This document shows positions 1-64,000 of a stretch of 64,000 nt of DNA, in pieces. Position 1 is the first letter of the stretch, and the number at the start of each line of letters is the position of its first letter. Made by a program: the position numbers and the translations under genes. Origin of the DNA: Lachnospiraceae bacterium (GTDB lineage: Bacteria; Bacillota; Clostridia; Lachnospirales; Lachnospiraceae); assembly GCA_017621815.1 (NCBI GenBank), contig JAGASK010000028.1:28140-92139 (forward strand). The letters are read 5' to 3'. Below the pieces are notes generated by a model. The model ran no database searches. It was not told where the DNA came from and saw only the letters and a list, made by a program, of their open reading frames with translations.

Positions 1-1617
1 AGATATTATTTAAACGGTTATCCTATGGGAAATCTGGAAGGGCATAAAGCACGAACAATCGGTGTGGATTTGATTGCAACTTTTCTTCCCGAAGATGTGG
101 TGGACGGATTATACAAAGCTGTGGAGATAGCAGGACTCAGTGTTGCCAATATGACGCTGGAGCCCATAGCTGCCATTCAGGTAGCCATTCCTGAGCGTTT
201 CCGTATGCTGAATATTGCACTAATTGATGTGGGAGCGGGAACAAGCGATATTTCCATTACAAATGACGGATGTATTATTGCCTATGGCATGATTCCCATA
301 GCAGGTGATGCTTTGACAGAGGCAATCGCAAGGCACTGTCTGGTAGACTTTGCAATGGCGGAAAAAATCAAGCGCGATGCGGGGGAAATGGAGACAGTTA
401 CATATGAAGACATTATGTTTTTGCCACAGACCATTGCAAGCAGTGAAGTATTGGCGGTGACAGAGCCTATTGTATCGGATATGGCAAAGCAGGTTTCCGA
501 TAAAATTAAAGAGTTAAACGGCGGAAAGTCAGTCAGCGCTGTGTTTGTGGTAGGGGGCGGAGGCAAAATTCCGGGATATACCGAAGCAATTTCAAGAGAG
601 CTGGGCATTGTAAAAGAGCGTGTGGCGCTGCGGGGCGAAGAAGTGATGCAGCAGATTGTCTTTGAGGAGGATATTAAGAAGGACAGCCTGCTGGTAACGC
701 CTGTAGGCATTTGCCTGAATTTTTATGAACAAAGCAATAACTTTATTTTTGTTAATTTCAATGAACGGAAAGTTAAAATATATGACAATAACAGGCTGAC
801 AGTAGCGGATGCTGCCATGCAGGCGGGATTCCCCAATGACGGACTGTTTCCGAAGAGAGGAAAGGCATTGAATTTTACGGTTAACGGAAAGAGCCGTATG
901 GTCAGGGGAGAAACGGGAGAAGCTGCAGTCATTACCGTTAATGGAAAGCCTGCTGATATTAATATGCCGATTCACGCTAATGATATTATCAGGGTTGCGC
1001 ATTCCACGGCAGGGAAGGAAGCGTCCCTTACGATAGGAGAACTTCCGGAGTCTAAGGACAGCATATTGGTTATTGTAAATGATAAGAAGGTGGAAATGCC
1101 TAAATTCGCAAGTGTAAACGGAACCCTTCAGTCAGGCTACTATGAAATCAGGGAAAATGATGCCGTAGAAATGCTGAATTATTATACGGTAAAGCAGCTT
1201 ACGGAGTTTATGGATGTAATTTTGGATCCCCATATGAATATTTATGTTAATAATAAGCTGGCAGATATGGATACTCCTGTTTATGAGAATTTTTCTGTTA
1301 TCTGGACCCTGGGGCAAACAGATTTTGAATCAGAAAAAAATCAGTCTCCGGAGGATGCGGCTGATGAAGCATCTGCTGAAAATATGGCAGAGCCTGTAAG
1401 TAATTCAGGAGAAATAGCAGTTCTTGTGAACAAAGTTCCGGTGAAGCTTCAGGGGAAAAAGGAATATATTTTTGTTGATGTTTTTGATGAGATAGATTTT
1501 GATTTATCAAGGCCCAGGGGCAAAGGAATTGTTACCAGTTTAAACGGCCGTCCGGCACAGTATATGGAACCCATTCATAACGGAGATGTGATTGAAATAT
1601 ACTGGCAGGAGCAATAA
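1..1617 (+). CDS. FtsA-like ATPase with C-terminal repeats, 5' truncated by window edge
   Basis: The reading frame is open to base 1, so the true start lies upstream; 538 residues are visible. The N-terminal half carries FtsA/actin-fold ATPase signatures: a phosphate-binding segment (LIDVGAGTSDISIT), the SHS2-side text around EPIAAIQVAIP, and the adenosine motif VFVVGGGGKIPGY. FtsA family proteins bind ATP and tether cell-division or envelope complexes at the membrane. The C-terminal ~290 residues are not canonical FtsA: they contain three similar units of the form NGKPADINMPIHANDII, NNKLADMDTPVYENFSV and NGRPAQYMEPIHNGDVI, suggesting small beta-rich repeats. No C-terminal amphipathic FtsA helix is evident, so this is an FtsA-domain paralogue rather than clear FtsA. 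It is followed 16 nt later by a metallo-hydrolase gene, probably co-transcribed. Confidence 0.8.
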   Translation, partial: RYYLNGYPMGNLEGHKARTIGVDLIATFLPEDVVDGLYKAVEIAGLSVANMTLEPIAAIQVAIPERFRMLNIALIDVGAGTSDISITNDGCIIAYGMIPIAGDALTEAIARHCLVDFAMAEKIKRDAGEMETVTYEDIMFLPQTIASSEVLAVTEPIVSDMAKQVSDKIKELNGGKSVSAVFVVGGGGKIPGYTEAISRELGIVKERVALRGEEVMQQIVFEEDIKKDSLLVTPVGICLNFYEQSNNFIFVNFNERKVKIYDNNRLTVADAAMQAGFPNDGLFPKRGKALNFTVNGKSRMVRGETGEAAVITVNGKPADINMPIHANDIIRVAHSTAGKEASLTIGELPESKDSILVIVNDKKVEMPKFASVNGTLQSGYYEIRENDAVEMLNYYTVKQLTEFMDVILDPHMNIYVNNKLADMDTPVYENFSVIWTLGQTDFESEKNQSPEDAADEASAENMAEPVSNSGEIAVLVNKVPVKLQGKKEYIFVDVFDEIDFDLSRPRGKGIVTSLNGRPAQYMEPIHNGDVIEIYWQEQ

Positions 1618-1633
1618 TACAGCGAGGTGTACC

Positions 1634-2434
1634 ATGAGATTATGCAGCATTGCCAGCGGAAGCAGCGGCAATTGTATTTATGCAGGTTCGGATTCCACTC
1701 ATATTCTTGTGGATGTTGGAATCAGCGGAAAAAGAACGGAAGAGGGTTTAAATGCCCTGGATTTATCCATGAGAGATATAGACGGTATTTTTATAACTCA
1801 TGAGCATACAGACCATATTGCAGGCCTTGGGGTGCTTGCAAGAAAATATGAAACGCCTGTATATGCCACAAAGGGAACCATAGAGGCTATTCGGAATACT
1901 TCTTCAGTGGGGATGATACCGGAGGAATTGTTTCACCCGATACAGGCAGATGAAAAAATAATTATTAAGGACCTTATCTGTAATCCCATGCGTATTTCCC
2001 ATGATGCGGCGGAACCGGTGGCTTACCGTATTACTCATGGAAGAAAAAGAATCGGCATTGTAACGGATCTCGGCAATTATAATGATTATACAGTAGAATC
2101 TCTGAGAGGGATGGATGCATTGCTGCTGGAAGCAAATCATGATGTGAATATGCTGCAGGTAGGGCCTTATCCGTACTATTTGAAACAGAGAATACTTGGG
2201 GATAAAGGACATTTATCCAATGAAAGAGCAGGACAGCTTTTATGCCGTCTTCTTCATGACAACCTGCAGGCTGTAGTGCTGGGACACCTGAGTAAAGAAA
2301 ATAATCTGCCTGAGCTTGCTTATGAAGCGGTGAGGGTGGAGGTTACCATGGCGGATACGGAATATAAAATAAGTGATTTTCCCATGCAGGTAGCAAAAAG
2401 AAGTGAAATATCTCCTGTGATACATATTGCATAG
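1634..2434 (+). CDS. MBL-fold metallo-hydrolase, YycJ/WalJ type
   Basis: A 266-residue metallo-beta-lactamase-fold protein. It begins MRLCSIASGSSGNC, the usual YycJ/WalJ opening, and carries the metal-binding motif THEHTDHIAGL; later Asp and His residues (TDLGNYNDY, LLEANHD, GHLS) complete the two-metal site. Family members are putative nucleases linked to cell-wall stress signalling or DNA repair in Firmicutes; the substrate cannot be read from sequence. The start at 1634 is chosen because GAGGTG lies 4 nt upstream and the family N terminus begins here; an in-frame ATG at 1592 would add 14 residues that overlap the preceding gene. It is cytoplasmic, with no signal peptide. It probably shares a transcript with the upstream FtsA-like gene. 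Confidence 0.88.
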   Translation: MRLCSIASGSSGNCIYAGSDSTHILVDVGISGKRTEEGLNALDLSMRDIDGIFITHEHTDHIAGLGVLARKYETPVYATKGTIEAIRNTSSVGMIPEELFHPIQADEKIIIKDLICNPMRISHDAAEPVAYRITHGRKRIGIVTDLGNYNDYTVESLRGMDALLLEANHDVNMLQVGPYPYYLKQRILGDKGHLSNERAGQLLCRLLHDNLQAVVLGHLSKENNLPELAYEAVRVEVTMADTEYKISDFPMQVAKRSEISPVIHIA

Positions 2435-2526
2435 AAGTTATGATTTGGTTATACTAAGCGGGAGATTTGGTTCATTTATTATAAAAGGAGGAAGGCTGAG
2501 GGTGAAAGACCTGATGCGGAAAGAAA

Positions 2527-2799
2527 ATGAATAAGACGATTATTACAGTAGTAGGAAAAGACACGGTTGGCATTATTGCAAGGGTATGTACCTATCTTGC
2601 AGAGAATCAAATTAATATTGAAGATATTTCCCAGACTATCGTACAGGGGTATTTTAATATGATGATGGTTGTGGATACGAATAAAGCTGTTAAGCATTTT
2701 GGAGAAATAGCAGATGAGCTTCAGGCGCTTGGGGAAGAAATCGGTGTTGTCATTAAGTGCCAGAAGGAAGAAATTTTTGATAAAATGCACAGAATTTAA
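2527..2799 (+). CDS. ACT domain protein, UPF0237 family
   Basis: A 90-residue protein made of a single ACT domain (about residues 4-80) with the beta-alpha-beta opening [20 protein letters not shown] typical of UPF0237 proteins. ACT domains bind small ligands, usually amino acids. It lies 11 nt upstream of the DUF711/UPF0210 gene; these two families are commonly found as neighbours, and the tight spacing supports one transcript and a shared role. The physiological function is unknown. The ATG at 2527 follows a GGAAAG Shine-Dalgarno-like sequence. The 92-nt gap before it contains an AAAGGAGGAAGG stretch near 2485 but no better open start. Confidence 0.88.
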
Positions 2800-2810
2800 G
2801 GAGTAGGGGC

Positions 2811-4175
2811 ATGATAAACTTATTTGAGGTAGTTGAAACCAATGAGATGATTACCAAAGAGAATCTGGATGTGAGAACGATTACATTAGGAATCAGTCTT
2901 CTTGACTGCATCGATTCCGATTTGGACAGGCTCAATGAAAAGATATATCATAAAATTTATGAAGCGGCAAAGAATCTTGTGAGTACCGGTGAAGAGATTT
3001 CAAGAGAGTTCGGTATTCCCATTGTAAATAAAAGAATTTCGGTAACTCCCATTGCACTGGTGGGCGGAGCTGCCTGTAAAACAGTTGAGGATTTTGCATC
3101 CATTGCAAAAACACTTGATAAGGTTGCACATGAGGTGGGCGTTAATTTTATCGGAGGATATTCAGCCTTAGTAAGCAAGGGCATGACTCCGGCAGATGAG
3201 CTGTTAATCAGATCCATTCCGCTGGCGCTTTCTGTTACAGAAAGGGTATGCAGTTCCGTTAATCTGGGTTCTACAAAAACAGGAATCAATATGGATGCAG
3301 TAAAGCTCATGGGTGAAATGATTAAGCAGACTGCAGAATACACAAAGGAACAGGATTCACTTGGCTGTGCCAAGCTGGTAGTATTCTGCAATGCACCGGA
3401 TGATAATCCGTTTATGGCAGGTGCTTTTCACGGCGTTACGGAAGCGGATAAGATTATCAATGTGGGGGTCAGCGGCCCCGGCGTTGTAAAAACAGCTTTA
3501 AGTAAAGTAAGAGGCGAAAACTTTGAGGTTCTTTGTGAGACTATTAAAAAGACAGCCTTTAAAGTAACACGTGTAGGCCAGCTTGTGGCACAGGAGGCAT
3601 CGGAACGTCTTGGTGTTCCCTTCGGCATAGTGGATTTGTCCCTTGCTCCTACACCGGCTATCGGTGACAGTGTTGCCGACATTCTCTGCGAAATCGGACT
3701 GGAGTATGCAGGTGCACCGGGAACCACGGCAGCTCTTGCCCTTTTAAATGACCAGGTGAAAAAGGGCGGTGTTATGGCTTCTTCTTATGTAGGCGGCCTA
3801 AGCGGCGCATTTATACCTGTCAGTGAGGACCAGGGCATGATTAATGCAGTGGAAGCAGGTGCGCTTACCCTTGAAAAACTGGAAGCAATGACGTGCGTAT
3901 GTTCTGTGGGACTTGATATGATTGCGGTTCCGGGAGATACGAAAGCTTCTACCCTGTCAGGAATTATTGCGGATGAAATGGCAATAGGCATGGTGAATCA
4001 GAAGACAACTGCAGTCCGCATTATTCCCGTTATCGGAAAAGGCGTGGGGGAAACAGTGGAATTCGGCGGTCTTTTGGGATATGCACCTATTATGCCGGTG
4101 AATCAGTTCTCCTGTGATAACTTTGTAAACAGGGGAGGCAGAATTCCGGCACCCATACACAGTTTTAAGAACTAA
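2811..4175 (+). CDS. DUF711 / UPF0210 family protein (PFL-fold)
   Basis: A 454-residue protein matching the length and sequence character of UPF0210 (DUF711). This family has a pyruvate-formate-lyase-like barrel but no established reaction. Recognisable features are the N-terminal [14 protein letters not shown] and the glycine-rich segments [12 protein letters not shown] and [20 protein letters not shown]. It is cytoplasmic. The gene sits 11 nt downstream of the ACT-domain gene with an AAGGAG ribosome binding site, so it is probably translated from the same mRNA. I can name the family confidently but not a function. It ends at 4175 and is followed by a new promoter, which closes this conserved block. 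Confidence 0.88.
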
Positions 4176-4197
4176 GAAAAAATTAAGACAATTTGCG

Positions 4198-4226
4198 TTG
4201 TTTTGCCTCATGTACTGTGCTATAGT
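4198..4226 (+). promoter_or_regulatory. sigma-A type promoter for the transport operon
   Basis: A TTGTTT -35 (4198-4203) and a TATAGT -10 (4221-4226) are separated by exactly 17 nt, about 45 nt ahead of the lipoprotein start at 4271. This fits a vegetative promoter driving the operon from 4271 to 14070. No operator palindrome is obvious around it. Confidence 0.55.
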
Positions 4227-4270
4227 TTGTAGGTAATAATAAACTGGGCACAATATATGAGGTGTTTTAA

Positions 4271-6700
4271 ATGAAAAGATATAGAAAAAGAATTTTAGCA
4301 GTATTACTTATAGGTACTATGGTTCTGTCTCTTGCAGGCTGTAACAGAAGCAGTTCTGACGCTGGAAATCAGGTTAAAAAGGATTTTTATTATGTACCGG
4401 AGTACCATGATTTGGAATTGGCTTCTGATTATATCGGAGAAACTGCTGTAGTAGGAAATACTTTATATTTATATGGCTCATCCTGGAATGAGGAAACAGG
4501 AGAGAGTATAAACAGTATGTATCAGTATGATTTCCTTTCAGGTCAGAGCAGTGAATTGCCTGTGGATTTTGACGGGAATGATTCCGTGCAGCAGATGTGC
4601 GAAGATTCAGAAGGAAATATTGTGATGATAATGTCACGGTATGCTCCGTCGGTTCTGGAAGATGCAGCAGGTACGGAAGATGCAGACCAGCAGGATGATG
4701 ACAGTACTGGTGCGGAAGACAATGATGAAGCTGACGAAACTTCCGGAGAAAGCGTTGCACTTTCCAAAAAAACGGTTGCAGGGTCGGTAATATCCGAGGA
4801 GGATGCCGCAGATGAGGGAACCTATGAAGCGGTGGAGTATACAAGTTATATTGAATTGTGGAAAATAAATTCAGAAGACGGAAGCACGATTGTTAAAACA
4901 GATATTAAGCCTGTCTTTGAAGATGCTGACAACGCATATGTACAATATATGACAATAGATAATGAAGATAATGTCTATTTATCCGATGGAAACAGTAATA
5001 TTTATGTGCTGGATAAAGACGGAAACAAAATCTGCACAATTTCCGTTGAAAACTGGGTGGAAAATCTTTTTGCAACCAAAGAAGGAAAGGTTTTTATGAG
5101 AACCTGGGGAAATAACGGCATGGCGGTAAAACCGGTAGATATCCAGAAGAAGAGTCTCGGAGAGGATGTTACCAGCGAAAATCTGAATGGAAACGGCAAT
5201 TCATATAATCAGAATTATTATAAGGGCCTGGAAAAAGGAATTTTGGGCAGTGACAACAACGGTGTATTCATTTATGATTTTGAAACGGATGTAAGAGAAG
5301 ATTTATTTTCATGGCTGGATGCAGATATTAACAGTGATGAGGTCAGTGAAATCGGACAGCTGTCTGACGGAAGAATCTGGGCAATTCTAAGGGATTATTC
5401 AGAGGAAAAAACAAAATATTCGCTGGTATATCTGACGAAGACGCCGGCATCTGAGGTGCCGCAGAAAGAAGAGCTTCTCTTTGGAACAATGTGGCTGAAT
5501 CAGAATGTACGTAAGAGCATCATTGATTTTAATAAATCCAATGCAAAATATCATATTTCAGTAAAAGAATATTCTACGGATGATTATATGACAGGACTGA
5601 CACAGTTCAATAATGATATTACGAGCGGCAACGGTCCTGACATTATTGATATATCCGATATTGATTATAAGCAGTATGTCAGCAAAGGCGTATTGGAAAA
5701 TCTTTATCCGTATATGGAAAAAGACGGCATTAACAAAGAAGATTATCTTATGAATGTATTAAAGGCTTATGAAGTGGATGGTAAGCTTTACGGAATTGTT
5801 CCTCAGTTTTACATTACCACAACAATTGCCAAGGCTTCCAAAGTAGGAGATACTCCCGGCTGGACTTTAAACGAAATGCTTGATTTTGTTGAACACAGTG
5901 AAGCAGAAAATATTTTCCAGTACGGAAGCAGAGAGAGTATTTTCTATTATTGTATTTATAATAATATTGATGAATTTATTGACTGGGAAACGGGCGAATG
6001 CAGATTTAACGGCGATGATTTCATCAGAGTGCTGGAATTTGCGAATAAGTTTCCTGAAGAGATTGATTATAACTCTGATGAAGGCATTTCTTCTAAGCTT
6101 CGTTCAGATAAGGTACTGCTTATGCAGACCAGCATAAGCTCCGTACAGGAATATCAGATGATGAATGGACTGTTTGGTGAAAAGACAACGTATATCGGAT
6201 ATCCTAACAGTGAGCGGAAGGGAAATCTGATTCAGCCTACCAACGGCAGCGTAGCATTGAATGCCAAGTCTAAAAATAAGGATGGCGCATGGGAGTTTAT
6301 TAAAATTCTGCTTTCAGATGATTATCAGAACAGCCTTGTCAGCGAGTGGGGGTCATCCTGGGGATTTCCTTTGAAAAAATCAGCTCTTGACAAGCAGTTT
6401 GAAAAAGATATGACTCCGGAGTATTATGAAGATGAAAACGGCAATCAGGTAGAGCAGATGAAAACCAGTTGGGGTTATGATGATTTTAATATGGATATTT
6501 ATGCTGCCACTCAGGAAGAGATTGATGCTGTAAAGGAAATTATAACTTCTGCAGAAAAAACTTCTGGTTCTGTAAATGAAGAACTGACAAATATTATTAC
6601 GGAAGAAACAGGAGCGTTTTTTAAAGGACAGAAGTCAGCAAAGGATACGGCGGATATTATTCAAAACAGAATTCAGATTTATGTAAAGGAAAATTCATAA
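4271..6700 (+). CDS. Lipoprotein: N-terminal beta-propeller-like domain fused to family 1 solute-binding domain
   Basis: An 809-residue lipoprotein: basic N terminus, hydrophobic stretch, lipobox LAGC with Cys near residue 23. Residues ~35-400 look like propeller blades (repeated strands such as NVYLSDGNSNIYVLDKDGN and KVFMRTWGNNGM), interrupted by a very acidic low-complexity insert (~residues 130-160). From ~405 the sequence is a sugar-type extracellular solute-binding protein (RKSIIDFNKSN, DITSGNGPDIIDIS, GYPNSERKGN, KDGAWEFIKILLS). A standard sugar-binding protein has about 430 residues, so this is nearly double. Two permease genes follow, supporting an importer role. A paralogue of the same architecture lies at 11791. 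The ligand is unknown, and the propeller may be a sensing or docking module. Confidence 0.85.
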   Translation: MKRYRKRILAVLLIGTMVLSLAGCNRSSSDAGNQVKKDFYYVPEYHDLELASDYIGETAVVGNTLYLYGSSWNEETGESINSMYQYDFLSGQSSELPVDFDGNDSVQQMCEDSEGNIVMIMSRYAPSVLEDAAGTEDADQQDDDSTGAEDNDEADETSGESVALSKKTVAGSVISEEDAADEGTYEAVEYTSYIELWKINSEDGSTIVKTDIKPVFEDADNAYVQYMTIDNEDNVYLSDGNSNIYVLDKDGNKICTISVENWVENLFATKEGKVFMRTWGNNGMAVKPVDIQKKSLGEDVTSENLNGNGNSYNQNYYKGLEKGILGSDNNGVFIYDFETDVREDLFSWLDADINSDEVSEIGQLSDGRIWAILRDYSEEKTKYSLVYLTKTPASEVPQKEELLFGTMWLNQNVRKSIIDFNKSNAKYHISVKEYSTDDYMTGLTQFNNDITSGNGPDIIDISDIDYKQYVSKGVLENLYPYMEKDGINKEDYLMNVLKAYEVDGKLYGIVPQFYITTTIAKASKVGDTPGWTLNEMLDFVEHSEAENIFQYGSRESIFYYCIYNNIDEFIDWETGECRFNGDDFIRVLEFANKFPEEIDYNSDEGISSKLRSDKVLLMQTSISSVQEYQMMNGLFGEKTTYIGYPNSERKGNLIQPTNGSVALNAKSKNKDGAWEFIKILLSDDYQNSLVSEWGSSWGFPLKKSALDKQFEKDMTPEYYEDENGNQVEQMKTSWGYDDFNMDIYAATQEEIDAVKEIITSAEKTSGSVNEELTNIITEETGAFFKGQKSAKDTADIIQNRIQIYVKENS

Positions 6701-6727
6701 GACAGTTTGGAATATGAAACGAGATAA

Positions 6728-7666
6728 ATGAAAGTGAAGAAACGTAAAAATCCAAAAACTGAAGGCTTAAAAGTAGATAGGGGCAGTGCCGGAAAGAAGA
6801 ACAAACGGGCATTTAAGGGGAAACTGATATCATGGGGATATTTGTTTCCCAGTCTTGCCGGTGTGCTGTTATTTTTTGTGCTGCCGTTTTTTGTGGTTAT
6901 TTATTATTCCATGGTAGATAATCCCATTAACAATCAGTTTGTCTTTTTAGATAATTTCGTAAAGGTGGCAACTAATAAGGCTTTTCAGCAGGCTGCGTAT
7001 AATACAATGAAATTTTCGGCTGTGGCAGTACCGCTGGCAGTGATTTTGTCCCTGCTGCTTGCGATGATGCTGGAATGCAAAATTCCATTCAGAAGCCAGT
7101 TCAGAACCTTTTTCTTAAGTCCCATGATGGTACCGGTTGCATCGGTTATTTTAATCTGGCAGGTGCTGTTTCATTATAACGGTATTGTGAATGATTTTAC
7201 AGGTTTGTTCGGAGCAGATAAAGTGGACTGGTTAAAATCTTCCCATGCCCAGGTGGTAATCGTTATTTTATTTTTATGGAAGAATCTGGGATACAATATG
7301 ATACTGTTTATGGCGGCGTTAAGCAGTATTCCCAAGGATATTCTGGAGGTTGCAGTACTGGAAAGCGCTACGCCTCTGCAGATTTTCTGGCATATTAAAA
7401 TAAGATATTTATCTTCAACTATCCTTTTTGTGACAATTATGTCCCTGATAAATTCTTTTAAGGTTTTCAGGGAAATCTATTTATTGACAGGAAATTATCC
7501 GTATGATTCAATTTATATGATGCAGCATTTCATGAATAATGCTTTTGGACAGTTGGATTATCAGAAATTATCGGCAGCGGCCATTATGATGTCAATGGTA
7601 ATGGTTATATTAATAGGAATCCTGTTCCTGACCGAGAATTATTTCGGAAAGGATGTGGAAGGATGA
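6728..7666 (+). CDS. Sugar ABC transporter permease (MalF/UgpA type)
   Basis: A 312-residue integral membrane permease with about six transmembrane segments, preceded by an unusually basic cytoplasmic N terminus (~35 residues rich in Lys/Arg). The cytoplasmic coupling loop has the EAA pattern (LEVAVLESATPLQIFWHIKIRYL), in which the usual EAA...G motif is weakly conserved. It follows the solute-binding lipoprotein and overlaps the second permease by 4 nt (ATGA), showing translational coupling. These two permeases should form a heterodimeric channel. No ATPase gene is present nearby, so a shared MsmK-type ATPase encoded elsewhere is inferred. The substrate is unknown. Confidence 0.9.
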   Translation: MKVKKRKNPKTEGLKVDRGSAGKKNKRAFKGKLISWGYLFPSLAGVLLFFVLPFFVVIYYSMVDNPINNQFVFLDNFVKVATNKAFQQAAYNTMKFSAVAVPLAVILSLLLAMMLECKIPFRSQFRTFFLSPMMVPVASVILIWQVLFHYNGIVNDFTGLFGADKVDWLKSSHAQVVIVILFLWKNLGYNMILFMAALSSIPKDILEVAVLESATPLQIFWHIKIRYLSSTILFVTIMSLINSFKVFREIYLLTGNYPYDSIYMMQHFMNNAFGQLDYQKLSAAAIMMSMVMVILIGILFLTENYFGKDVEG

Positions 7667-8622
7667 AAAAACGCATGGATATTCCTGAGAGAATAAAAAG
7701 AGAAGATAAGTCAAAGGTAAAAAAAAGAAAGAAATTCAGGCAGAGAAGACTGTTTGTAAAGACAGCAATCATCACCATGATAGCGGCATGCTTTGCGGTA
7801 TTGTTTTTAATGCCCATTGTACTGACTGTTACAAATTCTTTTATGTCCGCATCAGAAATTTCATCTAATTACGGGCAGGTTTTTGCCACAACCGATACAG
7901 GTGGAAAGACATATATTTCGGAAAAAGTAAATCTGAAATTTATACCGGATATGGTATCATTCAGTCAGTATATTACTGTTTTGTTTAAAAGCCCCGAATA
8001 TTTATTTAAATTTTGGAATTCCGTTATTTTGGTTGTGCCTATAGTGGTTTTTCAGCTTCTGGTTGCTGCTCTGGCAGCATACGGCTTTACCAGATACAGA
8101 GGCAGGATAAAGGAAATTATATTTTTTGTATATATAATTTTGATGCTTATGCCGTATCAGGTTACACTGGTTCCGAATTATCTGGTATCTGACTGGCTTA
8201 ATATTCTTGATACAAGGTGGGCAATCTGGCTTCCGGGTATTTTTTCGCCCTTTGCAGTATTTTTATTTACCAAATATATGAGGAGAATTCCCATATCCGT
8301 AATGGAAGCCGCTCAGATTGACGGTGCAGGAGAATGGCAGATTTTCAGGCGTATTTGCATGCCTTTATGCAAAGGCGCTATGTGTTCCGTTGCCATACTT
8401 ATTTTTATAGATTACTGGAATATGGTTGAACAGCCGCTTATTCTTTTATCGGATTCGGAACAGCATCCTCTTTCCGTATTTCTTTCAAAGATAAATGAAG
8501 GTGAAGTAGGGCTTGCATTTGCGGTTGCAACGATTTATATGGTACCGCCGATTCTTGTATTTTTATATGGTGAAGATTATCTTGTAGAAGGTATTACTTA
8601 TCAGGGCGGTATTAAGGGCTAG
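7663..8622 (+). CDS. Carbohydrate ABC transporter permease (MalG/UgpE type)
   Basis: A 319-residue permease with a basic, Lys-rich N terminus of ~40 residues, a first membrane helix (TAIITMIAACFAVLFLMPIV) and further helices. The EAA loop is clear: MEAAQIDGAGEWQIFRRICM, matching EAA---G---------I-LP. It overlaps the previous permease by the ATGA junction. An extracellular loop of ~65 residues after the first helix is longer than in many MalG proteins. It works with the preceding permease and the lipoprotein at 4271. Confidence 0.92.
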   Translation: MKKRMDIPERIKREDKSKVKKRKKFRQRRLFVKTAIITMIAACFAVLFLMPIVLTVTNSFMSASEISSNYGQVFATTDTGGKTYISEKVNLKFIPDMVSFSQYITVLFKSPEYLFKFWNSVILVVPIVVFQLLVAALAAYGFTRYRGRIKEIIFFVYIILMLMPYQVTLVPNYLVSDWLNILDTRWAIWLPGIFSPFAVFLFTKYMRRIPISVMEAAQIDGAGEWQIFRRICMPLCKGAMCSVAILIFIDYWNMVEQPLILLSDSEQHPLSVFLSKINEGEVGLAFAVATIYMVPPILVFLYGEDYLVEGITYQGGIKG

Positions 8623-8644
8623 GAGATTTATGGAGGATTAAATC

Positions 8645-10648
8645 ATGAATGAAAACACATCAGGAAAATGAAGAGATTGGGTAAAAAATGCTGCCATCAT
8701 TTTTTTGACGATAATGCTGGTGCTTACATTTTTTTCAAATACTATTATGAATTATTCTCTGCCGGAGGTTGCAACACAGTATGTGCAGAGGGGAAGCATT
8801 ACTGCAAAGGTTAGGGGAACCGGTAACGTGGAAGCTACGGATCCTTATAATGTAGTTGTAAAAGAATCCCGTGTTATTTCCAGTGTGGCTGTAAAACAAG
8901 GGGATGTGGTGGAAAAGGATCAGGTGCTTTATTATCTTGAGGATTCGGAAAGTGAAGAATTAAAACAGGCTGAAGAAGAACTGGAGAATCTTGAACTCAC
9001 TTATATGAAAGGCTTATTCGGAAGCACGGTATCGCCGGAAGTTATCAGCAAGGTAGCAAGCGGAAAAACGGATTCCTTCAGCACTTATCAGGCAATGGTA
9101 ACAGATATGCAGAATCGTTTGCAGGCTGCTGAAGACAGAGTGAACGAGTGTCAGAAGATAGTAGAAGATTTAACACTGCAGGGTACGAAAAATACAAATA
9201 ATGCCAGCATAAGCACATTAAATGATGAAGTGGAAAAAGCCAATGCAACAACAGACCTTGAGAAAGCAACAGCAGCCTTTAATAATGAAAAAGCGGAAAG
9301 GATTGCAGACCTGAATAGTGAAATTTCGGAAGTGCAGAGCAGAATATCAGATTTGGAAACCTTAGTTGCAAATGCAGATGCGATTGCGGGAAGCGTATCA
9401 GGCAGTAGTGAAGCTGCATCAGGAGGAATTGACAATTACATTAATCAGAAAGATGCAGCGGCAGTAATCGTGCAAAGCAAGCTGGATGAAATTTATAATG
9501 CTGCTGTAGGGGATCCGGGAAATCCTTATGGCGGTGGAAAAAATATAGATCAGCTGAAGGCATGGATTGACCAGAATGATAAATTTGCTGATTATCAGGT
9601 GATGCTTTCTGAATATGATGCTGCAGTATCACAGTATAATATTCTTGTTGAGAATTTTAATGTTGCTTCTGATAAACTGAGCGGTTATGATAATAATAAA
9701 GAAAAACTGGAAAAAGCAAAAAGCCAGCTGGAAAGCTTACAAAGAAACCTTGCGGAAGTACAGGCTATTTCTGTAGAATCCAGCGGAAGTGTGCAGGATG
9801 CCAGAAACAGGCTTCATACGGCAGAACAGAATATTACTGCAATTACCAATGCAAATAAGCAGTCTGATGTGGCTTATCAAAACAGGCTTGCGGATGCCCA
9901 GTCAGCTCTTAAAAATGCCCAGACAGTGTATGAACTTCTGAAAACAGAGCAGAGTGAGCTTGCAGCTGATATCAATGCTGAGCTGGATTTATCGAAAGCA
10001 AGCAGGGATATTGCGGCAAAGAAAGAAGAAATTGCAAAGCTGAAGGAAAAATCTATAGGAGCCACAATTACGGCGCCTGTAGCGGGAACCGTTACTTCAC
10101 TGGCTTATGTTGCAGGAGAAACTACGAAACCGGAAGCCGCTGCTGCGGTAATTCAGGTGGAAGGCAAGGGCTTTACGGTGAGCTTCGCAGTAACAAATGA
10201 GCAGGCGAAAAAAGTTCAGGTAGGTGATGTGGCTGAACTTCAGAATGCGTGGTATTATGATGATGCCCAGGCTGTTCTTTCAGCTATTAAACCGGACCCT
10301 GACAGTGCCGGACAGAAAAAACTTCTTGTTTTTGATGTAACGGGAAGCAGCATACAGGCGGGACAGGCTCTTAATTTGTCAGTAGGACAGCGCAGTGCGG
10401 AATATGAACTGGTAGTGCCGAACAGTGCTATCAGAGAGGACAGTAATGGTAAATTTATCCTGATTGTGGAATCCAAGAGCGGTCCGATTAGCAACAGATA
10501 TATTGCTACCAGGGTTGACGTGGAGGTGCTGGCTTCCGATGATAATAATTCGGCTATATCAGCAGGCCTCTATGGCTATGAATATGTTATTACAACTTCT
10601 ACGAAGCCGGTAGAAGCCGGTAAGCAGGTAAGGCTTAATGAATCATAA
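8645..10648 (+). pseudogene. Membrane-fusion/HlyD-like adaptor interrupted by in-frame TGA at codon 9
   Basis: An ATG at 8645 has an ideal GGAGG 8 nt upstream and opens MNENTSGK, then hits TGA (8669-8671). The same frame continues without further interruption to 10648. Downstream of the stop come a membrane helix (AAIIFLTIMLVLTFF), a biotinyl-lipoyl-like half (VKQGDVVEKDQVLYYLEDSE), a ~350-residue coiled coil, the second lipoyl half (GATITAPVAGTVTSLAYVAGE) and a beta-barrel C terminus: the layout of periplasmic adaptor/HlyD proteins. A TTG at 8705 could restart translation but has no Shine-Dalgarno site and would cut the membrane helix. Either the gene is inactivated by one base change (CGA or TGG to TGA) or the base is a sequencing error. 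Without the stop it would be 667 residues. Confidence 0.75.
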
Positions 10649-10668
10649 GAGAAGGAAGGAAAGTCAGG

Positions 10669-11757
10669 GTGGCTAAGATAAAAGAATTAATGCAGAATTT
10701 ATCACGATTACAGATAGTGCTTTCCCTGATTGTTGTGTTTTCACTTGTTCTGTTTTCCGGGATAACGGTATGGTGCAATAATAAAATAAGGAACCTGGAA
10801 GACCAGCAGGCTGCTGTAAGATGGGATGACGAGGGCGGTTGTGCCCAGGTAAGCTGTTTCTTTACAAGAGGCATGGAAGTGAATAACTTTCAGATTATGA
10901 GTTTTGAAAAGGAATTGGAAAGTGCATTGACGGAAGCGGCAGTTACAGTGGAAAACGAAAATGCCAGGCTTTATGTAGATGCTTACAGCGCCCAGGGAAA
11001 GATAACTGTTGTAAGCAGTCAGTCGACATTGGAAGCTCAGGCAATTGGAATTGGCGGTGATTTCTTCTTTTTTCATCCGCTGCAGCTTGTGAGCGGAGGA
11101 TATTTTTCGGGAAATGACTTAATGAAGGATTCCGTTATTTTGGATGAAGAGGCAGCCTGGCAGCTTTTCGGCTCCAGTGATATTGAGGGAATGAGCGTTA
11201 CCATAGGAGGAGTACCCCACTATATATCCGGCGTAATAAAGAGAGAAGAAGGCAGATTTGCCGAAAATGCCGGATTAAACAATACGTTAATATATGTTTC
11301 TGAAGAAACCCTTTCCGAATACGGAACAAGTGAAGGCATCAGCTGTTATGAAGTGGCGGCGCCCAATCCTGTCAAAGGTTTTGTGTATAATACGGCGAAA
11401 GAGAAGTTCGGTCTGAAAGAAGATGAAATGCTTGTTGTGGAGAATTCCAGCAGATATTCTCTTGAGGCAATGATACCGGTTGTGCTTGATTTCGGATTAC
11501 GTTCCATGCAGAATTCGGCAGTACATTTTCCTTATTGGGAAAATATTGCAAAAGGTTACGAAGACATAAGGGCGGTTGTTCTGATAATTCAGTTTATTCT
11601 GCTGTTGATTCCTGCGGTGATTATTCTTATTACACTTATCATAAAGTGGAAGAACAGGAAATATACTATGAAAGATATATGGCTGTATCTTATGGATAAA
11701 AAGGACAGGGCTATGGAAAAGGCCAGGGCAGAAAAGAATAAATGGGAGCATTTTTAA
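10669..11757 (+). CDS. Stand-alone MacB-type periplasmic-core-domain membrane protein, no FtsX domain
   Basis: A 362-residue protein with one N-terminal membrane helix (QIVLSLIVVFSLVLFSGITV), a ~260-residue extracellular region and one C-terminal helix (VVLIIQFILLLIPAVIILITL) ending in a basic tail. The extracellular region resembles the MacB periplasmic core of FtsX-type permeases (GGDFFFFHPLQLVSGGYF, DSVILDEEAAWQLFG, GMSVTIGGVPHYISGVI). A normal MacB/FtsX permease has four helices, so this is a reduced version. GTG start at 10669 follows GAAGGAAGGAAAG. It lies 20 nt after the adaptor-like gene; adaptor plus MacB-like domain is the typical pairing of tripartite efflux systems, but the ATPase is missing here. 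Function is inferred only from neighbours. Confidence 0.7.
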   Translation: MAKIKELMQNLSRLQIVLSLIVVFSLVLFSGITVWCNNKIRNLEDQQAAVRWDDEGGCAQVSCFFTRGMEVNNFQIMSFEKELESALTEAAVTVENENARLYVDAYSAQGKITVVSSQSTLEAQAIGIGGDFFFFHPLQLVSGGYFSGNDLMKDSVILDEEAAWQLFGSSDIEGMSVTIGGVPHYISGVIKREEGRFAENAGLNNTLIYVSEETLSEYGTSEGISCYEVAAPNPVKGFVYNTAKEKFGLKEDEMLVVENSSRYSLEAMIPVVLDFGLRSMQNSAVHFPYWENIAKGYEDIRAVVLIIQFILLLIPAVIILITLIIKWKNRKYTMKDIWLYLMDKKDRAMEKARAEKNKWEHF

Positions 11758-11790
11758 AAGTTCCTCACACTTTAAGTTATTGGAGGGTTT

Positions 11791-14070
11791 ATGAAAAGGA
11801 AAATTTGTATATTCGGATTGATAATTATGCTTCTTGCAGCAATGACCGGGTGTGGAAAGGAGAAGAATGCCGGAAATACCGAGCAGACTGTATCCGGTAA
11901 AAACTATGTATATAAAGTGAACGCTTTGGAATTTTCCGGACAGGACACCAATAAGTACAGCAGTCTGATTAAAAACGGAGATGTTATATATGCTTACGGG
12001 TATGATTATGGCAGTGCTGAGGACTCATCAATAAGTGTAAAATTTGTCAGCTTAAATGCAGACGGAAGCATAAAGGAAGAAGGAAAGATAGTTACAGATT
12101 CCAATAGCAGCATAAACAGCCTAAGATGTGATGAACTGGGAAACATTTATGCGATTAAAAATGTTTATACACCTGAACCGGAGGAGGAAGGCTCTTATCA
12201 GGATGCATATTATTTGGTGAAGTATAATGATAAAGGAGAGGAAATGTTCAGCGTATTGCTGAATGATTTACCTCAGATTAAAGAGCTCACGTCAGATAAC
12301 TGGTTTTATGCCGGAGATATAGTTCTGATTAAAGACGGTGTTTATGTCAGCGGAATGGGGAATTATTTTCAGTTTGACAGGGACGGCAATTTTGTAAAGA
12401 TTTTAACTGCTGCTGATGGGAATTCTTATGAAAGCACTACGTTATATCCTCTGGAAAACGGCAAAGTGGCATGTCTTGCCTATGAAGAAGATGGTTGTTA
12501 TGCCTGCTATGTTGACTTGGATACCGGTGTTTTTTCGGAAAAAACAAAGCTGCCCGGTTCTTCATGGGAATATTCGGTTTACCCCGGTATCGGATATGAT
12601 CTCTATCTGGTAAACAGCTATGGTGTATTTGGATATAATGTAGGAGACGAAGAGCGGACACAGTTGATGGATTATGTGGATTCCGATTTGGGGATATACA
12701 GTGTATACAATTTGCTGCCGATAAATGAAAAAGAATTTTGGGGCACCTATGACGATATGGAAACTTATGTTACACAGATCGGCCGGTTTACTAAAGTGGA
12801 GCCTAAGGATGTAAAGGATAAGAAGACCATTGTTCTGGCATGTACAGGACTTGATTGGAATATGAGAACCAATGTGGTGAAGTTTAATAAAAGCAATGAG
12901 GAATACCGGATCACCATACAGGATTATTCTTCCCTTTATGGTTCCGATTCGGATTATATGGCTGGTATCAACCGCCTGAATGCAGACATTGTATCCGGCA
13001 AAGTACCGGATATCCTTGTAATCAGTTCGGATATGCCTATAGACAGTTATATTGCAAAAGGCCTTTTCGAGGATTTAAAACCTTATATCAGTAATGACGA
13101 AGAATTGGATATCAATAATTTCATGCCTAATATTATTGATGCTTATTCTGTAGAGGGTAAGATGTATCGTCTGGTACCGTCTTATTTAATCAGCACGATT
13201 CTCGCCAAAACCTCTGATGTGGGCGAGGAAAGAGGCTGGACAGTGCAGGAAGTAAATGAACTGATGGCTTCAAAGCCGGAAGGAACCCAGTTATTAAATT
13301 ATGTTGACAGAAATACTATGCTGATAAATTGTATGAATCTGGCCGGCAACCAGTTTATAGACTGGGAAACAGGAAAATGTAATTTTGATTCAGAGGGTTT
13401 TATAGAAATGCTGGAGTTTTTAAAGCAGTTTCCTGAAGAGGTGGACAGCGCTGTTTATACGGATGATTATTGGGAGCATTATGACAGCTTATGGCGGGAA
13501 GGAAAAGTGGTTGCCCAGCTGTATACAGTAAGTGGTTTCAGGGATTTTAACTATGCTTCGAAAGGAAGTTTTGGAGAACCTGTTACAATGATAGGTTTTC
13601 CTTCCAGCAATGAAGACGGTTCTGCTATTATTGCAACTATGCAGCTTGCCATGTCCTCAAAAAGCTCAAATAAAGAAGGCGCATGGGAATTCTTAAGATA
13701 TTTTCTGACGGATGAATACCAGGATGAAATAAATTACGGATTTCCATTAAGCATAAAACGTCTGGATGCCCTGGCACAGGAAGCTACGAAAAAGTCCACT
13801 TATACAGATGAGAACGGAAACGAAGTGGAAGCAGATGATTATTATTATATAGATGGCGTTGAATTGATTATTGAGCCCATGACTGAGGAGGAAACTGAGA
13901 AATTTAAAGAAAATTTGTATAGCTTTACCCAGATTTATAATTATGATGAAAATCTTATTCAGATTATTCAGGAAGAAACAGCAGCCTTTTTCAATGGTCA
14001 GAAAAATGTCGGTGATGTTGCCGGAATTATTCAAAGCCGGGCACAAATATACGTGAATGAGAACAGATAA
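11791..14070 (+). CDS. Second propeller/solute-binding lipoprotein, paralogue of the gene at 4271
   Basis: A 759-residue lipoprotein with signal peptide and lipobox (MTGC, Cys ~21). Like the gene at 4271 it has an N-terminal ~350-residue propeller-like half (blades such as GNIYAIKNVYTPEPE, DGVYVSGMGNYFQFDRDGNF) and a C-terminal solute-binding half (VVKFNKSNEEYRITIQDYSS, LNADIVSGKVPDILVIS, EGAWEFLRYFLTDEYQDE). Matching motifs such as FIDWETG and a shared C terminus (QEETAAFFNGQKNVGDVAGIIQ) show the two arose by duplication. It lacks the acidic insert of the first copy. GGAGG lies 6 nt ahead of the ATG. It ends the operon before the terminator at 14134. Having two binding proteins for one permease pair suggests broadened or paired ligand recognition. 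Confidence 0.82.
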   Translation: MKRKICIFGLIIMLLAAMTGCGKEKNAGNTEQTVSGKNYVYKVNALEFSGQDTNKYSSLIKNGDVIYAYGYDYGSAEDSSISVKFVSLNADGSIKEEGKIVTDSNSSINSLRCDELGNIYAIKNVYTPEPEEEGSYQDAYYLVKYNDKGEEMFSVLLNDLPQIKELTSDNWFYAGDIVLIKDGVYVSGMGNYFQFDRDGNFVKILTAADGNSYESTTLYPLENGKVACLAYEEDGCYACYVDLDTGVFSEKTKLPGSSWEYSVYPGIGYDLYLVNSYGVFGYNVGDEERTQLMDYVDSDLGIYSVYNLLPINEKEFWGTYDDMETYVTQIGRFTKVEPKDVKDKKTIVLACTGLDWNMRTNVVKFNKSNEEYRITIQDYSSLYGSDSDYMAGINRLNADIVSGKVPDILVISSDMPIDSYIAKGLFEDLKPYISNDEELDINNFMPNIIDAYSVEGKMYRLVPSYLISTILAKTSDVGEERGWTVQEVNELMASKPEGTQLLNYVDRNTMLINCMNLAGNQFIDWETGKCNFDSEGFIEMLEFLKQFPEEVDSAVYTDDYWEHYDSLWREGKVVAQLYTVSGFRDFNYASKGSFGEPVTMIGFPSSNEDGSAIIATMQLAMSSKSSNKEGAWEFLRYFLTDEYQDEINYGFPLSIKRLDALAQEATKKSTYTDENGNEVEADDYYYIDGVELIIEPMTEEETEKFKENLYSFTQIYNYDENLIQIIQEETAAFFNGQKNVGDVAGIIQSRAQIYVNENR

Positions 14071-14133
14071 AGCATAATCAGGCATGAACTGAACAATAAA
14101 ATGTTTTTAAATTGATATTTTCTATGTTATAAT

Positions 14134-14172
14134 AAAGTTTACCGGAGGGATAATGTCCGGTAAACTTTTTTT
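14134..14172 (+). terminator. Intrinsic terminator / leader hairpin
   Basis: A perfect inverted repeat (AGTTTACCGGA, 9-nt loop, TCCGGTAAACT) runs straight into a T tract at 14166-14172, a textbook rho-independent terminator. It ends only 12 nt before the diguanylate cyclase start at 14185. A TATAAT at 14128-14133 lies directly before the hairpin, so the same hairpin could also act as an attenuator for a transcript starting near 14140. Confidence 0.8.
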
Positions 14173-14184
14173 ATGGAGTGCAAA

Positions 14185-15471
14185 ATGAAAAATATTAAGA
14201 CAAAGAATAGTCTTTTTGGAAAAATGCTGCAGATTACCCTGATTCCTATATTCCTTCTGGCACTGGTGATTATTTCGTTCAGCGCACACAGTTTTGCAAA
14301 TGCTTTAAACAACGAAGTAAAAAGGGGATTGATGGATTTAAGTTCAACTATTTTAACACTTTACGACCAGTTGTATCCGGGTGATTATCAGAGTTTTATA
14401 CAGGATGATGCTCTTTATATGCTGAAAGGAGAGCATCAGATTAACGGTGATTTTTCTATTATCGATACAATTAAGGAAAATACAGGAGTTGATATAACCT
14501 TTTTTTATCATGATACCAGAGTAATTACAACACTTTATGATAAGAACGGGGAACGGATTATAGGAACTAAAGTAAATGCAGTGGTAACAAAAGATGTGCT
14601 CGAGAATCAAAAGGCAGCATTTTATCCGGAGGTTTCCATTGATGGACAGGACTACTATGCTTACTATGCGCCGCTGGTAAATCAGGACGGAAACTGTGTA
14701 GGCATGCTTTTTGTGGCAAAGCCTACCAAGTCAGTATATTTGAGCATGTGGAAATCCATTCTGCCTATTATTTTTCTCGGAATCGCAGCCATGATTATTG
14801 CCGGAGCATTTACTGTACGGTTTTCCCACAATCTGATGCAGGCAATTACCAAAATAGGGGAATTTTTAGGGAAGGTTGCCAAAGGTGATTTGAGTGAAAG
14901 CCTGGACTATAATGTTTCCAAACGGGAAGATGAGCTGGGAGCACTGGGGCGGCATGCGGTATATATGCAGAAATCACTCAGTGAATTAGTAGAAAAAGAC
15001 GGACTTACAGGGCTTTTCAACCGGCGCAGCGGTGAAAAGAAGTTAAAACAGGTGCACAGGGATAAGCAAGATGGAAACAGTGAATTCTGTATTGCCCTGG
15101 GAGATATCGATTTCTTTAAGAAAATTAATGATACATATGGGCATGAATGCGGCGACGTTGTGCTTGTACGTCTGGCTCATATTATGCGAAAGCATATGAT
15201 AGGAAAAGGATTTGTTTCCAGATGGGGAGGAGAAGAGTTTTTACTGATTTTTACAGAATGCCTTTTAGAGGATGCGAAAATGATTCTGGAAGAAATTATG
15301 CAGGAAATCAGGGAGTCGGATATTGTTTATGAGGAAAATACTAAAGTCCGTGTTACCATGACATTTGGGATTTGTCAGGGCAGCACGGACAGTGTGGATG
15401 CCATTCTGCGTGAAGCGGACAGCAAGCTGTATATAGGAAAAAACAGCGGCAGAAATCAGATTGTGCAGTAA
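14185..15471 (+). CDS. Membrane-bound diguanylate cyclase (Cache-HAMP-GGDEF)
   Basis: A 428-residue protein: helix 1 (MLQITLIPIFLLALVIISF), an extracellular single-Cache sensor (~residues 35-185), helix 2 (IIFLGIAAMIIAGAFTV), a HAMP linker, then a GGDEF domain (~265-428). The domain has DGLTGLFNRRSG and the active-site motif RWGGEEF, so synthesis of cyclic di-GMP from GTP is expected. The product-inhibition I-site (RxxD upstream of GGEEF) is absent: the position reads IGKG. Start 14185 is preferred over the ATG at 14173 because GGAG sits 6 nt upstream of it. The 3' end overlaps the convergent serine hydrolase gene by 16 nt. The sensed ligand is unknown. Confidence 0.9.
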   Translation: MKNIKTKNSLFGKMLQITLIPIFLLALVIISFSAHSFANALNNEVKRGLMDLSSTILTLYDQLYPGDYQSFIQDDALYMLKGEHQINGDFSIIDTIKENTGVDITFFYHDTRVITTLYDKNGERIIGTKVNAVVTKDVLENQKAAFYPEVSIDGQDYYAYYAPLVNQDGNCVGMLFVAKPTKSVYLSMWKSILPIIFLGIAAMIIAGAFTVRFSHNLMQAITKIGEFLGKVAKGDLSESLDYNVSKREDELGALGRHAVYMQKSLSELVEKDGLTGLFNRRSGEKKLKQVHRDKQDGNSEFCIALGDIDFFKKINDTYGHECGDVVLVRLAHIMRKHMIGKGFVSRWGGEEFLLIFTECLLEDAKMILEEIMQEIRESDIVYEENTKVRVTMTFGICQGSTDSVDAILREADSKLYIGKNSGRNQIVQ

Positions 15472-16946
15472 AGATGCCCGTCGAATTCATGAAAAAGGCT
15501 TTCCTCCTGCTTTTTCATAAATATGACAGCATCATTTTCACCAAAAGAGATTTCAAATTTGATGGAACCCACATAAGAATCAATGATATGAATCTTGATG
15601 TAGAGCGTGACATCATCAAGCCAGACGGCGCTTGCCGCATAATTTAAATGATAGACAGGAAAGTTGCCTGTCAGAAGCTTACCGAAACCAAATCGGAAGG
15701 AATGATTTTCGTTATTTAAAGTAAAGTGTAATATTCCGGCAGCATAAGTGTTGTCGGAATTTTTTTTGCTAAGATTTTCTGATGAGAGGGCAGACACTTG
15801 CTTTTCGGGGATAAATTCAAGGGATACATCAGAAAATCCCATTGGATTTGCCTGTACATGGTAGTTTATATTATTAACTTTTTTCAGCATGGGGGAATTC
15901 ATATTCCCTTTTAATGGTTCCATCTGCAGGTTCGCAAGGAAGCCGGCGTAATAATTACATGCATCCGGGTCTACAGGAAGAGGTCCGTCGCTTATAAAAG
16001 GAAGGATTTCTTCGTAAAGGGCATCATAAATAAGCTGGTTTCCGCCGCCGATTCCCTGGGTATCGGCAGTAGTAACACAAATCATATCTTGCTTTGGAAG
16101 AAAAATAATGAGCTGGCCGCCCATACCGTAGCAGACGAATCCACCTTTCTGATTTCTCCAGAATTGATATCCGTAGCCGCAGGCTTCACTTAAAACAGGA
16201 GCCGTAGCAACGGTATCCGTCAGATGTGAGGTAGCAGTTTCAATGTATTCGGAGGAAACAAGCTGTATTCCGTCTATATGTCCTTTATGATGAATCAGAT
16301 AGCCGAATTTCATAAGGTCCATGGAAGTTGCCACAAGACCGCTGCCTCCAAGCGAAGTGCCGAATGGGTCGGTAATCATATAGGATTCTTCTGATAATCC
16401 GAGTACTGACAGTTTTTCCTTCAGATAGACAAGCATGGGCCTGCCGGTCAGGCGTTCTACCAGAGCACAGAGAGTATGTGCAGAGGAGGTATCATAATGA
16501 AAAATTCTTCCTGCAGGGTGGGTTGGCGGAACTGTAAAGAAACTTTCCACCCAGTCTTTTTTCAAATCCAGCTTATAAGTGGTAGAGGCATGGCAGGTGC
16601 GCATCATGAGCATATCTCGGATTGTCATATTGGCAATCCAGGGATGTACATCGACAGGAACCTTGTCCGGAAAATACTTTATAATTACATCATCAAGGGA
16701 AATTTTTCCTTCGTCTGCAAGGAGTGCGACGGCTATGGATGTAAAGCTTTTACTGATGGAAAACATTCGGTGAAGGGTATCTGCATTGCAGGGAGAATAA
16801 TAGCATTCAGCAATAAGTTTGTTGCGGTGCAATAATAGAAAGCTGTGCATAGGTACTTCGTGAGCCTTCAGCCTGTTTATGAAATCAATGATACAGCCGG
16901 ATGGGATTCCTGTTTCCTCAGGGAGAGCCTTTTCAAATGTAAGCAT
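15456..16946 (-). CDS. Beta-lactamase-family (class C type) serine hydrolase
   Basis: A 496-residue protein. Residues 1-~340 form a serine beta-lactamase/DD-peptidase fold: the SxxK motif is SISK in FSISKSFTSIAVALL, and the second motif region reads YDTSSAHTLCALVERLTG. The ~150-residue C-terminal extension is beta-rich and unassigned. It has no signal peptide, so a cytoplasmic esterase or hydrolase role is more likely than a penicillin-binding protein. CGGAGG precedes the ATG. Its 3' end overlaps the convergent diguanylate cyclase by 16 nt, with no terminator between them. A half copy of the dispersed palindromic element lies in its 5' leader (16963-16981). Confidence 0.85.
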   Translation of the reverse strand: MLTFEKALPEETGIPSGCIIDFINRLKAHEVPMHSFLLLHRNKLIAECYYSPCNADTLHRMFSISKSFTSIAVALLADEGKISLDDVIIKYFPDKVPVDVHPWIANMTIRDMLMMRTCHASTTYKLDLKKDWVESFFTVPPTHPAGRIFHYDTSSAHTLCALVERLTGRPMLVYLKEKLSVLGLSEESYMITDPFGTSLGGSGLVATSMDLMKFGYLIHHKGHIDGIQLVSSEYIETATSHLTDTVATAPVLSEACGYGYQFWRNQKGGFVCYGMGGQLIIFLPKQDMICVTTADTQGIGGGNQLIYDALYEEILPFISDGPLPVDPDACNYYAGFLANLQMEPLKGNMNSPMLKKVNNINYHVQANPMGFSDVSLEFIPEKQVSALSSENLSKKNSDNTYAAGILHFTLNNENHSFRFGFGKLLTGNFPVYHLNYAASAVWLDDVTLYIKIHIIDSYVGSIKFEISFGENDAVIFMKKQEESLFHEFDGHLYCTI

Positions 16947-16962
16947 TTTATAACCTCCGAAT

Positions 16963-16981
16963 TAATTCATGATAATAGAAA
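16963..16981 (-). repeat. Half copy of the dispersed palindromic element, minus orientation
   Basis: Read on the minus strand this 19-mer is TTTCTATTATCATGAATTA, identical to the right end of the element at 43249-43268. It lies in the leader of the minus-strand serine hydrolase, so it too points in the direction of transcription. Confidence 0.7.
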
Positions 16982-17160
16982 ATAGATTTGTAAATAATTT
17001 CGGCTTCATAATAGCATAGATGCATGAAAATAACAAGCAACGTTCCTGTATTGCCGGAAATTATAAAGTTTTAGGCATTTTTAATAATTATGTTTTAAAA
17101 ATTTTATTTTTATTGTATAATATATCTATGCTAAAAAATTGAAGTCATCAGGAGGAGGAA
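16982..17160 (+). promoter_or_regulatory. Divergent intergenic region with chemoreceptor promoter
   Basis: This AT-rich gap between divergent genes carries a TATAAT -10 at 17116-17121, 40 nt before the chemoreceptor start; the -35 position (TTTTAA, 17093-17098) is poor. AGGAGGAGG lies just before the ATG at 17161. I saw no operator or flagellar-type sigma motif. Confidence 0.4.
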
Positions 17161-19335
17161 ATGTTTAAATCAAAAGAAGATATAAATAAAAAGGAAAAAA
17201 AGAAAACAGCTAAGACCGAAATGAAAAAAACGGTTAAAACAGAAAAAAGGAAAACGGAAGAAGCTGAAAAGAAGAAAAAAGATAAGAAATCTGGCATTAT
17301 GCTTTTCAGTATACAGAATAAAATTGTTATATGCTTTTTGATTCCGATTCTGTTTATGATAATCATAGGAATATCTTCCTATCAGAAATCAGCTGAAGGT
17401 TTAAGCGAAAAGTTTCAGGAATCTACGATTCAGACGATTAACATGGCAAAGGAATACATTGATATGAGCTTTACCTTTATTGAATCGGAAGGACTGAAAT
17501 ATGCTTTTGACTCGGATGTAAATCAGTATGTACAGGGAACGCTGGAAGAACAGCCGCTGGAGAAGAAAAAAGTAATGGATAATATTAAGTCTGATATGTT
17601 ATCCTCACAGACTTCCAATCCTTTTATCAGCAATATACATATTGTTACCGCTGAAAATATCAACATGCTGACAACCGGTTCATCTCATAGTGCAAGCGGC
17701 GTTTTTAAGGAATATAAGGAGTCGGTTGCAGCATCCACGCGTGGAATTATAAACTGGGTTGATAATCATTCAATTTTGGATACTCCTCTGAAACTGAAAG
17801 ATTATGATTACATAATGGCTTATCAGATTCTGACAAAATCAAATAATGGATGTGTTGTTATTGATATTAAGGAATCAACTATTGAAGAATTTATCAGCGG
17901 GCTTGATTTGGGTGACGGCAGTATTGTAGGCTTTGTAACGGAAGGCGGCAGGGAGATTGTTGTCGAGCAGCTTGAAGAAGGACAGGAAAGTGTTCTTAAT
18001 GAAGATGAAAGTGTATTCTTCGGTCAGGAGTTCTTTTCACAGATAGATGCAGAACATATGCAGGGTTCCATGGAGGTTTCTTTTATGGAGCAGGAGTGTC
18101 TGTTTATTTACAGCAGAAGCGAAGATACCAATATTACTATTTGCGCGTTGGTGCCCATGAGTGTTGTTACAAGTCAGGCACAGGAAATTAAGAGCCTGAC
18201 CGTGTTTCTGATTGTATTGTCCTGCATAATTGCCCTGATAATAGGTGTTTTCGTTGTAGTGGGAATTCAGGCGAACATGAAGCGCATTTCCAGAAAATTT
18301 GAAGAAGTTGCCAAGGGGGATTTAACTGTAACAGTTAAAGCAAAAAGCAGAGATGAATTTCAGGGGCTTGCCGGTTCTGCCACACACATGATTACCAATA
18401 CCAAGAAGCTGGTTAATAAAGTCAGCAACGCAACAGAGCAGCTGGATGATTCCGCAAAAGGCGTTGAGAAGGTTTCAGGCATTATTAATGAATACTCCCA
18501 TGAAATCACCCAGGCTATCGATGAGATCAATGAAGGCATAGGAAGGCAGTCGGATCATGCCCAGGAGTGCGTAACAAGAACGGATGTGCTGTCCAATGAA
18601 ATACAGGAAGTCGGACAGGTAGTAGAAAAAGTAGAAGTGCTTGTAAATGAGAATGAGGACATGATCAGCCAGGGGATGGAGATCGTTCAGCTTTTGGGTG
18701 AACGTGCCCGGGAAACCACGGAGATTACTTCCAAAGTGGGAGAAAGTATTGAATCGCTTAAGAAGGAATCAGAAATCATTAATACTTTTATAGAAACGAT
18801 TACTTCCATTTCAAACCAAACCAATCTTCTCTCATTGAATGCGTCAATTGAGGCAGCAAGGGCAGGAGAAGCGGGAAGGGGATTTGCCGTTGTAGCGGAA
18901 GAAATACGAAAGCTCGCTGATGATTCGGCGAAAGCGGCCGGAGAAATCCGGAACAATGTATCTCATATTATGCTTCAGACTGAAAACAGCGTAAAGAGTG
19001 CAGGTCAGGCGCAGGAGATGGTTGCGCTGCAGGCAGAGTCAGTGGAGCAGGTAATCAGAGTGTTTGGAGATATGCGCAGGCAGATGAATTATCTTGTTAA
19101 AGGCCTGAATGAGATTGTTGTGAGCATGGAGAGGGCAGACGGCGAACGTAATGATACTGTCCAGGCTGTTCAGAATATTTCCAATATAATAGAAGAAACA
19201 GCTGACAGGGCGCAGAAAGTTAAGGATATTGCAGGAAAGCTTCTTGCCAATGTTGAAAATCTGAATACAACCGCAGATGTGCTTGGAGAAAATATGGAAG
19301 GTTTAAAATCTGAAATATCCGTATTTAAAATTTAA
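17161..19335 (+). CDS. Methyl-accepting chemotaxis protein with extracellular Cache sensor
   Basis: A 724-residue chemoreceptor. Residues 1-~42 are an extremely Lys/Glu-rich cytoplasmic leader. Helix 1 follows ([17 protein letters not shown]), then a large double-Cache-like extracellular sensor (~65-345), helix 2 ([21 protein letters not shown]), HAMP, and a signalling coiled coil. The conserved hairpin tip is present ([20 protein letters not shown], followed by [15 protein letters not shown]), so coupling to CheA/CheW is expected. No C-terminal CheR-binding pentapeptide is visible. It stands alone, between the serine hydrolase and the pectin importer, with its own terminator at 19403. A sugar or uronate ligand is possible from context but not shown. 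Confidence 0.93.
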
Positions 19336-19402
19336 AATGTATCTCATTTTGAACATTAGCAGTTTTGTATGCATTATTAATTGACAATTTTATAATTAAT
19401 TT

Positions 19403-19442
19403 AAAAAAGCAGCAATTCACCTAAATGATTTGCTGCTTTTTT
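19403..19442 (+). terminator. Intrinsic terminator after chemoreceptor
   Basis: AAAAAAGCAGCAA (19403-19415) pairs perfectly with TTGCTGCTTTTTT (19430-19442) across a 14-nt loop. Because both ends are A/T runs it can work on either strand. Confidence 0.85.
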
Positions 19443-19460
19443 GTATAAATTGGTGTGATT

Positions 19461-19474
19461 TGTAAACGCTTACA
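19461..19474 (+). promoter_or_regulatory. cre-like operator (CG centre) upstream of pectin importer
   Basis: TGTAAACGCTTACA matches the Gram-positive catabolite-response consensus TGWNANCGNTNWCA at every fixed position. It lies ~110 nt upstream of the importer -35. CcpA binding is inferred. Confidence 0.65.
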
Positions 19475-19571
19475 ATCTTGAAATAAAATTTGTGTTTAGT
19501 TAAAAAGGAAAAAGCAAAGATATATTTATGCGTTTTTTACAAAAAAAATCCGGGTTTGTAAAAGATTTTGC

Positions 19572-19627
19572 TTTACAAGATATATGCTGATGTGATATGA
19601 TTTATTCATGATGTGAAAGCACTTACA
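19572..19627 (+). promoter_or_regulatory. Importer promoter with overlapping LacI-type operator
   Basis: The promoter is TTTACA (19572-19577), an 18-nt spacer and TATGAT (19596-19601). Directly downstream, covering the expected start of transcription, is TGAAAGCACTTACA (19614-19627). This shares GCACTTACA with the operator in front of uxaB. It is placed for repression, most likely by the LacI-family protein encoded at 30631-31638. Confidence 0.65.
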
Positions 19628-19663
19628 TCAAAAGAAAATTAGCAAAAACATAAGGAGGTCTTT

Positions 19664-21283
19664 ATGAAAAAGAAACTAGTTTCCTTACTTTTGACAGCTG
19701 CTATGGTAGCTTCATTAGTAGGTTGCGGTGGAAGCTCTGATTCAGGTTCTTCCGCAGACACAACAGAAACAGAAACAACAACAGAAACTGCTGATACCAC
19801 AGAAGCTGCTGACACCACAGAAGCCGCTGATACAGCTGAGACAGCAGAAGCTGAGGTTGAAAAACCTGAAGAAATTACCATTATGGTTGATGGTACTGTC
19901 TTCACAAAGGAAAATGCACAGGATGAATTTATCGCTAAGTTAGAAGAATTACTTGGAATGAAGATCAATGTAATTCAGCCTGACCATGATGCTTACTATG
20001 ATGTAGTTGGACAGACAATTGCAAGCGGTGACTGGCCGGATGTTATGATTCTTGCAAGTACATATTATGCAGGATATGCATCAGAAGGTGTTCTGTGGGA
20101 TATGACAGATGTTTATGAAAGCTCAGAATTAAAGCAGAGACAGGATGCTTTCGGAAGCACAGGTGTTATTGATGGTGTCAGAATTGACGGACGTTTATAT
20201 GGTATGCCTGCTACACGTGGTAACGGATGTGTTACTTATGTAAAACAGAGATGGTTAGATAACTGCGGATTAACTGCTCCTACTAACTATGAAGAATACC
20301 TTGCAATGCTTGATGCATTCTCCAAGGGCGATCCTGACGGTGACGGCGTTGACGGAAATACTTATGGTGTATCCGCAGCAGGTTTCATCGGAAGTGAAGC
20401 TCCTTATATTAACTACCTGCCTGAATTTTATCAGGATGCAACCTCAGGTTTTGTTAAAACTGATGACGGTTCATGGATTGACGGATTTACACAGGATTCT
20501 ATGAAGGCTGCTCTTCAGAGACTGGCTGATGCTTATGCAGCAGGCTATATTGATCCCACAACTCTTACAAACGGTACAAAAGACTGCCGTGATAAGTTCT
20601 ACAGTGATGAGTTTGGTGTATTCACATACTGGGCTGGTACATGGGCAACCAACTTAAAGACAAACCTGGAAGCAAATGGTCTTGACGGAGAATTAGTAGC
20701 ACTTCCTCCTCTTGCAGAAGTTGGTGCATATCTTGACCGTGTTCCTCCTGTATGGGCTATTACATCTACCTGCGAAAATCCTGAAGGCGTATTCAAATAC
20801 TTTATCGAAGCTATGCAGGATGGCGGAGAAGTACAGTTCTTATGGACTTATGGTGTAGAAGGCATCCACTGGTCAACAGCTGCTGAAACATTATTTGAAG
20901 GAACTGACAAAGAAAAAGTATATGCTGAAGGCGAATTCCACGGATGTGAAAACCTTGAAACTGAAGGTACACAGTATACAAAGGCTCATATCGATCCGGC
21001 TCTTGCACTTGTAGACCTTGCAGATGACCCTGCAAAGACAAGCAGAGCAGATGAAAATAAAGCTTCAGCTGAACTCTTTAATGCAAATTCTGTAACAGCA
21101 GATTTAGCTCCTTCAACAGATGAAATGACTCAGTACAATGGTGATTTAACAACATTAAAGAACCAGTTGATCGCAAACGTTGTTATGGGTGAAATGACAG
21201 TTGATGATGCATATGCTAAATTTGAAGCAGATGGTGGTGCAGACTGGTCACAGAAGATTGTTGATTCTTTGAATGCTCAGTAA
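19664..21283 (+). CDS. ABC transporter solute-binding lipoprotein, LplA/YtcQ type (pectin oligosaccharide)
   Basis: A 539-residue lipoprotein: signal peptide with lipobox VGC (Cys ~23), then a Gly/Ser and Thr/Glu linker with repeated ADTTEA units (~residues 30-65), then a family 1 solute-binding fold (ITIMVDGTVFTKENAQDEF, IASGDWPDVMIL, DPDGDGVDGNTYGVSAAG). The calcium-like DPDGDGVDGN loop is typical of LplA/YtcQ-type proteins that pair with LplB/LplC permeases, as the next two genes do. Location at the head of a rhamnogalacturonan/pectin gene set suggests it binds pectic oligosaccharides; the exact ligand is inferred. AAGGAGG precedes the ATG. A hairpin after the gene probably limits read-through so that the binding protein is made in excess. 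Confidence 0.9.
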   Translation: MKKKLVSLLLTAAMVASLVGCGGSSDSGSSADTTETETTTETADTTEAADTTEAADTAETAEAEVEKPEEITIMVDGTVFTKENAQDEFIAKLEELLGMKINVIQPDHDAYYDVVGQTIASGDWPDVMILASTYYAGYASEGVLWDMTDVYESSELKQRQDAFGSTGVIDGVRIDGRLYGMPATRGNGCVTYVKQRWLDNCGLTAPTNYEEYLAMLDAFSKGDPDGDGVDGNTYGVSAAGFIGSEAPYINYLPEFYQDATSGFVKTDDGSWIDGFTQDSMKAALQRLADAYAAGYIDPTTLTNGTKDCRDKFYSDEFGVFTYWAGTWATNLKTNLEANGLDGELVALPPLAEVGAYLDRVPPVWAITSTCENPEGVFKYFIEAMQDGGEVQFLWTYGVEGIHWSTAAETLFEGTDKEKVYAEGEFHGCENLETEGTQYTKAHIDPALALVDLADDPAKTSRADENKASAELFNANSVTADLAPSTDEMTQYNGDLTTLKNQLIANVVMGEMTVDDAYAKFEADGGADWSQKIVDSLNAQ

Positions 21284-21323
21284 AGTAAATATATTTTCCT
21301 GATATTAAAAGGAATAATAATTG

Positions 21324-21357
21324 TGTGGAGCTATGGTAGTATTTCCATAGCTTCACA
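21324..21357 (+). terminator. Stem-loop between binding protein and permeases
   Basis: TGTGGAGCTATGG (21324-21336) pairs with CCATAGCTTCACA (21345-21357) with one mismatch. There is no T tract, so partial termination or 3'-end protection of the binding-protein mRNA is likelier than full termination. Confidence 0.6.
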
Positions 21358-21373
21358 TAATTCATAATTTGTA

Positions 21374-21420
21374 ACAATAGAAAGCCCGCAAAGAGTATTT
21401 TCTGTTGTTTATGACAATTT
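21374..21420 (+). repeat. Dispersed palindromic element, copy C
   Basis: It begins ACAATAGAAAG, continues with CCCGCAAAGAG and ends TTCTGTTGTTTATGACAA. The left half matches the copies at 24023 and 52181; the right half is diverged (TTTATGACAA in place of TCATGAATT). Confidence 0.65.
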
Positions 21421-21445
21421 AGTTTATTGAAGAGGAAGAATGGGT

Positions 21446-22414
21446 ATGAAAAAAAATAATAACCAATCAGTTACACCTGCCGCAAGCGGTAACAAGAGGT
21501 CATTGGGGGCTCGAATTTATAGGTACAGAGGGTTCTATTTGATGTTCCTTCCTGTATTTGTTTTTGCGATTATATTCTTTTATATGCCGATGCTTGGTGT
21601 AAGGTATGCTTTTACAAATTATAACGGAATTAAAGATCCGACATTTGTCGGGTTGGAAAATTTCCAAAAAATGTTTTCTATGCCGGGGTTTTGGTCCGCT
21701 TTTAAAAATACCCTGCAGATTAGTGTTACCGGTTTGATTACGAAAACGGGGTTTGCAGTTATTGTTTCTATTTTCTTAAACGAAATTGTAAATATTCATT
21801 TTAAAAAGGCTGTACAGACAATTATTTATCTGCCGCACTTTTTATCATGGGTAGTTACAGCCTCTCTGTTTTCATTGCTTTTAGCTCCTACAGGACAGGG
21901 GCTTGTTAACTCTTTCCTGGTTAATTTGGGAATTGTGGATTCTGGCAGCATGATATATTTCCTTGGAAGTTCCAAGTGGTGGAGAGGTACATACTATATT
22001 ATTAATCTTTGGAAAGAAACCGGTTGGCAGACAGTTATTTTTATGGCTACGCTGGCCGGAATGAATACAGAGCTTTATGAAGCAGCATCCATTGACGGTG
22101 CAGGACGCTGGGGCAAGATGCGTTATATAACATTCCCGGCACTTGCAAATACAATTCTGACAGTATTTATTCTGAACCTTGCAAAAGTTATGAATCTCTT
22201 TGAATCAGCTTTTGTATTGCAGAACGATGCTGTACTTGATGTTGCAAACGTTCTTGAAACTTATATCTACTATCAAACCTTTAACAGCGGAGCAATTCCG
22301 AACTATGGATATACGACCGCCGTTGGTTTATTTAAGTCTTTAGTAGGCTGTGTACTTGTACTTACATGTAACCAGTGGAGTAAGAAAGTACGTGAAGGCC
22401 GAGGAATTGTTTAG
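21446..22414 (+). CDS. ABC transporter permease, LplB/YteP type
   Basis: A 322-residue permease with about six membrane helices (first: YLMFLPVFVFAIIFFYMPML). The cytoplasmic EAA loop is clear: YEAASIDGAGRWGKMRYITF. LplB/YteP-type permeases pair with LplC/YtcP and carry pectic or related oligosaccharides in Bacillus. Start 21446 is chosen because GAGGAAG ends 7 nt before it; the in-frame ATG at 21440 would leave almost no spacing. The second permease follows 15 nt downstream. No cognate ATPase is in the window. Confidence 0.92.
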   Translation: MKKNNNQSVTPAASGNKRSLGARIYRYRGFYLMFLPVFVFAIIFFYMPMLGVRYAFTNYNGIKDPTFVGLENFQKMFSMPGFWSAFKNTLQISVTGLITKTGFAVIVSIFLNEIVNIHFKKAVQTIIYLPHFLSWVVTASLFSLLLAPTGQGLVNSFLVNLGIVDSGSMIYFLGSSKWWRGTYYIINLWKETGWQTVIFMATLAGMNTELYEAASIDGAGRWGKMRYITFPALANTILTVFILNLAKVMNLFESAFVLQNDAVLDVANVLETYIYYQTFNSGAIPNYGYTTAVGLFKSLVGCVLVLTCNQWSKKVREGRGIV

Positions 22415-22429
22415 GAGGGAGTAGCGGAT

Positions 22430-23275
22430 ATGAGAAGAAGAAAAAAGAAAATATCGGTCTTTTCAGTAGTGAACGGTATTATATTTATTGCTTTATGTCT
22501 GATTATTATCATTCCTATGTGGAAGGTATTGGTTGACTCATTTGATTTAAAAACGGCATATGGTATGAAATTATGGCCGGAGCAGTTCGGTCTTGCGGGT
22601 TACAAACTTGTATTCAGTAACCCTACATTGTACCGTCCTTTGCTGATCTCTGTTATTACAACAGTTTCAGGTACTCTGATTGCGTTAACATTATCAACGC
22701 TTGGTGCTTATGTACTTATTCAATGGGATATGCCCGGACGTACATTTTTTGCAAATATGCTGTTGTTTACCATGATTTTCAGCGGTGGTATGATTCCTAC
22801 ATATTTGGTTTTAAAGTCACTGCATTTGACGAATACATTATGGGTTGTAATTTTATTCCCTGCACTTAATGTATATAATCTGGTGCTTATGAGAAACTTC
22901 TTTGAAGGAATACCTGCCAGTTTGTTTGAATCGGCAACATTGGATGGATGTTCACCCATGCAGACATTTTTAAGAATTGTGCTTCCTATGTCAAAAGCTG
23001 CATTGGCATCTATCGGACTTATGTTTGCGGTTACTTATTGGAATGATTATACCCATTATAAGTTGTATATTACAAACTCTGATTTATATAACTTCCAGAT
23101 GAAACTGAGAGGTATGATACAGGGTAGTGATCTTCCTACAATGAGCGGTGGTATTACAGAAAATACAATTAAGAATGCAGCTATTATTGTAGTTATTGTT
23201 CCCTTTATGATTTTGTATCCCTTCTTACAGAAGTACTTTGTAAAGGGTGTTAATATCGGTGCTGTAAAGGAATAA
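22430..23275 (+). CDS. ABC transporter permease, LplC/YtcP type
   Basis: A 281-residue permease with a short basic N terminus (MRRRKKK) and a first helix (GIIFIALCLIIIIPMWKVLV). The EAA loop is FESATLDGCSPMQTFLRIVL and reads ESA...G rather than EAA...G, a common variant in this subfamily. The C terminus PFLQKYFVKGVNIGAVKE is the usual LplC/YtcP ending. AGGAGGGAG lies before the ATG. It should form the membrane channel together with the preceding permease. Confidence 0.93.
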   Translation: MRRRKKKISVFSVVNGIIFIALCLIIIIPMWKVLVDSFDLKTAYGMKLWPEQFGLAGYKLVFSNPTLYRPLLISVITTVSGTLIALTLSTLGAYVLIQWDMPGRTFFANMLLFTMIFSGGMIPTYLVLKSLHLTNTLWVVILFPALNVYNLVLMRNFFEGIPASLFESATLDGCSPMQTFLRIVLPMSKAALASIGLMFAVTYWNDYTHYKLYITNSDLYNFQMKLRGMIQGSDLPTMSGGITENTIKNAAIIVVIVPFMILYPFLQKYFVKGVNIGAVKE

Positions 23276-23294
23276 TGTATTTTGGAGGTACTCT

Positions 23295-23981
23295 ATGGCA
23301 ACAATTTATTGGGCCGGTGATTCCACTGTTCAGTATAATGATATTATCACATATCCCCAGACCGGAATCGGGCAGGTATTTCATCTGTTTGTTAAGCCGG
23401 ATGTAAAGATTGAAAATCATGCTAAAAATGGCAGAAGCACAAAAAGTTTTATAGATGAATCCAGAGTTCCTGCAATATATGACAAAATAACGAAAGGAGA
23501 TTTTCTTTTCATTCAATTTGGTCATAATGATGAGAAAATACAGGATCCTGAGAGGTATACAGAGCCTTATTCGGATTTTATGGTTAATCTTGAAAAGTTT
23601 GTAAATGTTGCCAGAAATAAAAAAGCATTCCCGGTACTTATTACACCCCTTGAAAGAAGATGTTTTAAAGAGGATGGGCATTTGGGAACGGGCGAGCATT
23701 CTGATTATGTGAAAGCCATGAAGCAGACAGCAGGTAATTTAAATGTGCCGCTTGTTGACTTATATAGTATGAGCCGTGAAAAGCTTGAAGAAGCCGGAGC
23801 GGAAAAAACAAAGGATTGGTATATGCATTTGCCTGCAAAGAAGTATGCTTCGCATCCTGAAGGGCTTACCGATAATACGCATTTGAAGTATGAAGGTGCT
23901 GTTGTTTATGCGGAATGTATTGCAAAAGGGCTTAAGGAATTAGGCGGTATCTACAGTGAGTTATTGGTAGAAGGATTTTAA
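23295..23981 (+). CDS. Rhamnogalacturonan acetylesterase-like SGNH hydrolase (CE12)
   Basis: A 228-residue SGNH-fold esterase. Block I is AGDSTVQY with the catalytic Ser ~10, block III is FGHNDEK, and the catalytic Asp/His pair is in DNTHLKYEG. This pattern and length match rhamnogalacturonan acetylesterases, which remove O-acetyl groups from galacturonate residues of RG-I. There is no signal peptide, so it should act in the cytoplasm on imported oligosaccharides. GGAGG lies ahead of the ATG, 19 nt after the permease gene, indicating co-transcription with the importer. A strong stem-loop and a repeat element follow. Confidence 0.87.
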   Translation: MATIYWAGDSTVQYNDIITYPQTGIGQVFHLFVKPDVKIENHAKNGRSTKSFIDESRVPAIYDKITKGDFLFIQFGHNDEKIQDPERYTEPYSDFMVNLEKFVNVARNKKAFPVLITPLERRCFKEDGHLGTGEHSDYVKAMKQTAGNLNVPLVDLYSMSREKLEEAGAEKTKDWYMHLPAKKYASHPEGLTDNTHLKYEGAVVYAECIAKGLKELGGIYSELLVEGF

Positions 23982-23985
23982 ATAG

Positions 23986-24013
23986 AATGGCTTAGGAAAT
24001 TTCCTAAGCCATT
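23986..24013 (+). terminator. Perfect stem-loop after the acetylesterase gene
   Basis: AATGGCTTAGGAA (23986-23998) and TTCCTAAGCCATT (24001-24013) form a 13-bp stem with a 2-nt loop. The following TGTTATAA is only weakly T-rich, so termination is probably partial. Confidence 0.6.
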
Positions 24014-24022
24014 TGTTATAAA

Positions 24023-24065
24023 ACAATAGAAAGTTCGCAAGGCGCGCTTTCTATTGTCATGAATT
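24023..24065 (+). repeat. Dispersed palindromic element, copy A (reference copy)
   Basis: ACAATAGAAAG (24023-24033) and CTTTCTATTGT (24047-24057) form a perfect 11-bp inverted repeat around TTCGCAAGGCGCG, followed by the conserved tail CATGAATT (24058-24065). It ends 20 nt before the GH43 start. Confidence 0.8.
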
Positions 24066-24085
24066 GAAAAAGGAGAGCTGAAAAA

Positions 24086-25651
24086 GTGGAACATTTGTGG
24101 AAGGCTGATTTAGAAGACGGAACTTTTAAAAATCCGATTTTGTTTGCGGATTATTCTGACCCTGATGTTATTCGGGTTGATGATACTTATTATATGACAG
24201 CATCCAGTTTTAACTATACTCCCGGACTTCCGATTTTGGTATCGAAGGATCTTGTAAACTGGAAGCTTGTAAATTATGCGCTTGCTAAGATTGATTATGA
24301 AAAGTACAAAATTCCTCAGCATTCTAAGGGGGTGTGGGCTCCCGCCATTCGTTATCATGAGGGCAGATTTTATATTTATTATGGAATGCCTGATGAAGGA
24401 TTTTTTATGGTGAGTACAGAAGATCCTCTTGGAAAGTGGGACGAGCCGGTTCTGGTTCTGGAAGGAAAGGGACTTATTGATTCCTGTCCTTTTTGGGATG
24501 ATGACGGCAGGGCATATGTAATACACGGATATGCTAAAAGCCGTATCGGATTTAAGAGCTACCTGGGGATTTTTGAAATGTCTCCGGATGGTAAAAAGGC
24601 AATTACAGAAGATCACCTTTTATATAATGGAGTGGAAACACAGCCCACTATTGAGGGACCCAAAGTGTATAAAAGAAACGGCTATTATTATATATTTGCT
24701 CCGGCAGGCGGTGTTAAGACCGGCTGGCAGACTGTTTTACGTTCTTCAAATATTTACGGGCCTTATGAAGAAAAAATTGTTATGAAGCAGGGAAACAGCA
24801 TTACTAACGGACCTCATCAGGGAGGCCTGGTAGATACAGTTAACGGTGATGAATGGTTTATCCATTTTCAGGATAAAGGTTTATATGGCCGCATCACCCA
24901 TCTGCAGCCTGTTGTTTGGGAGAATGACTGGCCGGTTATCGGTATTAATGCAGTTGATGGCTGCGGAGAGCCCTGCATTGTTCACAAAAAGCCGAATACG
25001 GGAATTACAGAAGCACCCGCATCGCTGGAAGCATCGGATGATTTTAAAGAGAGCAAATTAAATCTTCTCTGGCAGTGGCTTGGAAACGGAAGTGACAGGT
25101 TTTATTCTCTTACAGCCCATGAAGGATTTTTGCGTCTCTATGCTTTAAACCCGGCAGAAAAAGAAGACGCAATTTTATGGGAAGAAGCCAATGTGCTTAC
25201 ACAAAAGCTGGTTTGCCCTTATTTCAGGGCAGTTTCCTGCATGCATTTTACAGGTCTGTCAGAAGGCAGTCAGGCCGGTATGGTAATGATGGGCGGCCAT
25301 TATGCTTATATTGCGGTGAAAGTTGTTAATGGCAGTAAGATGCTTGTTTTTGGCAGGGCATATGATGATGAAAAGGGTATGATGAAGGAGGAAATCCGTG
25401 AACTCGGAAAGCTTTCGGATGATTTGGAAAAAATATTTATTTCCTTTACCATGACGGAAGGAATCGATGGACCTGAATTCAGGATGTTCTATTCTTGTGA
25501 CGGTGAGGATGAAACACCTGTGGATACGGATTTTATGCCCTCAGACCATACATGGGTAGGCTCTAAGATAGGATTATTTGCCAATGTTTCAGGTATTGAA
25601 AAAGAAGGCGGATATGCAGACTTTGAATATATTCATGTGAAGGCAGTATAG
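24086..25651 (+). CDS. Glycoside hydrolase family 43 (beta-xylosidase/arabinofuranosidase type)
   Basis: A 521-residue enzyme. Residues ~10-300 are a five-bladed GH43 propeller: the catalytic base Asp in DYSDPDVIRVDDTYYM, the middle Asp in GLIDSCPFWDDDGRAY, and the general-acid Glu in PTIEGPKVYKRNGYYY. Residues ~320-521 form a beta-sandwich domain of the kind often fused to GH43. Members cleave alpha-L-arabinofuranosyl or beta-xylosyl links, for example in pectic side chains; substrate here is inferred from context. No signal peptide, so it is cytoplasmic. GTG start at 24086 follows AAAGGAG. The next gene encodes a second GH43 37 nt downstream. Confidence 0.9.
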   Translation: MEHLWKADLEDGTFKNPILFADYSDPDVIRVDDTYYMTASSFNYTPGLPILVSKDLVNWKLVNYALAKIDYEKYKIPQHSKGVWAPAIRYHEGRFYIYYGMPDEGFFMVSTEDPLGKWDEPVLVLEGKGLIDSCPFWDDDGRAYVIHGYAKSRIGFKSYLGIFEMSPDGKKAITEDHLLYNGVETQPTIEGPKVYKRNGYYYIFAPAGGVKTGWQTVLRSSNIYGPYEEKIVMKQGNSITNGPHQGGLVDTVNGDEWFIHFQDKGLYGRITHLQPVVWENDWPVIGINAVDGCGEPCIVHKKPNTGITEAPASLEASDDFKESKLNLLWQWLGNGSDRFYSLTAHEGFLRLYALNPAEKEDAILWEEANVLTQKLVCPYFRAVSCMHFTGLSEGSQAGMVMMGGHYAYIAVKVVNGSKMLVFGRAYDDEKGMMKEEIRELGKLSDDLEKIFISFTMTEGIDGPEFRMFYSCDGEDETPVDTDFMPSDHTWVGSKIGLFANVSGIEKEGGYADFEYIHVKAV

Positions 25652-25688
25652 AAGCTGAAATAAATCTTTGAACCGAAAGGGCGAAATT

Positions 25689-27620
25689 ATGGATTTACAA
25701 AAAGCGATTGAAACAGAAAATCTGAATGAAGTAATACGGATTCTGGTTGAGAATCCGCCCTGTATTGATGATAAAAATGAAGATGGAGTTCCTTTAAGCT
25801 TATATGCGGCAAAATTTGGGAACTTTCCCATTGTTAAATATATAGTGGAATATTCCAGGGCAAGTATGAATACTGTGGATGGGGAAAACAGAACGATTCT
25901 TCATTATGCAGCCATGTCGGGGAATGTGGAACTGAACCGATATCTGGTGGAAAAGGTAGGAATGAGCATAACTGCAGGTGATAAAAATCTGATTACACCT
26001 TATCAAATTGCTTTTGAAAAAGGATATCAGGAACTTTTAACTTATTTTGAAGAGCGTGTCGGAGCCGCTTATGAAGAAATGTATCATAATCCAATTCGTA
26101 CAGGGATGTTTCCTGACCCCAGTATTGTCAGGGTAGGAGAAGATTATTACATGGTAAATTCTTCCTTTATTTTTTTCCCCTGTATTCCTGTGTCTCATTC
26201 ACGGGATTTGATTCATTGGGAGATTATCGGTCATGCAATTACGAATCCCGAGTGGGCGCACCTTGATGAACTGGAAGGTGGCAGAGGATATTGGGCGCCT
26301 GATATTTCTTATGATAATGGGACTTTTTATATTACGGCAACCTATCGTTTAAATGATACAGGTACGGTTTACAGAAGACAGATTGTGGTTTCTTCCGATA
26401 AACCGGAGGGGCCTTACAGTGAACCTGCTTATATTGAAGAGGATGGCATTGATCCTTCTATTTTCCATGAAGACGGGCGGCATTATATGCTGCTTAACAG
26501 GGGAGCCAGAATCTTTGAACTTTCATCCGACTGTAAGAAGCAGATTTCAGAGGCAGGTCTTTTATTTTACGGAGACCAGAAGCGGGCGCCGGAGGGCCCT
26601 CATCTTTTGAAAAAGGATGGTTATTATTATCTGTTCCTTGCAGAAGGAGGAACGGGACCCGGACATCGGATTACGGTTGCAAGAAGCCGTGAACTGATGG
26701 GAAATTATGAGCCCTGTCCGTATAATCCGATTATGCGTCAGACAGATGAAAAAGCCGGAATTCAGCGATGCGGTCATGGTAAACCGGTATGCACCCAGAA
26801 TGGTGAATGGTATATGGTTTATCTCTGCGGCAGGATGATAGGTGAGGGATACAGTATTCTGGGAAGGGAGACCGCTTTGGATCCTGTTACCTGGACAGCG
26901 GACGGCTGGCCTGTTGTAAATAATTTGAAAGGCCCGAGTGTGCTCCAGAAAAAACCAGATCTTCCGGCAGAGGAAGAAAGTACAGGCAAACAAAGCCGGA
27001 TTTTAAAAGGAAGCTTTGAAAGCGGAATTCCCAGGGATTTTGTGACACCCAGACAGCCGGAAGAGGATGGGGTAAGATGTCTGGGAGGACATCTGATTTT
27101 GAAAGGAAGTAAAGCGCCTCTTGCCAGTGTGGATGCCAGAAATATTCTTGTAAGAAGGCAGACAGCGTTTTGTTTTACGGCGGAAGCTTCTTTGATTGTT
27201 CCTGAATTGGCGGAAGGGCAGGAAGCGGGAATTACCTGTTATTATGATGAAAATACATGGGTATGTTTCTATATTTCTTATTCAGAAGGCACATACTTTT
27301 TACAGGTGAAAGAGCATATCGGAACAGAAGATATTTGTCACGTAAAAAAAGAAATTTCTTATCCTGTAGGGAAAAAGTATCTGCTTGGGGTTCAGACAGA
27401 ATATTTAAGCAGGCGGTTTTATTATAAGGTACCGGATGAGAATGTATCTGCAGTATCAGGTGAAGAGACCGTGACATCTCTTTCAAATGTATATTATCTT
27501 TGTGATGAAGGAATCCGCATGGGAAAGCGTTTTACCGGAGCAATGGCAGGAATGTACGGTTATGCGGGAGAAGCACCGCTTTTTATTGAATTTTATGACT
27601 TTGAGTTTAAGGAACAGTAG
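25689..27620 (+). CDS. GH43 glycosidase with N-terminal ankyrin repeats
   Basis: A 643-residue fusion. Residues ~1-130 contain three to four ankyrin-like repeats (GVPLSLYAAKFGNFPIVKYI, NRTILHYAAMSGNVELNRYL, TPYQIAFEKGYQELLTYF). Residues ~137-430 are a GH43 propeller with catalytic Asp143 (FPDPSIVRVGEDYYMV), DGIDPSIFHEDGRHYM and the acid Glu in APEGPHLLKKDGYYYLF. A beta-sandwich domain follows. Ankyrin repeats usually bind proteins and are very unusual on a glycoside hydrolase. The frame is unbroken across the junction. Start 25689 is chosen for the AAAGGGCG site upstream; a TTG at 25668 would add 7 residues. It has no signal peptide and probably acts with the preceding GH43. Confidence 0.88.
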   Translation: MDLQKAIETENLNEVIRILVENPPCIDDKNEDGVPLSLYAAKFGNFPIVKYIVEYSRASMNTVDGENRTILHYAAMSGNVELNRYLVEKVGMSITAGDKNLITPYQIAFEKGYQELLTYFEERVGAAYEEMYHNPIRTGMFPDPSIVRVGEDYYMVNSSFIFFPCIPVSHSRDLIHWEIIGHAITNPEWAHLDELEGGRGYWAPDISYDNGTFYITATYRLNDTGTVYRRQIVVSSDKPEGPYSEPAYIEEDGIDPSIFHEDGRHYMLLNRGARIFELSSDCKKQISEAGLLFYGDQKRAPEGPHLLKKDGYYYLFLAEGGTGPGHRITVARSRELMGNYEPCPYNPIMRQTDEKAGIQRCGHGKPVCTQNGEWYMVYLCGRMIGEGYSILGRETALDPVTWTADGWPVVNNLKGPSVLQKKPDLPAEEESTGKQSRILKGSFESGIPRDFVTPRQPEEDGVRCLGGHLILKGSKAPLASVDARNILVRRQTAFCFTAEASLIVPELAEGQEAGITCYYDENTWVCFYISYSEGTYFLQVKEHIGTEDICHVKKEISYPVGKKYLLGVQTEYLSRRFYYKVPDENVSAVSGEETVTSLSNVYYLCDEGIRMGKRFTGAMAGMYGYAGEAPLFIEFYDFEFKEQ

Positions 27621-27654
27621 TTAAAAACAGAGTAAAAGGACAGCAGAGGCAGAC

Positions 27655-29007
27655 ATGGCAAAGAAAGCAAACAGGGATTTATTATTAAACGGGAATATGG
27701 TGAGGGCAATTTTGTCCCTTGCCATTCCTGTTGTAATTAACAGTTTTTTGCAGACAATGTATAATCTCACCGATACTTACTGGTTAGGAAGATTGGGAAC
27801 AGAAGAGTTGGCGGCGATTAATCTTGTTACACCTGTGCAGAATATTGTAATCAATTTCGGTTCCGGCATTACAGTGGCGGGTTCTGTTTTAATTGCGCAA
27901 TATCTGGGCGCTAAGAAAGATGAGGAAGCGAGAAGTATGGCAAATCAGATTTTCGCCTGTGCCATGATTTTTTCGGTCGTTTGCGCTGCTTTGGTGGCAG
28001 TTTCCACACCGTCTATTGTAACCTGGCTTGGAGCAGAAGGAGCTGTCTGGCAGCATAGCAGGACCTATCTGCAGCTGGTAATTCTTGATATGCCCTTTCT
28101 TTATATTGTAAATATGTATGCAGCCATTAATCAGGCGCAGGGAGATACAGTGCGTCCGATGTTTCTCAATTTGTTCGGCATTATTTTGAATATGTTTTTA
28201 GACCCGGTGTTGATGGTGGTGTTTCATTTCGGCGCAGCGGGAGCGGCGCTTGCGACGGTCAGCGCAAAGGCTGTGCCTGCAGTAGCAGCATTCTTTTTAC
28301 TCCATAATACAAGTAAGGATGTATATTTAAATTTAAAAAAGCTGAAATTTGAAAAGGAAAAACTGAAAAGCATTCTGGTGGTAGGACTTCCTACGGCGAT
28401 TGGGGGAAGTACCATGCAGTTTGGCTTTTTGTTAATGAGCCGGAATGTGTTTAAGTATGGAACGCAGGCAATGGCAGCTTATGGAATCGGAAATAAGGTA
28501 AACGGCTTAATTACATTGCCTTCTAACGGTATCGGTTCTGCGGTAGCAACTATAGTAGGACAGAATGTCGGAGCCAGGCAGTATGAAAGAGCTGAGCAGG
28601 GATATAAATTATCTGCAAAAATAAGTGTTGTTTTCCTTTTCATAGGAGGAATTATCCTGTCACGGGGGCCGGTTTCTACGGCAATTGTCAGTATTTTTTC
28701 CGATGACACTGATGTAATAAGGATGGCTGCAGATTTTCTCAGCATTATGGCTTTATGGTGTTTTACAAACGGTGTTTATAATTCCAGCATGGGATTATTC
28801 CAGGGAAGCGGTCATACGGAAGTTACTATGATAATTGATGCTTCAAGACTGTGGGTATTCCGGTTTGCTACGTTATTTGTCTGTGAAGCATGGCTGCACA
28901 TGGGAGTCAGAAGTGTATGGTATTCGGTGGTAGTCAGCAATGCAATTTCAGCAGTGCTTTTGTGGATCGTATATAAGACAGGGTATTGGAAGAGGAAGAG
29001 AGGGTAA
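27655..29007 (+). CDS. MATE family efflux transporter
   Basis: A 450-residue, 12-helix MATE protein. The N terminus (LLNGNMVRAILSLAIPVVINSFLQ) and the segment YNLTDTYWLGRLGTEELAAINLV are typical, with the second half repeating the fold. MATE proteins export drugs or metabolites using Na+ or H+ gradients; some neighbour sugar-use genes, but the substrate here is unknown. It starts 34 nt after the ankyrin-GH43 gene with no terminator between, so it is probably the last gene of the importer operon. A bidirectional terminator follows at 29051. Confidence 0.92.
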   Translation: MAKKANRDLLLNGNMVRAILSLAIPVVINSFLQTMYNLTDTYWLGRLGTEELAAINLVTPVQNIVINFGSGITVAGSVLIAQYLGAKKDEEARSMANQIFACAMIFSVVCAALVAVSTPSIVTWLGAEGAVWQHSRTYLQLVILDMPFLYIVNMYAAINQAQGDTVRPMFLNLFGIILNMFLDPVLMVVFHFGAAGAALATVSAKAVPAVAAFFLLHNTSKDVYLNLKKLKFEKEKLKSILVVGLPTAIGGSTMQFGFLLMSRNVFKYGTQAMAAYGIGNKVNGLITLPSNGIGSAVATIVGQNVGARQYERAEQGYKLSAKISVVFLFIGGIILSRGPVSTAIVSIFSDDTDVIRMAADFLSIMALWCFTNGVYNSSMGLFQGSGHTEVTMIIDASRLWVFRFATLFVCEAWLHMGVRSVWYSVVVSNAISAVLLWIVYKTGYWKRKRG

Positions 29008-29050
29008 AATCTGTTGTTAAGTTCTTAAAAGAGATGATGGATGTAATAGA

Positions 29051-29091
29051 AAGGGTTGGCGCAATCATTAAAATTGAATGTGCCAACCCTT
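29051..29091. terminator. Bidirectional hairpin between MATE gene and uxaC
   Basis: AAGGGTTGGCGCA (29051-29063) pairs with TGTGCCAACCCTT (29079-29091) with one G-T wobble. It separates two convergent genes. An outer inverted repeat, GTAATAGAA (29043-29051) with TTCTATTAC (29123-29131), resembles the ends of the dispersed element. Confidence 0.65.
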
Positions 29092-29128
29092 AAATATATT
29101 CAGAATATGAATCTGATGAAATATTCTA

Positions 29129-30544
29129 TTACGCTTCCTTTAAATCAAATCCAAAATATCTTACTGCATTATTATAGGAAATATCAGTAACGATTTCGGA
29201 TAAGGTATCCATATCGGCAGGGAACTCGCCGTTTTCAACCAGGTCACCGATTAAGTCGCACATAATACGGCGGAAATATTCGTGTCTTGTGTAAGACAGG
29301 AAGCTTCTTGAGTCTGTCAGCATTCCTACGAAACCGGAAAGATTGCCCAGGTTTGCCAGGGAAAGCATCTGGTCTCTCATACCAATCTTATGGTCATTGA
29401 ACCACCATGCGCTGCCTTGCTGAATCTTGGCAACAGCAGTGGAATCCTGGAAGCATCCGAGGATTGTACCGATGGCCTGATTATCGTTGGGATTCAGACT
29501 GTAAATGATAGTTTTAGGAAGTTCATTTGTCTGAATCAGCGCATTTAAGAAGTCAGCCATCTGGGCAGAAGGAGCATAATTGTTAATGCAGTCATAACCG
29601 GTATCAGGACCGAGCTTTTCATACATCAGGCGGTTGTTGTCTCTCTTACAGCCATAGTGAAGCTGCATTACCCAGTTGCGCTTGCTGTATTCTTTTCCTA
29701 CAAAAATCATGAATGCTGTCTTAAAGGTAAGTTCTTCTTCTCTTGTTACAGAAGCTCCGGAAAGACGTTTTGCAAAGATAGCTTCCAGTTCTTCATCAGA
29801 AGAAGGATAGTACATTACATATTCAAGAGCATGGTCAGATACACTGCAGCCCATGGAAGCAAAGAAATCCATACGATTCTTAAGTGCTTCTTTTAAGGAA
29901 GCAAAGGAATTAATTTCGATACCGCTTGCCTTGGAAAGAGCAGCAATATAATCAGTGTATTCAGGTTTTTCGATGTTCATTGCTTTATCGGGACGCCATG
30001 CAGGCAGCACCTGCACATCAAAGGTGTCATCGGCAGCAATTTTTGCATGCCATTCAAGAGAATCCACCGGGTCATCTGTAGTGCAGATTAATGTTACGTT
30101 GGACTGTTTAATCAAATTGCGGACACTCATGGAAGGCTGAGCCAGTTTTTCGTTGCATAAATTCCAAACTTCCTCTGCGGTATTTTTGTTTAAAGTTCCT
30201 GTATAACCGAAATATCTCTGTAATTCAAGATGGCTCCAGTGATAGAGGGGATTGCCGATGGCCTTACCGAGAACCTCTGCCCATTTGAAGAATTTTTCTT
30301 TGTCAGAAGCATCTCCCGTAATAAAGTGCTCGTCCACACCGCAGGAACGCATAAAACGCCATTTATAATGGTCGCCGCCAAGCCAAACCTGAGTAATATT
30401 GTCAAACTTGCGGTCTTCGGCAATTTCCCTGGGATTGATGTGGCAGTGATAATCTAAAACAGGTGTTTTTTCCGCATACTCATGAAAGAGAGTCTGCGCA
30501 GTGGGAGTGGATAATAAGAAATCCTTATCCATAAATGGTTTCAT
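29129..30544 (-). CDS. uxaC: Uronate isomerase UxaC (glucuronate/galacturonate isomerase)
   Basis: A 471-residue enzyme, the usual UxaC length. It isomerises D-galacturonate to D-tagaturonate and D-glucuronate to D-fructuronate, the first step of the isomerase uronate pathway. Family motifs include the metal-binding DYHCHINPREIAEDRKF near the N terminus, TDDPVDSLEWH, and the C-terminal GMLTDSRSFLSYTRHEYFRR. It is cytoplasmic. AAAGGAGG precedes the start. It lies downstream of the lacI gene on the same strand (86-nt gap, no terminator seen), so it probably belongs to the autoregulated lacI transcript. The uxaB-uxaA genes that continue the pathway are transcribed divergently. Confidence 0.95.
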   Translation of the reverse strand: MKPFMDKDFLLSTPTAQTLFHEYAEKTPVLDYHCHINPREIAEDRKFDNITQVWLGGDHYKWRFMRSCGVDEHFITGDASDKEKFFKWAEVLGKAIGNPLYHWSHLELQRYFGYTGTLNKNTAEEVWNLCNEKLAQPSMSVRNLIKQSNVTLICTTDDPVDSLEWHAKIAADDTFDVQVLPAWRPDKAMNIEKPEYTDYIAALSKASGIEINSFASLKEALKNRMDFFASMGCSVSDHALEYVMYYPSSDEELEAIFAKRLSGASVTREEELTFKTAFMIFVGKEYSKRNWVMQLHYGCKRDNNRLMYEKLGPDTGYDCINNYAPSAQMADFLNALIQTNELPKTIIYSLNPNDNQAIGTILGCFQDSTAVAKIQQGSAWWFNDHKIGMRDQMLSLANLGNLSGFVGMLTDSRSFLSYTRHEYFRRIMCDLIGDLVENGEFPADMDTLSEIVTDISYNNAVRYFGFDLKEA

Positions 30545-30630
30545 AAAAAAATCCTCCTTTGATTTAATAATAAAAATAATTTATTTGAAATTTTTATAAA
30601 AATCTAAAACCGCAATTATTTGATAAAAAA

Positions 30631-31638
30631 TTATTTGGTGCTGAAGCGTTTAACCAGTTCTCCGGAAAAAATGGTTTTCTGAGGCATCTCCTCATTGCTT
30701 AAGGTGCCGATGCAGGTTTTAACAAGCTGACTGCAAAGGGTCTCCAGATGATTATCTACAGAGGAAAGTTCGGGTTCGCAGCAGGTGCAGAGCAGAGAAT
30801 TGTTGTAACCTATAACTGATAAATCATCAGGAACAGAAAGATTATTCATTCTTGCGTATTTGATGGCACCGGCTGCCAGCATATCTTCGGAAGCCAGAAC
30901 TGCATGGAATTCAAGCCCTTTTCTGCGCAGTTCGTTTAAAAAATGACAAACCCCGTCGATATCCTCGTGTGTACCGGCAAAAAATTGCTGATACTGCTTG
31001 TTCAGCGGTATGTTATTCATGGTATAAGCGGATTGATATCCCAGAAGTTTTTTCTTGCCGCTGAAAGAGGTGGAATTATATAAATAAAGGATATCTGTAA
31101 TTTCCTGGTTAATTAAGGAAACAGCAGCATCGTGCATGGATTTGAAATCGTCACACATGGTGCAGTATACATTGGAGCAGTCAAGGTCGGCATTGAGCAG
31201 CATAATGGGAACCTGCTCAGCGGCATCGCGGATATATTGATTGTCGCCGGATTCATCTTCAATAAAATTGGAGCCGACCATAATAACACTGTCTACCCTC
31301 TGGTTGAGCAGAAGCGACAGGGAAGCTTTTTTACTTTCCAAATCATAACCGGTGCAGCAAAGTACCGCATGATAACCTCCTGCGCGAAGATTTTTTTCGA
31401 TGTAATAAACAGCCTTGGCTAAATAAAGGTCGGAAGAATCAGCACAGAGTATGCCTACTGTGTTCATGGAATTTAAGCCCAATCCCCTTGCAAAGGCATT
31501 GGGAGTGTAGCCACATTGCTCAATTACTTCCAAAACTTTCTTTTTTGTTTTCGGTTTTACGTTTGCACTGCCATTGAGTACACGGGAAACGGTGGCAATG
31601 GAAACGCCAGCCTGTTTTGAAATGTCATAAATAGTCAA
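30631..31638 (-). CDS. LacI-family transcriptional regulator of the uronate/pectin locus
   Basis: A 335-residue LacI/GalR regulator. The N-terminal helix-turn-helix and hinge are clear (TIYDISKQAGVSIATVSRVL, then NGSANVKPKTKKKVLEVIE); residues ~60-335 are the periplasmic-binding-like effector domain. It should bind an inducer from uronate metabolism, though which one is unknown. Position between uxaC and uxaB and 14-bp palindromes at its own promoter, at uxaB and at the importer promoter indicate it is the local repressor. It is transcribed away from uxaB. Confidence 0.93.
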   Translation of the reverse strand: MTIYDISKQAGVSIATVSRVLNGSANVKPKTKKKVLEVIEQCGYTPNAFARGLGLNSMNTVGILCADSSDLYLAKAVYYIEKNLRAGGYHAVLCCTGYDLESKKASLSLLLNQRVDSVIMVGSNFIEDESGDNQYIRDAAEQVPIMLLNADLDCSNVYCTMCDDFKSMHDAAVSLINQEITDILYLYNSTSFSGKKKLLGYQSAYTMNNIPLNKQYQQFFAGTHEDIDGVCHFLNELRRKGLEFHAVLASEDMLAAGAIKYARMNNLSVPDDLSVIGYNNSLLCTCCEPELSSVDNHLETLCSQLVKTCIGTLSNEEMPQKTIFSGELVKRFSTK

Positions 31639-31668
31639 GTATAAAGTCTCCTTTTTTGTAAAAACTTA

Positions 31669-31726
31669 TGAAAACATTTACATAAAAAACTATTTTAATT
31701 ATACAATACGTCTTTTGAAAATACAA
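31669..31726 (-). promoter_or_regulatory. lacI-uxaC promoter and autoregulatory operator (minus strand)
   Basis: On the minus strand, TTGTAT (31721-31726), a 17-nt spacer and TATAAT (31698-31703) form a good promoter. Just downstream of the expected start lies an operator which reads TGAAAACATTTACA on the plus strand (31669-31682) and shares the CA centre of the uxaB and importer operators. Autorepression is inferred. Confidence 0.6.
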
Positions 31727-31804
31727 GGAGAGAAGTAAAAAGAAGTGAAAAAAATATTATGTAAATTTATGCGGAAATGTTGAAAAAATAAAGAAAAAAC
31801 TATA

Positions 31805-31853
31805 TTGACTTATATCCGAAAGGGTTGTAAAATTAATGATGTAAGCACTTACA
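31805..31853 (+). promoter_or_regulatory. uxaB promoter with LacI-type operator
   Basis: TTGACT (31805-31810), 17 nt, TAAAAT (31828-31833). Immediately after, over the expected start of transcription, is the near-perfect palindrome TGTAAGCACTTACA (31840-31853). This shows that an upstream TTG codon at 31805 cannot be the uxaB start, because it is the -35 box. Confidence 0.75.
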
Positions 31854-31915
31854 TAAATTTGCTTGCAAAAAAGGACTTTTTTGAAAAAATAAGAACATAT
31901 GCAAGGAGAAGAAAA

Positions 31916-33379
31916 ATGGAATTATTATCAAAGAGCAAAACAGGCAAAAAAGAGAGACCCGTAAAAGTTTTACAGTTTGGAGAAGGCAATTTCTTAAGAG
32001 GATTTGTTGATTACATGATTGATATTGCCAACGAAAAGGGAGAATTTGACGGTGATATCGTTTTGGTGAAACCTATCGAATTCGGCACACTTGACCGTTT
32101 TCATGCGCAGGAATCCCAGTATACAGTATCTCTTCGCGGTATTGTGGACGGAGAAGCCACTGTTCAGAACAGAATCGTTACCAGCGTAACAGATGTGGTT
32201 GCCGCCCATGAAGAATATTAAAAATACAGTGCTTTTGCAAAACTTGACTCTTTAAGATATATTGTTTCCAATACCACAGAAGCCGGTATTGTATATGATG
32301 AAAATGATAAACTGGAAATGTGCCCTCCTGTAAGTTTCCCCGGAAAACTTGCTAAGTTCTTATATGAAAGATATAAACATTTTAACGGCGCTATGGATAA
32401 AGGTCTTGTCATGCTGCCGGTTGAGCTGATCGATGATAACGGCATTCATTTAAAGGAATGCGTTTTAAAACAGGCTGACAACTGGAATCTGGAAGAAGAG
32501 TTCAAAACATGGTTAAACGAAGCATGTATTTTCTGCTCCACTCTGGTTGACAGAATTATTACCGGATATCCCAGAGGTGAGGATGAAAAGCTTTGGGAAG
32601 AATGGGGCTACAGGGATGAGCTGATTGTAACAGGTGAACCTTTTGCCCTCTGGGTTATTGAATGCCCTAAGGATATCAGCGGTGAGTTCCCTCTTGATAA
32701 GGCAGGACTTCCCGTTATTTATACAGATAATCAGAAGCCTTACAAGCAGAGAAAGGTTCGTATTTTAAACGGCGCTCATACTTCATTCGTACTTGCTTCT
32801 TATCTGGCAGGAAATGATATTGTGCTGGAGTCCATGAAGGATGAAGTTGTTTTCAATTTTATGTATAAGACAATTTTTGATGAAGTGATTCCCACATTGA
32901 CTCTTCCGAAGAAAGACCTTGTGGATTTTGCGGAAGCTGTTATTACAAGATTTAACAATCCTTATGTAAAGCATGCTCTGTTATCTATTTCCTTAAATTC
33001 CGTTTCCAAGTGGAGAGCAAGATGTATGCCCAGTTTCCTGGGATATATTGAACTGAACAAAGAACTGCCTAAGCATCTTACATTCTCCCTTGCTGCATTA
33101 ATGGCATTTTATAAGGGAACGGAAATCAGGGATAAGGCGCTTATCGGACATCGTGACGGACAGGAATACAATATTATGGATGATATGGCTGTGCTTGAAT
33201 TCTTTGCGGCAAACAGCGAAAAGCCTTCTAAGGAATTTGCTCAGAATTTCCTCAGCAATGTTGAATTCTTCGGTCAGGATTTAACTGAAATTGAAGGTCT
33301 TACAGATACTGTTGCGGGATATCTTGATGAAATCGCTGCAAAGGGCATGAGAAAGACTTTGGAAGACAATTTCCAGTAA
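31916..33379 (+). pseudogene. uxaB: Tagaturonate reductase UxaB interrupted by in-frame TAA at codon 102
   Basis: ATG at 31916, with AAGGAG upstream, opens an NAD-dependent mannitol-dehydrogenase-family protein. Codons 1-101 include the dinucleotide-binding start (VLQFGEGNFLRGFVDYMID). Codon 102 is TAA (32219-32221), after HEEY and before KYSAFAKLDS. The same frame then runs intact to 33379, with family motifs VSNTTEAGI, LPVELIDDNG, STLVDRIITGYPRGE and ILNGAHTSF. Total 487 codons against about 483 in Escherichia coli. UxaB reduces D-tagaturonate to D-altronate using NADH. One base (GAA to TAA is the simplest) explains the stop. An alternative is a sequencing error, since the rest is well preserved. 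The operator at 31840 controls it. Confidence 0.85.
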
Positions 33380-33389
33380 ATTGCATACA

Positions 33390-33430
33390 AAACAGAAGGT
33401 ACGCTCTGCGTACTTTCTGTTATCATGAAT
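33390..33430 (+). repeat. Dispersed palindromic element, copy E, between uxaB and uxaA
   Basis: AACAGAAGGTACGC pairs with GCGTACTTTCTGTT across a TCT loop, followed by ATCATGAAT (33422-33430). The tail contains an ATG (33425) that is in frame with uxaA, but the true uxaA start is downstream at 33452. Confidence 0.75.
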
Positions 33431-33451
33431 GAATCGGATAGGGGTATTATA

Positions 33452-34930
33452 ATGCAGATTTTTAAAATCCATGAAAATGATAATGTGGCAGTAGCCATTG
33501 AAACAATTCCTGCGGGTACATCCGTAGAGGCAGGCGGAGAAAATGTAATTTCCAATATGGAAATCCCTGCAGGCCATAAAATGGCGCTGCGTGATATTAA
33601 AGCCGGTGAACAGGTCATTAAATATGGCTGTCCTATCGGAAACGCCAAAGAAGATATTCAAAAAGGCGACTGGATACATGTCCATAATGTAAAGACAGGG
33701 CTGGGTGATTTACTTACTTATACTTATGAGCCCGCCGGAGCAAAACAGCCGGAAGGTAATGAAGTGTTTTTTGAAGGCTTTGAAAGAAAAGACGGCAAAG
33801 TGGGAGTCAGAAATGAAATCTGGGTAATCCCTACCGTGGGCTGTGTCAATAATGTAGCAGCTGCTATTGCAAAAAGGGCAAATGCCTTTGTGAAAGGCAG
33901 TGTAGAAGAAGTAATAGCGTTTCCTCATCCTTACGGATGTTCACAGATGGGGGATGACCAGGAACATACAAGAACAATTCTTGCTGATTTGATTAACCAT
34001 CCTAATGCGGGCGGCGTGCTGGTTCTGGGACTTGGCTGTGAAAACAGCAATATTGATGTATTGAAGCCTTATATCGGTGAATATGACGAAAACAGAGTAA
34101 AATTCCTTGTTTCCCAAGAATCTGACAATGAAATTGAAGACGGCGTGGAACTGATTAAGGAATTAATTGATTATGCAGCGCCCATGAAAAGGGTTCCTAT
34201 CAGCGCTTCCAGACTGATTGTGGGTCTTAAATGCGGCGGCAGCGACGGATTCTCAGGTATTACGGCAAATCCTCTTGTGGGTAAGTTCTCAGATCTGCTG
34301 ATCGGGGCAGGAGGAACTACAATTCTGACAGAAGTACCCGAGATGTTCGGAGCGGAAACACTGCTTATGAACCGCTGCGAGAACGAAGAACTTTTTGATA
34401 AGACAGTTACGCTGATCAATGACTTTAAGAATTACTTTAAGAGTCATAACCAGACGATTTATGAAAATCCTTCGCCCGGAAATAAAAAGGGCGGTATTTC
34501 CACTCTGGAGGATAAATCTCTCGGATGTACCCAGAAATCCGGAAGCGCACCTGTAAAAGGAGTTCTTCATTATGGGGAGACAGTAAAAACTCCCGGACTT
34601 AATCTCCTGAGTGCGCCCGGAAACGATTTGGTTGCGGCAACTGCGTTGGCAGCCAGCGGCGCTCATATCGTTCTGTTTACAACGGGACGGGGAACTCCCT
34701 TTGCATCACCTGTTCCGACTATGAAGATTTCCAGCAATTCCAGACTGGCGGGAAAGAAATCCAACTGGATTGATTTTAATGCAGGTGTGCTTGTGGAAGG
34801 CGAGGCAATGGAAGAAACAGCTAAAAAACTGTTTGATCTTGTAATAGAAACTGCTTCAGGGAAAAAAGTATGCAGTGAAGAAGCGGGATTCCATGATATG
34901 GCAATCTTTAAACAGGGTGTTACGCTTTAG
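33452..34930 (+). CDS. uxaA: Altronate dehydratase UxaA
   Basis: A 492-residue protein, close to the 495 of E. coli UxaA. Residues ~1-95 are the SAF domain (MQIFKIHENDNVAVAIETI, NISMEIP-like GHKMALRDI); the remainder is the catalytic domain with EVIAFPHPYGCSQMGDDQEH, GLGCENSNID, LKCGGSDGFSGITANP and TTGRGTPFASPVPTMKISSN. It dehydrates D-altronate to 2-keto-3-deoxy-D-gluconate using Fe2+. Start 33452 has AGGGG 7 nt upstream; the ATG at 33425 lies inside the repeat element. GH105 follows 8 nt later. Its own pathway step depends on UxaB, which is interrupted in this sequence. Confidence 0.95.
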   Translation: MQIFKIHENDNVAVAIETIPAGTSVEAGGENVISNMEIPAGHKMALRDIKAGEQVIKYGCPIGNAKEDIQKGDWIHVHNVKTGLGDLLTYTYEPAGAKQPEGNEVFFEGFERKDGKVGVRNEIWVIPTVGCVNNVAAAIAKRANAFVKGSVEEVIAFPHPYGCSQMGDDQEHTRTILADLINHPNAGGVLVLGLGCENSNIDVLKPYIGEYDENRVKFLVSQESDNEIEDGVELIKELIDYAAPMKRVPISASRLIVGLKCGGSDGFSGITANPLVGKFSDLLIGAGGTTILTEVPEMFGAETLLMNRCENEELFDKTVTLINDFKNYFKSHNQTIYENPSPGNKKGGISTLEDKSLGCTQKSGSAPVKGVLHYGETVKTPGLNLLSAPGNDLVAATALAASGAHIVLFTTGRGTPFASPVPTMKISSNSRLAGKKSNWIDFNAGVLVEGEAMEETAKKLFDLVIETASGKKVCSEEAGFHDMAIFKQGVTL

Positions 34931-34938
34931 GGGGAGAT

Positions 34939-36042
34939 ATGAATATAGAGAAATATATTGATGAATACCTGAAAGGGTACCGGAATTATAAAAACTACTG
35001 GAATTATGAAGATGGTACTGTATTGCTCGGGGCGAAGCAGTTGTATGAAGCAACAGGCGATGGTAAGTATTTTGCTTTTATTGAAGAATATTTAAAACAT
35101 TTCATAACGGAAGACGGCACCATTGAACATTATGAAATGGATAAATATAATATTGACAGCATTAACTGCGGTAAAATTCTTTTCTTTATGTTTGATAAGA
35201 CAGGGGAAGAAAAATACCGAAAGGCCATTGAAATGTTGATGAATCAGCTTCGCAGCCAGCCCAGATGTGTATGCGGCAGTTTCTTTCATAAAGGAATTTA
35301 TCCGAATCAGATTTGGCTTGACGGCCTTTATATGGCACTTCCTTTTTATATGGAATATGAAACCAAATATGAGAAGAAGGAAAAATATAACGATATCATC
35401 AATCAATTTTCCAATGCGCAGAAGCTTTTGTATAATAAAGAAAGAGGACTTTATTATCATGCTTATGATGAAGCAAAGGAACAGTTCTGGGCAGATAAGA
35501 AAACAGGATGTTCTCCCAACTTCTGGCTGCGCAGCATGGGCTGGTATCTGATGGCTCTTGTGGATACGATGGACAATATGAGCATTGAAATTTTCGAGCA
35601 ATATAAGAAATTGGAGGGAATTTTTAAGCAGGCACTCTCAGGAATTCTGCAGTATCAGGATGAAGAAAGTAAATTGTTTTATCAGATAGTGGACAGAGGT
35701 GACACTGTAGGAAATTATCTGGAGACATCGGGAAGCGCTATGATTGCTTATTCCATTATGAAAGCCTGCAGAATGGGAATTCTTTTAAGAGAAAAATATG
35801 CCTGTAAGGGTATGGAAATTCTGGAAAGCCTGCTTGATAATAAGCTGACGGAAAGCGATGGAAAGCTTCACCTTACGGGAATTTGCCAGATGGCGGGGCT
35901 TGGACCTGAGACCAAACCGGACAGAGATGGCAGTGTAGAATATTATCTGTCTGAAAAAGTGGTAAATGATGACCCTAAGGGGGCAGGACCTTTGATGATG
36001 GCCTATGGACAGTATTTGCAGCTTAAAAAGGAAATGGAATAA
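34939..36042 (+). CDS. Unsaturated rhamnogalacturonyl hydrolase (GH105/GH88 type)
   Basis: A 367-residue alpha/alpha-barrel enzyme, the normal GH105 size. Motifs include WNYEDGTVLLGAKQLYEATG at the N terminus and QIWLDGLYMALPFYMEYE, which holds the conserved Asp, with ETSGSAMIAYSI further on and a C-terminal PKGAGPLMMAYGQYLQL. GH105 enzymes release the delta-4,5-unsaturated uronic acid left by pectate or rhamnogalacturonan lyases. It has no signal peptide, so it acts on imported lyase products. No lyase gene is in this window, so one must be elsewhere or supplied by other organisms. It starts 8 nt after uxaA (GGGGGAG site), clearly in one operon. Confidence 0.92.
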   Translation: MNIEKYIDEYLKGYRNYKNYWNYEDGTVLLGAKQLYEATGDGKYFAFIEEYLKHFITEDGTIEHYEMDKYNIDSINCGKILFFMFDKTGEEKYRKAIEMLMNQLRSQPRCVCGSFFHKGIYPNQIWLDGLYMALPFYMEYETKYEKKEKYNDIINQFSNAQKLLYNKERGLYYHAYDEAKEQFWADKKTGCSPNFWLRSMGWYLMALVDTMDNMSIEIFEQYKKLEGIFKQALSGILQYQDEESKLFYQIVDRGDTVGNYLETSGSAMIAYSIMKACRMGILLREKYACKGMEILESLLDNKLTESDGKLHLTGICQMAGLGPETKPDRDGSVEYYLSEKVVNDDPKGAGPLMMAYGQYLQLKKEME

Positions 36043-36060
36043 AAATAGTTTTCTTGTTTT

Positions 36061-36087
36061 CATTAGAGGGTTTTAAACCCTCTAATG
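36061..36087 (+). terminator. Stem-loop between GH105 and GH28 genes
   Basis: CATTAGAGGGTTT (36061-36073) and AAACCCTCTAATG (36075-36087) form a perfect palindrome, followed by TTGTATT. It is a plausible weak terminator or mRNA-processing hairpin inside the operon. Confidence 0.6.
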
Positions 36088-36144
36088 TTGTATTAAGGTG
36101 AATGATAAATGTTTCACAACCTGAAGAGTGGAGGAAATTGGGAT

Positions 36145-37701
36145 ATGGATTTGAAACTGATTATGAAATCAGCAAGAAGTGCAGTTATTGAAATTGCTGA
36201 CGGGGGAACTTATTATACGAAAGAAAAGTACCGTGTTCTTGTGAATGACGAATATGTAAAAGATGCAGAAACGGTTATTACTTCTGTTTTTAATTTAAAA
36301 CCCGAAACGAAATATGAAATAAGTCTTATAAAGGAAGATGGTACACAGGCCGGTAAAATTAAATTTACCACAGAATATGAATTTGTAACTTTAAATGTCA
36401 GGGATTTTGGTGCAAAGGGCGACGGAAAGCAGGATGATACCAAGTTCATTCAGGCAGCGATTCTGTCCTGCCCGAAAGACAGCAGGGTACTTATTCCCAA
36501 GGGAACTTATAAAATTACAAGTTTGTTTTTAAAAAGCAACATAAATTTGGAAATTGTTAAAGGGGCAGAGCTTAAGGCTGATACAGAAAGATTTGCTTAT
36601 CCCAGATTTCCGGGGCTTATAGAAAGCTATGATGAGACAGATGAATATAATTTAGGCACATGGGAAGGAAATCCTCTTCCCTGTTTTGCGGGAATTATTA
36701 CGGGAATTGATGTAAAGAATGTTTTAATCTATGGAGAAGGCACCATTAACGGCAATGCTTCAAGAGAAAACTGGTGGAACAATCCCAAGGTAATGGTAGG
36801 CGCTTTCAGACCCAGAATGTTCTTTATCAATCATTGTGAAAAAATTACCCTGCTGGGTGTCAAATTCTGTAACAGCCCTTCCTGGACGCTGCATCCTTAT
36901 TTTAGTAATGAATTGAAATTTTATAATGTGGTTGTGGAAAATCCAAGCGACTCACCTAATACGGACGGTCTTGATCCGGAATCCTGCAAGGATGTTGAAA
37001 TTGCAGGTGTGCGTTTCTCCCTGGGAGATGATTGTATAGCTGTAAAGTCAGGCAAGATTTATATGGGTAAGAAGCATAAAATACCTTCTGAAAATATTCA
37101 TATCAGACAGTGTCTTATGGAAAACGGTCACGGAGCAGTTACCATTGGAAGTGAAATGGCCGGAGGCGTGAAAAATCTGACAGTTGAGGAATGCCTGTTC
37201 CGGCATACTGACAGGGGCCTTAGAATTAAGACAAGGCGCGGACGGGGCGAAGATGCTGTTCTTGATAAGATTACTTTTAAAAATATAGATATGGATCATG
37301 TAATGACGCCTTTTGTAGTGAACAGTTTTTATTTCTGCGACCCTGACGGTAGGACGGAATATGTGCAGAGCAGAGGGTGGATGCCGGTGGATGACAGGAC
37401 TCCTTATATTAAGCGGCTTGATTTTGAGGATATTCATGCTTCCAACTGTCATGTGGCTGCAGCTTTCTTCGACGGACTTCCGGAGCAGAAAATTGAAGAA
37501 ATTATTATGAAAAATATTTCTGTATCCTATGCTGAAAATCCTAAGTGTGATGTGCCTGCCATGTCAGCAGGGGTGGAGCCTTGCAGTTTAAAGGGAATAT
37601 TTGCAAATAATGTAAAAAAATTAGTTCTTAAGAACGTTGATATTACAGGACAGAAAGGAGAAGCTATTGTTTTAAGCGGTGTAGATGAACTGGAACAATA
37701 G
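36145..37701 (+). CDS. Polygalacturonase, glycoside hydrolase family 28
   Basis: A 518-residue enzyme. Residues ~1-82 form a fibronectin-type-III-like domain ending FTTEYEFV; the rest is a right-handed beta-helix with all GH28 signatures: NTDGLDPESC (first Asp), LGDDCIAVKSG (Asp pair), GHGAVTIGSEM (His) and RIKTRRGRG. It hydrolyses alpha-1,4 galacturonosyl links, probably as an exo-acting or oligogalacturonide enzyme given the absence of a signal peptide and hence its cytoplasmic location. Start 36145 is preferred for the GGAGG upstream; an ATG at 36109 with AAGGTG is possible and would add 12 residues. It is followed 12 nt later by the isomerase-like gene. Confidence 0.93.
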   Translation: MDLKLIMKSARSAVIEIADGGTYYTKEKYRVLVNDEYVKDAETVITSVFNLKPETKYEISLIKEDGTQAGKIKFTTEYEFVTLNVRDFGAKGDGKQDDTKFIQAAILSCPKDSRVLIPKGTYKITSLFLKSNINLEIVKGAELKADTERFAYPRFPGLIESYDETDEYNLGTWEGNPLPCFAGIITGIDVKNVLIYGEGTINGNASRENWWNNPKVMVGAFRPRMFFINHCEKITLLGVKFCNSPSWTLHPYFSNELKFYNVVVENPSDSPNTDGLDPESCKDVEIAGVRFSLGDDCIAVKSGKIYMGKKHKIPSENIHIRQCLMENGHGAVTIGSEMAGGVKNLTVEECLFRHTDRGLRIKTRRGRGEDAVLDKITFKNIDMDHVMTPFVVNSFYFCDPDGRTEYVQSRGWMPVDDRTPYIKRLDFEDIHASNCHVAAAFFDGLPEQKIEEIIMKNISVSYAENPKCDVPAMSAGVEPCSLKGIFANNVKKLVLKNVDITGQKGEAIVLSGVDELEQ

Positions 37702-37713
37702 CATGATGACAAG

Positions 37714-38550
37714 ATGCAGCTTGGAATACGTTTACATGATACAAAAAATCTGCCTCTGCCTGAGAGGCTTGATGAGGTGAATAAGCAGGGATTTTCCTGT
37801 GTACATCTCGCTTTATCCAAAGTAATAAAAGAAAATTCAGTGGCACCGGAGGCTTTGACACCCGGTTATGCCATGTATTTGAAAAGACTGTTCTGGGATA
37901 AAAAGCTGGATATTGCCGTTCTTGGCTGTTATTTGAATCTGGCGAATCCCAATCCCGAAAAATTAAAGGAAACGGTGGAAAAATACAAGGCACATATCCG
38001 TTTTGCGGCTCTTCTGGGCTGCGGCGTAGTGGGAACCGAAACAGGCGCGCCCAACGAAGAGTATAAGCATGAGCCTGCCTGCCACAGTGAAGAAGCCCTG
38101 GAACTGTTTATTAAAAATCTGCGTCCTGTTGTGGAATATGCGGAAGAAATGGGAGTAATATTTGCTATCGAGCCGGTATGGAAGCATATTGTATGCAATC
38201 CTGAGAGGGCAAGAAGAGTTCTTGATGAAATAAATTCTCCTAATCTTCAGATTATTCTGGACCCGGTCAATCTGCTCGATATCAGTAATTACGAACAGCA
38301 GGTGGAAATTGTAGAAGAGGCTGTTGATTTACTTGGTAAGGATGTGGCTGTGGTACATATTAAGGATTATGTTGTTAAGAATGGGGATATTGATTCTGTA
38401 GCGGCAGGCTGCGGCAAAATGGATTATACGGCTCTCATGAAATTTATTAAGGAGAGAAAACCGTATATCCATGCCACACTGGAAAATACCATACCGGAAA
38501 ATGCGGTGCAGGCAAGAGAACATATGCAAAAGCTTTGGGAAGAAGCTTAA
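37714..38550 (+). CDS. Sugar phosphate isomerase/epimerase-like TIM barrel
   Basis: A 278-residue xylose-isomerase-like TIM barrel. It opens LGIRLHDTKNLPLPERLDEV and has metal-ligand-type residues in AIEPVWKHIV, IILDPVNLLDISNY, VVHIKDYVV and ATLENT. Members isomerise or epimerise sugars, or cleave myo-inosose-type substrates; no specific reaction can be assigned. It starts 12 nt after the GH28 stop with a poor ribosome binding site, so translational coupling is likely. Its stop codon overlaps that of the convergent pectin methylesterase gene: the palindrome TTAA at 38547-38550 supplies both. A role in processing a pectin-derived sugar is inferred. Confidence 0.8.
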   Translation: MQLGIRLHDTKNLPLPERLDEVNKQGFSCVHLALSKVIKENSVAPEALTPGYAMYLKRLFWDKKLDIAVLGCYLNLANPNPEKLKETVEKYKAHIRFAALLGCGVVGTETGAPNEEYKHEPACHSEEALELFIKNLRPVVEYAEEMGVIFAIEPVWKHIVCNPERARRVLDEINSPNLQIILDPVNLLDISNYEQQVEIVEEAVDLLGKDVAVVHIKDYVVKNGDIDSVAAGCGKMDYTALMKFIKERKPYIHATLENTIPENAVQAREHMQKLWEEA

Positions 38551-39551
38551 GGATTCCAGTTATCCCCGCCTGATAAAACAGCTTCTTTTGTGTAGGCTGA
38601 CGATTCTGCAGCTGTCAGCTGTTTGACGAAGGAAGCGCGTTTACCAGGAGAAGCGCCCGGACCGGTGCTGTTATATTCAGCATACAGAATGGTTTCATGT
38701 GCTTCCGGTTTATTCCAGTCATGGAAGCCTTCTTCCCTGATATGGGCTCCTAACCTGCAGTTAATGAGAACCGTTTTTGCAAAATTACGCCAGGGTCTTC
38801 CGAGGTAAACGCTTTTGTCCGGACAGGTGCCGGTAAAGCTGCACTCATGAAATACATAACCGTAAGGATAGCCTTCGGGAGTGGAAGAAGCGGTTGCATA
38901 GCCATAAACGGGAGGATTGCCGTTTTTATCAGGAGAAAGCTTTTCGGAATAAACAGACGCAATTTCACAGTTTTCAAAATAAGCGGTGGCGCTTCCGAAA
39001 ATGAAGTCAATGTCCCCGCAGATATAGCAGTTTTTATAATATTGTCTTCCCACGATTCTTTCATCAAACTCCTTAGGACCGGTAAAACCGCCGGGAGATA
39101 AGGCTGTAGGGGGAAGCGGACCTGTAAACAAAGTATCCTGATAGCTTTCCAGTCTGCAGTCCTTTACAAGAATTCTGTCACCGTCTGCGTACAGGGCAAG
39201 AGCCTGTCCTGCCTGGGAGCGGGGGAAGGATTCGTTGCGGATGGTGAGATTGGACAGTGTAATGTCATGGCTGTTTAAAAACAGAGTATAAGAACGGAAG
39301 GTTCCCCGTTTAGAACCGTCCGGCATCAGCTGGGTAGCGCAGTCGTCATAAGAAATGACAGTGTTTTTTGCATCTTCGCCTGCAAGCGTAACATACGGAT
39401 GGGAAATCTCCAGCTTTTCATGATAGATGCCGGGTTTAATCAAAATGGTAACAGGCTCTGAATTATTTTCGGGAATCCGGGAAAGGGCATTCAGGATTGT
39501 TTTAAAGCAATTTTCGGAATCCGGGGTTTTTGATACGGTAAAATTCAGCAT
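38547..39551 (-). CDS. Pectin methylesterase (CE8)
   Basis: A 334-residue right-handed beta-helix esterase. Signatures are QALALYADGDRILVKDCRLE and SYQDTLFTG (oxyanion Gln and catalytic Asp region), CGDIDFIFGSATAYFENCEI (nucleophile Asp) and YLGRPWRNFAKTV (Arg/Trp). It de-esterifies methyl galacturonate residues, releasing methanol. There is no signal peptide, which is unusual for a pectinesterase and implies cytoplasmic action on imported methylated oligogalacturonides. It is on the opposite strand to its neighbours and overlaps the TIM-barrel gene by 4 nt at the stop codons. A short GGGCAG/CTGCCC hairpin lies just upstream of its start (39569-39585). Confidence 0.94.
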   Translation of the reverse strand: MLNFTVSKTPDSENCFKTILNALSRIPENNSEPVTILIKPGIYHEKLEISHPYVTLAGEDAKNTVISYDDCATQLMPDGSKRGTFRSYTLFLNSHDITLSNLTIRNESFPRSQAGQALALYADGDRILVKDCRLESYQDTLFTGPLPPTALSPGGFTGPKEFDERIVGRQYYKNCYICGDIDFIFGSATAYFENCEIASVYSEKLSPDKNGNPPVYGYATASSTPEGYPYGYVFHECSFTGTCPDKSVYLGRPWRNFAKTVLINCRLGAHIREEGFHDWNKPEAHETILYAEYNSTGPGASPGKRASFVKQLTAAESSAYTKEAVLSGGDNWNP

Positions 39552-39659
39552 GAAGAATCCTTTCTATAGGGCAGATTAGCTGCCCATATAAATATATTTT
39601 TAATTATTTACTTAATCATAACATAGTAACAAGAAAAAAAACAGAAGGAGAGGGAAGGT

Positions 39660-41510
39660 ATGAGCAGATTAAAAATCAGTACTCCCAACAAAGCGCAGCT
39701 GACAGTAGAGCGGCTATATAAGGATTTGGAGCGGCATATTATTGCCAGCCCTCCGGGACTTTGCCCTATTGATCTGCAGCTGTCTTTTTTAAAGACCTGT
39801 CATGCACAGACCTGCGGTAAATGTGTACCCTGCCGTGTAGGACTTTCACAGCTGGCACATTTGATGGAGGATGTGCTTGAAAACAGAGCAGATTTAAATA
39901 CTCTGGAAATGATTGAAACAACAGCAAACAATATTACGGACTCTGCGGACTGCGCTATCGGATATGAAGCGGCGCACATGGTATTGGCGGGTCTTGAAGG
40001 CTTCAGGGAGGATTACTTGTATCATATTGAACATGGAAAATGTTCCTGCTCTATTACCCAGCCGGTTCCCTGTGTGGCTCTTTGCCCTGCCGGCGTGGAT
40101 ATTCCGGGATACATTGCATTAGTAGGGGAAGAAAGATATGCGGATGCTGTCCGGCTGATTCGTAAGGATAATCCTTTCCCCACAGCCTGTGCGCTTATCT
40201 GTGAGCATCCCTGTGAGGCAAGGTGCCGCAGAAGCATGATTGACAGCCCTATTAATATCAGGGGACTTAAGAGAATGGCGGTTGACAATGCCAGGGCAAA
40301 TACCGTTCCTGTTCCTGAAAAAGCGGCAAGTACCGGAAAGAAAGTTGCAATCGTGGGAGGAGGCCCCGGCGGTCTTTCGGCAGCGTACTATCTGGAGCTT
40401 ATGGGGCATCATGCAGTTGTATTTGAAGAAAAAAGCAAACTGGGCGGTATGCTGCGCTATGGCATTCCCAATTATCGTTTCCCCAGGGAAAGACTGGATG
40501 AGGATATTGAGGCAATTCTTTCTACAGGGGTAGAAGTTCATACAGGCGTTACCGTAGGAAATGATAAGGATGATGTCTCACTTGAAAAGCTGAGAGAGGA
40601 ATTTGATGCGGTTTATATTGCAATCGGCGCCCATACGGATAAGAAAATCGGTATAGAAGGGGAAGAGTCAAAAGGTGTGATTTCGGCAGTGGAAATGCTT
40701 CGGGGGATTGGCGATGACAATCCGCCTGATTTTAAAGGCAAGAGGGTTATTGTGGTCGGCGGCGGAAATGTTGCCATGGACTGTACCCGTTCCGCAATCA
40801 GGCTGGGAGCGGAATCTGTAGGAATTGCATACAGAAGAAGACAGGAAGATATGACAGCCCTTCCTGAAGAAGTGGAAGGGGCTATTGCAGAAGGTGCAGA
40901 GCTTTACAGTTTAAAAGCACCTCATAAAATAGAAGCGGATGAAAACGGAAATGTAACTGCTATCTGGGTAGAGCCTCAGATTATCGGACCTATCGATGCA
41001 TGGGGCAGGGCAAGGCCCGTGAAAGCGGATGTTGAACTTCTTCGTATCCCCTGCGATATCGTAGTAGTGGCTATTGGACAGGGTATTGAATCCAGACATT
41101 TTGAGGAATCCGGTGTGCCTGTTAAAAGAGGAACTCTTGATTCTTCCAGTGAAAGCGGAATCAGGGATATTCCCGGCGTATTTGCAGGCGGTGACTGTGT
41201 AACAGGGCCGGCTACCGTAATCAGGGCAATTGCAGCGGGAAAGGTTGCTGCTGCCAATATTGATGAATATCTGGGTTATAGGCATTTGATTTCCTGTGAT
41301 GTGGAAATTCCTCAGGTGACTTATGAGGACAAGACTCCCTGCGGAAGAATTAATTTAAGCGAAAGAGAATCAGGTAAGAGAAAGAACGATTTTGATGCAA
41401 TTGAATGTTCCATGACGAAGCAGGAAGCATGTCAGGAAGCAGGCAGGTGTCTGCGCTGCGACCATTTCGGATATGGTAACTTAAAAGGAGGCAGAGCTGC
41501 GATATGGTAA
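39660..41510 (+). CDS. FAD/NAD(P) oxidoreductase with NuoF-type 4Fe-4S domain (hydrogenase partner)
   Basis: A 616-residue fusion. Residues ~45-125 resemble only the C-terminal iron-sulfur part of NuoF (CGKCVPCRVGLSQL and a distal Cys); the FMN/NADH-binding part is missing. Residues ~130-215 are a glutamate-synthase-beta-type 4Fe-4S domain (CVALCPAGVDIPGY, CALICEHPCEARCRRS). Residues ~225-560 bind FAD (VAIVGGGPGGLSAAYYLELM) and NAD(P) (VIVVGGGNVAMDCTRSAIRL), followed by AGGDCVTGPATVIRAIAAGK. It should pass electrons between NAD(P)H and the hydrogenase encoded next, whose start it overlaps by 7 nt. Which cofactor (NADH or NADPH) it uses is not decided by the visible sequence. Confidence 0.85.
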   Translation: MSRLKISTPNKAQLTVERLYKDLERHIIASPPGLCPIDLQLSFLKTCHAQTCGKCVPCRVGLSQLAHLMEDVLENRADLNTLEMIETTANNITDSADCAIGYEAAHMVLAGLEGFREDYLYHIEHGKCSCSITQPVPCVALCPAGVDIPGYIALVGEERYADAVRLIRKDNPFPTACALICEHPCEARCRRSMIDSPINIRGLKRMAVDNARANTVPVPEKAASTGKKVAIVGGGPGGLSAAYYLELMGHHAVVFEEKSKLGGMLRYGIPNYRFPRERLDEDIEAILSTGVEVHTGVTVGNDKDDVSLEKLREEFDAVYIAIGAHTDKKIGIEGEESKGVISAVEMLRGIGDDNPPDFKGKRVIVVGGGNVAMDCTRSAIRLGAESVGIAYRRRQEDMTALPEEVEGAIAEGAELYSLKAPHKIEADENGNVTAIWVEPQIIGPIDAWGRARPVKADVELLRIPCDIVVVAIGQGIESRHFEESGVPVKRGTLDSSSESGIRDIPGVFAGGDCVTGPATVIRAIAAGKVAAANIDEYLGYRHLISCDVEIPQVTYEDKTPCGRINLSERESGKRKNDFDAIECSMTKQEACQEAGRCLRCDHFGYGNLKGGRAAIW

Positions 41511-43219
41511 ATTTAACAATAGACGGAAGAGAAGTTTGTGTGCCGGAAGGCACAACCATTATGAAAGCTGCAGCTTCTGTAGGCATTATGATTCCTCATC
41601 TTTGCTATTTGGAAGGAATCAATGAAATCGGCGCCTGTAAAGTTTGTGTTGTGGAAATGCAGGGAAAGGTAAAGCTGATTACCTCCTGCAACAATCCGGT
41701 AGAAGAAGGCATGGTGCTTTTTACCAATTCCCCCAAGGTCCGCAGCGTAAGAAGAACGAATGTGGAACTGATTTTATCCCAGCATGACTGTAATTGCGCG
41801 ACCTGCGTGCGAAGCGGCAACTGCAATCTTCAGAAAATATCCAATGACCTTGGAATTGTTGATATTCCCTATGAAAAGGACATTCCTTTTGTTTCCTGGG
41901 ATAAGGATTTTCCTTTTATCAGGGACGCCGGCAAATGCATTAAATGCATGCGCTGTGTACAGGTTTGTGATAAGATTCAGGATTTACATATTTGGGATGT
42001 GCAGAATACCGGTTCCAGGACAACCGTGGATGTGGCGCAGAACAGATGTATTTCCGAATCAGACTGCAGTACCTGCGGACAGTGTGTGACCCATTGTCCT
42101 ACCGGTGCCCTTCGTGAAAGAAATGATGTGCCGGAAGTATTTAAGGTTTTAGCTGATCCTGAAAAAATTACGGTGGTGCAGGTTGCTCCCGCAGTAAGAA
42201 CCGCCTGGGCTGAAAACATGGATATACCGAAAGAAATGGCAACGGAAGGAAGACTGGCAGCTGCTTTGAAACAGGTTGGTTTTGACTATGTATTTGATAC
42301 ATGCTTTTCTGCGGACCTGACAATTATGGAGGAAGGTAACGAGCTTCTGCAAAGACTTTCGGATATTAAAGAATCGGGACTTCCCATGTTTACCTCCTGT
42401 TGTCCGGGCTGGGTGAAATTTATGAAATCGCAGTATCCTGAATATGCCGGACGTCTGTCTAGCGCCAAGTCACCCCAGCAGATGTTCGGAGCTGTAACAA
42501 AGACATATTTTGCAGAGCAAATCGGTGTTTCTCCCGATAAAATATGCTGTATCTCCATTATGCCGTGTATTGCAAAGAAAGGAGAAGCAGCATGGGAGGG
42601 TATGGATGTAACAGGAACCGGTCCCGATGTGGATATTGTTCTGACTACAAGAGAAATGGTAAGGCTGTTTAAGGCTGAACATATTATGCCAAAGCTTCTG
42701 AAGGAGGAGAAATTTGATTCTCCTCTTGGTGAAAATACCGGCGCCGGTGTTATTTTCGGTGCAACCGGCGGCGTTATGGAAGCAGCCCTTCGTACTGCCG
42801 TTTCTATTATTGAAGGCGGCAACTCCAATCCCGAAAAATTCAATGATGTGCGGGGAGAAGACGGAAGAAGAGAGGTAACCTATCATGTTAATGGTGTTCC
42901 TTTAAGAACCTGTACGGTAAGCGGGCTCGGAAATGCCAGAAAGATGATGGAGGATGTGATAAGCGGCAAATCCACTTATGATTTTGTTGAGGTGATGGCC
43001 TGCCCCGGCGGATGCGTGGGAGGCGGCGGACAGCCCATTTTAGACGGGGTTGAAATGGCTTATGTGAGAGCTCCCAAATTATATGAGCTGGATAAGAGAA
43101 GAGAAATCAGGTTTTCTCATGAAAATCCTGAAATTAAGAAACTTTATGAGGATTATCTGGAGAAGCCCTTGTCTGAAAAGGCACATCATCTGCTGCATTA
43201 TGAACATGCAGTGAAATAG
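41504..43219 (+). CDS. [FeFe] hydrogenase catalytic subunit, NADH-linked type
   Basis: A 571-residue enzyme, all cofactor sites present. The N-terminal [2Fe-2S] plant-type domain has Cys in PHLCYLEGINEIGACKVC and TSCN; a His-Cys3 cluster follows (HDCNCATCVRSGNC), then two [4Fe-4S] clusters (CIKCMRCVQVCDK and CSTCGQCVTHCP). The H-cluster motifs are FTSCCPGWVKF, MPCIAKKGEA and MACPGGCVGGGGQP. It makes or oxidises H2, coupled to the flavoprotein encoded upstream. No maturases HydEFG are in the window. Its TAG stop (43217-43219) lies inside a copy of the dispersed element (AATAGAAAG), so the element defines the C terminus. Confidence 0.95.
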   Translation: MVNLTIDGREVCVPEGTTIMKAAASVGIMIPHLCYLEGINEIGACKVCVVEMQGKVKLITSCNNPVEEGMVLFTNSPKVRSVRRTNVELILSQHDCNCATCVRSGNCNLQKISNDLGIVDIPYEKDIPFVSWDKDFPFIRDAGKCIKCMRCVQVCDKIQDLHIWDVQNTGSRTTVDVAQNRCISESDCSTCGQCVTHCPTGALRERNDVPEVFKVLADPEKITVVQVAPAVRTAWAENMDIPKEMATEGRLAAALKQVGFDYVFDTCFSADLTIMEEGNELLQRLSDIKESGLPMFTSCCPGWVKFMKSQYPEYAGRLSSAKSPQQMFGAVTKTYFAEQIGVSPDKICCISIMPCIAKKGEAAWEGMDVTGTGPDVDIVLTTREMVRLFKAEHIMPKLLKEEKFDSPLGENTGAGVIFGATGGVMEAALRTAVSIIEGGNSNPEKFNDVRGEDGRREVTYHVNGVPLRTCTVSGLGNARKMMEDVISGKSTYDFVEVMACPGGCVGGGGQPILDGVEMAYVRAPKLYELDKRREIRFSHENPEIKKLYEDYLEKPLSEKAHHLLHYEHAVK

Positions 43220-43267
43220 AAAGAGTGATTTCAAGTACGCTTTGCGAACTTTCTATTATCATGAATT
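43215..43267 (+). repeat. Dispersed palindromic element, copy F, overlapping the hydA stop
   Basis: AATAGAAAG (43215-43223) and CTTTCTATT (43249-43257) are inverted repeats, followed by ATCATGAATT. The inner part GTACGCTTTGCGAAC is the complement-like partner of the TTCGCAAAG seen in copies A and B. This copy is about 10 nt longer than the others. Confidence 0.75.
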
Positions 43268-43271
43268 AGGG

Positions 43272-43315
43272 CAGCGGCTGAAAGAACATTTTTGTTCTTT
43301 GCAGCCGCTGTTTCT
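43272..43315 (+). terminator. Intrinsic terminator after hydA
   Basis: CAGCGGCTGAAAGAACA (43272-43288) pairs with TGTTCTTT-G-CAGCCGCTG (43293-43310), a 17-bp stem with a single bulged G, followed by TTTCT. Confidence 0.8.
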
Positions 43316-43744
43316 ATATGGCGGTGACTTTATCAGCCAGGTTAATGTGAAAAACATGAAAATGTGCTTGTCCCATTATTATTTTTGTATTTTTCTTATG
43401 TGTATATGATAAATTATGTGTTTTCCCATTAATTTATTTCATGTGATATCTCATAAATATTATTTTTCCCATTAATTTTTGCTCTGAATAATAATGTGCT
43501 TTTCGATTATAAATGTTATTCCCATGATTTATTGCTTTAAGAAATCATGGGAAAATGAGAAAATAGCTTTGTTCCACTGAAAATTTTGATTTGGCAAAAC
43601 ATACTTTTACAGAACAATGTGAAGATGTGGAAGGCTTAAAATATTTTTAAGTATGATTAGTAAAAAGGGTTCAAAAGAATTGATGGGTTTGTTACAATAA
43701 ATTGTAAGAGAAATCAGGAATCTGAGGAATGGGAGGCAGTCAGG
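43316..43744. other. AT-rich non-coding region with degenerate repeats
   Basis: No convincing gene is seen. Four degenerate copies of TTCCCATTAATTT-like text start near 43370, 43424, 43466 and 43520, each loosely preceded by ATGTG; a complementary ATCATGGGAA follows near 43553. A weak promoter (TTCAAA, 17 nt, TACAAT at 43693-43698) precedes the small cassette at 43745. Confidence 0.4.
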
Positions 43745-43846
43745 ATGGATATCAATGAAGCAAAAAAATTACTTCCTTTGCATTCATGCCGGAATTCGGA
43801 TATTAATAATCCCAAATCTCCAAGCCTGAAGTTGACAGAGAGTTAA
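43745..43846 (+). CDS. Small ORF of 33 residues, unknown
   Basis: ATG at 43745 has an excellent GGGAGG 8 nt upstream. It encodes MDINEAKKLLPLHSCRNSDI and 13 more residues, then stops at 43844-43846, where TAATG overlaps the next start. It is not recognised. It could be a leader peptide or the 5' fragment of a decayed longer gene. Confidence 0.4.
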   Translation: MDINEAKKLLPLHSCRNSDINNPKSPSLKLTES

Positions 43847-44055
43847 TGGCTAATGTAATAACTATAGTCTGTTTTGTAAGGATGTGGAATTCAAATGGAG
43901 GAATATTAGAACGCAACCATTTGCTTACAGAAAAACAAAGCAGGCAATTATTAGAATGGATTAACATGATAGAATATGAAGTAATATGTTTGTTGGATGG
44001 TGCAGTGGAGGAAGCCTTTGGAAATTATGAAGAATATCTTAACAATAGAAAATAA
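43846..44055 (+). CDS. Hypothetical protein, 69 residues
   Basis: It starts at the TAATG junction with the small ORF and encodes a helical, acidic product (LLTEKQSRQLLEWINMIEYE). It overlaps the next gene by 29 nt in another frame. No family is recognised. The three overlapping frames may be pieces of one older gene broken by frameshifts, or a genuine coupled set. Confidence 0.4.
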   Translation: MANVITIVCFVRMWNSNGGILERNHLLTEKQSRQLLEWINMIEYEVICLLDGAVEEAFGNYEEYLNNRK

Positions 44056-44551
44056 GAAATTCTGGTATTCGTTTTTTAGTGTAAGTTATCCGAATGGTTA
44101 TGATAAAGAGCTTGATATGTCAGTTGTGGATATAACAGGGCAATTAGCTGATTTATCCTGGTGGGATAGTTTTACAGGATATTATGACGGAGTCTTCGAG
44201 GAGAATGACGGTTATCGTGAGGAACCTACTTCAGTTGAAGCAAATATTGAGAGCAGCAGAAAATTATTGGTGGAATTTCATCCTGGAGATATTTTATATT
44301 ATATCAATAACGAACTGCTTGGATGTACGGGACCAAGTTGGAAATTACAAGTGATTCCGTATAAAGAGGTTGAAAGCCTGTGGGAAAGAGAAGACGGAGA
44401 GGTTCTATTTTGGCTGCTATTGCCTCTGACCAGGCTTGATAATGAAGATTTATGGGAAACAACGGAAAAAATCAGTAAAAAGCTATCAATTCTATTTCCA
44501 GAGGATATATGTAAAAATCTTGCCAGGTGTATTATAAATCAGTTGATATGA
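44027..44551 (+). CDS. Hypothetical acidic protein, 174 residues
   Basis: An acidic, Trp-rich soluble protein (WYSFFSVSYPNGYDKELDMS, LADLSWWDSFTGYYDGVFEE, EFHPGDILYYINNELLGCTG). Its composition and isolated position resemble immunity or antitoxin-like proteins, but this is only an impression and no family is recognised. Start 44027 has GAGGAAG about 12 nt upstream; ATG 43997 in the same frame would add ten residues. The 5' end overlaps the 69-residue frame. Confidence 0.55.
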   Translation: MKNILTIENKKFWYSFFSVSYPNGYDKELDMSVVDITGQLADLSWWDSFTGYYDGVFEENDGYREEPTSVEANIESSRKLLVEFHPGDILYYINNELLGCTGPSWKLQVIPYKEVESLWEREDGEVLFWLLLPLTRLDNEDLWETTEKISKKLSILFPEDICKNLARCIINQLI

Positions 44552-44595
44552 GCCCTGAGAATGCTACTCTTAAAAATATTATCCGCACAAAATAG

Positions 44596-44645
44596 TTGAC
44601 TTAATCCACATTTTATTTTATATTAAATGAGGACTTAGTCAACTA
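44596..44645 (+). promoter_or_regulatory. Promoter flanked by inverted-repeat operator
   Basis: TTGACT (44596-44601), 17 nt, TATATT (44619-44624). The inverted repeat AGTTGACTTAATCC (44594-44607) / GGACTTAGTCAACT (44631-44644) spans the promoter with two mismatched positions; the left arm covers the -35 and the right arm lies over the start of transcription. Control by the MarR-type protein encoded downstream is inferred. Confidence 0.65.
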
Positions 44646-44687
44646 ATTTTGACTATAAATATCAGAGGAAATGGAGTAGAAATTAAA

Positions 44688-45614
44688 ATGAAATATGTAG
44701 TAATTGGAGCAGGCGGAACGGGAGGCGGAATAGGAGGCTTTCTGTCAAAGGCAGGAAAAGATGTAACTCTCATTGCAAGAGGTGAACATTTGAGACAAAT
44801 GAAAGAACACGGATTGCAATTTGAAACCCCGAACGGCAATTTTACAGTACCTGTGAAGGCCTGTTCAATGGAAGAATTTTGGGATGTTCCTGATGTTATT
44901 TTTGTTTGTGTAAAAGGATATTCTCTTGATGAGGCAATTCCTTTTATAAAAAGAATTGCGGATATGCATACAGTGGTTATTCCGATTTTGAATATTTTTG
45001 GAACAGGGAAAAGGCTTCAGCAACAGCTTCCGGATATTCCGGTGACTGACGGATGCATTTATATTGCTGCAGAGATAAAGCAACCGGGCACAATTCTTAT
45101 GTCCGGCACAATTTTCCGGGTAGTCTATGGATTGCGGAGAGATACACCGGTTTCTGTATGTGAAGCTGTTATGCCGGTTCTGGAAAATGTTCAAAAGGAT
45201 CTTGAGGATGCAGAAATTACGCCGTTGATTTCAAAGTCCATAGAAAAGGATGCTCTGCAAAAATTCTCTTTTGTTTCGCCAATGGCAGCATTGGGAGCAT
45301 GTTATGATATTAATGCATCGGCCATTCAGACGAAAGGAGAAATGCGGGATACATTTATTGCTATGATTCAGGAGATAAAAGCTCTGTCAGATGCCATGGG
45401 CTTTGAACTTCCGGATAATATTACAGAAATCAATCTAAAAATCATGGATGAATTAGTTTCTACGGCCACGGCCTCTATGCATCGTGATATTCGAGCGGGC
45501 AGACAATCGGAAATAGATGGTTTGGTCTATCAGGTTGTTCGGCTTGGGGAGCAATATCATGTTCCTATGCACACTTATGAAAGAATTGCGGAACAACTGA
45601 GAAAAGTAGTATGA
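44688..45614 (+). CDS. Ketopantoate reductase-like oxidoreductase (PanE/ApbA family)
   Basis: A 308-residue 6-phosphogluconate-dehydrogenase-fold protein. The N-terminal NAD(P) motif is YVVIGAGGTGGGIGGFLSKA, with Rossmann elements VTLIARG and FVCVKGYSLDEAIPFI; the C-terminal helical domain includes KFSFVSPMAALGACYD and SMHRDIRAGRQSEIDGLVY, the usual PanE ending. PanE reduces 2-dehydropantoate for CoA synthesis, but many family members act on other substrates, and with a MarR-GNAT gene downstream the role here is open. Start 44688 follows GGAAATGGAG; an upstream TTG would overlap the operator. Confidence 0.85.
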   Translation: MKYVVIGAGGTGGGIGGFLSKAGKDVTLIARGEHLRQMKEHGLQFETPNGNFTVPVKACSMEEFWDVPDVIFVCVKGYSLDEAIPFIKRIADMHTVVIPILNIFGTGKRLQQQLPDIPVTDGCIYIAAEIKQPGTILMSGTIFRVVYGLRRDTPVSVCEAVMPVLENVQKDLEDAEITPLISKSIEKDALQKFSFVSPMAALGACYDINASAIQTKGEMRDTFIAMIQEIKALSDAMGFELPDNITEINLKIMDELVSTATASMHRDIRAGRQSEIDGLVYQVVRLGEQYHVPMHTYERIAEQLRKVV

Positions 45615-45648
45615 GTTGTTTGGGTTTAAAAGAATTGAGGTGGCAGTT

Positions 45649-46560
45649 TTGTTTTCAGCTGATAATATAGCAGATATTCAGGGATTTAATAAAGTATATC
45701 TGAATCTCTGTAAACAGATTAATGATGGCATTCTCGAAGCGGGGTATTCTCTTACAGAAAAAGATGTCTTGCTGGAAATCAGCAAGACAGAGCGATGTAC
45801 TGCTAATATACTTATTCAGCAGCTGCACATTGACCGCAGTTATATGAGCCGTATGATTGCAAAATTTGAGAATAAAGGATTAATTGAAAAAAGTTCGTCT
45901 CAAACGGACAGCCGTGTTAAGTATATCCGCATGACCGAGAAGGGCAGACAGGAGTTTAACCGTCTGAGCGATATCCAAAGTTTACAAATAAGAAATATTT
46001 TTGAAAAACTGGATGAGCAGGATAGGGAAAGTGTCTTATCTGCAATGATTATGATTCGTAATAAATTGTCTGATGCCAATGATGTGCTGACCATCCGGCC
46101 GTTTAGACAAAGTGATATAGAATATGTGATTTCCAGGCATAAGACGCTTTATTATGCAGAACGTCATTTGTCCGATGAATTTTTTTCTTATGTGGACAGA
46201 ATTGTATATCATTTTGTTGCTAATTTCAATCAGGATACAGATTGCCTTAATATACTGGAATGTAACGGTGTGCCTGCCGGAAGCATTGCTATTGCACGAG
46301 TGGATTCTTCAACTGCCCAGCTTCGTTTTTTTATGTTGGAACCAGAAATGCGGCGGCGTGGATATGGCAATCATCTTATAGAGCTTGCACTTGATTTTTG
46401 CAGAGAAAAAAGTTACCGGAAGGTTTTCCTTCTTACCATAACAGCCCAGGTAGTTGCCCGCCATGTATATGAAACCCATGGTTTTTACAAGGTATCAAGC
46501 CAGGATAAGCCGGAATGGGGAGAAGGAGTGGTGGAAGAAAGATGGGAAAAGGAAATATGA
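45649..46560 (+). CDS. MarR-type regulator fused to GNAT acetyltransferase
   Basis: A 303-residue fusion. Residues ~1-140 are a MarR winged helix (LTEKDVLLEISKTERCTANI, IDRSYMSRMIAKFENKGLIE, DSRVKYIRMTEKGRQEFNRL). Residues ~145-300 are a GNAT domain (LTIRPFRQSDIEYVISRH, acetyl-CoA motif LEPEMRRRGYGNHLIELAL). Such two-domain proteins may acetylate a small molecule and respond to it. The start is uncertain: TTG 45649 has GAGGTGG 5-9 nt upstream and is preferred; TTG 45616 would add 11 residues. It is 34 nt from the reductase stop and overlaps the next gene by ATGA. It probably binds the inverted repeat at 44594-44644. Confidence 0.85.
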   Translation: MFSADNIADIQGFNKVYLNLCKQINDGILEAGYSLTEKDVLLEISKTERCTANILIQQLHIDRSYMSRMIAKFENKGLIEKSSSQTDSRVKYIRMTEKGRQEFNRLSDIQSLQIRNIFEKLDEQDRESVLSAMIMIRNKLSDANDVLTIRPFRQSDIEYVISRHKTLYYAERHLSDEFFSYVDRIVYHFVANFNQDTDCLNILECNGVPAGSIAIARVDSSTAQLRFFMLEPEMRRRGYGNHLIELALDFCREKSYRKVFLLTITAQVVARHVYETHGFYKVSSQDKPEWGEGVVEERWEKEI

Positions 46561-47534
46561 AACATAAAGGAACACAAATAATAGAAACAAAGAGACTTAA
46601 ACTAAGACCCTTCAGCCCTGAGGATTCAGAGGCCATGTTCCGTAACTGGGCTTCTGATTCAGAAGTAACCAAATTCCTGACATGGCCAGTACATAGCAGT
46701 ATTGACATTTCAAAACAGGTAGTTGAAAGCTGGTGCGCACGTAATAATGAACCGGAAAATTATCAATGGGCAATAGAACTGAAAAGTATAGGTGAACCTG
46801 TGGGAAGTATTGCAGCTGTGAGAATAGATAATGACACAAAATCAGCTACAATCGGATATTGTATCGGCAAAAGCTGGTGGGGACAGGAAATTGTACCGGA
46901 AGCCCTGAAAGCGTTAATAAGTTTTTTCTTCGATGAGGTTGGCTTGAATTGTGTCAATGCCTGTCATGATGCCAATAATCCCAGGTCCGGCAGAGTCATG
47001 CAAAAATGCGGAATGAAACAGGAAGGTATCTGGCGCATGGGCGGAAAGAATAATCAGGGTATTTGCGATGAAGTCTGGTATTCTATTTTAAAAGAAGAAT
47101 ATGATAATCGTAAGAATACAGTTGGTTATGATATCTGGAACGAACTTTATGAAAGAGCATTTTCTGTACAAAACGGCAGAATAATTTCGCCTTTTATTGA
47201 GGCCGGAGGCGTTGCAGCAGCGATTCTGACAAAAGCAGGGAATATTTACGTCGGAGTCTGCATTGATACGGCATCGACTCTTGGTATGTGTGCAGAGCGG
47301 AATGCAATAGCAAATATGCTTACAAACGGTGAAAGTAAAATAAATAAGGTGGTTGCTGTTATGCCTGACGGAAAAGTCGGTTCGCCATGCGGTGCCTGCC
47401 GTGAGTATATGATGCAGCTTGATAAGGACAGCGGTAATATTGAAATTCTCCTGGATTTGGATACTAAAAAAACGGTACGCTTAAAAGAACTGATACCTGA
47501 CTGGTGGGGATATGAGCGTTTTAAAAATTTTTGA
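46557..47534 (+). CDS. GNAT acetyltransferase fused to cytidine deaminase domain
   Basis: A 325-residue fusion. Residues ~1-185 are a GNAT acetyltransferase of the RimJ/RimL type (ETKRLKLRPFSPEDSEAMFR, ATIGYCIGKSWWGQEIVPEA, NVCHDANN-like NACHDANNPRSGRVMQKCGM). Residues ~195-325 are a cytidine-deaminase-fold domain with zinc ligands in GMCAERNAI and SPCGACREYMMQL, and Glu in CAE as proton shuttle. The reading frame is continuous through the linker. This combination resembles blasticidin-S-type deaminases joined to acetyltransferases, suggesting nucleoside-antibiotic detoxification, but that is inference. The ATGA overlap with the MarR-GNAT gene shows coupling. Confidence 0.85.
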   Translation: MKHKGTQIIETKRLKLRPFSPEDSEAMFRNWASDSEVTKFLTWPVHSSIDISKQVVESWCARNNEPENYQWAIELKSIGEPVGSIAAVRIDNDTKSATIGYCIGKSWWGQEIVPEALKALISFFFDEVGLNCVNACHDANNPRSGRVMQKCGMKQEGIWRMGGKNNQGICDEVWYSILKEEYDNRKNTVGYDIWNELYERAFSVQNGRIISPFIEAGGVAAAILTKAGNIYVGVCIDTASTLGMCAERNAIANMLTNGESKINKVVAVMPDGKVGSPCGACREYMMQLDKDSGNIEILLDLDTKKTVRLKELIPDWWGYERFKNF

Positions 47535-47574
47535 TAAATGGAGAGCCAGAGATAAAAGAAATACGGCTGCATAA

Positions 47575-48825
47575 TCACAGAATAACAGGGAATTGCTTAT
47601 ATTCGTTAAGCGGTCCCTTTTTATATTTATTGTAATAAACAGCTTCATAAATATCACCGGCTAAAATATCCTGTTTCAGCATGGAAAGGGCGTGGTTATC
47701 CATAAGAGAAGGCGCATCTGCCAGTTTGCTGATAAGGGGAATGGAACTGTTCTTCTTAACAGCGGAAAGAAGCGCAGCAGAATCCTTCTTAAAGCCAAGC
47801 AGTCTTGCGTAAGGTACAGACAGTTTCCTTTCCGGTAAAGGCTGGCGGTAGCTGCTTTTGTCAGTAATGCCAAGGAGAATGTGAATCAGGACACGGCTTA
47901 TTCTTGTATAGGTGATATCTTTTGATTTAAGCAGTGAGCAAAAATCCGTAAAACTTGTGAAAGCAGGCAGATTTTTGATAATTTTGTCAGAAAGGCCGCA
48001 GCTGCAGTCCAGATATTTTGAAAATCCCTGTTCCTGTTCCGTAAGAAGCTTATAATGAAGCAGCGAAGAAAAATCATCACAGGTAAGAAAACAGGTTGGA
48101 AAGTTTCCTGTTACAGGTGCATTGCCATGTTCGATGGCGTTTCTGATGGCAGAAGCGGAACTGAAAACAGAAGTATCCATATTCATTTCGGTTTCGTGGT
48201 AGGAGTCGCCCTGCCTTTTTATGGTAACCGGAGTGATATTGCTGCTTGAAACGAGCAATGCTTTGCAGTATTCCAATGCAAGAATGTTATTCGGAGAAGC
48301 AAAAAGTGCATTGACAGTTTCTTCGGACAGAAGGGCAGTGTCTGCACAGTCATTGCTTAAGCCTGCAGCGGGAACTGATTTTATAACAGCCTTATTTCTG
48401 GCTGCAGGAAAAGACAGTCCCTGTTTTAAGAAGGACTGAAGGGCACAGTTATATTCGGGGGTTTCAAAGGAAAGTAATTTTGCGCAGTTATTTATTAACG
48501 CAATATCCCCGCACTCACTTCCGAAGGAAAGAAAATCAATCATACCAAGTTGATTAAGAAGGGTGATGCCTCCGCCTGCAAAGAATTCCGCACTGGAAAC
48601 AGCATATAAAGAGGGCAGCTCAATTACTGCATCCGCACCGCCGCAAAGAGCCATTCGTGTACGAATGTATTTATTAAAAATGGCTGGAGCACCACGCTGT
48701 ACAAAATTTCCGCTCATGATAACCAAAACAAAATCAGCGCCGGTCAGACGGCGGGTTTCTTCTATCTGGTATTTATGACCATTGTGAAAAGGATTATATT
48801 CGGCGATAATAGCAGCTGTTTTCAT
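47575..48825 (-). CDS. tmcAL: tRNA(Met) cytidine acetate ligase TmcAL (YlbM family)
   Basis: A 416-residue nucleotidyltransferase-fold protein. The opening KTAAIIAEYNPFHNGHKYQI contains the HxGH ATP-binding motif, followed by VIMSGNFVQRGAPAIFNKY. TmcAL uses acetate and ATP to form N4-acetylcytidine at the wobble position of elongator tRNA(Met). Start 48825 has AAAGGA upstream and fits the family N terminus; an upstream in-frame ATG at 48927 would add 34 unlikely residues. It is adjacent to and divergent from pta-ackA, an arrangement seen in many Firmicutes. It is cytoplasmic. Confidence 0.92.
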   Translation of the reverse strand: MKTAAIIAEYNPFHNGHKYQIEETRRLTGADFVLVIMSGNFVQRGAPAIFNKYIRTRMALCGGADAVIELPSLYAVSSAEFFAGGGITLLNQLGMIDFLSFGSECGDIALINNCAKLLSFETPEYNCALQSFLKQGLSFPAARNKAVIKSVPAAGLSNDCADTALLSEETVNALFASPNNILALEYCKALLVSSSNITPVTIKRQGDSYHETEMNMDTSVFSSASAIRNAIEHGNAPVTGNFPTCFLTCDDFSSLLHYKLLTEQEQGFSKYLDCSCGLSDKIIKNLPAFTSFTDFCSLLKSKDITYTRISRVLIHILLGITDKSSYRQPLPERKLSVPYARLLGFKKDSAALLSAVKKNSSIPLISKLADAPSLMDNHALSMLKQDILAGDIYEAVYYNKYKKGPLNEYKQFPVIL

Positions 48826-48948
48826 GTTATGTGTATCCTTTCGTTTCTGCACTGACAGTAAAGTTAATGTAACATAAAATAAGTGTGTAATCAAATAGGT
48901 CTTGTGTTTTTGTACCGAAATTTGCACAATTTTTTTACTGATTTATAC

Positions 48949-49002
48949 TTGTGGGAAATCGTGGTATGAGATATAATTTTTATGTACATGTAAGCGTTTA
49001 CA
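48949..49002 (+). promoter_or_regulatory. pta promoter with cre-like site just downstream
   Basis: TTGTGG (48949-48954), 17 nt, TATAAT (48972-48977). TGTAAGCGTTTACA (48989-49002) fits the CcpA consensus at all fixed positions, but lies downstream of the -10, a position suited to repression rather than the activation known for Bacillus pta and ackA. Confidence 0.7.
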
Positions 49003-49035
49003 TAGCCGCATGAATAGTCGAAAGGAGAAGGTACT

Positions 49036-50037
49036 ATGTCGTACATTGATGTTATTAAGGATAAGGCAAGAATGGATAAAAAGACAATTGTTCTGCCTGA
49101 AACAACAGACAAAAGAACACTGATTGCTGCTGCACATGTTATTGAGGAAGGGATTGCTGACATTATCATGATTGGTAACAGAGAAAAAATCATGGATGGT
49201 GCCACATGGCTTGAAATTGATTTGGATGGGGTTAAAATCGTAGATCCTGAAAACTGTGACAAACTTGATGAATATGTTGATTTGTTATACGAAACGAGAA
49301 AAGCAAAGGGAATGACACCTGAGAAAGCAAGAGATATTCTTTTGCATGATTATCTTACCTTTGGTGTTATTATGGTAAAGGCAAATGATGCAGACGGAAT
49401 GGTTGCAGGTGCCTGTCATGCGACTGCAGATACTTTACGTCCGGCTCTTCAGATTTTAAAGACAGCTCCCGGCGTAAAGCTGGTATCAGGCTTTTTCCTG
49501 ATGTGTGTGCCTGATTGTGAATTTGGTGATAACGGAACATTTCTGTTTGCAGACTGCGGTTTGAATCAGGATCCTACAGCAGAAGAGCTGGCTGCAATAG
49601 CAGACTCATCTGCAAAGAGCTTTAAGAGTCTTGTGGGTACGAAACCTATTATTGCGATGTTATCCCATTCTACAAAAGGAAGCGCTAAACATGCATTGGT
49701 AGATAAAGTAGTGGAAGCCACTAAGATTGCGCATGAGCAGTATCCCGGTCTTTGTCTTGACGGTGAACTGCAGCTGGATGCGGCATTAGTTCCTTCTGTT
49801 GCAAAATCAAAGGCTCCCGGAAGTGAAGTTGCCGGCAAAGCCAATGTTTTGATTTTCCCTAATCTGGATGCTGGAAATATCGGATATAAGCTGGTACAGA
49901 GACTTGCAAAGGCAGAGGCTTACGGTCCCATGCTTCAGGGTATTGCAAAGCCTGTTAATGACTTGTCAAGAGGATGTTCCTGGCAGGATATAGTAGGCGT
50001 TGTTGCGCTGACAGCTGTTCAGGCACAGCTTGCATAA
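49036..50037 (+). CDS. pta: Phosphate acetyltransferase Pta
   Basis: A 333-residue enzyme of the short Pta type. It interconverts acetyl-CoA plus phosphate with acetyl phosphate plus CoA. Family motifs include KTIVLPETTDKRTLIAAAHV, MVKANDADGMVAGACHATAD, GFFLMCVPDCEFGDNGTFLF, ADCGLNQDPTAEELA, MLSHSTKGSAKH, and the C-terminal LIFPNLDAGNIGYKLVQRLA. AAGGAGAAGG precedes the ATG. ackA follows 64 nt later on the same strand, giving the standard acetate-forming, ATP-yielding pair. Confidence 0.97.
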   Translation: MSYIDVIKDKARMDKKTIVLPETTDKRTLIAAAHVIEEGIADIIMIGNREKIMDGATWLEIDLDGVKIVDPENCDKLDEYVDLLYETRKAKGMTPEKARDILLHDYLTFGVIMVKANDADGMVAGACHATADTLRPALQILKTAPGVKLVSGFFLMCVPDCEFGDNGTFLFADCGLNQDPTAEELAAIADSSAKSFKSLVGTKPIIAMLSHSTKGSAKHALVDKVVEATKIAHEQYPGLCLDGELQLDAALVPSVAKSKAPGSEVAGKANVLIFPNLDAGNIGYKLVQRLAKAEAYGPMLQGIAKPVNDLSRGCSWQDIVGVVALTAVQAQLA

Positions 50038-50101
50038 TACAGGAAACAGCAGCAGTATATGAAATATAAGACTGCATTACCACATAAAAGGAGATACGGA
50101 A

Positions 50102-51298
50102 ATGAATATTTTAGTTATTAACTGCGGCAGTTCATCTCTGAAATTCCAGTTGATTGACGCGCAGACAGAAAAGCTTATAGCTAAGGGACTTTGTGAAAGA
50201 ATCGGTATTGAAGGAAGCCAGATTACTTATTCACCCACAGGCGGAGAAAAAGTAGAGACAGTGATTCCCATGAAGGATCATACAGACGCCATCCGCCTTG
50301 TTTTGAATGCGTTAACGGATGAAAAGACAGGTGTTGTAAAGAGTCTTGATGAAATCGGGGCAGTGGGACATCGTATTGTTCACGGAGGAGAAAATTTTGC
50401 CTCTTCAACGATTATTACTGATGAAGTAATTAAGGCAATTGAAGAATGCAATGATTTAGCGCCTTTACATAATCCTGCAAACTTAATCGGTATTGCAGCC
50501 TGCAAGGAATTAATGCCTTCGACACCAATGGTAGCCGTTTTTGATACGGCATTCCACCAGACTATGCCTGAGGAAGCATATCTGTATGGCATTCCTTATG
50601 AATATTATGAAAAATATAAAGTAAGAAGATATGGTTTCCACGGAACCAGCCATTCTTATGTTTCCCACCAGGCAGCCAAGCTTCTTAATAAGAATTATGA
50701 AGATTTGAAACTGATTGTCTGCCACCTTGGAAACGGAGCCAGCGTTTCAGCTGTCAGGAACGGTAAATGTGTGGACACATCCATGGGACTTACTCCTCTT
50801 GAAGGTCTGATTATGGGAACACGTTCCGGGGACCTTGATCCTGCTATTATTGAATTCCTTTGTAATAAAGAGGGAAAGAATGTAAGTGAAATTTTAAGTG
50901 AATTAAATAAGAAATCAGGCGTACTTGGCCTTTCAGGCGGATTTTCTTCTGACTTCAGGGATTTGGAAGCAGAATTCCATAAAGACTCCGACTTTGCAGT
51001 AAGAACTTTAAATGCTTTTGCTTACAGGGTTGCAAAATATATCGGTTCCTATACGGCAGCAATGAACGGAGTGGATGCTGTCTGCTTTACTGCAGGACTT
51101 GGAGAAAACAGCGGATTTATCCGTGAGAAAATCTGTGCTTATCTCGGATATCTCGGAATCACCCTGGACGCGGAAGCAAACGGTAAGCGCGGTATGGATA
51201 TTGATATTACTACACCCGACAGCAAAACAAGAGTACTTGTAATTCCTACTAATGAAGAACTTGCTATTGCAAGAGAAACTTATGCATTGGTAAAATAA
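50102..51298 (+). CDS. ackA: Acetate kinase AckA
   Basis: A 398-residue acetate kinase at full family length. It transfers phosphate from acetyl phosphate to ADP, the last step of fermentative acetate formation. Motifs are NILVINCGSSSLKFQLIDA at the N terminus, GHRIVHGGENF, YGFHGTSHSYVS, VCHLGNGASVSA, and the C-terminal VCFTAGLGENSGFIRE and PTNEELAIARE. AAAGGAGATACGG precedes the ATG. It shares the pta transcript. No clear terminator follows; the next promoter begins 20 nt after its stop. Confidence 0.97.
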   Translation: MNILVINCGSSSLKFQLIDAQTEKLIAKGLCERIGIEGSQITYSPTGGEKVETVIPMKDHTDAIRLVLNALTDEKTGVVKSLDEIGAVGHRIVHGGENFASSTIITDEVIKAIEECNDLAPLHNPANLIGIAACKELMPSTPMVAVFDTAFHQTMPEEAYLYGIPYEYYEKYKVRRYGFHGTSHSYVSHQAAKLLNKNYEDLKLIVCHLGNGASVSAVRNGKCVDTSMGLTPLEGLIMGTRSGDLDPAIIEFLCNKEGKNVSEILSELNKKSGVLGLSGGFSSDFRDLEAEFHKDSDFAVRTLNAFAYRVAKYIGSYTAAMNGVDAVCFTAGLGENSGFIREKICAYLGYLGITLDAEANGKRGMDIDITTPDSKTRVLVIPTNEELAIARETYALVK

Positions 51299-51317
51299 AA
51301 TATTTTTATAAGAGGTA

Positions 51318-51346
51318 TTGACAAACTATTATTCCATAGCTATAAT
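51318..51346 (+). promoter_or_regulatory. Consensus sigma-A promoter for yceD-rpmF
   Basis: TTGACA (51318-51323), exactly 17 nt, TATAAT (51341-51346): a perfect consensus promoter. A TTG codon at 51350 cannot start the gene because it sits beside the -10; translation starts at 51392. Confidence 0.9.
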
Positions 51347-51391
51347 GGTTTGAGTGTGCAGGGGTATTTCTGTGCACATTGGGAGTTTGTT

Positions 51392-51940
51392 ATGTTAATT
51401 AATCTGACTGATGTATTTTCATCTGAAGGAAAAGTAAAGAAAATAAATATTCCTTATGATCAGGATAGTTTTGCTTATAACAGTAATGTATATCCTGTGA
51501 GTAATAAGTCGGAGATTTCTGTTACTTTGACAAACATCGGAACGGGCAATGTGCTGGTGGAAGGAAATTTTGAAATTACACTTACTATTCCCTGCGACAG
51601 ATGTTTACAGAGTGTGAATGTTCCTCTTTCTGTGGCATTTACACATCAGGTGTTATCTCCTGAAAAAGAGAATGCCGCATCAGAAAAAACATCAAATGCC
51701 GAAACATTTGATGAAGAACAATGTTTTATATCCGGTTACGAACTGGATACAGACGCTCTCATAAACAATGAAATCTTAATTAATATGCCTGTTAAGGTTT
51801 TGTGCAGTGAGGATTGCAAAGGTATTTGTCCTGTCTGCGGTAAAAACTTAAATCAAGGGGATTGTGGCTGCGATACTTTCGTGCCGGACCCGAGAATGGC
51901 AGCAATTAAAGATATCTTTAACGCAAATAAGGAGGTGTAA
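51392..51940 (+). CDS. yceD: DUF177 / YceD family protein
   Basis: A 182-residue DUF177 protein. The N terminus MLINLTDVFSSEGKVKKINI, the central PCDRCLQSVNVPLSVAF and the C-terminal Cys cluster (CSEDCKGICPVCGKNLNQGD) are typical. It is the usual partner of rpmF; YceD is linked to 23S rRNA accumulation or ribosome assembly in other bacteria. GGGAG lies 7 nt before the ATG. The rpmF ribosome binding site (AAGGAGGTG) is inside its last codons, and only 2 nt separate the two genes. Confidence 0.92.
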   Translation: MLINLTDVFSSEGKVKKINIPYDQDSFAYNSNVYPVSNKSEISVTLTNIGTGNVLVEGNFEITLTIPCDRCLQSVNVPLSVAFTHQVLSPEKENAASEKTSNAETFDEEQCFISGYELDTDALINNEILINMPVKVLCSEDCKGICPVCGKNLNQGDCGCDTFVPDPRMAAIKDIFNANKEV

Positions 51941-51942
51941 CG

Positions 51943-52122
51943 ATGTCTATTTGTCCTAAGAATAAATCTTCCAAAGCCAGAAGAGATAAGAGAAGAGCAA
52001 ACTGGAAAATGAGTGCTCCTACATTAGTAAAGTGCAGCAAATGCGGCGCCCTGATGATGCCTCACAGAGTATGCAAGGCATGTGGTTCTTACAATAAGAA
52101 AGAAATCATCAGTGTTGACTAA
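51943..52122 (+). CDS. rpmF: 50S ribosomal protein L32
   Basis: A 59-residue protein, normal L32 length. It opens MSICPKNKSSKARRDKRRAN and carries the zinc-ribbon cysteines CSKCGALMMPHRVCKACG (CxxC and CxxC). It is a structural protein of the large ribosomal subunit. AAGGAGGTG lies 6 nt before the ATG. A strong terminator follows at 52139. Confidence 0.97.
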   Translation: MSICPKNKSSKARRDKRRANWKMSAPTLVKCSKCGALMMPHRVCKACGSYNKKEIISVD

Positions 52123-52138
52123 TTTATGTGATTTTAGT

Positions 52139-52174
52139 ATCAAGGGTTTCAGTTTTGAAACCCTTGATTTTTTT
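52139..52174 (+). terminator. Intrinsic terminator after rpmF
   Basis: ATCAAGGGTTTC (52139-52150) and GAAACCCTTGAT (52157-52168) form a perfect 12-bp stem with a 6-nt loop, followed by six more T (52169-52174). Confidence 0.92.
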
Positions 52175-52180
52175 AGTATG

Positions 52181-52220
52181 ACAATAGAAAGTTCGCAAAG
52201 GATGCCTTCTATTATATATG
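52181..52220 (+). repeat. Dispersed palindromic element, copy B
   Basis: ACAATAGAAAGTTCGCAAAG (52181-52200) is nearly identical to copy A; the right side reads TTCTATTATATATGAT and has lost the perfect tail. It lies between the rpmF terminator and the sigma-factor operon, and may overlap that operon's promoter. Confidence 0.7.
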
Positions 52221-52278
52221 ATAAAATGGAGTGGAATACACAGCATATGAAATTATTGGATATTGAGAGAGGGTAATT

Positions 52279-52782
52279 ATGAATGCACCGGAGAAGAAAT
52301 ATCATGTCGAGTTTGATAAGACCATTGAGAGATATTCCGATATGATATACAGGATTGCCATAACCATAACGGGAAATGAGGAAGATGCCAAAGATGCTTT
52401 TCAGGAAACCTTTTTAAGGCTTGTCAGAAGCCGGAATAAGATTGTGAGTGAGGAGCATTTGAAGGCATGGCTGATTCGGGTGGTTACAAATTGTGCAAAA
52501 ACTGTCGCTTCAAGTCCATGGAACAGAAAAACGCAAGGACTTTCAGGGGAAGAAAGTACAAGAGAAGCTGTATGCAGGACAGGAGAAAACAGTCTGCTTT
52601 TGGAATTGCAGAGTCTTCCGGAAAAATATTCCGTGGTTTTATATTTGTATTATTATGAAGGGTATTCTGTTAAAGAAATAGGAAGTCTGTTGGGGAAAAA
52701 CGAAAACAGCATTAAAACTTTATTAAGCAGAGGCAGAAGCCTTCTGCGGAAGGAATTGGAAGGAGGAGAAAGCCATGAATGA
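52279..52782 (+). CDS. ECF-type RNA polymerase sigma factor
   Basis: A 167-residue sigma-70-family factor. Region 2 is SDMIYRIAITITGNEEDAKD followed by AFQETFLRLVRSR and LKAWLIRVVTNCAK; region 4 includes LPEKYSVVLYLYYYEGYSVK and EIGSLLGKNENSIKTLLSRG. It lacks an extracytoplasmic part and acts in the cytoplasm. It overlaps the following gene by 8 nt, the classical sigma/anti-sigma arrangement. GAGGG precedes the ATG. Target promoters are unknown; autoregulation is likely but no matched promoter was identified. Confidence 0.93.
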   Translation: MNAPEKKYHVEFDKTIERYSDMIYRIAITITGNEEDAKDAFQETFLRLVRSRNKIVSEEHLKAWLIRVVTNCAKTVASSPWNRKTQGLSGEESTREAVCRTGENSLLLELQSLPEKYSVVLYLYYYEGYSVKEIGSLLGKNENSIKTLLSRGRSLLRKELEGGESHE

Positions 52783-53419
52783 ATGGGATAAAAAAGCTTT
52801 TGAAGATGCTTACAGCCAGGTTAAGGCACCGGAAACTTTGAAAGCAGATACTCTTTCCAAGATGCTTGAAGAAAATAATAAGGAAAAACCGGCAAGGCAG
52901 GTAAAGAATATATTTCGTTATGGGGCTTGGGCGGCGGCATTATGTGCAGCAGCGCTTTGTTTCATATTATTGCGCCCTTCCGGAATATCTTTTATAACAC
53001 CTATGGAAGATGACGTATATTATGATGAAGTGGAGCTGAAAGATGGGGTAATTCATTTTGTAAAAAACAGAGTTGCCATTTCCATAAGTCCTAATGCAGG
53101 AACGGTAACAATAGGCCAGGAAAACCAGCAGGAGACGGATGAAAATAAAGACGAGACTTCCAAAACCGCAGAGGAAAAAATAACGGAAAGCGGCGGCAGC
53201 ATCAGTTTCCGGGAAACAGATGCGCTTACTTTGCCGGAAATAGCAGAAGAAAACTGGTCTTATATTGGGGAACAGAAAATTTATGTGACAGTTTTAAAGG
53301 CAAATGAGGTCAGATATCAGGCTGTTTTTGAAAAAGATAAAACTGCATATGAAATGATAGGAATCAATGTGAGCCAAAAAGAGTTTATAGAAGAATTGTA
53401 TTTGCGAGTGAAAGAATAG
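52775..53419 (+). CDS. Putative membrane anti-sigma factor
   Basis: A 214-residue protein with a cytoplasmic N-terminal ~47 residues, one membrane helix (YGAWAAALCAAALCFILL) and an extracellular, acidic C-terminal region that includes a Glu/Thr/Lys linker. The size, topology and 8-nt overlap with the sigma gene indicate that it holds the sigma factor inactive. The zinc-finger HxxxCxxC motif of many anti-sigma factors is absent. The extracellular part may receive a signal, possibly from the lipoprotein encoded next. GGAGGAG precedes the ATG. The role is inferred from context. Confidence 0.7.
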   Translation: MNEWDKKAFEDAYSQVKAPETLKADTLSKMLEENNKEKPARQVKNIFRYGAWAAALCAAALCFILLRPSGISFITPMEDDVYYDEVELKDGVIHFVKNRVAISISPNAGTVTIGQENQQETDENKDETSKTAEEKITESGGSISFRETDALTLPEIAEENWSYIGEQKIYVTVLKANEVRYQAVFEKDKTAYEMIGINVSQKEFIEELYLRVKE

Positions 53420-53497
53420 TTTGATTGACAATGAAACTTTTTGAACTCCTTCAGAGTATTAATAATAGGAGTATATAAAACGGAGGAGGAATAAGAA

Positions 53498-55972
53498 GTG
53501 AGATTTAATAAGCTGATAAAAAGAGGATTTATTACAGTTTTTGCAGCAACGTTAGTTTTAACAGGCTGTGCTTCCGGCAAAGCTGATGAGAAAGCAGCCG
53601 GTACGGAAAATGTGGAACAAACGGCAGAAGAAAGTGATGATGCGGAGAAGGAAAATGAAAATAAAGATGAAGATAAAGGGACTTCTGATGCAGAATCAAG
53701 CGGCGGAGAGAATACTCTTGCAGAAGATTTAAAGAAAAAGTATGCGGGGGCAGGCGCCGGAGAATATGACGGTAATGTAATTAAAGTAAACAGGGATGAG
53801 TCTATTCAGCTTGAATTGGGATACAATCCATGGGATACAGATATCAGCCCTGCTGACAGCTTTATTTTTTATCAGGATGCAGAATTGAAATATCCGATAG
53901 AAGTAGGAAGCTATGAATACGATGCTTCGGCAGGTACCCTGACAATCGAACCGCCTTTCTATGGAGTTGCGGAAATGCATACTTCTTCAGATGTTGATTT
54001 AAGCCATTTAAACGGAAATTATCTGTCTGAAGATGAAGAAAACGGCTGGGGAACCTTATCACAGTATTATATGAAAACCTGTGTGGATTTGGAAACAGGT
54101 AAGGAACTGGCTAATCCGACAATAACGGTAATTAAAATTAATGCGGAAATTGCACAGGCGCCGCAGGTTGTTTTTGACCAGACTGAGGATGGATTTGCGC
54201 ATTTTTCGTGGAAACAGGTACCGGGTGCGGAAGGATATCTGCTGTTTAGAATCAATAAGGATGAAGAAGGTCTGTGGAGCTATGGGTATGCTGTTGCTGA
54301 TGTGAAAGGAACAGAGTGGAGCAGCGAGTCAGAAGCTTTTGTAAGTGATTATGATGATTCGATTCTTACTTTAAATTATAGATTTCAGCAGTATTATACC
54401 TCCGAAGATTTTGCTGCATGGGTTGAGGATAGCGACAGTTTTCTGAAAGAATACATGATAGAAGATGACTATGATGAGTATTACAGCGAATATTACGGCG
54501 TGCTTGCTTATAATGCAAATGGGTGCTCACCTGTCAGCAATTTGTTCAGTGCCAAGGATTTGTCCCATATGCTGCCTACGGAAAAGGCGAGCCACAGCAA
54601 TGAGGAGAGCTTTTTCGATATTGAGGGAATTATGGATCTTCCTGCGGTTATGAGTGTAACCATGTGTGATGGAAGTACGGCTCAGAAGGTTCTTACTTAT
54701 GATTTTGACAACGTTCAGATAGATAAGGATTTTAATTGTGTACGTATTAAATGTAAAGCGCTTCAAACGCCTTTTACGGTGGAACTTGCAGCATATGATG
54801 TAAACTGGGATACTCTTGATGCTGATCTTGCGGCGTTGAAGGAGCGTCAGGAAAAGCTGATAAATAAGGGCGGTAATGTTGCTCCGTCTTTAACGGTGGA
54901 AGATGAAACTCAGGAATCTTCAGGTGATGAACGGACTGAAGAAACGCCGGATGATACAAAGGAAGATGCGGAAAAACAGGAAGAAGCAGAAACTACTGGC
55001 AGAACTGAGGTTAAAATCACTGCTAATTCAGCTTTAAGCGAATATATTGCCATCAATATGCTGGAGACCAGGCAGGCTATTGATATTTCGGCCTTTCCGG
55101 AGGCTGCCGATACGGAAAAAGTAGTGGATGCTTTTTTTGAAGCCCAATATCAAAATCCCCTGATTTTAGGCATTCGGGGAGGAAGTATTGACCCGGAACA
55201 GAGAATTTTGTATGTGGAATATGATTTTGACAGGGAATTAACTGCAGGAAAGCAGGAAGCTATTCAGGAAAAAGTAAATGAGATTGTAGGCGAAATTATT
55301 GATGACGGCATGAGCGACGCAGAAAAGGAAATGGCGATTAATACATGGCTTTGTGAAAATGCCTGTTATGATGATTCAGCTCTTGAAAATGCAGAGAAAT
55401 ATTCTTTTACAATGGTAGATGAAGAATTTTATGATTCATTTACGGCTTACGGTATTTTGGTGGACGGAGTCGGTGTTTGTGCCAGCTATTCCGCAGCCTT
55501 TAAGCTGCTTGCGGATGCAGCCGGGCTGGAAAGCATTGTGGTAACGGGATACCTTGACGGCAGTGTGCCCCATGCATGGAATAAAGTAAAGGTTGATGAT
55601 AGCTGGTATATTGTAGATGCCACTAATAATGATAATGATGTGATTCATAATGCATTGTTTAATCTTTCGGATGCTGCTGCTTACGGAACTCTTGTGGAAA
55701 ATGACAGCTTTGTTATGAATGACAGCATTTATAATTATGCGGCTGATACAGATGAACTGGAGTATTACCATGCAACAGAACGTTATTTTGACAAGAATGA
55801 AATTGCATCTGAACTGGCAGAACTTCTTACAACAGACGGAAAAGCAGTTTTAAGGACAGACTATAATATTGATGACGAGGAGTTTTATGGTATTGCCCAA
55901 CAGGCGGCAGACGAAGCGCAGAAAAACATAAACGGATTTTACTGGATGGGAGTTATTCATCTGGAAGAATAG
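53498..55972 (+). CDS. Large lipoprotein with transglutaminase-like domain
   Basis: An 824-residue lipoprotein with a GTG start and lipobox LTGC (Cys ~25), a long Glu/Lys/Asp-rich linker, beta-rich middle segments including a fibronectin-like stretch around FAHFSWKQVPGAEGYLLFRI, a second acidic linker (~475-500), and a C-terminal transglutaminase-like fold. The Cys661/His692/Asp707 triad is visible in GVGVCASYSA, PHAWNKV and YIVDATNND, so cysteine-protease or amidase-type chemistry on cell-surface substrates is possible. It follows sigma and anti-sigma genes (78-nt gap, GGAGGAGG site), probably as the output or signal-linked product of that module. No specific substrate can be named. Confidence 0.85.
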   Translation: MRFNKLIKRGFITVFAATLVLTGCASGKADEKAAGTENVEQTAEESDDAEKENENKDEDKGTSDAESSGGENTLAEDLKKKYAGAGAGEYDGNVIKVNRDESIQLELGYNPWDTDISPADSFIFYQDAELKYPIEVGSYEYDASAGTLTIEPPFYGVAEMHTSSDVDLSHLNGNYLSEDEENGWGTLSQYYMKTCVDLETGKELANPTITVIKINAEIAQAPQVVFDQTEDGFAHFSWKQVPGAEGYLLFRINKDEEGLWSYGYAVADVKGTEWSSESEAFVSDYDDSILTLNYRFQQYYTSEDFAAWVEDSDSFLKEYMIEDDYDEYYSEYYGVLAYNANGCSPVSNLFSAKDLSHMLPTEKASHSNEESFFDIEGIMDLPAVMSVTMCDGSTAQKVLTYDFDNVQIDKDFNCVRIKCKALQTPFTVELAAYDVNWDTLDADLAALKERQEKLINKGGNVAPSLTVEDETQESSGDERTEETPDDTKEDAEKQEEAETTGRTEVKITANSALSEYIAINMLETRQAIDISAFPEAADTEKVVDAFFEAQYQNPLILGIRGGSIDPEQRILYVEYDFDRELTAGKQEAIQEKVNEIVGEIIDDGMSDAEKEMAINTWLCENACYDDSALENAEKYSFTMVDEEFYDSFTAYGILVDGVGVCASYSAAFKLLADAAGLESIVVTGYLDGSVPHAWNKVKVDDSWYIVDATNNDNDVIHNALFNLSDAAAYGTLVENDSFVMNDSIYNYAADTDELEYYHATERYFDKNEIASELAELLTTDGKAVLRTDYNIDDEEFYGIAQQAADEAQKNINGFYWMGVIHLEE

Positions 55973-56037
55973 CGGACAGGAGAAGGAATACAATAAAAAA
56001 GTAAGTGATTCGGTCAGGTGCATTTTGAAAATACGAA

Positions 56038-56079
56038 ACAATAGAAAGCACGCTTTGTGAACCTTCTGTTGTCATGAAT
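56038..56079 (+). repeat. Dispersed palindromic element, copy D
   Basis: ACAATAGAAAG (56038-56048), CACGCTTTGTGAAC, then TTCTGTTGT and the tail CATGAAT (56073-56079). With copy B at 52181 it brackets the sigma-factor module. Confidence 0.75.
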
Positions 56080-56085
56080 AATATG

Positions 56086-56120
56086 GGACATTCTGTCAGT
56101 GCAAGGCAGAATGTCCTATA
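56086..56120 (+). terminator. Intrinsic terminator after transglutaminase lipoprotein
   Basis: GGACATTCTG (56086-56095) pairs with CAGAATGTCC (56107-56116), followed by TATATTTTAT. Confidence 0.7.
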
Positions 56121-56154
56121 TTTTATGAATAAATTAAACCTTTAAAATAAATTC

Positions 56155-56183
56155 TTGATTTTTACAATGCAGTTTAGTATAGT
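56155..56183 (+). promoter_or_regulatory. plsX promoter
   Basis: TTGATT (56155-56160), 17 nt, TATAGT (56178-56183), 29 nt ahead of the plsX ATG. No FapR-type palindrome was recognised. Confidence 0.7.
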
Positions 56184-56211
56184 TAAATAGGTATATGGAT
56201 GGAGGTATTAT

Positions 56212-57225
56212 ATGGCAGAATTAGTTAAAGTTGCTGTAGATGCCATGGGCGGAGATAATGCTCCTGTGGAAATTGTTAAAGGCGCTGTGGAAGCAATTAA
56301 TGAGAGCTCTCATGTAAAAGTCTTTCTGGTTGGACAGGAAGATGTTGTAAATGCGGAACTTTCAAAATATACATATAATAAAGAACAGATGGAAGTGGTG
56401 AATGCCACAGAGATTATTGAAACAGCAGAGCCTCCCGTTATGGCTATCAGGAAGAAAAAAGATTCTTCTCTTGTGAAGGCTCTTTATCTTGTGAAGGATG
56501 GAACCTGCGATGCTTATGTTTCCGCAGGAAGTACCGGTGCAACTTTAGTCGGCGGCCAGGTGATTGTGGGAAGAATAAAAGGTGTGGAACGTCCGCCCCT
56601 TGCCCCGTTAATTCCTACAGAGAAGGGCTGTGCCCTGCTTATTGACTGCGGCGCTAATGTAGATGCAAGACCCTCGCATCTTGTTCAGTTTGCCAAGATG
56701 GGTTCCGTTTATATGGAAAATGTCATGAAGGTAAAAAATCCCAGGGTTGCTATTGTAAATATCGGTGCAGAGGAAGATAAGGGAAATGCCCTTGTAAAGG
56801 AAACTTATCCTTTGTTAAAGAATTGTCCCGACATTAATTTTACCGGAAATATAGAAGCAAGGGATATTCCTACAGGAAGTGCAGATGTTATTGTGTGTGA
56901 GGCTTTTGTGGGGAATGTTATTTTGAAAATGTATGAAGGTGTTGGCGGAACACTGATTAAAAAGGTAAAAGCGGGAATGATGACTTCGCTTCGCAGCAAA
57001 ATCGGAGCACTTTTAGTGAAGCCTGCTTTAAAGAATACGCTGAAAGCGTTTGACCTTGAGCAATACGGCGGTGCTCCCATGTTGGGATTAAACGGACTTG
57101 TTGTGAAAACTCACGGAAGTTCCAAAGCAGTGGAAATTAAGAATTCTATTCTGCAGTGTATTACATTTACAGAACAGAATATTAATGAAAAAATAAAAGA
57201 AAAAATTACTATGGAAGAAAGTTAA
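56212..57225 (+). CDS. plsX: Phosphate acyltransferase PlsX
   Basis: A 337-residue enzyme, normal PlsX length. It makes acyl phosphate from acyl-ACP for the first acylation of glycerol 3-phosphate. Motifs include [20 protein letters not shown] at the N terminus, [22 protein letters not shown] and [12 protein letters not shown], then [11 protein letters not shown] and [21 protein letters not shown] precedes the ATG. acpP follows 16 nt downstream, the standard plsX-acpP arrangement. Confidence 0.96.
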
Positions 57226-57241
57226 GAAAGGAATTGTAACA

Positions 57242-57472
57242 ATGGAATTTGAAAAATTAAAAAAAGTAATTGCAGACGTGTTAAATGTCGACCCTGAAGA
57301 AATCACAATGGAAACTACTTTTGTTGATGATTTGGGAGCGGATTCCTTGGATGTTTTTCAGATTATTATGGGATTAGAGGAAGAATTTGATATTGAAATC
57401 CCTGCTGAGGATGCAGAAAAAATTACCACAGTGGAAGAAGCAGTTAATTTAATTAAAAGTGCAATGAATTAA
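57242..57472 (+). CDS. acpP: Acyl carrier protein
   Basis: A 76-residue acidic four-helix protein. The phosphopantetheine attachment serine is in [20 protein letters not shown]. It carries acyl chains in fatty-acid synthesis and works with PlsX encoded immediately upstream. AAAGGAATTG precedes the ATG at normal spacing. Confidence 0.97.
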
Positions 57473-57505
57473 AACTACGCTTTGCGGAAACCTGATTGTC
57501 AAGAA

Positions 57506-57549
57506 CAACATCAGAAAGCAAGCTTTGTATTCTTTCCGGTGTCATGAAA
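57506..57549 (+). repeat. Diverged copy G of the dispersed element
   Basis: ACATCAGAAAG, CAAGCTTTG, TTCTTTCCGGTGTCATGAAA: the same order as other copies (AGAAAG, central CTTTG, CTTTC, TGTCATGAA) but with many changes. A fragment just before it (TACGCTTTGCGGAA, 57476-57489) looks like a second partial copy. Confidence 0.5.
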
Positions 57550-57573
57550 AGCCCTTTGTAATAAGGGCTTTTT
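57547..57573 (+). terminator. Intrinsic terminator after acpP
   Basis: AAAAGCCCTT (57547-57556) pairs with AAGGGCTTTT across a 6-nt loop, continuing into a T tract at 57569-57573. Confidence 0.85.
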
Positions 57574-57579
57574 CTTACA

Positions 57580-57690
57580 GTCAAATACCCCGATGCAAGC
57601 ATACGGGGTATTTGACCCTCGCGGCAGCCGCCAAATGGGCATGCGAGCATGTCCGCTTGGCTCGTTGCTCGCGGGAATAAGCAGCGAAGC
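57580..57690 (+). other. Highly structured non-coding segment before rnc
   Basis: GTCAAATACCCCG (57580-57592) and CGGGGTATTTGAC (57604-57616) form a perfect 13-bp stem with an 11-nt loop. Next, GCCAA...GGGCATG, loop CGAG, CATGTCC...TTGGC form a nested stem at ~57629-57660, flanked by CCTCGCGG and CTCGCGGG. This segment is noticeably more GC-rich than its surroundings. It could be a structured RNA or a repeat unit; no known class is recognised. Confidence 0.5.
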
Positions 57691-57719
57691 TGTGTTCGTT
57701 ATGACGTTATGATAAGTAA

Positions 57720-57741
57720 AAGCGCCTTTAAACAGGCGCTT
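57720..57741 (+). other. Hairpin in the rnc leader
   Basis: AAGCGCCT and AGGCGCTT form a perfect 8-bp stem with a 6-nt loop, 19 nt before the chosen rnc start. RNase III genes are often autoregulated by cleavage of a leader hairpin; that role here is inferred. Confidence 0.5.
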
Positions 57742-57759
57742 ATTGGAGTTTTGAGTTAT

Positions 57760-58446
57760 ATGTTTGCAGGCAATAGTAAAGAGTTAGAAAAGAAAATAAG
57801 TTATTATTTTAAAAATAAGGAACTGCTCAGACAGGCGCTGACCCACAGTTCTTTTTCCAATGAGCAGAAAATCAATAAGCATAAGAATTATGAAAGACTG
57901 GAATTTTTAGGGGATGCGGTGCTGGAACTTGCATCCAGTAAATTCTTTTTCCTGAACAATCCTGACATGTCGGAAGGTCAGATGACAAAGCTGCGTTCTT
58001 CTATGGTATGCGAACCTGCCCTTGCTTTCTGCGCAAAGGATTTAAAGCTGGGAGAATATATTCTGCTTGGCAAAGGGGAAGAGGCTACCGGCGGGCGCGG
58101 CAGGGATTCCATAATATCAGATGTAATGGAAGCGCTTATCGGTGCCATATATTTGGACAGCGGTTTTGAAGAAGCTGAGAAATTTATTTTAAAATTTATT
58201 TTATCCGATTTGGAAAGCAAGCAGCTTTTTTATGACAGTAAGACAATTCTTCAGGAAAAGGTGCAGAAAAACGGACAGGTTCTGCATTATGAACTTATTG
58301 AAGAGAAAGGTCCTGACCATGATAAGCAGTTTACGGTGGAAGCTTATGTAGATAACAAAGCCGTAGGCAGGGGAGTGGGAAGAACCAAAAAAGCAGCGGA
58401 ACAGCAGGCTGCTTACGGAGTACTTATCGAATGGGAGAAACAGTAG
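57760..58446 (+). CDS. rnc: Ribonuclease III
   Basis: A 228-residue double-strand-specific endoribonuclease. The signature ERLEFLGDAVLELA and the second catalytic segment ISDVMEALIGAIYLDSGF are present (Glu and Asp metal ligands); a double-stranded RNA-binding domain covers ~residues 155-225 (KTILQEKVQKNG, GRTKKAAEQQAA). Start 57760 matches usual family length and follows GGAG; an upstream open stretch back to 57649 runs through GC-rich structured DNA and a hairpin, so it is not thought to be translated. smc follows 4 nt downstream. Confidence 0.95.
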   Translation: MFAGNSKELEKKISYYFKNKELLRQALTHSSFSNEQKINKHKNYERLEFLGDAVLELASSKFFFLNNPDMSEGQMTKLRSSMVCEPALAFCAKDLKLGEYILLGKGEEATGGRGRDSIISDVMEALIGAIYLDSGFEEAEKFILKFILSDLESKQLFYDSKTILQEKVQKNGQVLHYELIEEKGPDHDKQFTVEAYVDNKAVGRGVGRTKKAAEQQAAYGVLIEWEKQ

Positions 58447-58450
58447 TTTT

Positions 58451-61400
58451 ATGTATCTTAAGAGTATAGAAATACACGGATTTAAATCCTTTGCAAATAA
58501 AATAGTATTTCAGTTTCATAATGGAATTACAGGGATTGTAGGACCTAACGGAAGCGGTAAGAGCAATGTTGCCGACGCAGTGCGCTGGGTACTGGGAGAA
58601 CAGAGAATTAAACAGCTGCGAGGCGCTTCTATGCAGGATGTTATCTTCTCCGGTACGGAAATGAGAAAACCATTAGGGTATGCTTATGTAGCTATTACTT
58701 TGGATAATTCGGACCACCAGCTGGCTATAGATTATGATGAAGTAACTGTGGCAAGAAGAATTTACCGTTCCGGCGAAAGTGAATATCTTTTAAACGGAAC
58801 CGCCTGCAGGTTAAAAGATGTAAATGAGCTTTTTTATGATACCGGTATCGGTAAGGAAGGCTATTCCATTATCGGACAGGGACAGATTGATAAAATTTTA
58901 AGCGGTAAGCCGGAAGAGAGACGTGAACTGTTTGATGAAGCCGCCGGAATCGTAAAGTTTAAGAGAAGGAAAACCGCAGCCCAGAAAAAGCTTGAGGATG
59001 AGAAACAAAATCTTATCCGTGTCAATGATATCCTTTCAGAGCTTGAAAAACAGACAGGGCCTTTGGAAAAGCAATCTGAGGTTGCCAAAATCTATCTGAA
59101 GAAAAAAGAAGAATTAAAGACTCTTGATGTTAATATGTTTCTGCTTGAAAATATCAGGCTTCAGGAGCAGTTAAAGGCTGCTGATGAAAAGTATGAAATT
59201 GCCAGCGGAGACCTGGAAAACACTTCACAGCAGTATGAGAAAATTAAAGAAGAATATGAGCAGATACAGGGACAAATAGAGCTTCTTGATGAAACTATTG
59301 AAAAGAACCGTTCCGCGTTGACAGATACCAGTGTCCTTCGTGGGAAGCTGGAAGGTGAAATCAATGTCCTGAAGGAACAGATACATTCGGCAAAAAACAA
59401 TGAAGAACATTTACTTTCACGGAAAAGTACCGTTCAGAAGGAAATTGATGAAAAGAATAAAGATAAGGACGGTATTTTAAAAGATAAGAATGTAATCGAT
59501 GAGCAGGTTGCGGAAATTGAAAAAGCCAGAAATGAGGCTAAGGACAAGCTGCTTGCCGTTCAGAATAAAATAGAAGAGCTGAATAATAACATAGAAAGCG
59601 GTAAAAACACTATCATTGATGCGCTGAATTCAAGAGCCACCATTAAATCCAAGCTGGGCCGTTACGATACCATGACAGAGCAGGTCAATATTCGTAAGGC
59701 AGAGCTTACTTCCCGTCTTCTTCGTATGAAATCCGATGAAGCCCAGCAGGAAGCAGCTATGAAACAGCTGGAGGAAGAGTTTGAAAAGATTAATGAGGAT
59801 ATCAGGGCTTTAAATGACGCGCAGACCTCAAAAGAAGAAAAACTTTCCCTGATTCGGGATGAACTGGCAGCAAAGGACCAGAAGCTTCGTGATACCCAGG
59901 TAAGCTATCACCAGGAAAAATCCAGGCTGGAAGCCCTTTCCAATTTAACGGAGCGTTATGAAGGCTATGGCGGCAGTGTCAAAAAGGTAATGGAATGCAA
60001 GGACAGGGAAAAGGGTATTATAGGTGTTGTTGCTGACATTATTAAAGTGGATAAAAAATATGAGACTGCAATTGAAACGGCTCTGGGAGGCAATATTCAG
60101 AATATTGTTACCGATGATGAAGAAACCGCAAAACGGATGATTACGTTTCTGAAGCAGAATAAGGGCGGAAGGGCAACCTTTCTCCCTCTTACCAGTATTA
60201 CCAAGCCGCAGGAATTCAAGAATCCGGAGGCTTTAAAGGAAAAAGGCGTTATCGGCATGGCGGATGAACTGGTAAATGTGGAATCCAGATACCGCAATGT
60301 GGCAAAGGCCATGCTGGGACGTATTGTTGTGGTTGATAATGTTGACAATGCGGTAAAAATTGCCAGAAAATTTGATTATGGCATTCGTATGGTTACCGTT
60401 GAAGGAGAACTGTTGGTGCCCGGAGGTGCCATCAGTGGAGGTGCCTTTAAAAATAACAGCAATCTTCTGGGACGAAGAAGAGAAATGGAAGAAATGGAAG
60501 CCAAGGTTAAAAAGTACCTGAAGGAAATAGACACGCTTCTTCAGAAAATTGAAGATACCAAGGCGGAAAGAAATAAACTCAGGTTAAGTCTGGAAGAGGA
60601 TAAAGCAGCACTTCAGAAAAAGTTTATTGAGCAGAATACTGCCCGTTTGAATGTAATTAAAGCGCAGGAACGTAAGGACGAAGCTTCTGAAGGTTCCCTG
60701 GAGCTTAAGGCTGAAGAGAGGGAAATTGAAAATCAGATTCAGGAAATCCGCTTAAGTAAAGAGGAAATTCAGAAAGAACTTCAGGATTCAGAGGCTCTTG
60801 AAAAACAGGTGGAGCTTCAGATTAAAGAATTTCAGGCACAGCTGGAAGAAAGACGAGTGGAAGAATCAGAGGAATCCGCGCATGTGGCTTCCTGGGATGT
60901 TGAAGTGGAAAAAATGCTTCAGCAGCAAGGCTTCCATCAGCAGAATGTAGACCGTATCAATGGTGAAATCGACCGTTTTGCTGCGGAACTGGCTGAAATT
61001 GAAGAAGGCCTTTCAAAGAGCAGTGAAGATATTAAAAATAAAGAAAACAGCATTATTGAAATACAGCAGACCATTGCAGCTTCCCACACGACGCAGAACG
61101 ATACGGAAAAACAGCTGCAGGAGGATATTGCAAAGAAGGAAGAACTGAGCGCAAAACAGAAGAATTTCTTTAAAGACAGAGAGTCATTATCGGAGAGGAT
61201 GACGGCTCTTGACAAGGAAGTTTACAGGCTGAATGCCCAGAAGGAAAAATTTCAGGAGGCTCTGGAATCCCAGATTAATTATATGTGGGATGAGTATGAG
61301 ATTACCCTGTCAGATGCCGGAGCTTTGCGCAATGAAGAAATGACTGATTTGCCGGCGATGAAGAAGGAAATTGCTTCCCTGAAAGAACAGATTAAGAAGC

Positions 61401-62011
61401 TGGGCGATGTAAACGTAAATGCCATTGAAGATTATAAAAATCTGATGGAGCGTTATAATTTCCTGAAAAACCAGCATGATGATTTAGTGGAAGCGGAAAA
61501 GACTCTGGAAGGTATTATCGAAGAGTTGGATACTGCCATGCGCAAGCAGTTCAATGAAAAATTTGCTGAAATCAGCCGTGAATTTGATAAGGTATTTAAA
61601 GAAATGTTCGGCGGAGGCAAGGGTACGCTGGAACTGATGGAGGATGAAGACATTCTGGAAGCAGGTATCAGGATTATTGCACAGCCTCCCGGAAAGAAAC
61701 TTCAGAACATGATGCAGTTATCCGGTGGAGAAAAAGCGCTGACAGCTATTGCGCTGCTGTTTGCAATCCAGAACTTAAAACCTTCTCCGTTCTGCCTTCT
61801 TGACGAAATTGAAGCGGCGCTGGATGAAAGCAATGTATCGAGATTTGCAAAATATTTACATAAGCTTACCAAGAATACCCAGTTTATTGTAATTACACAC
61901 AGACGTGGTACAATGGAGCAGGTGGACAGGCTGTATGGTATTACCATGCAGGAAAAGGGTGTTTCCACTTTGGTAAGTGTAAATCTGATTGATAAGGAGT
62001 TGGATGACTGA
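58451..62011 (+). CDS. smc: Chromosome segregation protein SMC
   Basis: A 1186-residue SMC, normal bacterial length. Walker A is GIVGPNGSGKSNVADAVRWV, the hinge is around residues 515-640 (GIIGVVADIIKVDKKYETAI...), flanked by two long coiled coils, and the C-terminal ABC signature and Walker B are MMQLSGGEKALTAIALLFAI and FCLLDEIEAALDESN. It compacts and segregates chromosomes together with ScpA/ScpB. It is located between rnc and ftsY, a common Firmicute order, and its stop overlaps the ftsY start by one base. Confidence 0.97.
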   Translation: MYLKSIEIHGFKSFANKIVFQFHNGITGIVGPNGSGKSNVADAVRWVLGEQRIKQLRGASMQDVIFSGTEMRKPLGYAYVAITLDNSDHQLAIDYDEVTVARRIYRSGESEYLLNGTACRLKDVNELFYDTGIGKEGYSIIGQGQIDKILSGKPEERRELFDEAAGIVKFKRRKTAAQKKLEDEKQNLIRVNDILSELEKQTGPLEKQSEVAKIYLKKKEELKTLDVNMFLLENIRLQEQLKAADEKYEIASGDLENTSQQYEKIKEEYEQIQGQIELLDETIEKNRSALTDTSVLRGKLEGEINVLKEQIHSAKNNEEHLLSRKSTVQKEIDEKNKDKDGILKDKNVIDEQVAEIEKARNEAKDKLLAVQNKIEELNNNIESGKNTIIDALNSRATIKSKLGRYDTMTEQVNIRKAELTSRLLRMKSDEAQQEAAMKQLEEEFEKINEDIRALNDAQTSKEEKLSLIRDELAAKDQKLRDTQVSYHQEKSRLEALSNLTERYEGYGGSVKKVMECKDREKGIIGVVADIIKVDKKYETAIETALGGNIQNIVTDDEETAKRMITFLKQNKGGRATFLPLTSITKPQEFKNPEALKEKGVIGMADELVNVESRYRNVAKAMLGRIVVVDNVDNAVKIARKFDYGIRMVTVEGELLVPGGAISGGAFKNNSNLLGRRREMEEMEAKVKKYLKEIDTLLQKIEDTKAERNKLRLSLEEDKAALQKKFIEQNTARLNVIKAQERKDEASEGSLELKAEEREIENQIQEIRLSKEEIQKELQDSEALEKQVELQIKEFQAQLEERRVEESEESAHVASWDVEVEKMLQQQGFHQQNVDRINGEIDRFAAELAEIEEGLSKSSEDIKNKENSIIEIQQTIAASHTTQNDTEKQLQEDIAKKEELSAKQKNFFKDRESLSERMTALDKEVYRLNAQKEKFQEALESQINYMWDEYEITLSDAGALRNEEMTDLPAMKKEIASLKEQIKKLGDVNVNAIEDYKNLMERYNFLKNQHDDLVEAEKTLEGIIEELDTAMRKQFNEKFAEISREFDKVFKEMFGGGKGTLELMEDEDILEAGIRIIAQPPGKKLQNMMQLSGGEKALTAIALLFAIQNLKPSPFCLLDEIEAALDESNVSRFAKYLHKLTKNTQFIVITHRRGTMEQVDRLYGITMQEKGVSTLVSVNLIDKELDD

Positions 62012-62931
62012 TGGCGGGATTTTTCAGCAGACTGAAGGAAGGATTAAGTAAAACAAGGGATAATATTGTAAGCGGCATTGATTCGGTTTTTAACGGCTTT
62101 TCCTCTATTGACGAGGATTTTTATGAGGAACTTGAAGAAATCCTGATTATGGGTGATATCGGTGTCAATGCCACTGAAAAAATACTGACAAGGCTGCGGG
62201 AACAGGTAAAAGAAAATCATATCAAGGAACCGGCGCAGTGTAAGGACTTCCTGATTCAGAGTATAAAAGAACAGATGCAGGTAGGCGAAACGGCATATGA
62301 TTTTGAAAAGAAACAGTCTGTCATACTGGTAATCGGTGTCAATGGCGTGGGTAAAACAACTTCTGTAGGAAAGCTTGCAGGCATTTTAAAGAGCCAGGGC
62401 AAAAAGGTACTGATTGCGGCAGCTGATACCTACCGGGCAGCGGCAGGAGAGCAGCTTTCGGAATGGGCGAACCGTGCAGGCGTGGATATGATAGGCGGAG
62501 CAGAAGGTGCAGACCCTGCCAGTGTAGTTTATGATGCGGTAAATGCCGCCAGGGCTCGCCATGCGGATATCCTTATTTGTGATACGGCAGGCCGTCTTCA
62601 TAATAAGAAAAACCTGATGGAAGAACTGAAGAAGATTAACAGGATTATAGATAAGGAGTTTCCTGATGCACACAGAGAAAATCTTGTAGTCCTTGACGGA
62701 ACCACGGGACAAAATGCACTGAATCAGGCAAGGGAATTCGGAGAGACTGCTGATTTAACCGGAATTATTCTCACTAAGATGGACGGAACGGCAAAAGGCG
62801 GCATAGCGGTAGCTATTCAGTCGGAATTGAATGTTCCGGTGAAATATATCGGAGTGGGAGAAAAGATAGAGGATTTACAGAAATTTGATTCAGCACAGTT
62901 TGTAAATGCTTTGTTTGATGTAGAAGAGTAA
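62011..62931 (+). CDS. ftsY: Signal recognition particle receptor FtsY
   Basis: A 306-residue SRP GTPase. The N domain covers ~1-95 and the G domain ~100-306, with G1 GVNGVGKTTSVGKLA, DTYRAAAGEQL, the DTAGR motif and TKMDGTAKGG. The acidic membrane-associated A domain of E. coli FtsY is missing, as in many Gram-positive bacteria. It docks ribosome-SRP complexes at the membrane. The start shares its A with the last base of the smc stop (TGATGG). Confidence 0.96.
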   Translation: MAGFFSRLKEGLSKTRDNIVSGIDSVFNGFSSIDEDFYEELEEILIMGDIGVNATEKILTRLREQVKENHIKEPAQCKDFLIQSIKEQMQVGETAYDFEKKQSVILVIGVNGVGKTTSVGKLAGILKSQGKKVLIAAADTYRAAAGEQLSEWANRAGVDMIGGAEGADPASVVYDAVNAARARHADILICDTAGRLHNKKNLMEELKKINRIIDKEFPDAHRENLVVLDGTTGQNALNQAREFGETADLTGIILTKMDGTAKGGIAVAIQSELNVPVKYIGVGEKIEDLQKFDSAQFVNALFDVEE

Positions 62932-62953
62932 TCTTCGGGAGGAAAAGACTGAA

Positions 62954-64000
62954 ATGGAAAATAAAATGCTTACACTGGAAAAATTTGAAGAAGCTTCTGA
63001 GGTAGTAAAAAAAGTAACACAGGAAACCAAGCTTGTATACAGCGATTTCTACAGTGCGCAAACCGGCAACAAAGTATTTTTAAAGCCGGAAAATATGCAG
63101 TTTACAGGCGCATATAAGTTGAGAGGCGCTTATTATAAATTAAGTACCTTAAGCGATGAAGAAAGAGCTAAGGGACTGATTACTGCATCAGCAGGAAATC
63201 ATGCCCAGGGAGTGGCTTATGCTGCAAAATGCTACGGTGTAAAAGCGGTAATCGTAATGCCGACTACAACACCTCTCATTAAAGTCAACAGAACAAAAAG
63301 CTACGGCGCAGAAGTGGTTCTTTATGGAGACGTGTATGATGAAGCCTGTGAACATGCCTATGAACTGGCAGAGAAGAATGGATATACATTTATTCATCCC
63401 TTCGATGATTTGGCAGTGGCAACAGGACAGGGCACCATTGCCATGGAAATTTTCAAGGAACTTCCCCTTGTGGATTATATTCTGGTTCCCGTAGGCGGGG
63501 GCGGACTGGCAACGGGAGTTTCAACTCTTGCAAAGCTGCTAAATCCCAAGATTAAAGTAATCGGCGTGGAGCCTGCCGGAGCAAACTGCCTGCAGGCATC
63601 TGTAAAAGAAGGAAAGGTAGTAACGCTTCCTCATGTAAGTACCATTGCGGACGGTACTGCGGTTAAAACACCGGGAAGTAAAATTTTCCCCTATGTAAGC
63701 AAGAATCTTGATGATATTATTACCATTGAAGACGAAGAACTGGTGGTGGCATTCCTTGATATGGTTGAAAATCATAAAATGATAGTGGAAAATTCAGGAC
63801 TCTTAACAGTAGCAGCATTGAAACACCTGAATGTAAAGGGAAAAAAGGTTGTTGCTATTTTAAGCGGCGGTAATATGGATGTGATTACCATGTCATCGGT
63901 AGTGCAGCAGGGACTGATTATGAGAGACAGAATTTTTACAGTTTCCGTGCTGCTTCCTGATAAGCCGGGTGAACTTTCACGTGTATCCGACATTATTGCA
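62954..64000 (+). CDS. ilvA: Threonine ammonia-lyase, 3' truncated by window end
   Basis: 349 codons are visible before the window ends. The fold is PLP-dependent type II: the Lys in FTGAYKLRGAYYKL, substrate loop SAGNHAQGVAYAA, phosphate loop PVGGGGLATGVS and C-terminal LSGGNMDV. At the very end an ACT-like regulatory segment begins (FTVSVLLPDKPGELSRVSDI), which fits the ~400-residue catabolic/biosynthetic IlvA type. It deaminates threonine to 2-oxobutyrate. GGAGGAAAAG precedes the ATG, 22 nt after ftsY. Whether it feeds isoleucine synthesis or catabolism cannot be told here. Confidence 0.93.
   Translation, partial: MENKMLTLEKFEEASEVVKKVTQETKLVYSDFYSAQTGNKVFLKPENMQFTGAYKLRGAYYKLSTLSDEERAKGLITASAGNHAQGVAYAAKCYGVKAVIVMPTTTPLIKVNRTKSYGAEVVLYGDVYDEACEHAYELAEKNGYTFIHPFDDLAVATGQGTIAMEIFKELPLVDYILVPVGGGGLATGVSTLAKLLNPKIKVIGVEPAGANCLQASVKEGKVVTLPHVSTIADGTAVKTPGSKIFPYVSKNLDDIITIEDEELVVAFLDMVENHKMIVENSGLLTVAALKHLNVKGKKVVAILSGGNMDVITMSSVVQQGLIMRDRIFTVSVLLPDKPGELSRVSDIIA

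Follow-up and report, generated by a model that had tools for sequence, protein, structure and literature searches.

A probable REP-like mobile palindrome of Lachnospiraceae whose tail often faces terminator-like stem-loops

Introduction

REPs are palindromes of 20-40 nt, one end of which bears an unpaired tag; they are mostly intergenic, lie between tandem or convergent genes, and in some cases occur in tandem (PMC3733652). They often exceed 100 copies per genome (PMC2817692), and the stem of the E. coli REP has conserved mismatches (PMC8266576). REPs of the GTAG and CGTC super-families occur mostly in Proteobacteria, with RAYT enzymes linked to the GTAG kind (PMC3733652). The pneumococcal SPRITE, RUP, and BOX are small Firmicute hairpin repeats that are over-represented between convergent genes, and SPRITE is similar to a terminator (PMC3049150). 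Intrinsic terminators are insertion sites of group IIC introns (PMC4424553), and in a published target substrate of these introns a T-rich stretch comes after a stem-loop (PMC7161350).

Here we describe a repeat found in a 64,000-nt stretch of DNA from a Lachnospiraceae bacterium (the window). Like the palindromes derived from IS200/IS605 elements, it would insert 3' of a short motif that recurs at its own end, and it has a hairpin near its foot; it differs from them in being a single 40-nt hairpin, not two ends with an interior, and no TnpA gene was seen beside the copies checked. It resembles the REPs of the GTAG and CGTC super-families (RAYT/TnpA-REP) as a short, many-copy, mostly intergenic palindrome. 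However, it has CATG(A) as its tag in place of GTAG or CGTC, and no Y1/RAYT gene was seen alongside it in the loci checked. Its hosts are Clostridia, whereas PMC3733652 contains neither "firmicutes" nor "clostridi", and it appears to insert facing terminators; the word "terminator" is also absent from that paper. Judged by their descriptions, the pneumococcal repeats are different elements: SPRITE ends in a U-rich tract (PMC3049150), whereas the repeat described here adjoins a stem-loop that is already there and has CATG at its end. Its type of target, intrinsic terminator motifs, is common to group IIC introns (PMC4424553), but the repeat is only 40 nt long and has no ribozyme, reverse transcriptase (RT), or intron ends. 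What sets this family apart is a tag of another kind, a unit mapped to 40 nt, a preferred direction towards terminator-like stem-loops, and the absence of the usual enzyme from the loci checked.

Results

Eight copies were found in the window, each within about 10 nt of where a first-pass annotation had placed a dispersed palindromic element. All are variants of a consensus with the left arm AYAATAGAAAG, the right arm CTTTCTATTRT, and the tail CATGAAT. Full copies on the plus strand lie at 24023..24064, at 33389..33430 within an operon gap, and at 56038..56079. The place orthologous to the first is empty in G016, G007, and G024, and the gap orthologous to the second is empty in the aligned relatives. 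Full copies on the minus strand lie at 21367..21408 (C16:49506, score 32) and at 52174..52215 (C16:80313, score 32; strand set by the tail, abutting a T-tract). The plus-strand copy at 43213..43266 has about 10 extra nt in its left arm, which is displaced to about 43213-43222, and the plus-strand copy at 57507..57549 has diverged and scores under the counting threshold. The minus-strand half copy reported at 16963 is real; it spans 16965..16982 (C16:45104-45121), consists of the right arm and CATGAAT with no left arm, and belongs to a class of right-half-only copies.

Several of these copies adjoin separate stem-loops, all on the plus strand. The 21367 copy has its tail towards one at 21322..21356 (bounds approximate, stem score 18), 10 nt away; this copy is preceded by what looks like a vestige of another unit (ATTGTCATAA). 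The tail of the 52174 copy is likewise turned towards a terminator-like stem-loop with a T-tract at 52139..52168, and another stem-loop lies beside the tail of the 56038 copy at 56081..56121 (bounds approximate). At the 24023 copy, a terminator-like stem-loop (23986..24013) is on the left-arm side and is also present in three relatives that do not have the copy.

The repeat is abundant in the genome of the window (G000). A tail-half pattern matched the whole genome 134 times with up to three mismatches, compared to four times for the reversed pattern, so the copies are not due to chance and the existence of further copies genome-wide was confirmed. In the fetched stretches of G000, 130 copies were scored, and 99 of these were full-length. 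Most full copies (92/99) were outside ORFs of at least 80 aa, while some copies overlapped gene ends. The first-pass annotation had also proposed that all copies run the same way as the transcription of the genes beside them. The intergenic part of this positional bias held up, but the co-directional part was rejected: the 5' neighbor was co-directed in 44 and anti-directed in 48 of the 92 intergenic full copies, and even in the window the copies reported at 21374 and 52181 are minus by their tails, the former reversed relative to its first assignment, and lie between plus-strand ORFs. Among the 91 intergenic full copies with genes on both sides, 20 were with and 38 against the genes in tandem gaps, 24 were in convergent gaps, and nine were in divergent gaps.

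Not all copies are intact. Copies with only the right half were more common than copies with only the left half (26/106 right ends vs 6/93 left ends, p=0.0005), a bias that depended on the test used: gapped alignment gave p=0.0003-0.0005, a stricter threshold gave 0.04, and a plain arm match gave 0.10. Right-half-only copies, which may have arisen by decay alone, are not predicted by simple cut-and-paste. The loop was inverted in some copies, such as those at C44:257608 and C16:52162.

The limits of the unit were determined from empty sites and tandem arrays. Loci L366 and L404 provided a clean empty site, with a difference of exactly 40 nt, flank identities of 188/199 and 182/203 (49/50 and 42/50 next to the joint), and no target duplication beyond an ambiguous AA; the junction can be read as AA or RTT. 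A less exact empty site, L346 compared to L405, differed by 43 nt and shared the right junction, which follows ..TTTTATT on the target strand. The pairs L356/L406 and L360/L407 differed by more than the element, leaving one fully clean empty site. A larger composite repeat in G061 and G062 gave an ambiguous picture when read as an empty site. Insertion 3' of a short motif without duplication fits the one clean and the one near-clean site. The period of most tandem arrays agreed with a unit length of 40 nt, since the 12 same-strand neighbor spacings below 60 nt were 40 nt in ten cases, 39 nt in one, and 42 nt in one. The empty site contained the AAT found after CATG in both readable cases and, thus, this AAT is target DNA and not part of the element. 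The foot, CATG, is found at one end alone and is conserved about as well as the arms, which makes the unit asymmetric. Where orthologous gaps could be aligned in relatives, they lacked the copies.

Compensating changes had been noted in the stem, and covariation across genomes agreed with them. For 33 hand-picked copies from several genomes, the stem covariation score was 0.264, compared to 0.120 ± 0.010 after shuffling, and none of 500 shuffles reached it. In this set pair 10-26 was A-T in 21 copies and T-A in 11, pair 11-25 occurred in all four Watson-Crick forms, and the internal mismatch 13-23 was unpaired in 33/33 (83/93 in G000). The hairpin was stable when folded as single-stranded DNA (z = -5.9). 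Such strong covariation across genomes indicates that the hairpin matters, as RNA or as DNA, in line with the earlier proposal that the structure is kept as one or the other. Single stem changes in G000, read on the element strand, gave 86 G-T vs 63 A-C (p=0.07), or 80 vs 54 (p=0.03) without pair 2, which marks two subfamilies. This weak wobble excess leaves some room for a role as RNA. It would suit folding of the element strand, not of the target strand that our model favors.

The nearby stem-loops seen in the window are part of a directional pattern. For the 99 full copies in G000, a strong stem was found at the tail side of 54 and at the left side of 14, and a stem with a T-rich spacer was found at 32 and three, respectively. 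Counts were compared by Fisher tests with random intergenic positions (164/1272 with strong stems and 45/1272 with T-rich spacers) and with convergent gaps (54/234 and 13/234). Restricting the set to the 78 copies without another copy within 110 nt gave 41 strong and 25 T-rich at the tail and 10 and one at the left. The result was replicated with 78 full copies on named GTDB contigs, which had 39 strong and 24 T-rich stems at the tail and nine and zero at the left, with a control of 187 strong and 44 T-rich of 1648. About 45 of the 99 copies lack a strong stem at the tail by this test. The bias that exists is of the tail towards a stem-loop, which is often a terminator.

The repeat is present in many Lachnospiraceae relatives and is lineage-specific in its presence. 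Model matches numbered 134 in G000, 37 in G030, 15 in G002, and 0-3 in each of the remaining 34 genomes of the 37 in the genus; these are taken from the best 150 candidates per genome, among which a site may be counted once on each strand, and are not copy numbers. The element had not been recognized as a named one, which fits the negative results of our searches. Rfam gave no match at the gathering score in the window, no known RNA was found in seven G061/G062 loci, and four known-RNA hits in 20 G000 loci (three tRNA, one 6S) were not the element. No open-access paper was found that contains any of four literal repeat strings, nor did the papers listed by topic describe the element.

No candidate for a mobilizing enzyme was found. 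A Y1 transposase had no match in G000 (91.55% complete), G030, or G002 and was absent from 11 of 30 GTDB genomes that hold the 18-mer. Across the 37 genus and 30 GTDB genomes there were 74 Y1 matches, and none of the 42 with a locus had a convincing copy, only weak repeat hits at the level of chance; Y1 was rejected as a partner. At L198, a Y1-like fragment of 59 aa lies about 1.5 kb from a full copy, a weak association and the sole one seen. RT was also rejected as a partner, since its presence or absence was independent of the repeat in 26 genomes: an RVT_1 match was missing in four of 13 repeat-holding genomes (G065, G067, G068, and G072) and present in seven of 13 genus genomes without a match to the repeat model. 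No full copy was found at the 30 RT matches with a locus (of 36), and the single hit listed had no left arm. No group II intron match was obtained in the window or in 20 further copy-bearing loci of G000. The genes between 14 close copy pairs in G000 encode 22 proteins that look housekeeping-like by eye, with no obvious recombinase among them.

Discussion

On balance, we think that the repeat is probably a REP-like palindrome that is mobile but not autonomous, is at home in Clostridia and above all in Lachnospiraceae, and targets positions 3' of RTT next to hairpins, on one strand. On the target strand the mobile unit would be RTT^[CATG-AYAATAGAAAG-N13-CTTTCTATTRT-T]^, 40 nt, in which a short foot at the 5' end precedes a hairpin whose internal mismatch hardly varies and an end that reads RTT again. 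Insertion would occur 3' of RTT, favor the T-rich stretch right after a stem-loop, place the foot so that it faces the stem-loop, and leave no obvious target duplication. Insertion beside the unit's own hairpin would then produce the 40-nt tandem arrays. An enzyme acting in trans may recognize the hairpin as single-stranded DNA. Our first guess would be a nuclease of the HUH type, because in the handling of REP and IS200/IS605 DNA one short motif precedes the cut at either end and insertion produces no duplication. Such a family raises the questions of what moves tagged palindromes without RAYT and why unrelated mobile elements are drawn to sites with a hairpin and a T-tract. The sites of the repeat are possible strain markers.

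Another reading, which seems unlikely but deserves some weight, is that the repeat is a bacterial SINE counterpart or the substrate of an undescribed transposase, with 40 nt copied from the foot onto the 3' ends of terminator T-tracts, often part-way, in a Y1-free spread through Clostridia. More doubtful is retroposition proper by target-primed reverse transcription: the 3'-OH of a terminator T-tract would prime the copying of a short RNA that has CAUG(AAU) at its end, the RT could be that of a group IIC intron, and early stops would give tail-half copies. The terminator targets of group IIC introns described above are in line with this, as are a group II intron in G064 that by eye follows a stem-loop and T-tract (one in G062 does so less clearly), the group II intron RT on contig C8 of G000, the excess of right-only copies, and a G-T excess in the direction expected of an RNA template. 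However, the half-copy bias weakens under the stricter tests, the element has no intron ends, and RVT_1 follows neither the genomes nor the loci of the repeat. If the repeat had spread passively, through recombination and template switching among hairpins and without an enzyme of its own, this could account for the tandem arrays, inverted loops, and truncated copies, but we regard such a spread as highly improbable given a precise 40-nt insertion at an unrelated site and a single preferred orientation to stem-loops in many genomes.

It is improbable that the repeat is a host RNA element, such as an mRNA stabilizer, an attenuator, or part of a double terminator, selected at each site. A function as RNA is under discussion for REPs elsewhere (PMC3733652), and the stable hairpin (folded as DNA), its covariation, its place next to stem-loops, and the weak G-T excess, whose p-value depends on the pairs counted, would suit such a role; the mixed orientation relative to genes, the alignable orthologous gaps without copies, and the overlap of some copies with gene ends argue against it. 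Also quite unlikely, although somewhat less so, is a MITE of a DDE transposon with a preference for hairpins, for which the arms ACAATAGAAAG would be terminal inverted repeats. The repeat has short inverted arms, no ORF, a mainly intergenic location, and many copies, and a repeat of about 230 bp in G061 and G062 has inverted ends of its own and contains the element. In contrast, the CATG foot makes the unit asymmetric, and the clean empty site has no duplication longer than the ambiguous AA (2 nt). No viral contig matched the 37-base core pattern exactly, and plasmids had no match at E 0.1, which also speak against a MITE. There were 27 matching phage records, and all 20 among the matches listed are from human fecal samples. 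The ORFs of the five phage records that were fetched look, by eye, like bacterial chromosome, and a link to phages or plasmids was rejected.

Copy number, distribution and unit length

The element is best called a tagged palindrome family that is REP-like in build; it is probably REP-like in mechanism too, and is a candidate mobile palindrome. No earlier description of this family was found in the titles, abstract openings and passages of the open-access literature. The eight copies that the first-pass annotation placed in the window are present, as shown by direct reading of the sequence and by scoring against a 42-nt frame (AYAATAGAAAG-N13-CTTTCTATTRT-CATGAAT). A whole-genome count was run on the source genome (3,496,605 bases, 91.55% complete). 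With up to three mismatches, the tail half CTTTCTATTRTCATGAATT gave 134 matches and the backwards pattern 4; the left half gave 132 versus 2, and some left-half matches come from right arms read as their complement. Sequence retrieved around listed sites (415,508 bases, covering part of the 134 tail-half match places) contained 130 scored copies, of which 99 reached the full-length score (hereafter full copies); the reversed control of those bases contained one scored copy and no full-length one. Since these stretches were picked for holding copies, densities in them are not genome averages.

With the best 150 candidates per genome scored and both strands counted at some sites, model matches numbered 134 in the source genome, 37 and 15 in the genus relatives G030 and G002, and 0–3 in the other 34 genus genomes. 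An exact 18-mer was found in at least 106 stretches of GTDB r220. Among listed matches whose titles name a group, those with the left arm belong to Clostridia or Bacillota, mainly Lachnospiraceae. The left arm is absent from the listed archaeal, Chthoniobacter, Desulforamulus, Desulfotomaculum, Erysipelotrichaceae and Mucilaginibacter matches, which are probably due to chance.

Of 14 spacings below 110 nt between scored copies in the source genome, twelve separate same-strand copies (40 nt in ten cases, 39 and 42 nt in one each); the remaining two pairs lie 86 and 89 nt apart on opposite strands. Exactly 40 nt are absent from the orthologue, in genome G062, of a copy in G061 (loci L366 and L404; flanks 188/199 and 182/203 identical). 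In a second orthologue pair (L346 and L405), 43 nt are absent and the right junction is the same as in the first pair. In both pairs, the empty site already contains the AAT that follows CATG. Two more pairs also lack the copy, but with wider differences between the loci. Junctions could be placed in genus relatives for two window gaps, the others being too diverged or uncovered. The copy at 24023 is absent from the gaps of G016, G007 and G024, where a terminator-like stem-loop is present, and the copy at 33389 from those of G016, G007, G024 and G025. A multi-copy repeat of ~230 bp with its own inverted ends encloses the hairpin in G061 (L348, L352, L354, L358, L364) and G062 (L345, L347, L359); L372 has a hairpin-free version near position 317. 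Some gene-end copies provide the final codons or stop (L021, at C14:92316, and L349), such as ...LSIVMNK closing a histidine-kinase-like ORF.

Hairpin structure

The compensating stem changes reported by the first-pass annotation were borne out, with a covariation score of 0.148 versus 0.113 ± 0.008 in 29 copies. In 33 hand-picked copies from the source and other genomes, the score was 0.264 versus 0.120 ± 0.010, reached in 0/500 shuffles. At pair 10-26, 21 of these 33 have A-T and 11 have T-A; pair 11-25 takes all four Watson-Crick forms, and the count of further pair types was no higher than in shuffles (193/500). Position 13-23 is unpaired in all 33 and in 83/93 copies of the source genome. 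Single changes on the element strand there gave 86 G-T versus 63 A-C (p=0.07), or 80 versus 54 (p=0.03) once the pair distinguishing two subfamilies is left out. This excess is a weak sign that the fold of the element strand is protected, and counts against the favoured reading, in which the target strand folds. At C44:257608, C16:52162, C17:181630 and L367, foot and arms keep their direction but the inner loop is flipped (CGCAAAGCG-like versus CGCTTTGCG). Copies of a subfamily whose stem shows a compensating A-T to T-A change occur in MT836618.1, MT835924.1, MT835743.1, MT836133.1 and MT836187.1 (L454–L458), five 'Bacteriophage sp.' records that look like bacterial chromosome from ORFs judged by eye.

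Orientation and adjacent stem-loops

Using ORFs of 80 aa or more from a simple ORF caller rather than a gene finder, 92 of the 99 full copies in the source genome fall outside ORFs, in keeping with the intergenic position first described. The proposal that every copy points with its neighbours was rejected. Oriented by tail, copies are mixed across gap types, and those at 21374 and 52181 in the window are minus-strand copies between plus-strand ORFs. Among the 91 full copies with a gene on either side, both genes were opposite in 38, convergent in 24, both parallel in 20 and divergent in 9; one further intergenic copy has a single neighbour. Tandem gaps thus have 38 copies against and 20 with the genes (p=0.025).

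Stem-loops were sought in 60 nt on each side, as stems of 6–12 pairs whose end is no more than 25 nt away from the copy. On the tail side, read on the opposite strand, 54/99 full copies had a strong stem (32/99 with a T-rich spacer as well), versus 14/99 (3/99) on the left-arm side, 164/1272 (45/1272) at random gap points in the same stretches and 54/234 (13/234) in the convergent-gap control. Removing copies with a neighbour copy within 110 nt left 41/78 (25/78) at the tail and 10/78 (1/78) at the left arm. The stem lay 0–11 nt from the copy in 53/54 cases, and was found in 41/62 where the tail-side gene ends at the copy and 9/29 where it starts there. For 78 distinct full copies on GTDB contigs, the values were 39/78 (24/78) at the tail, 9/78 (0/78) at the left and 187/1648 (44/1648) at control points. 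On C21, a copy and a 6S RNA gene lie ~110 nt apart (L294 1496-1688, minus strand).

Strong stems were found on the tail side of 10 and on the left side of 2 of the 31 lower-scoring copies in the source genome. With gapped alignment, 26/106 right ends lacked a left arm and 6/93 left ends lacked a right arm (p=0.0005). Right-only versus left-only half copies numbered 30 and 15 at a stricter threshold (p=0.04), and 24 and 12 by plain arm match (p=0.10). The half-copy bias and the tail stems of lower-scoring copies hint, not securely, at insertion beginning at the foot.

Candidate mobilizing enzymes

A Y1 (HUH) transposase, as in REP and IS200/IS605 systems, had no match in the source genome (91.55% complete), G030 or G002, and none of the 42 Y1 loci retrieved (from 74 Y1 matches) held a convincing copy. 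A 59-aa Y1-like fragment at 793-969 of L198, a Lachnospiraceae contig in GTDB, lies ~1.5 kb from a full copy at 2476. The other candidate was an RVT_1 reverse transcriptase, as in group IIC introns. RVT_1 matches occurred in 16 of the 26 genomes searched, 9/13 with the repeat and 7/13 without a model match. By eye, a group II intron in G064 sits 3' of a stem-loop and T-tract, and one in G062 less clearly so; this placement agrees with the terminator-targeting habit of group IIC introns in the excerpts of the published account (PMC4424553). Beside a copy on C25, L297 carries minus-strand GGGTGAAAGTCCC at ~1840-1880, as in the introns of G064 and G062, and this stretch had no match in Rfam. Two more reverse transcriptase genes in the source genome, on C52 (L442) and C41 (L452), adjoin matches to the Rfam RNAs RT-5 and RT-14.
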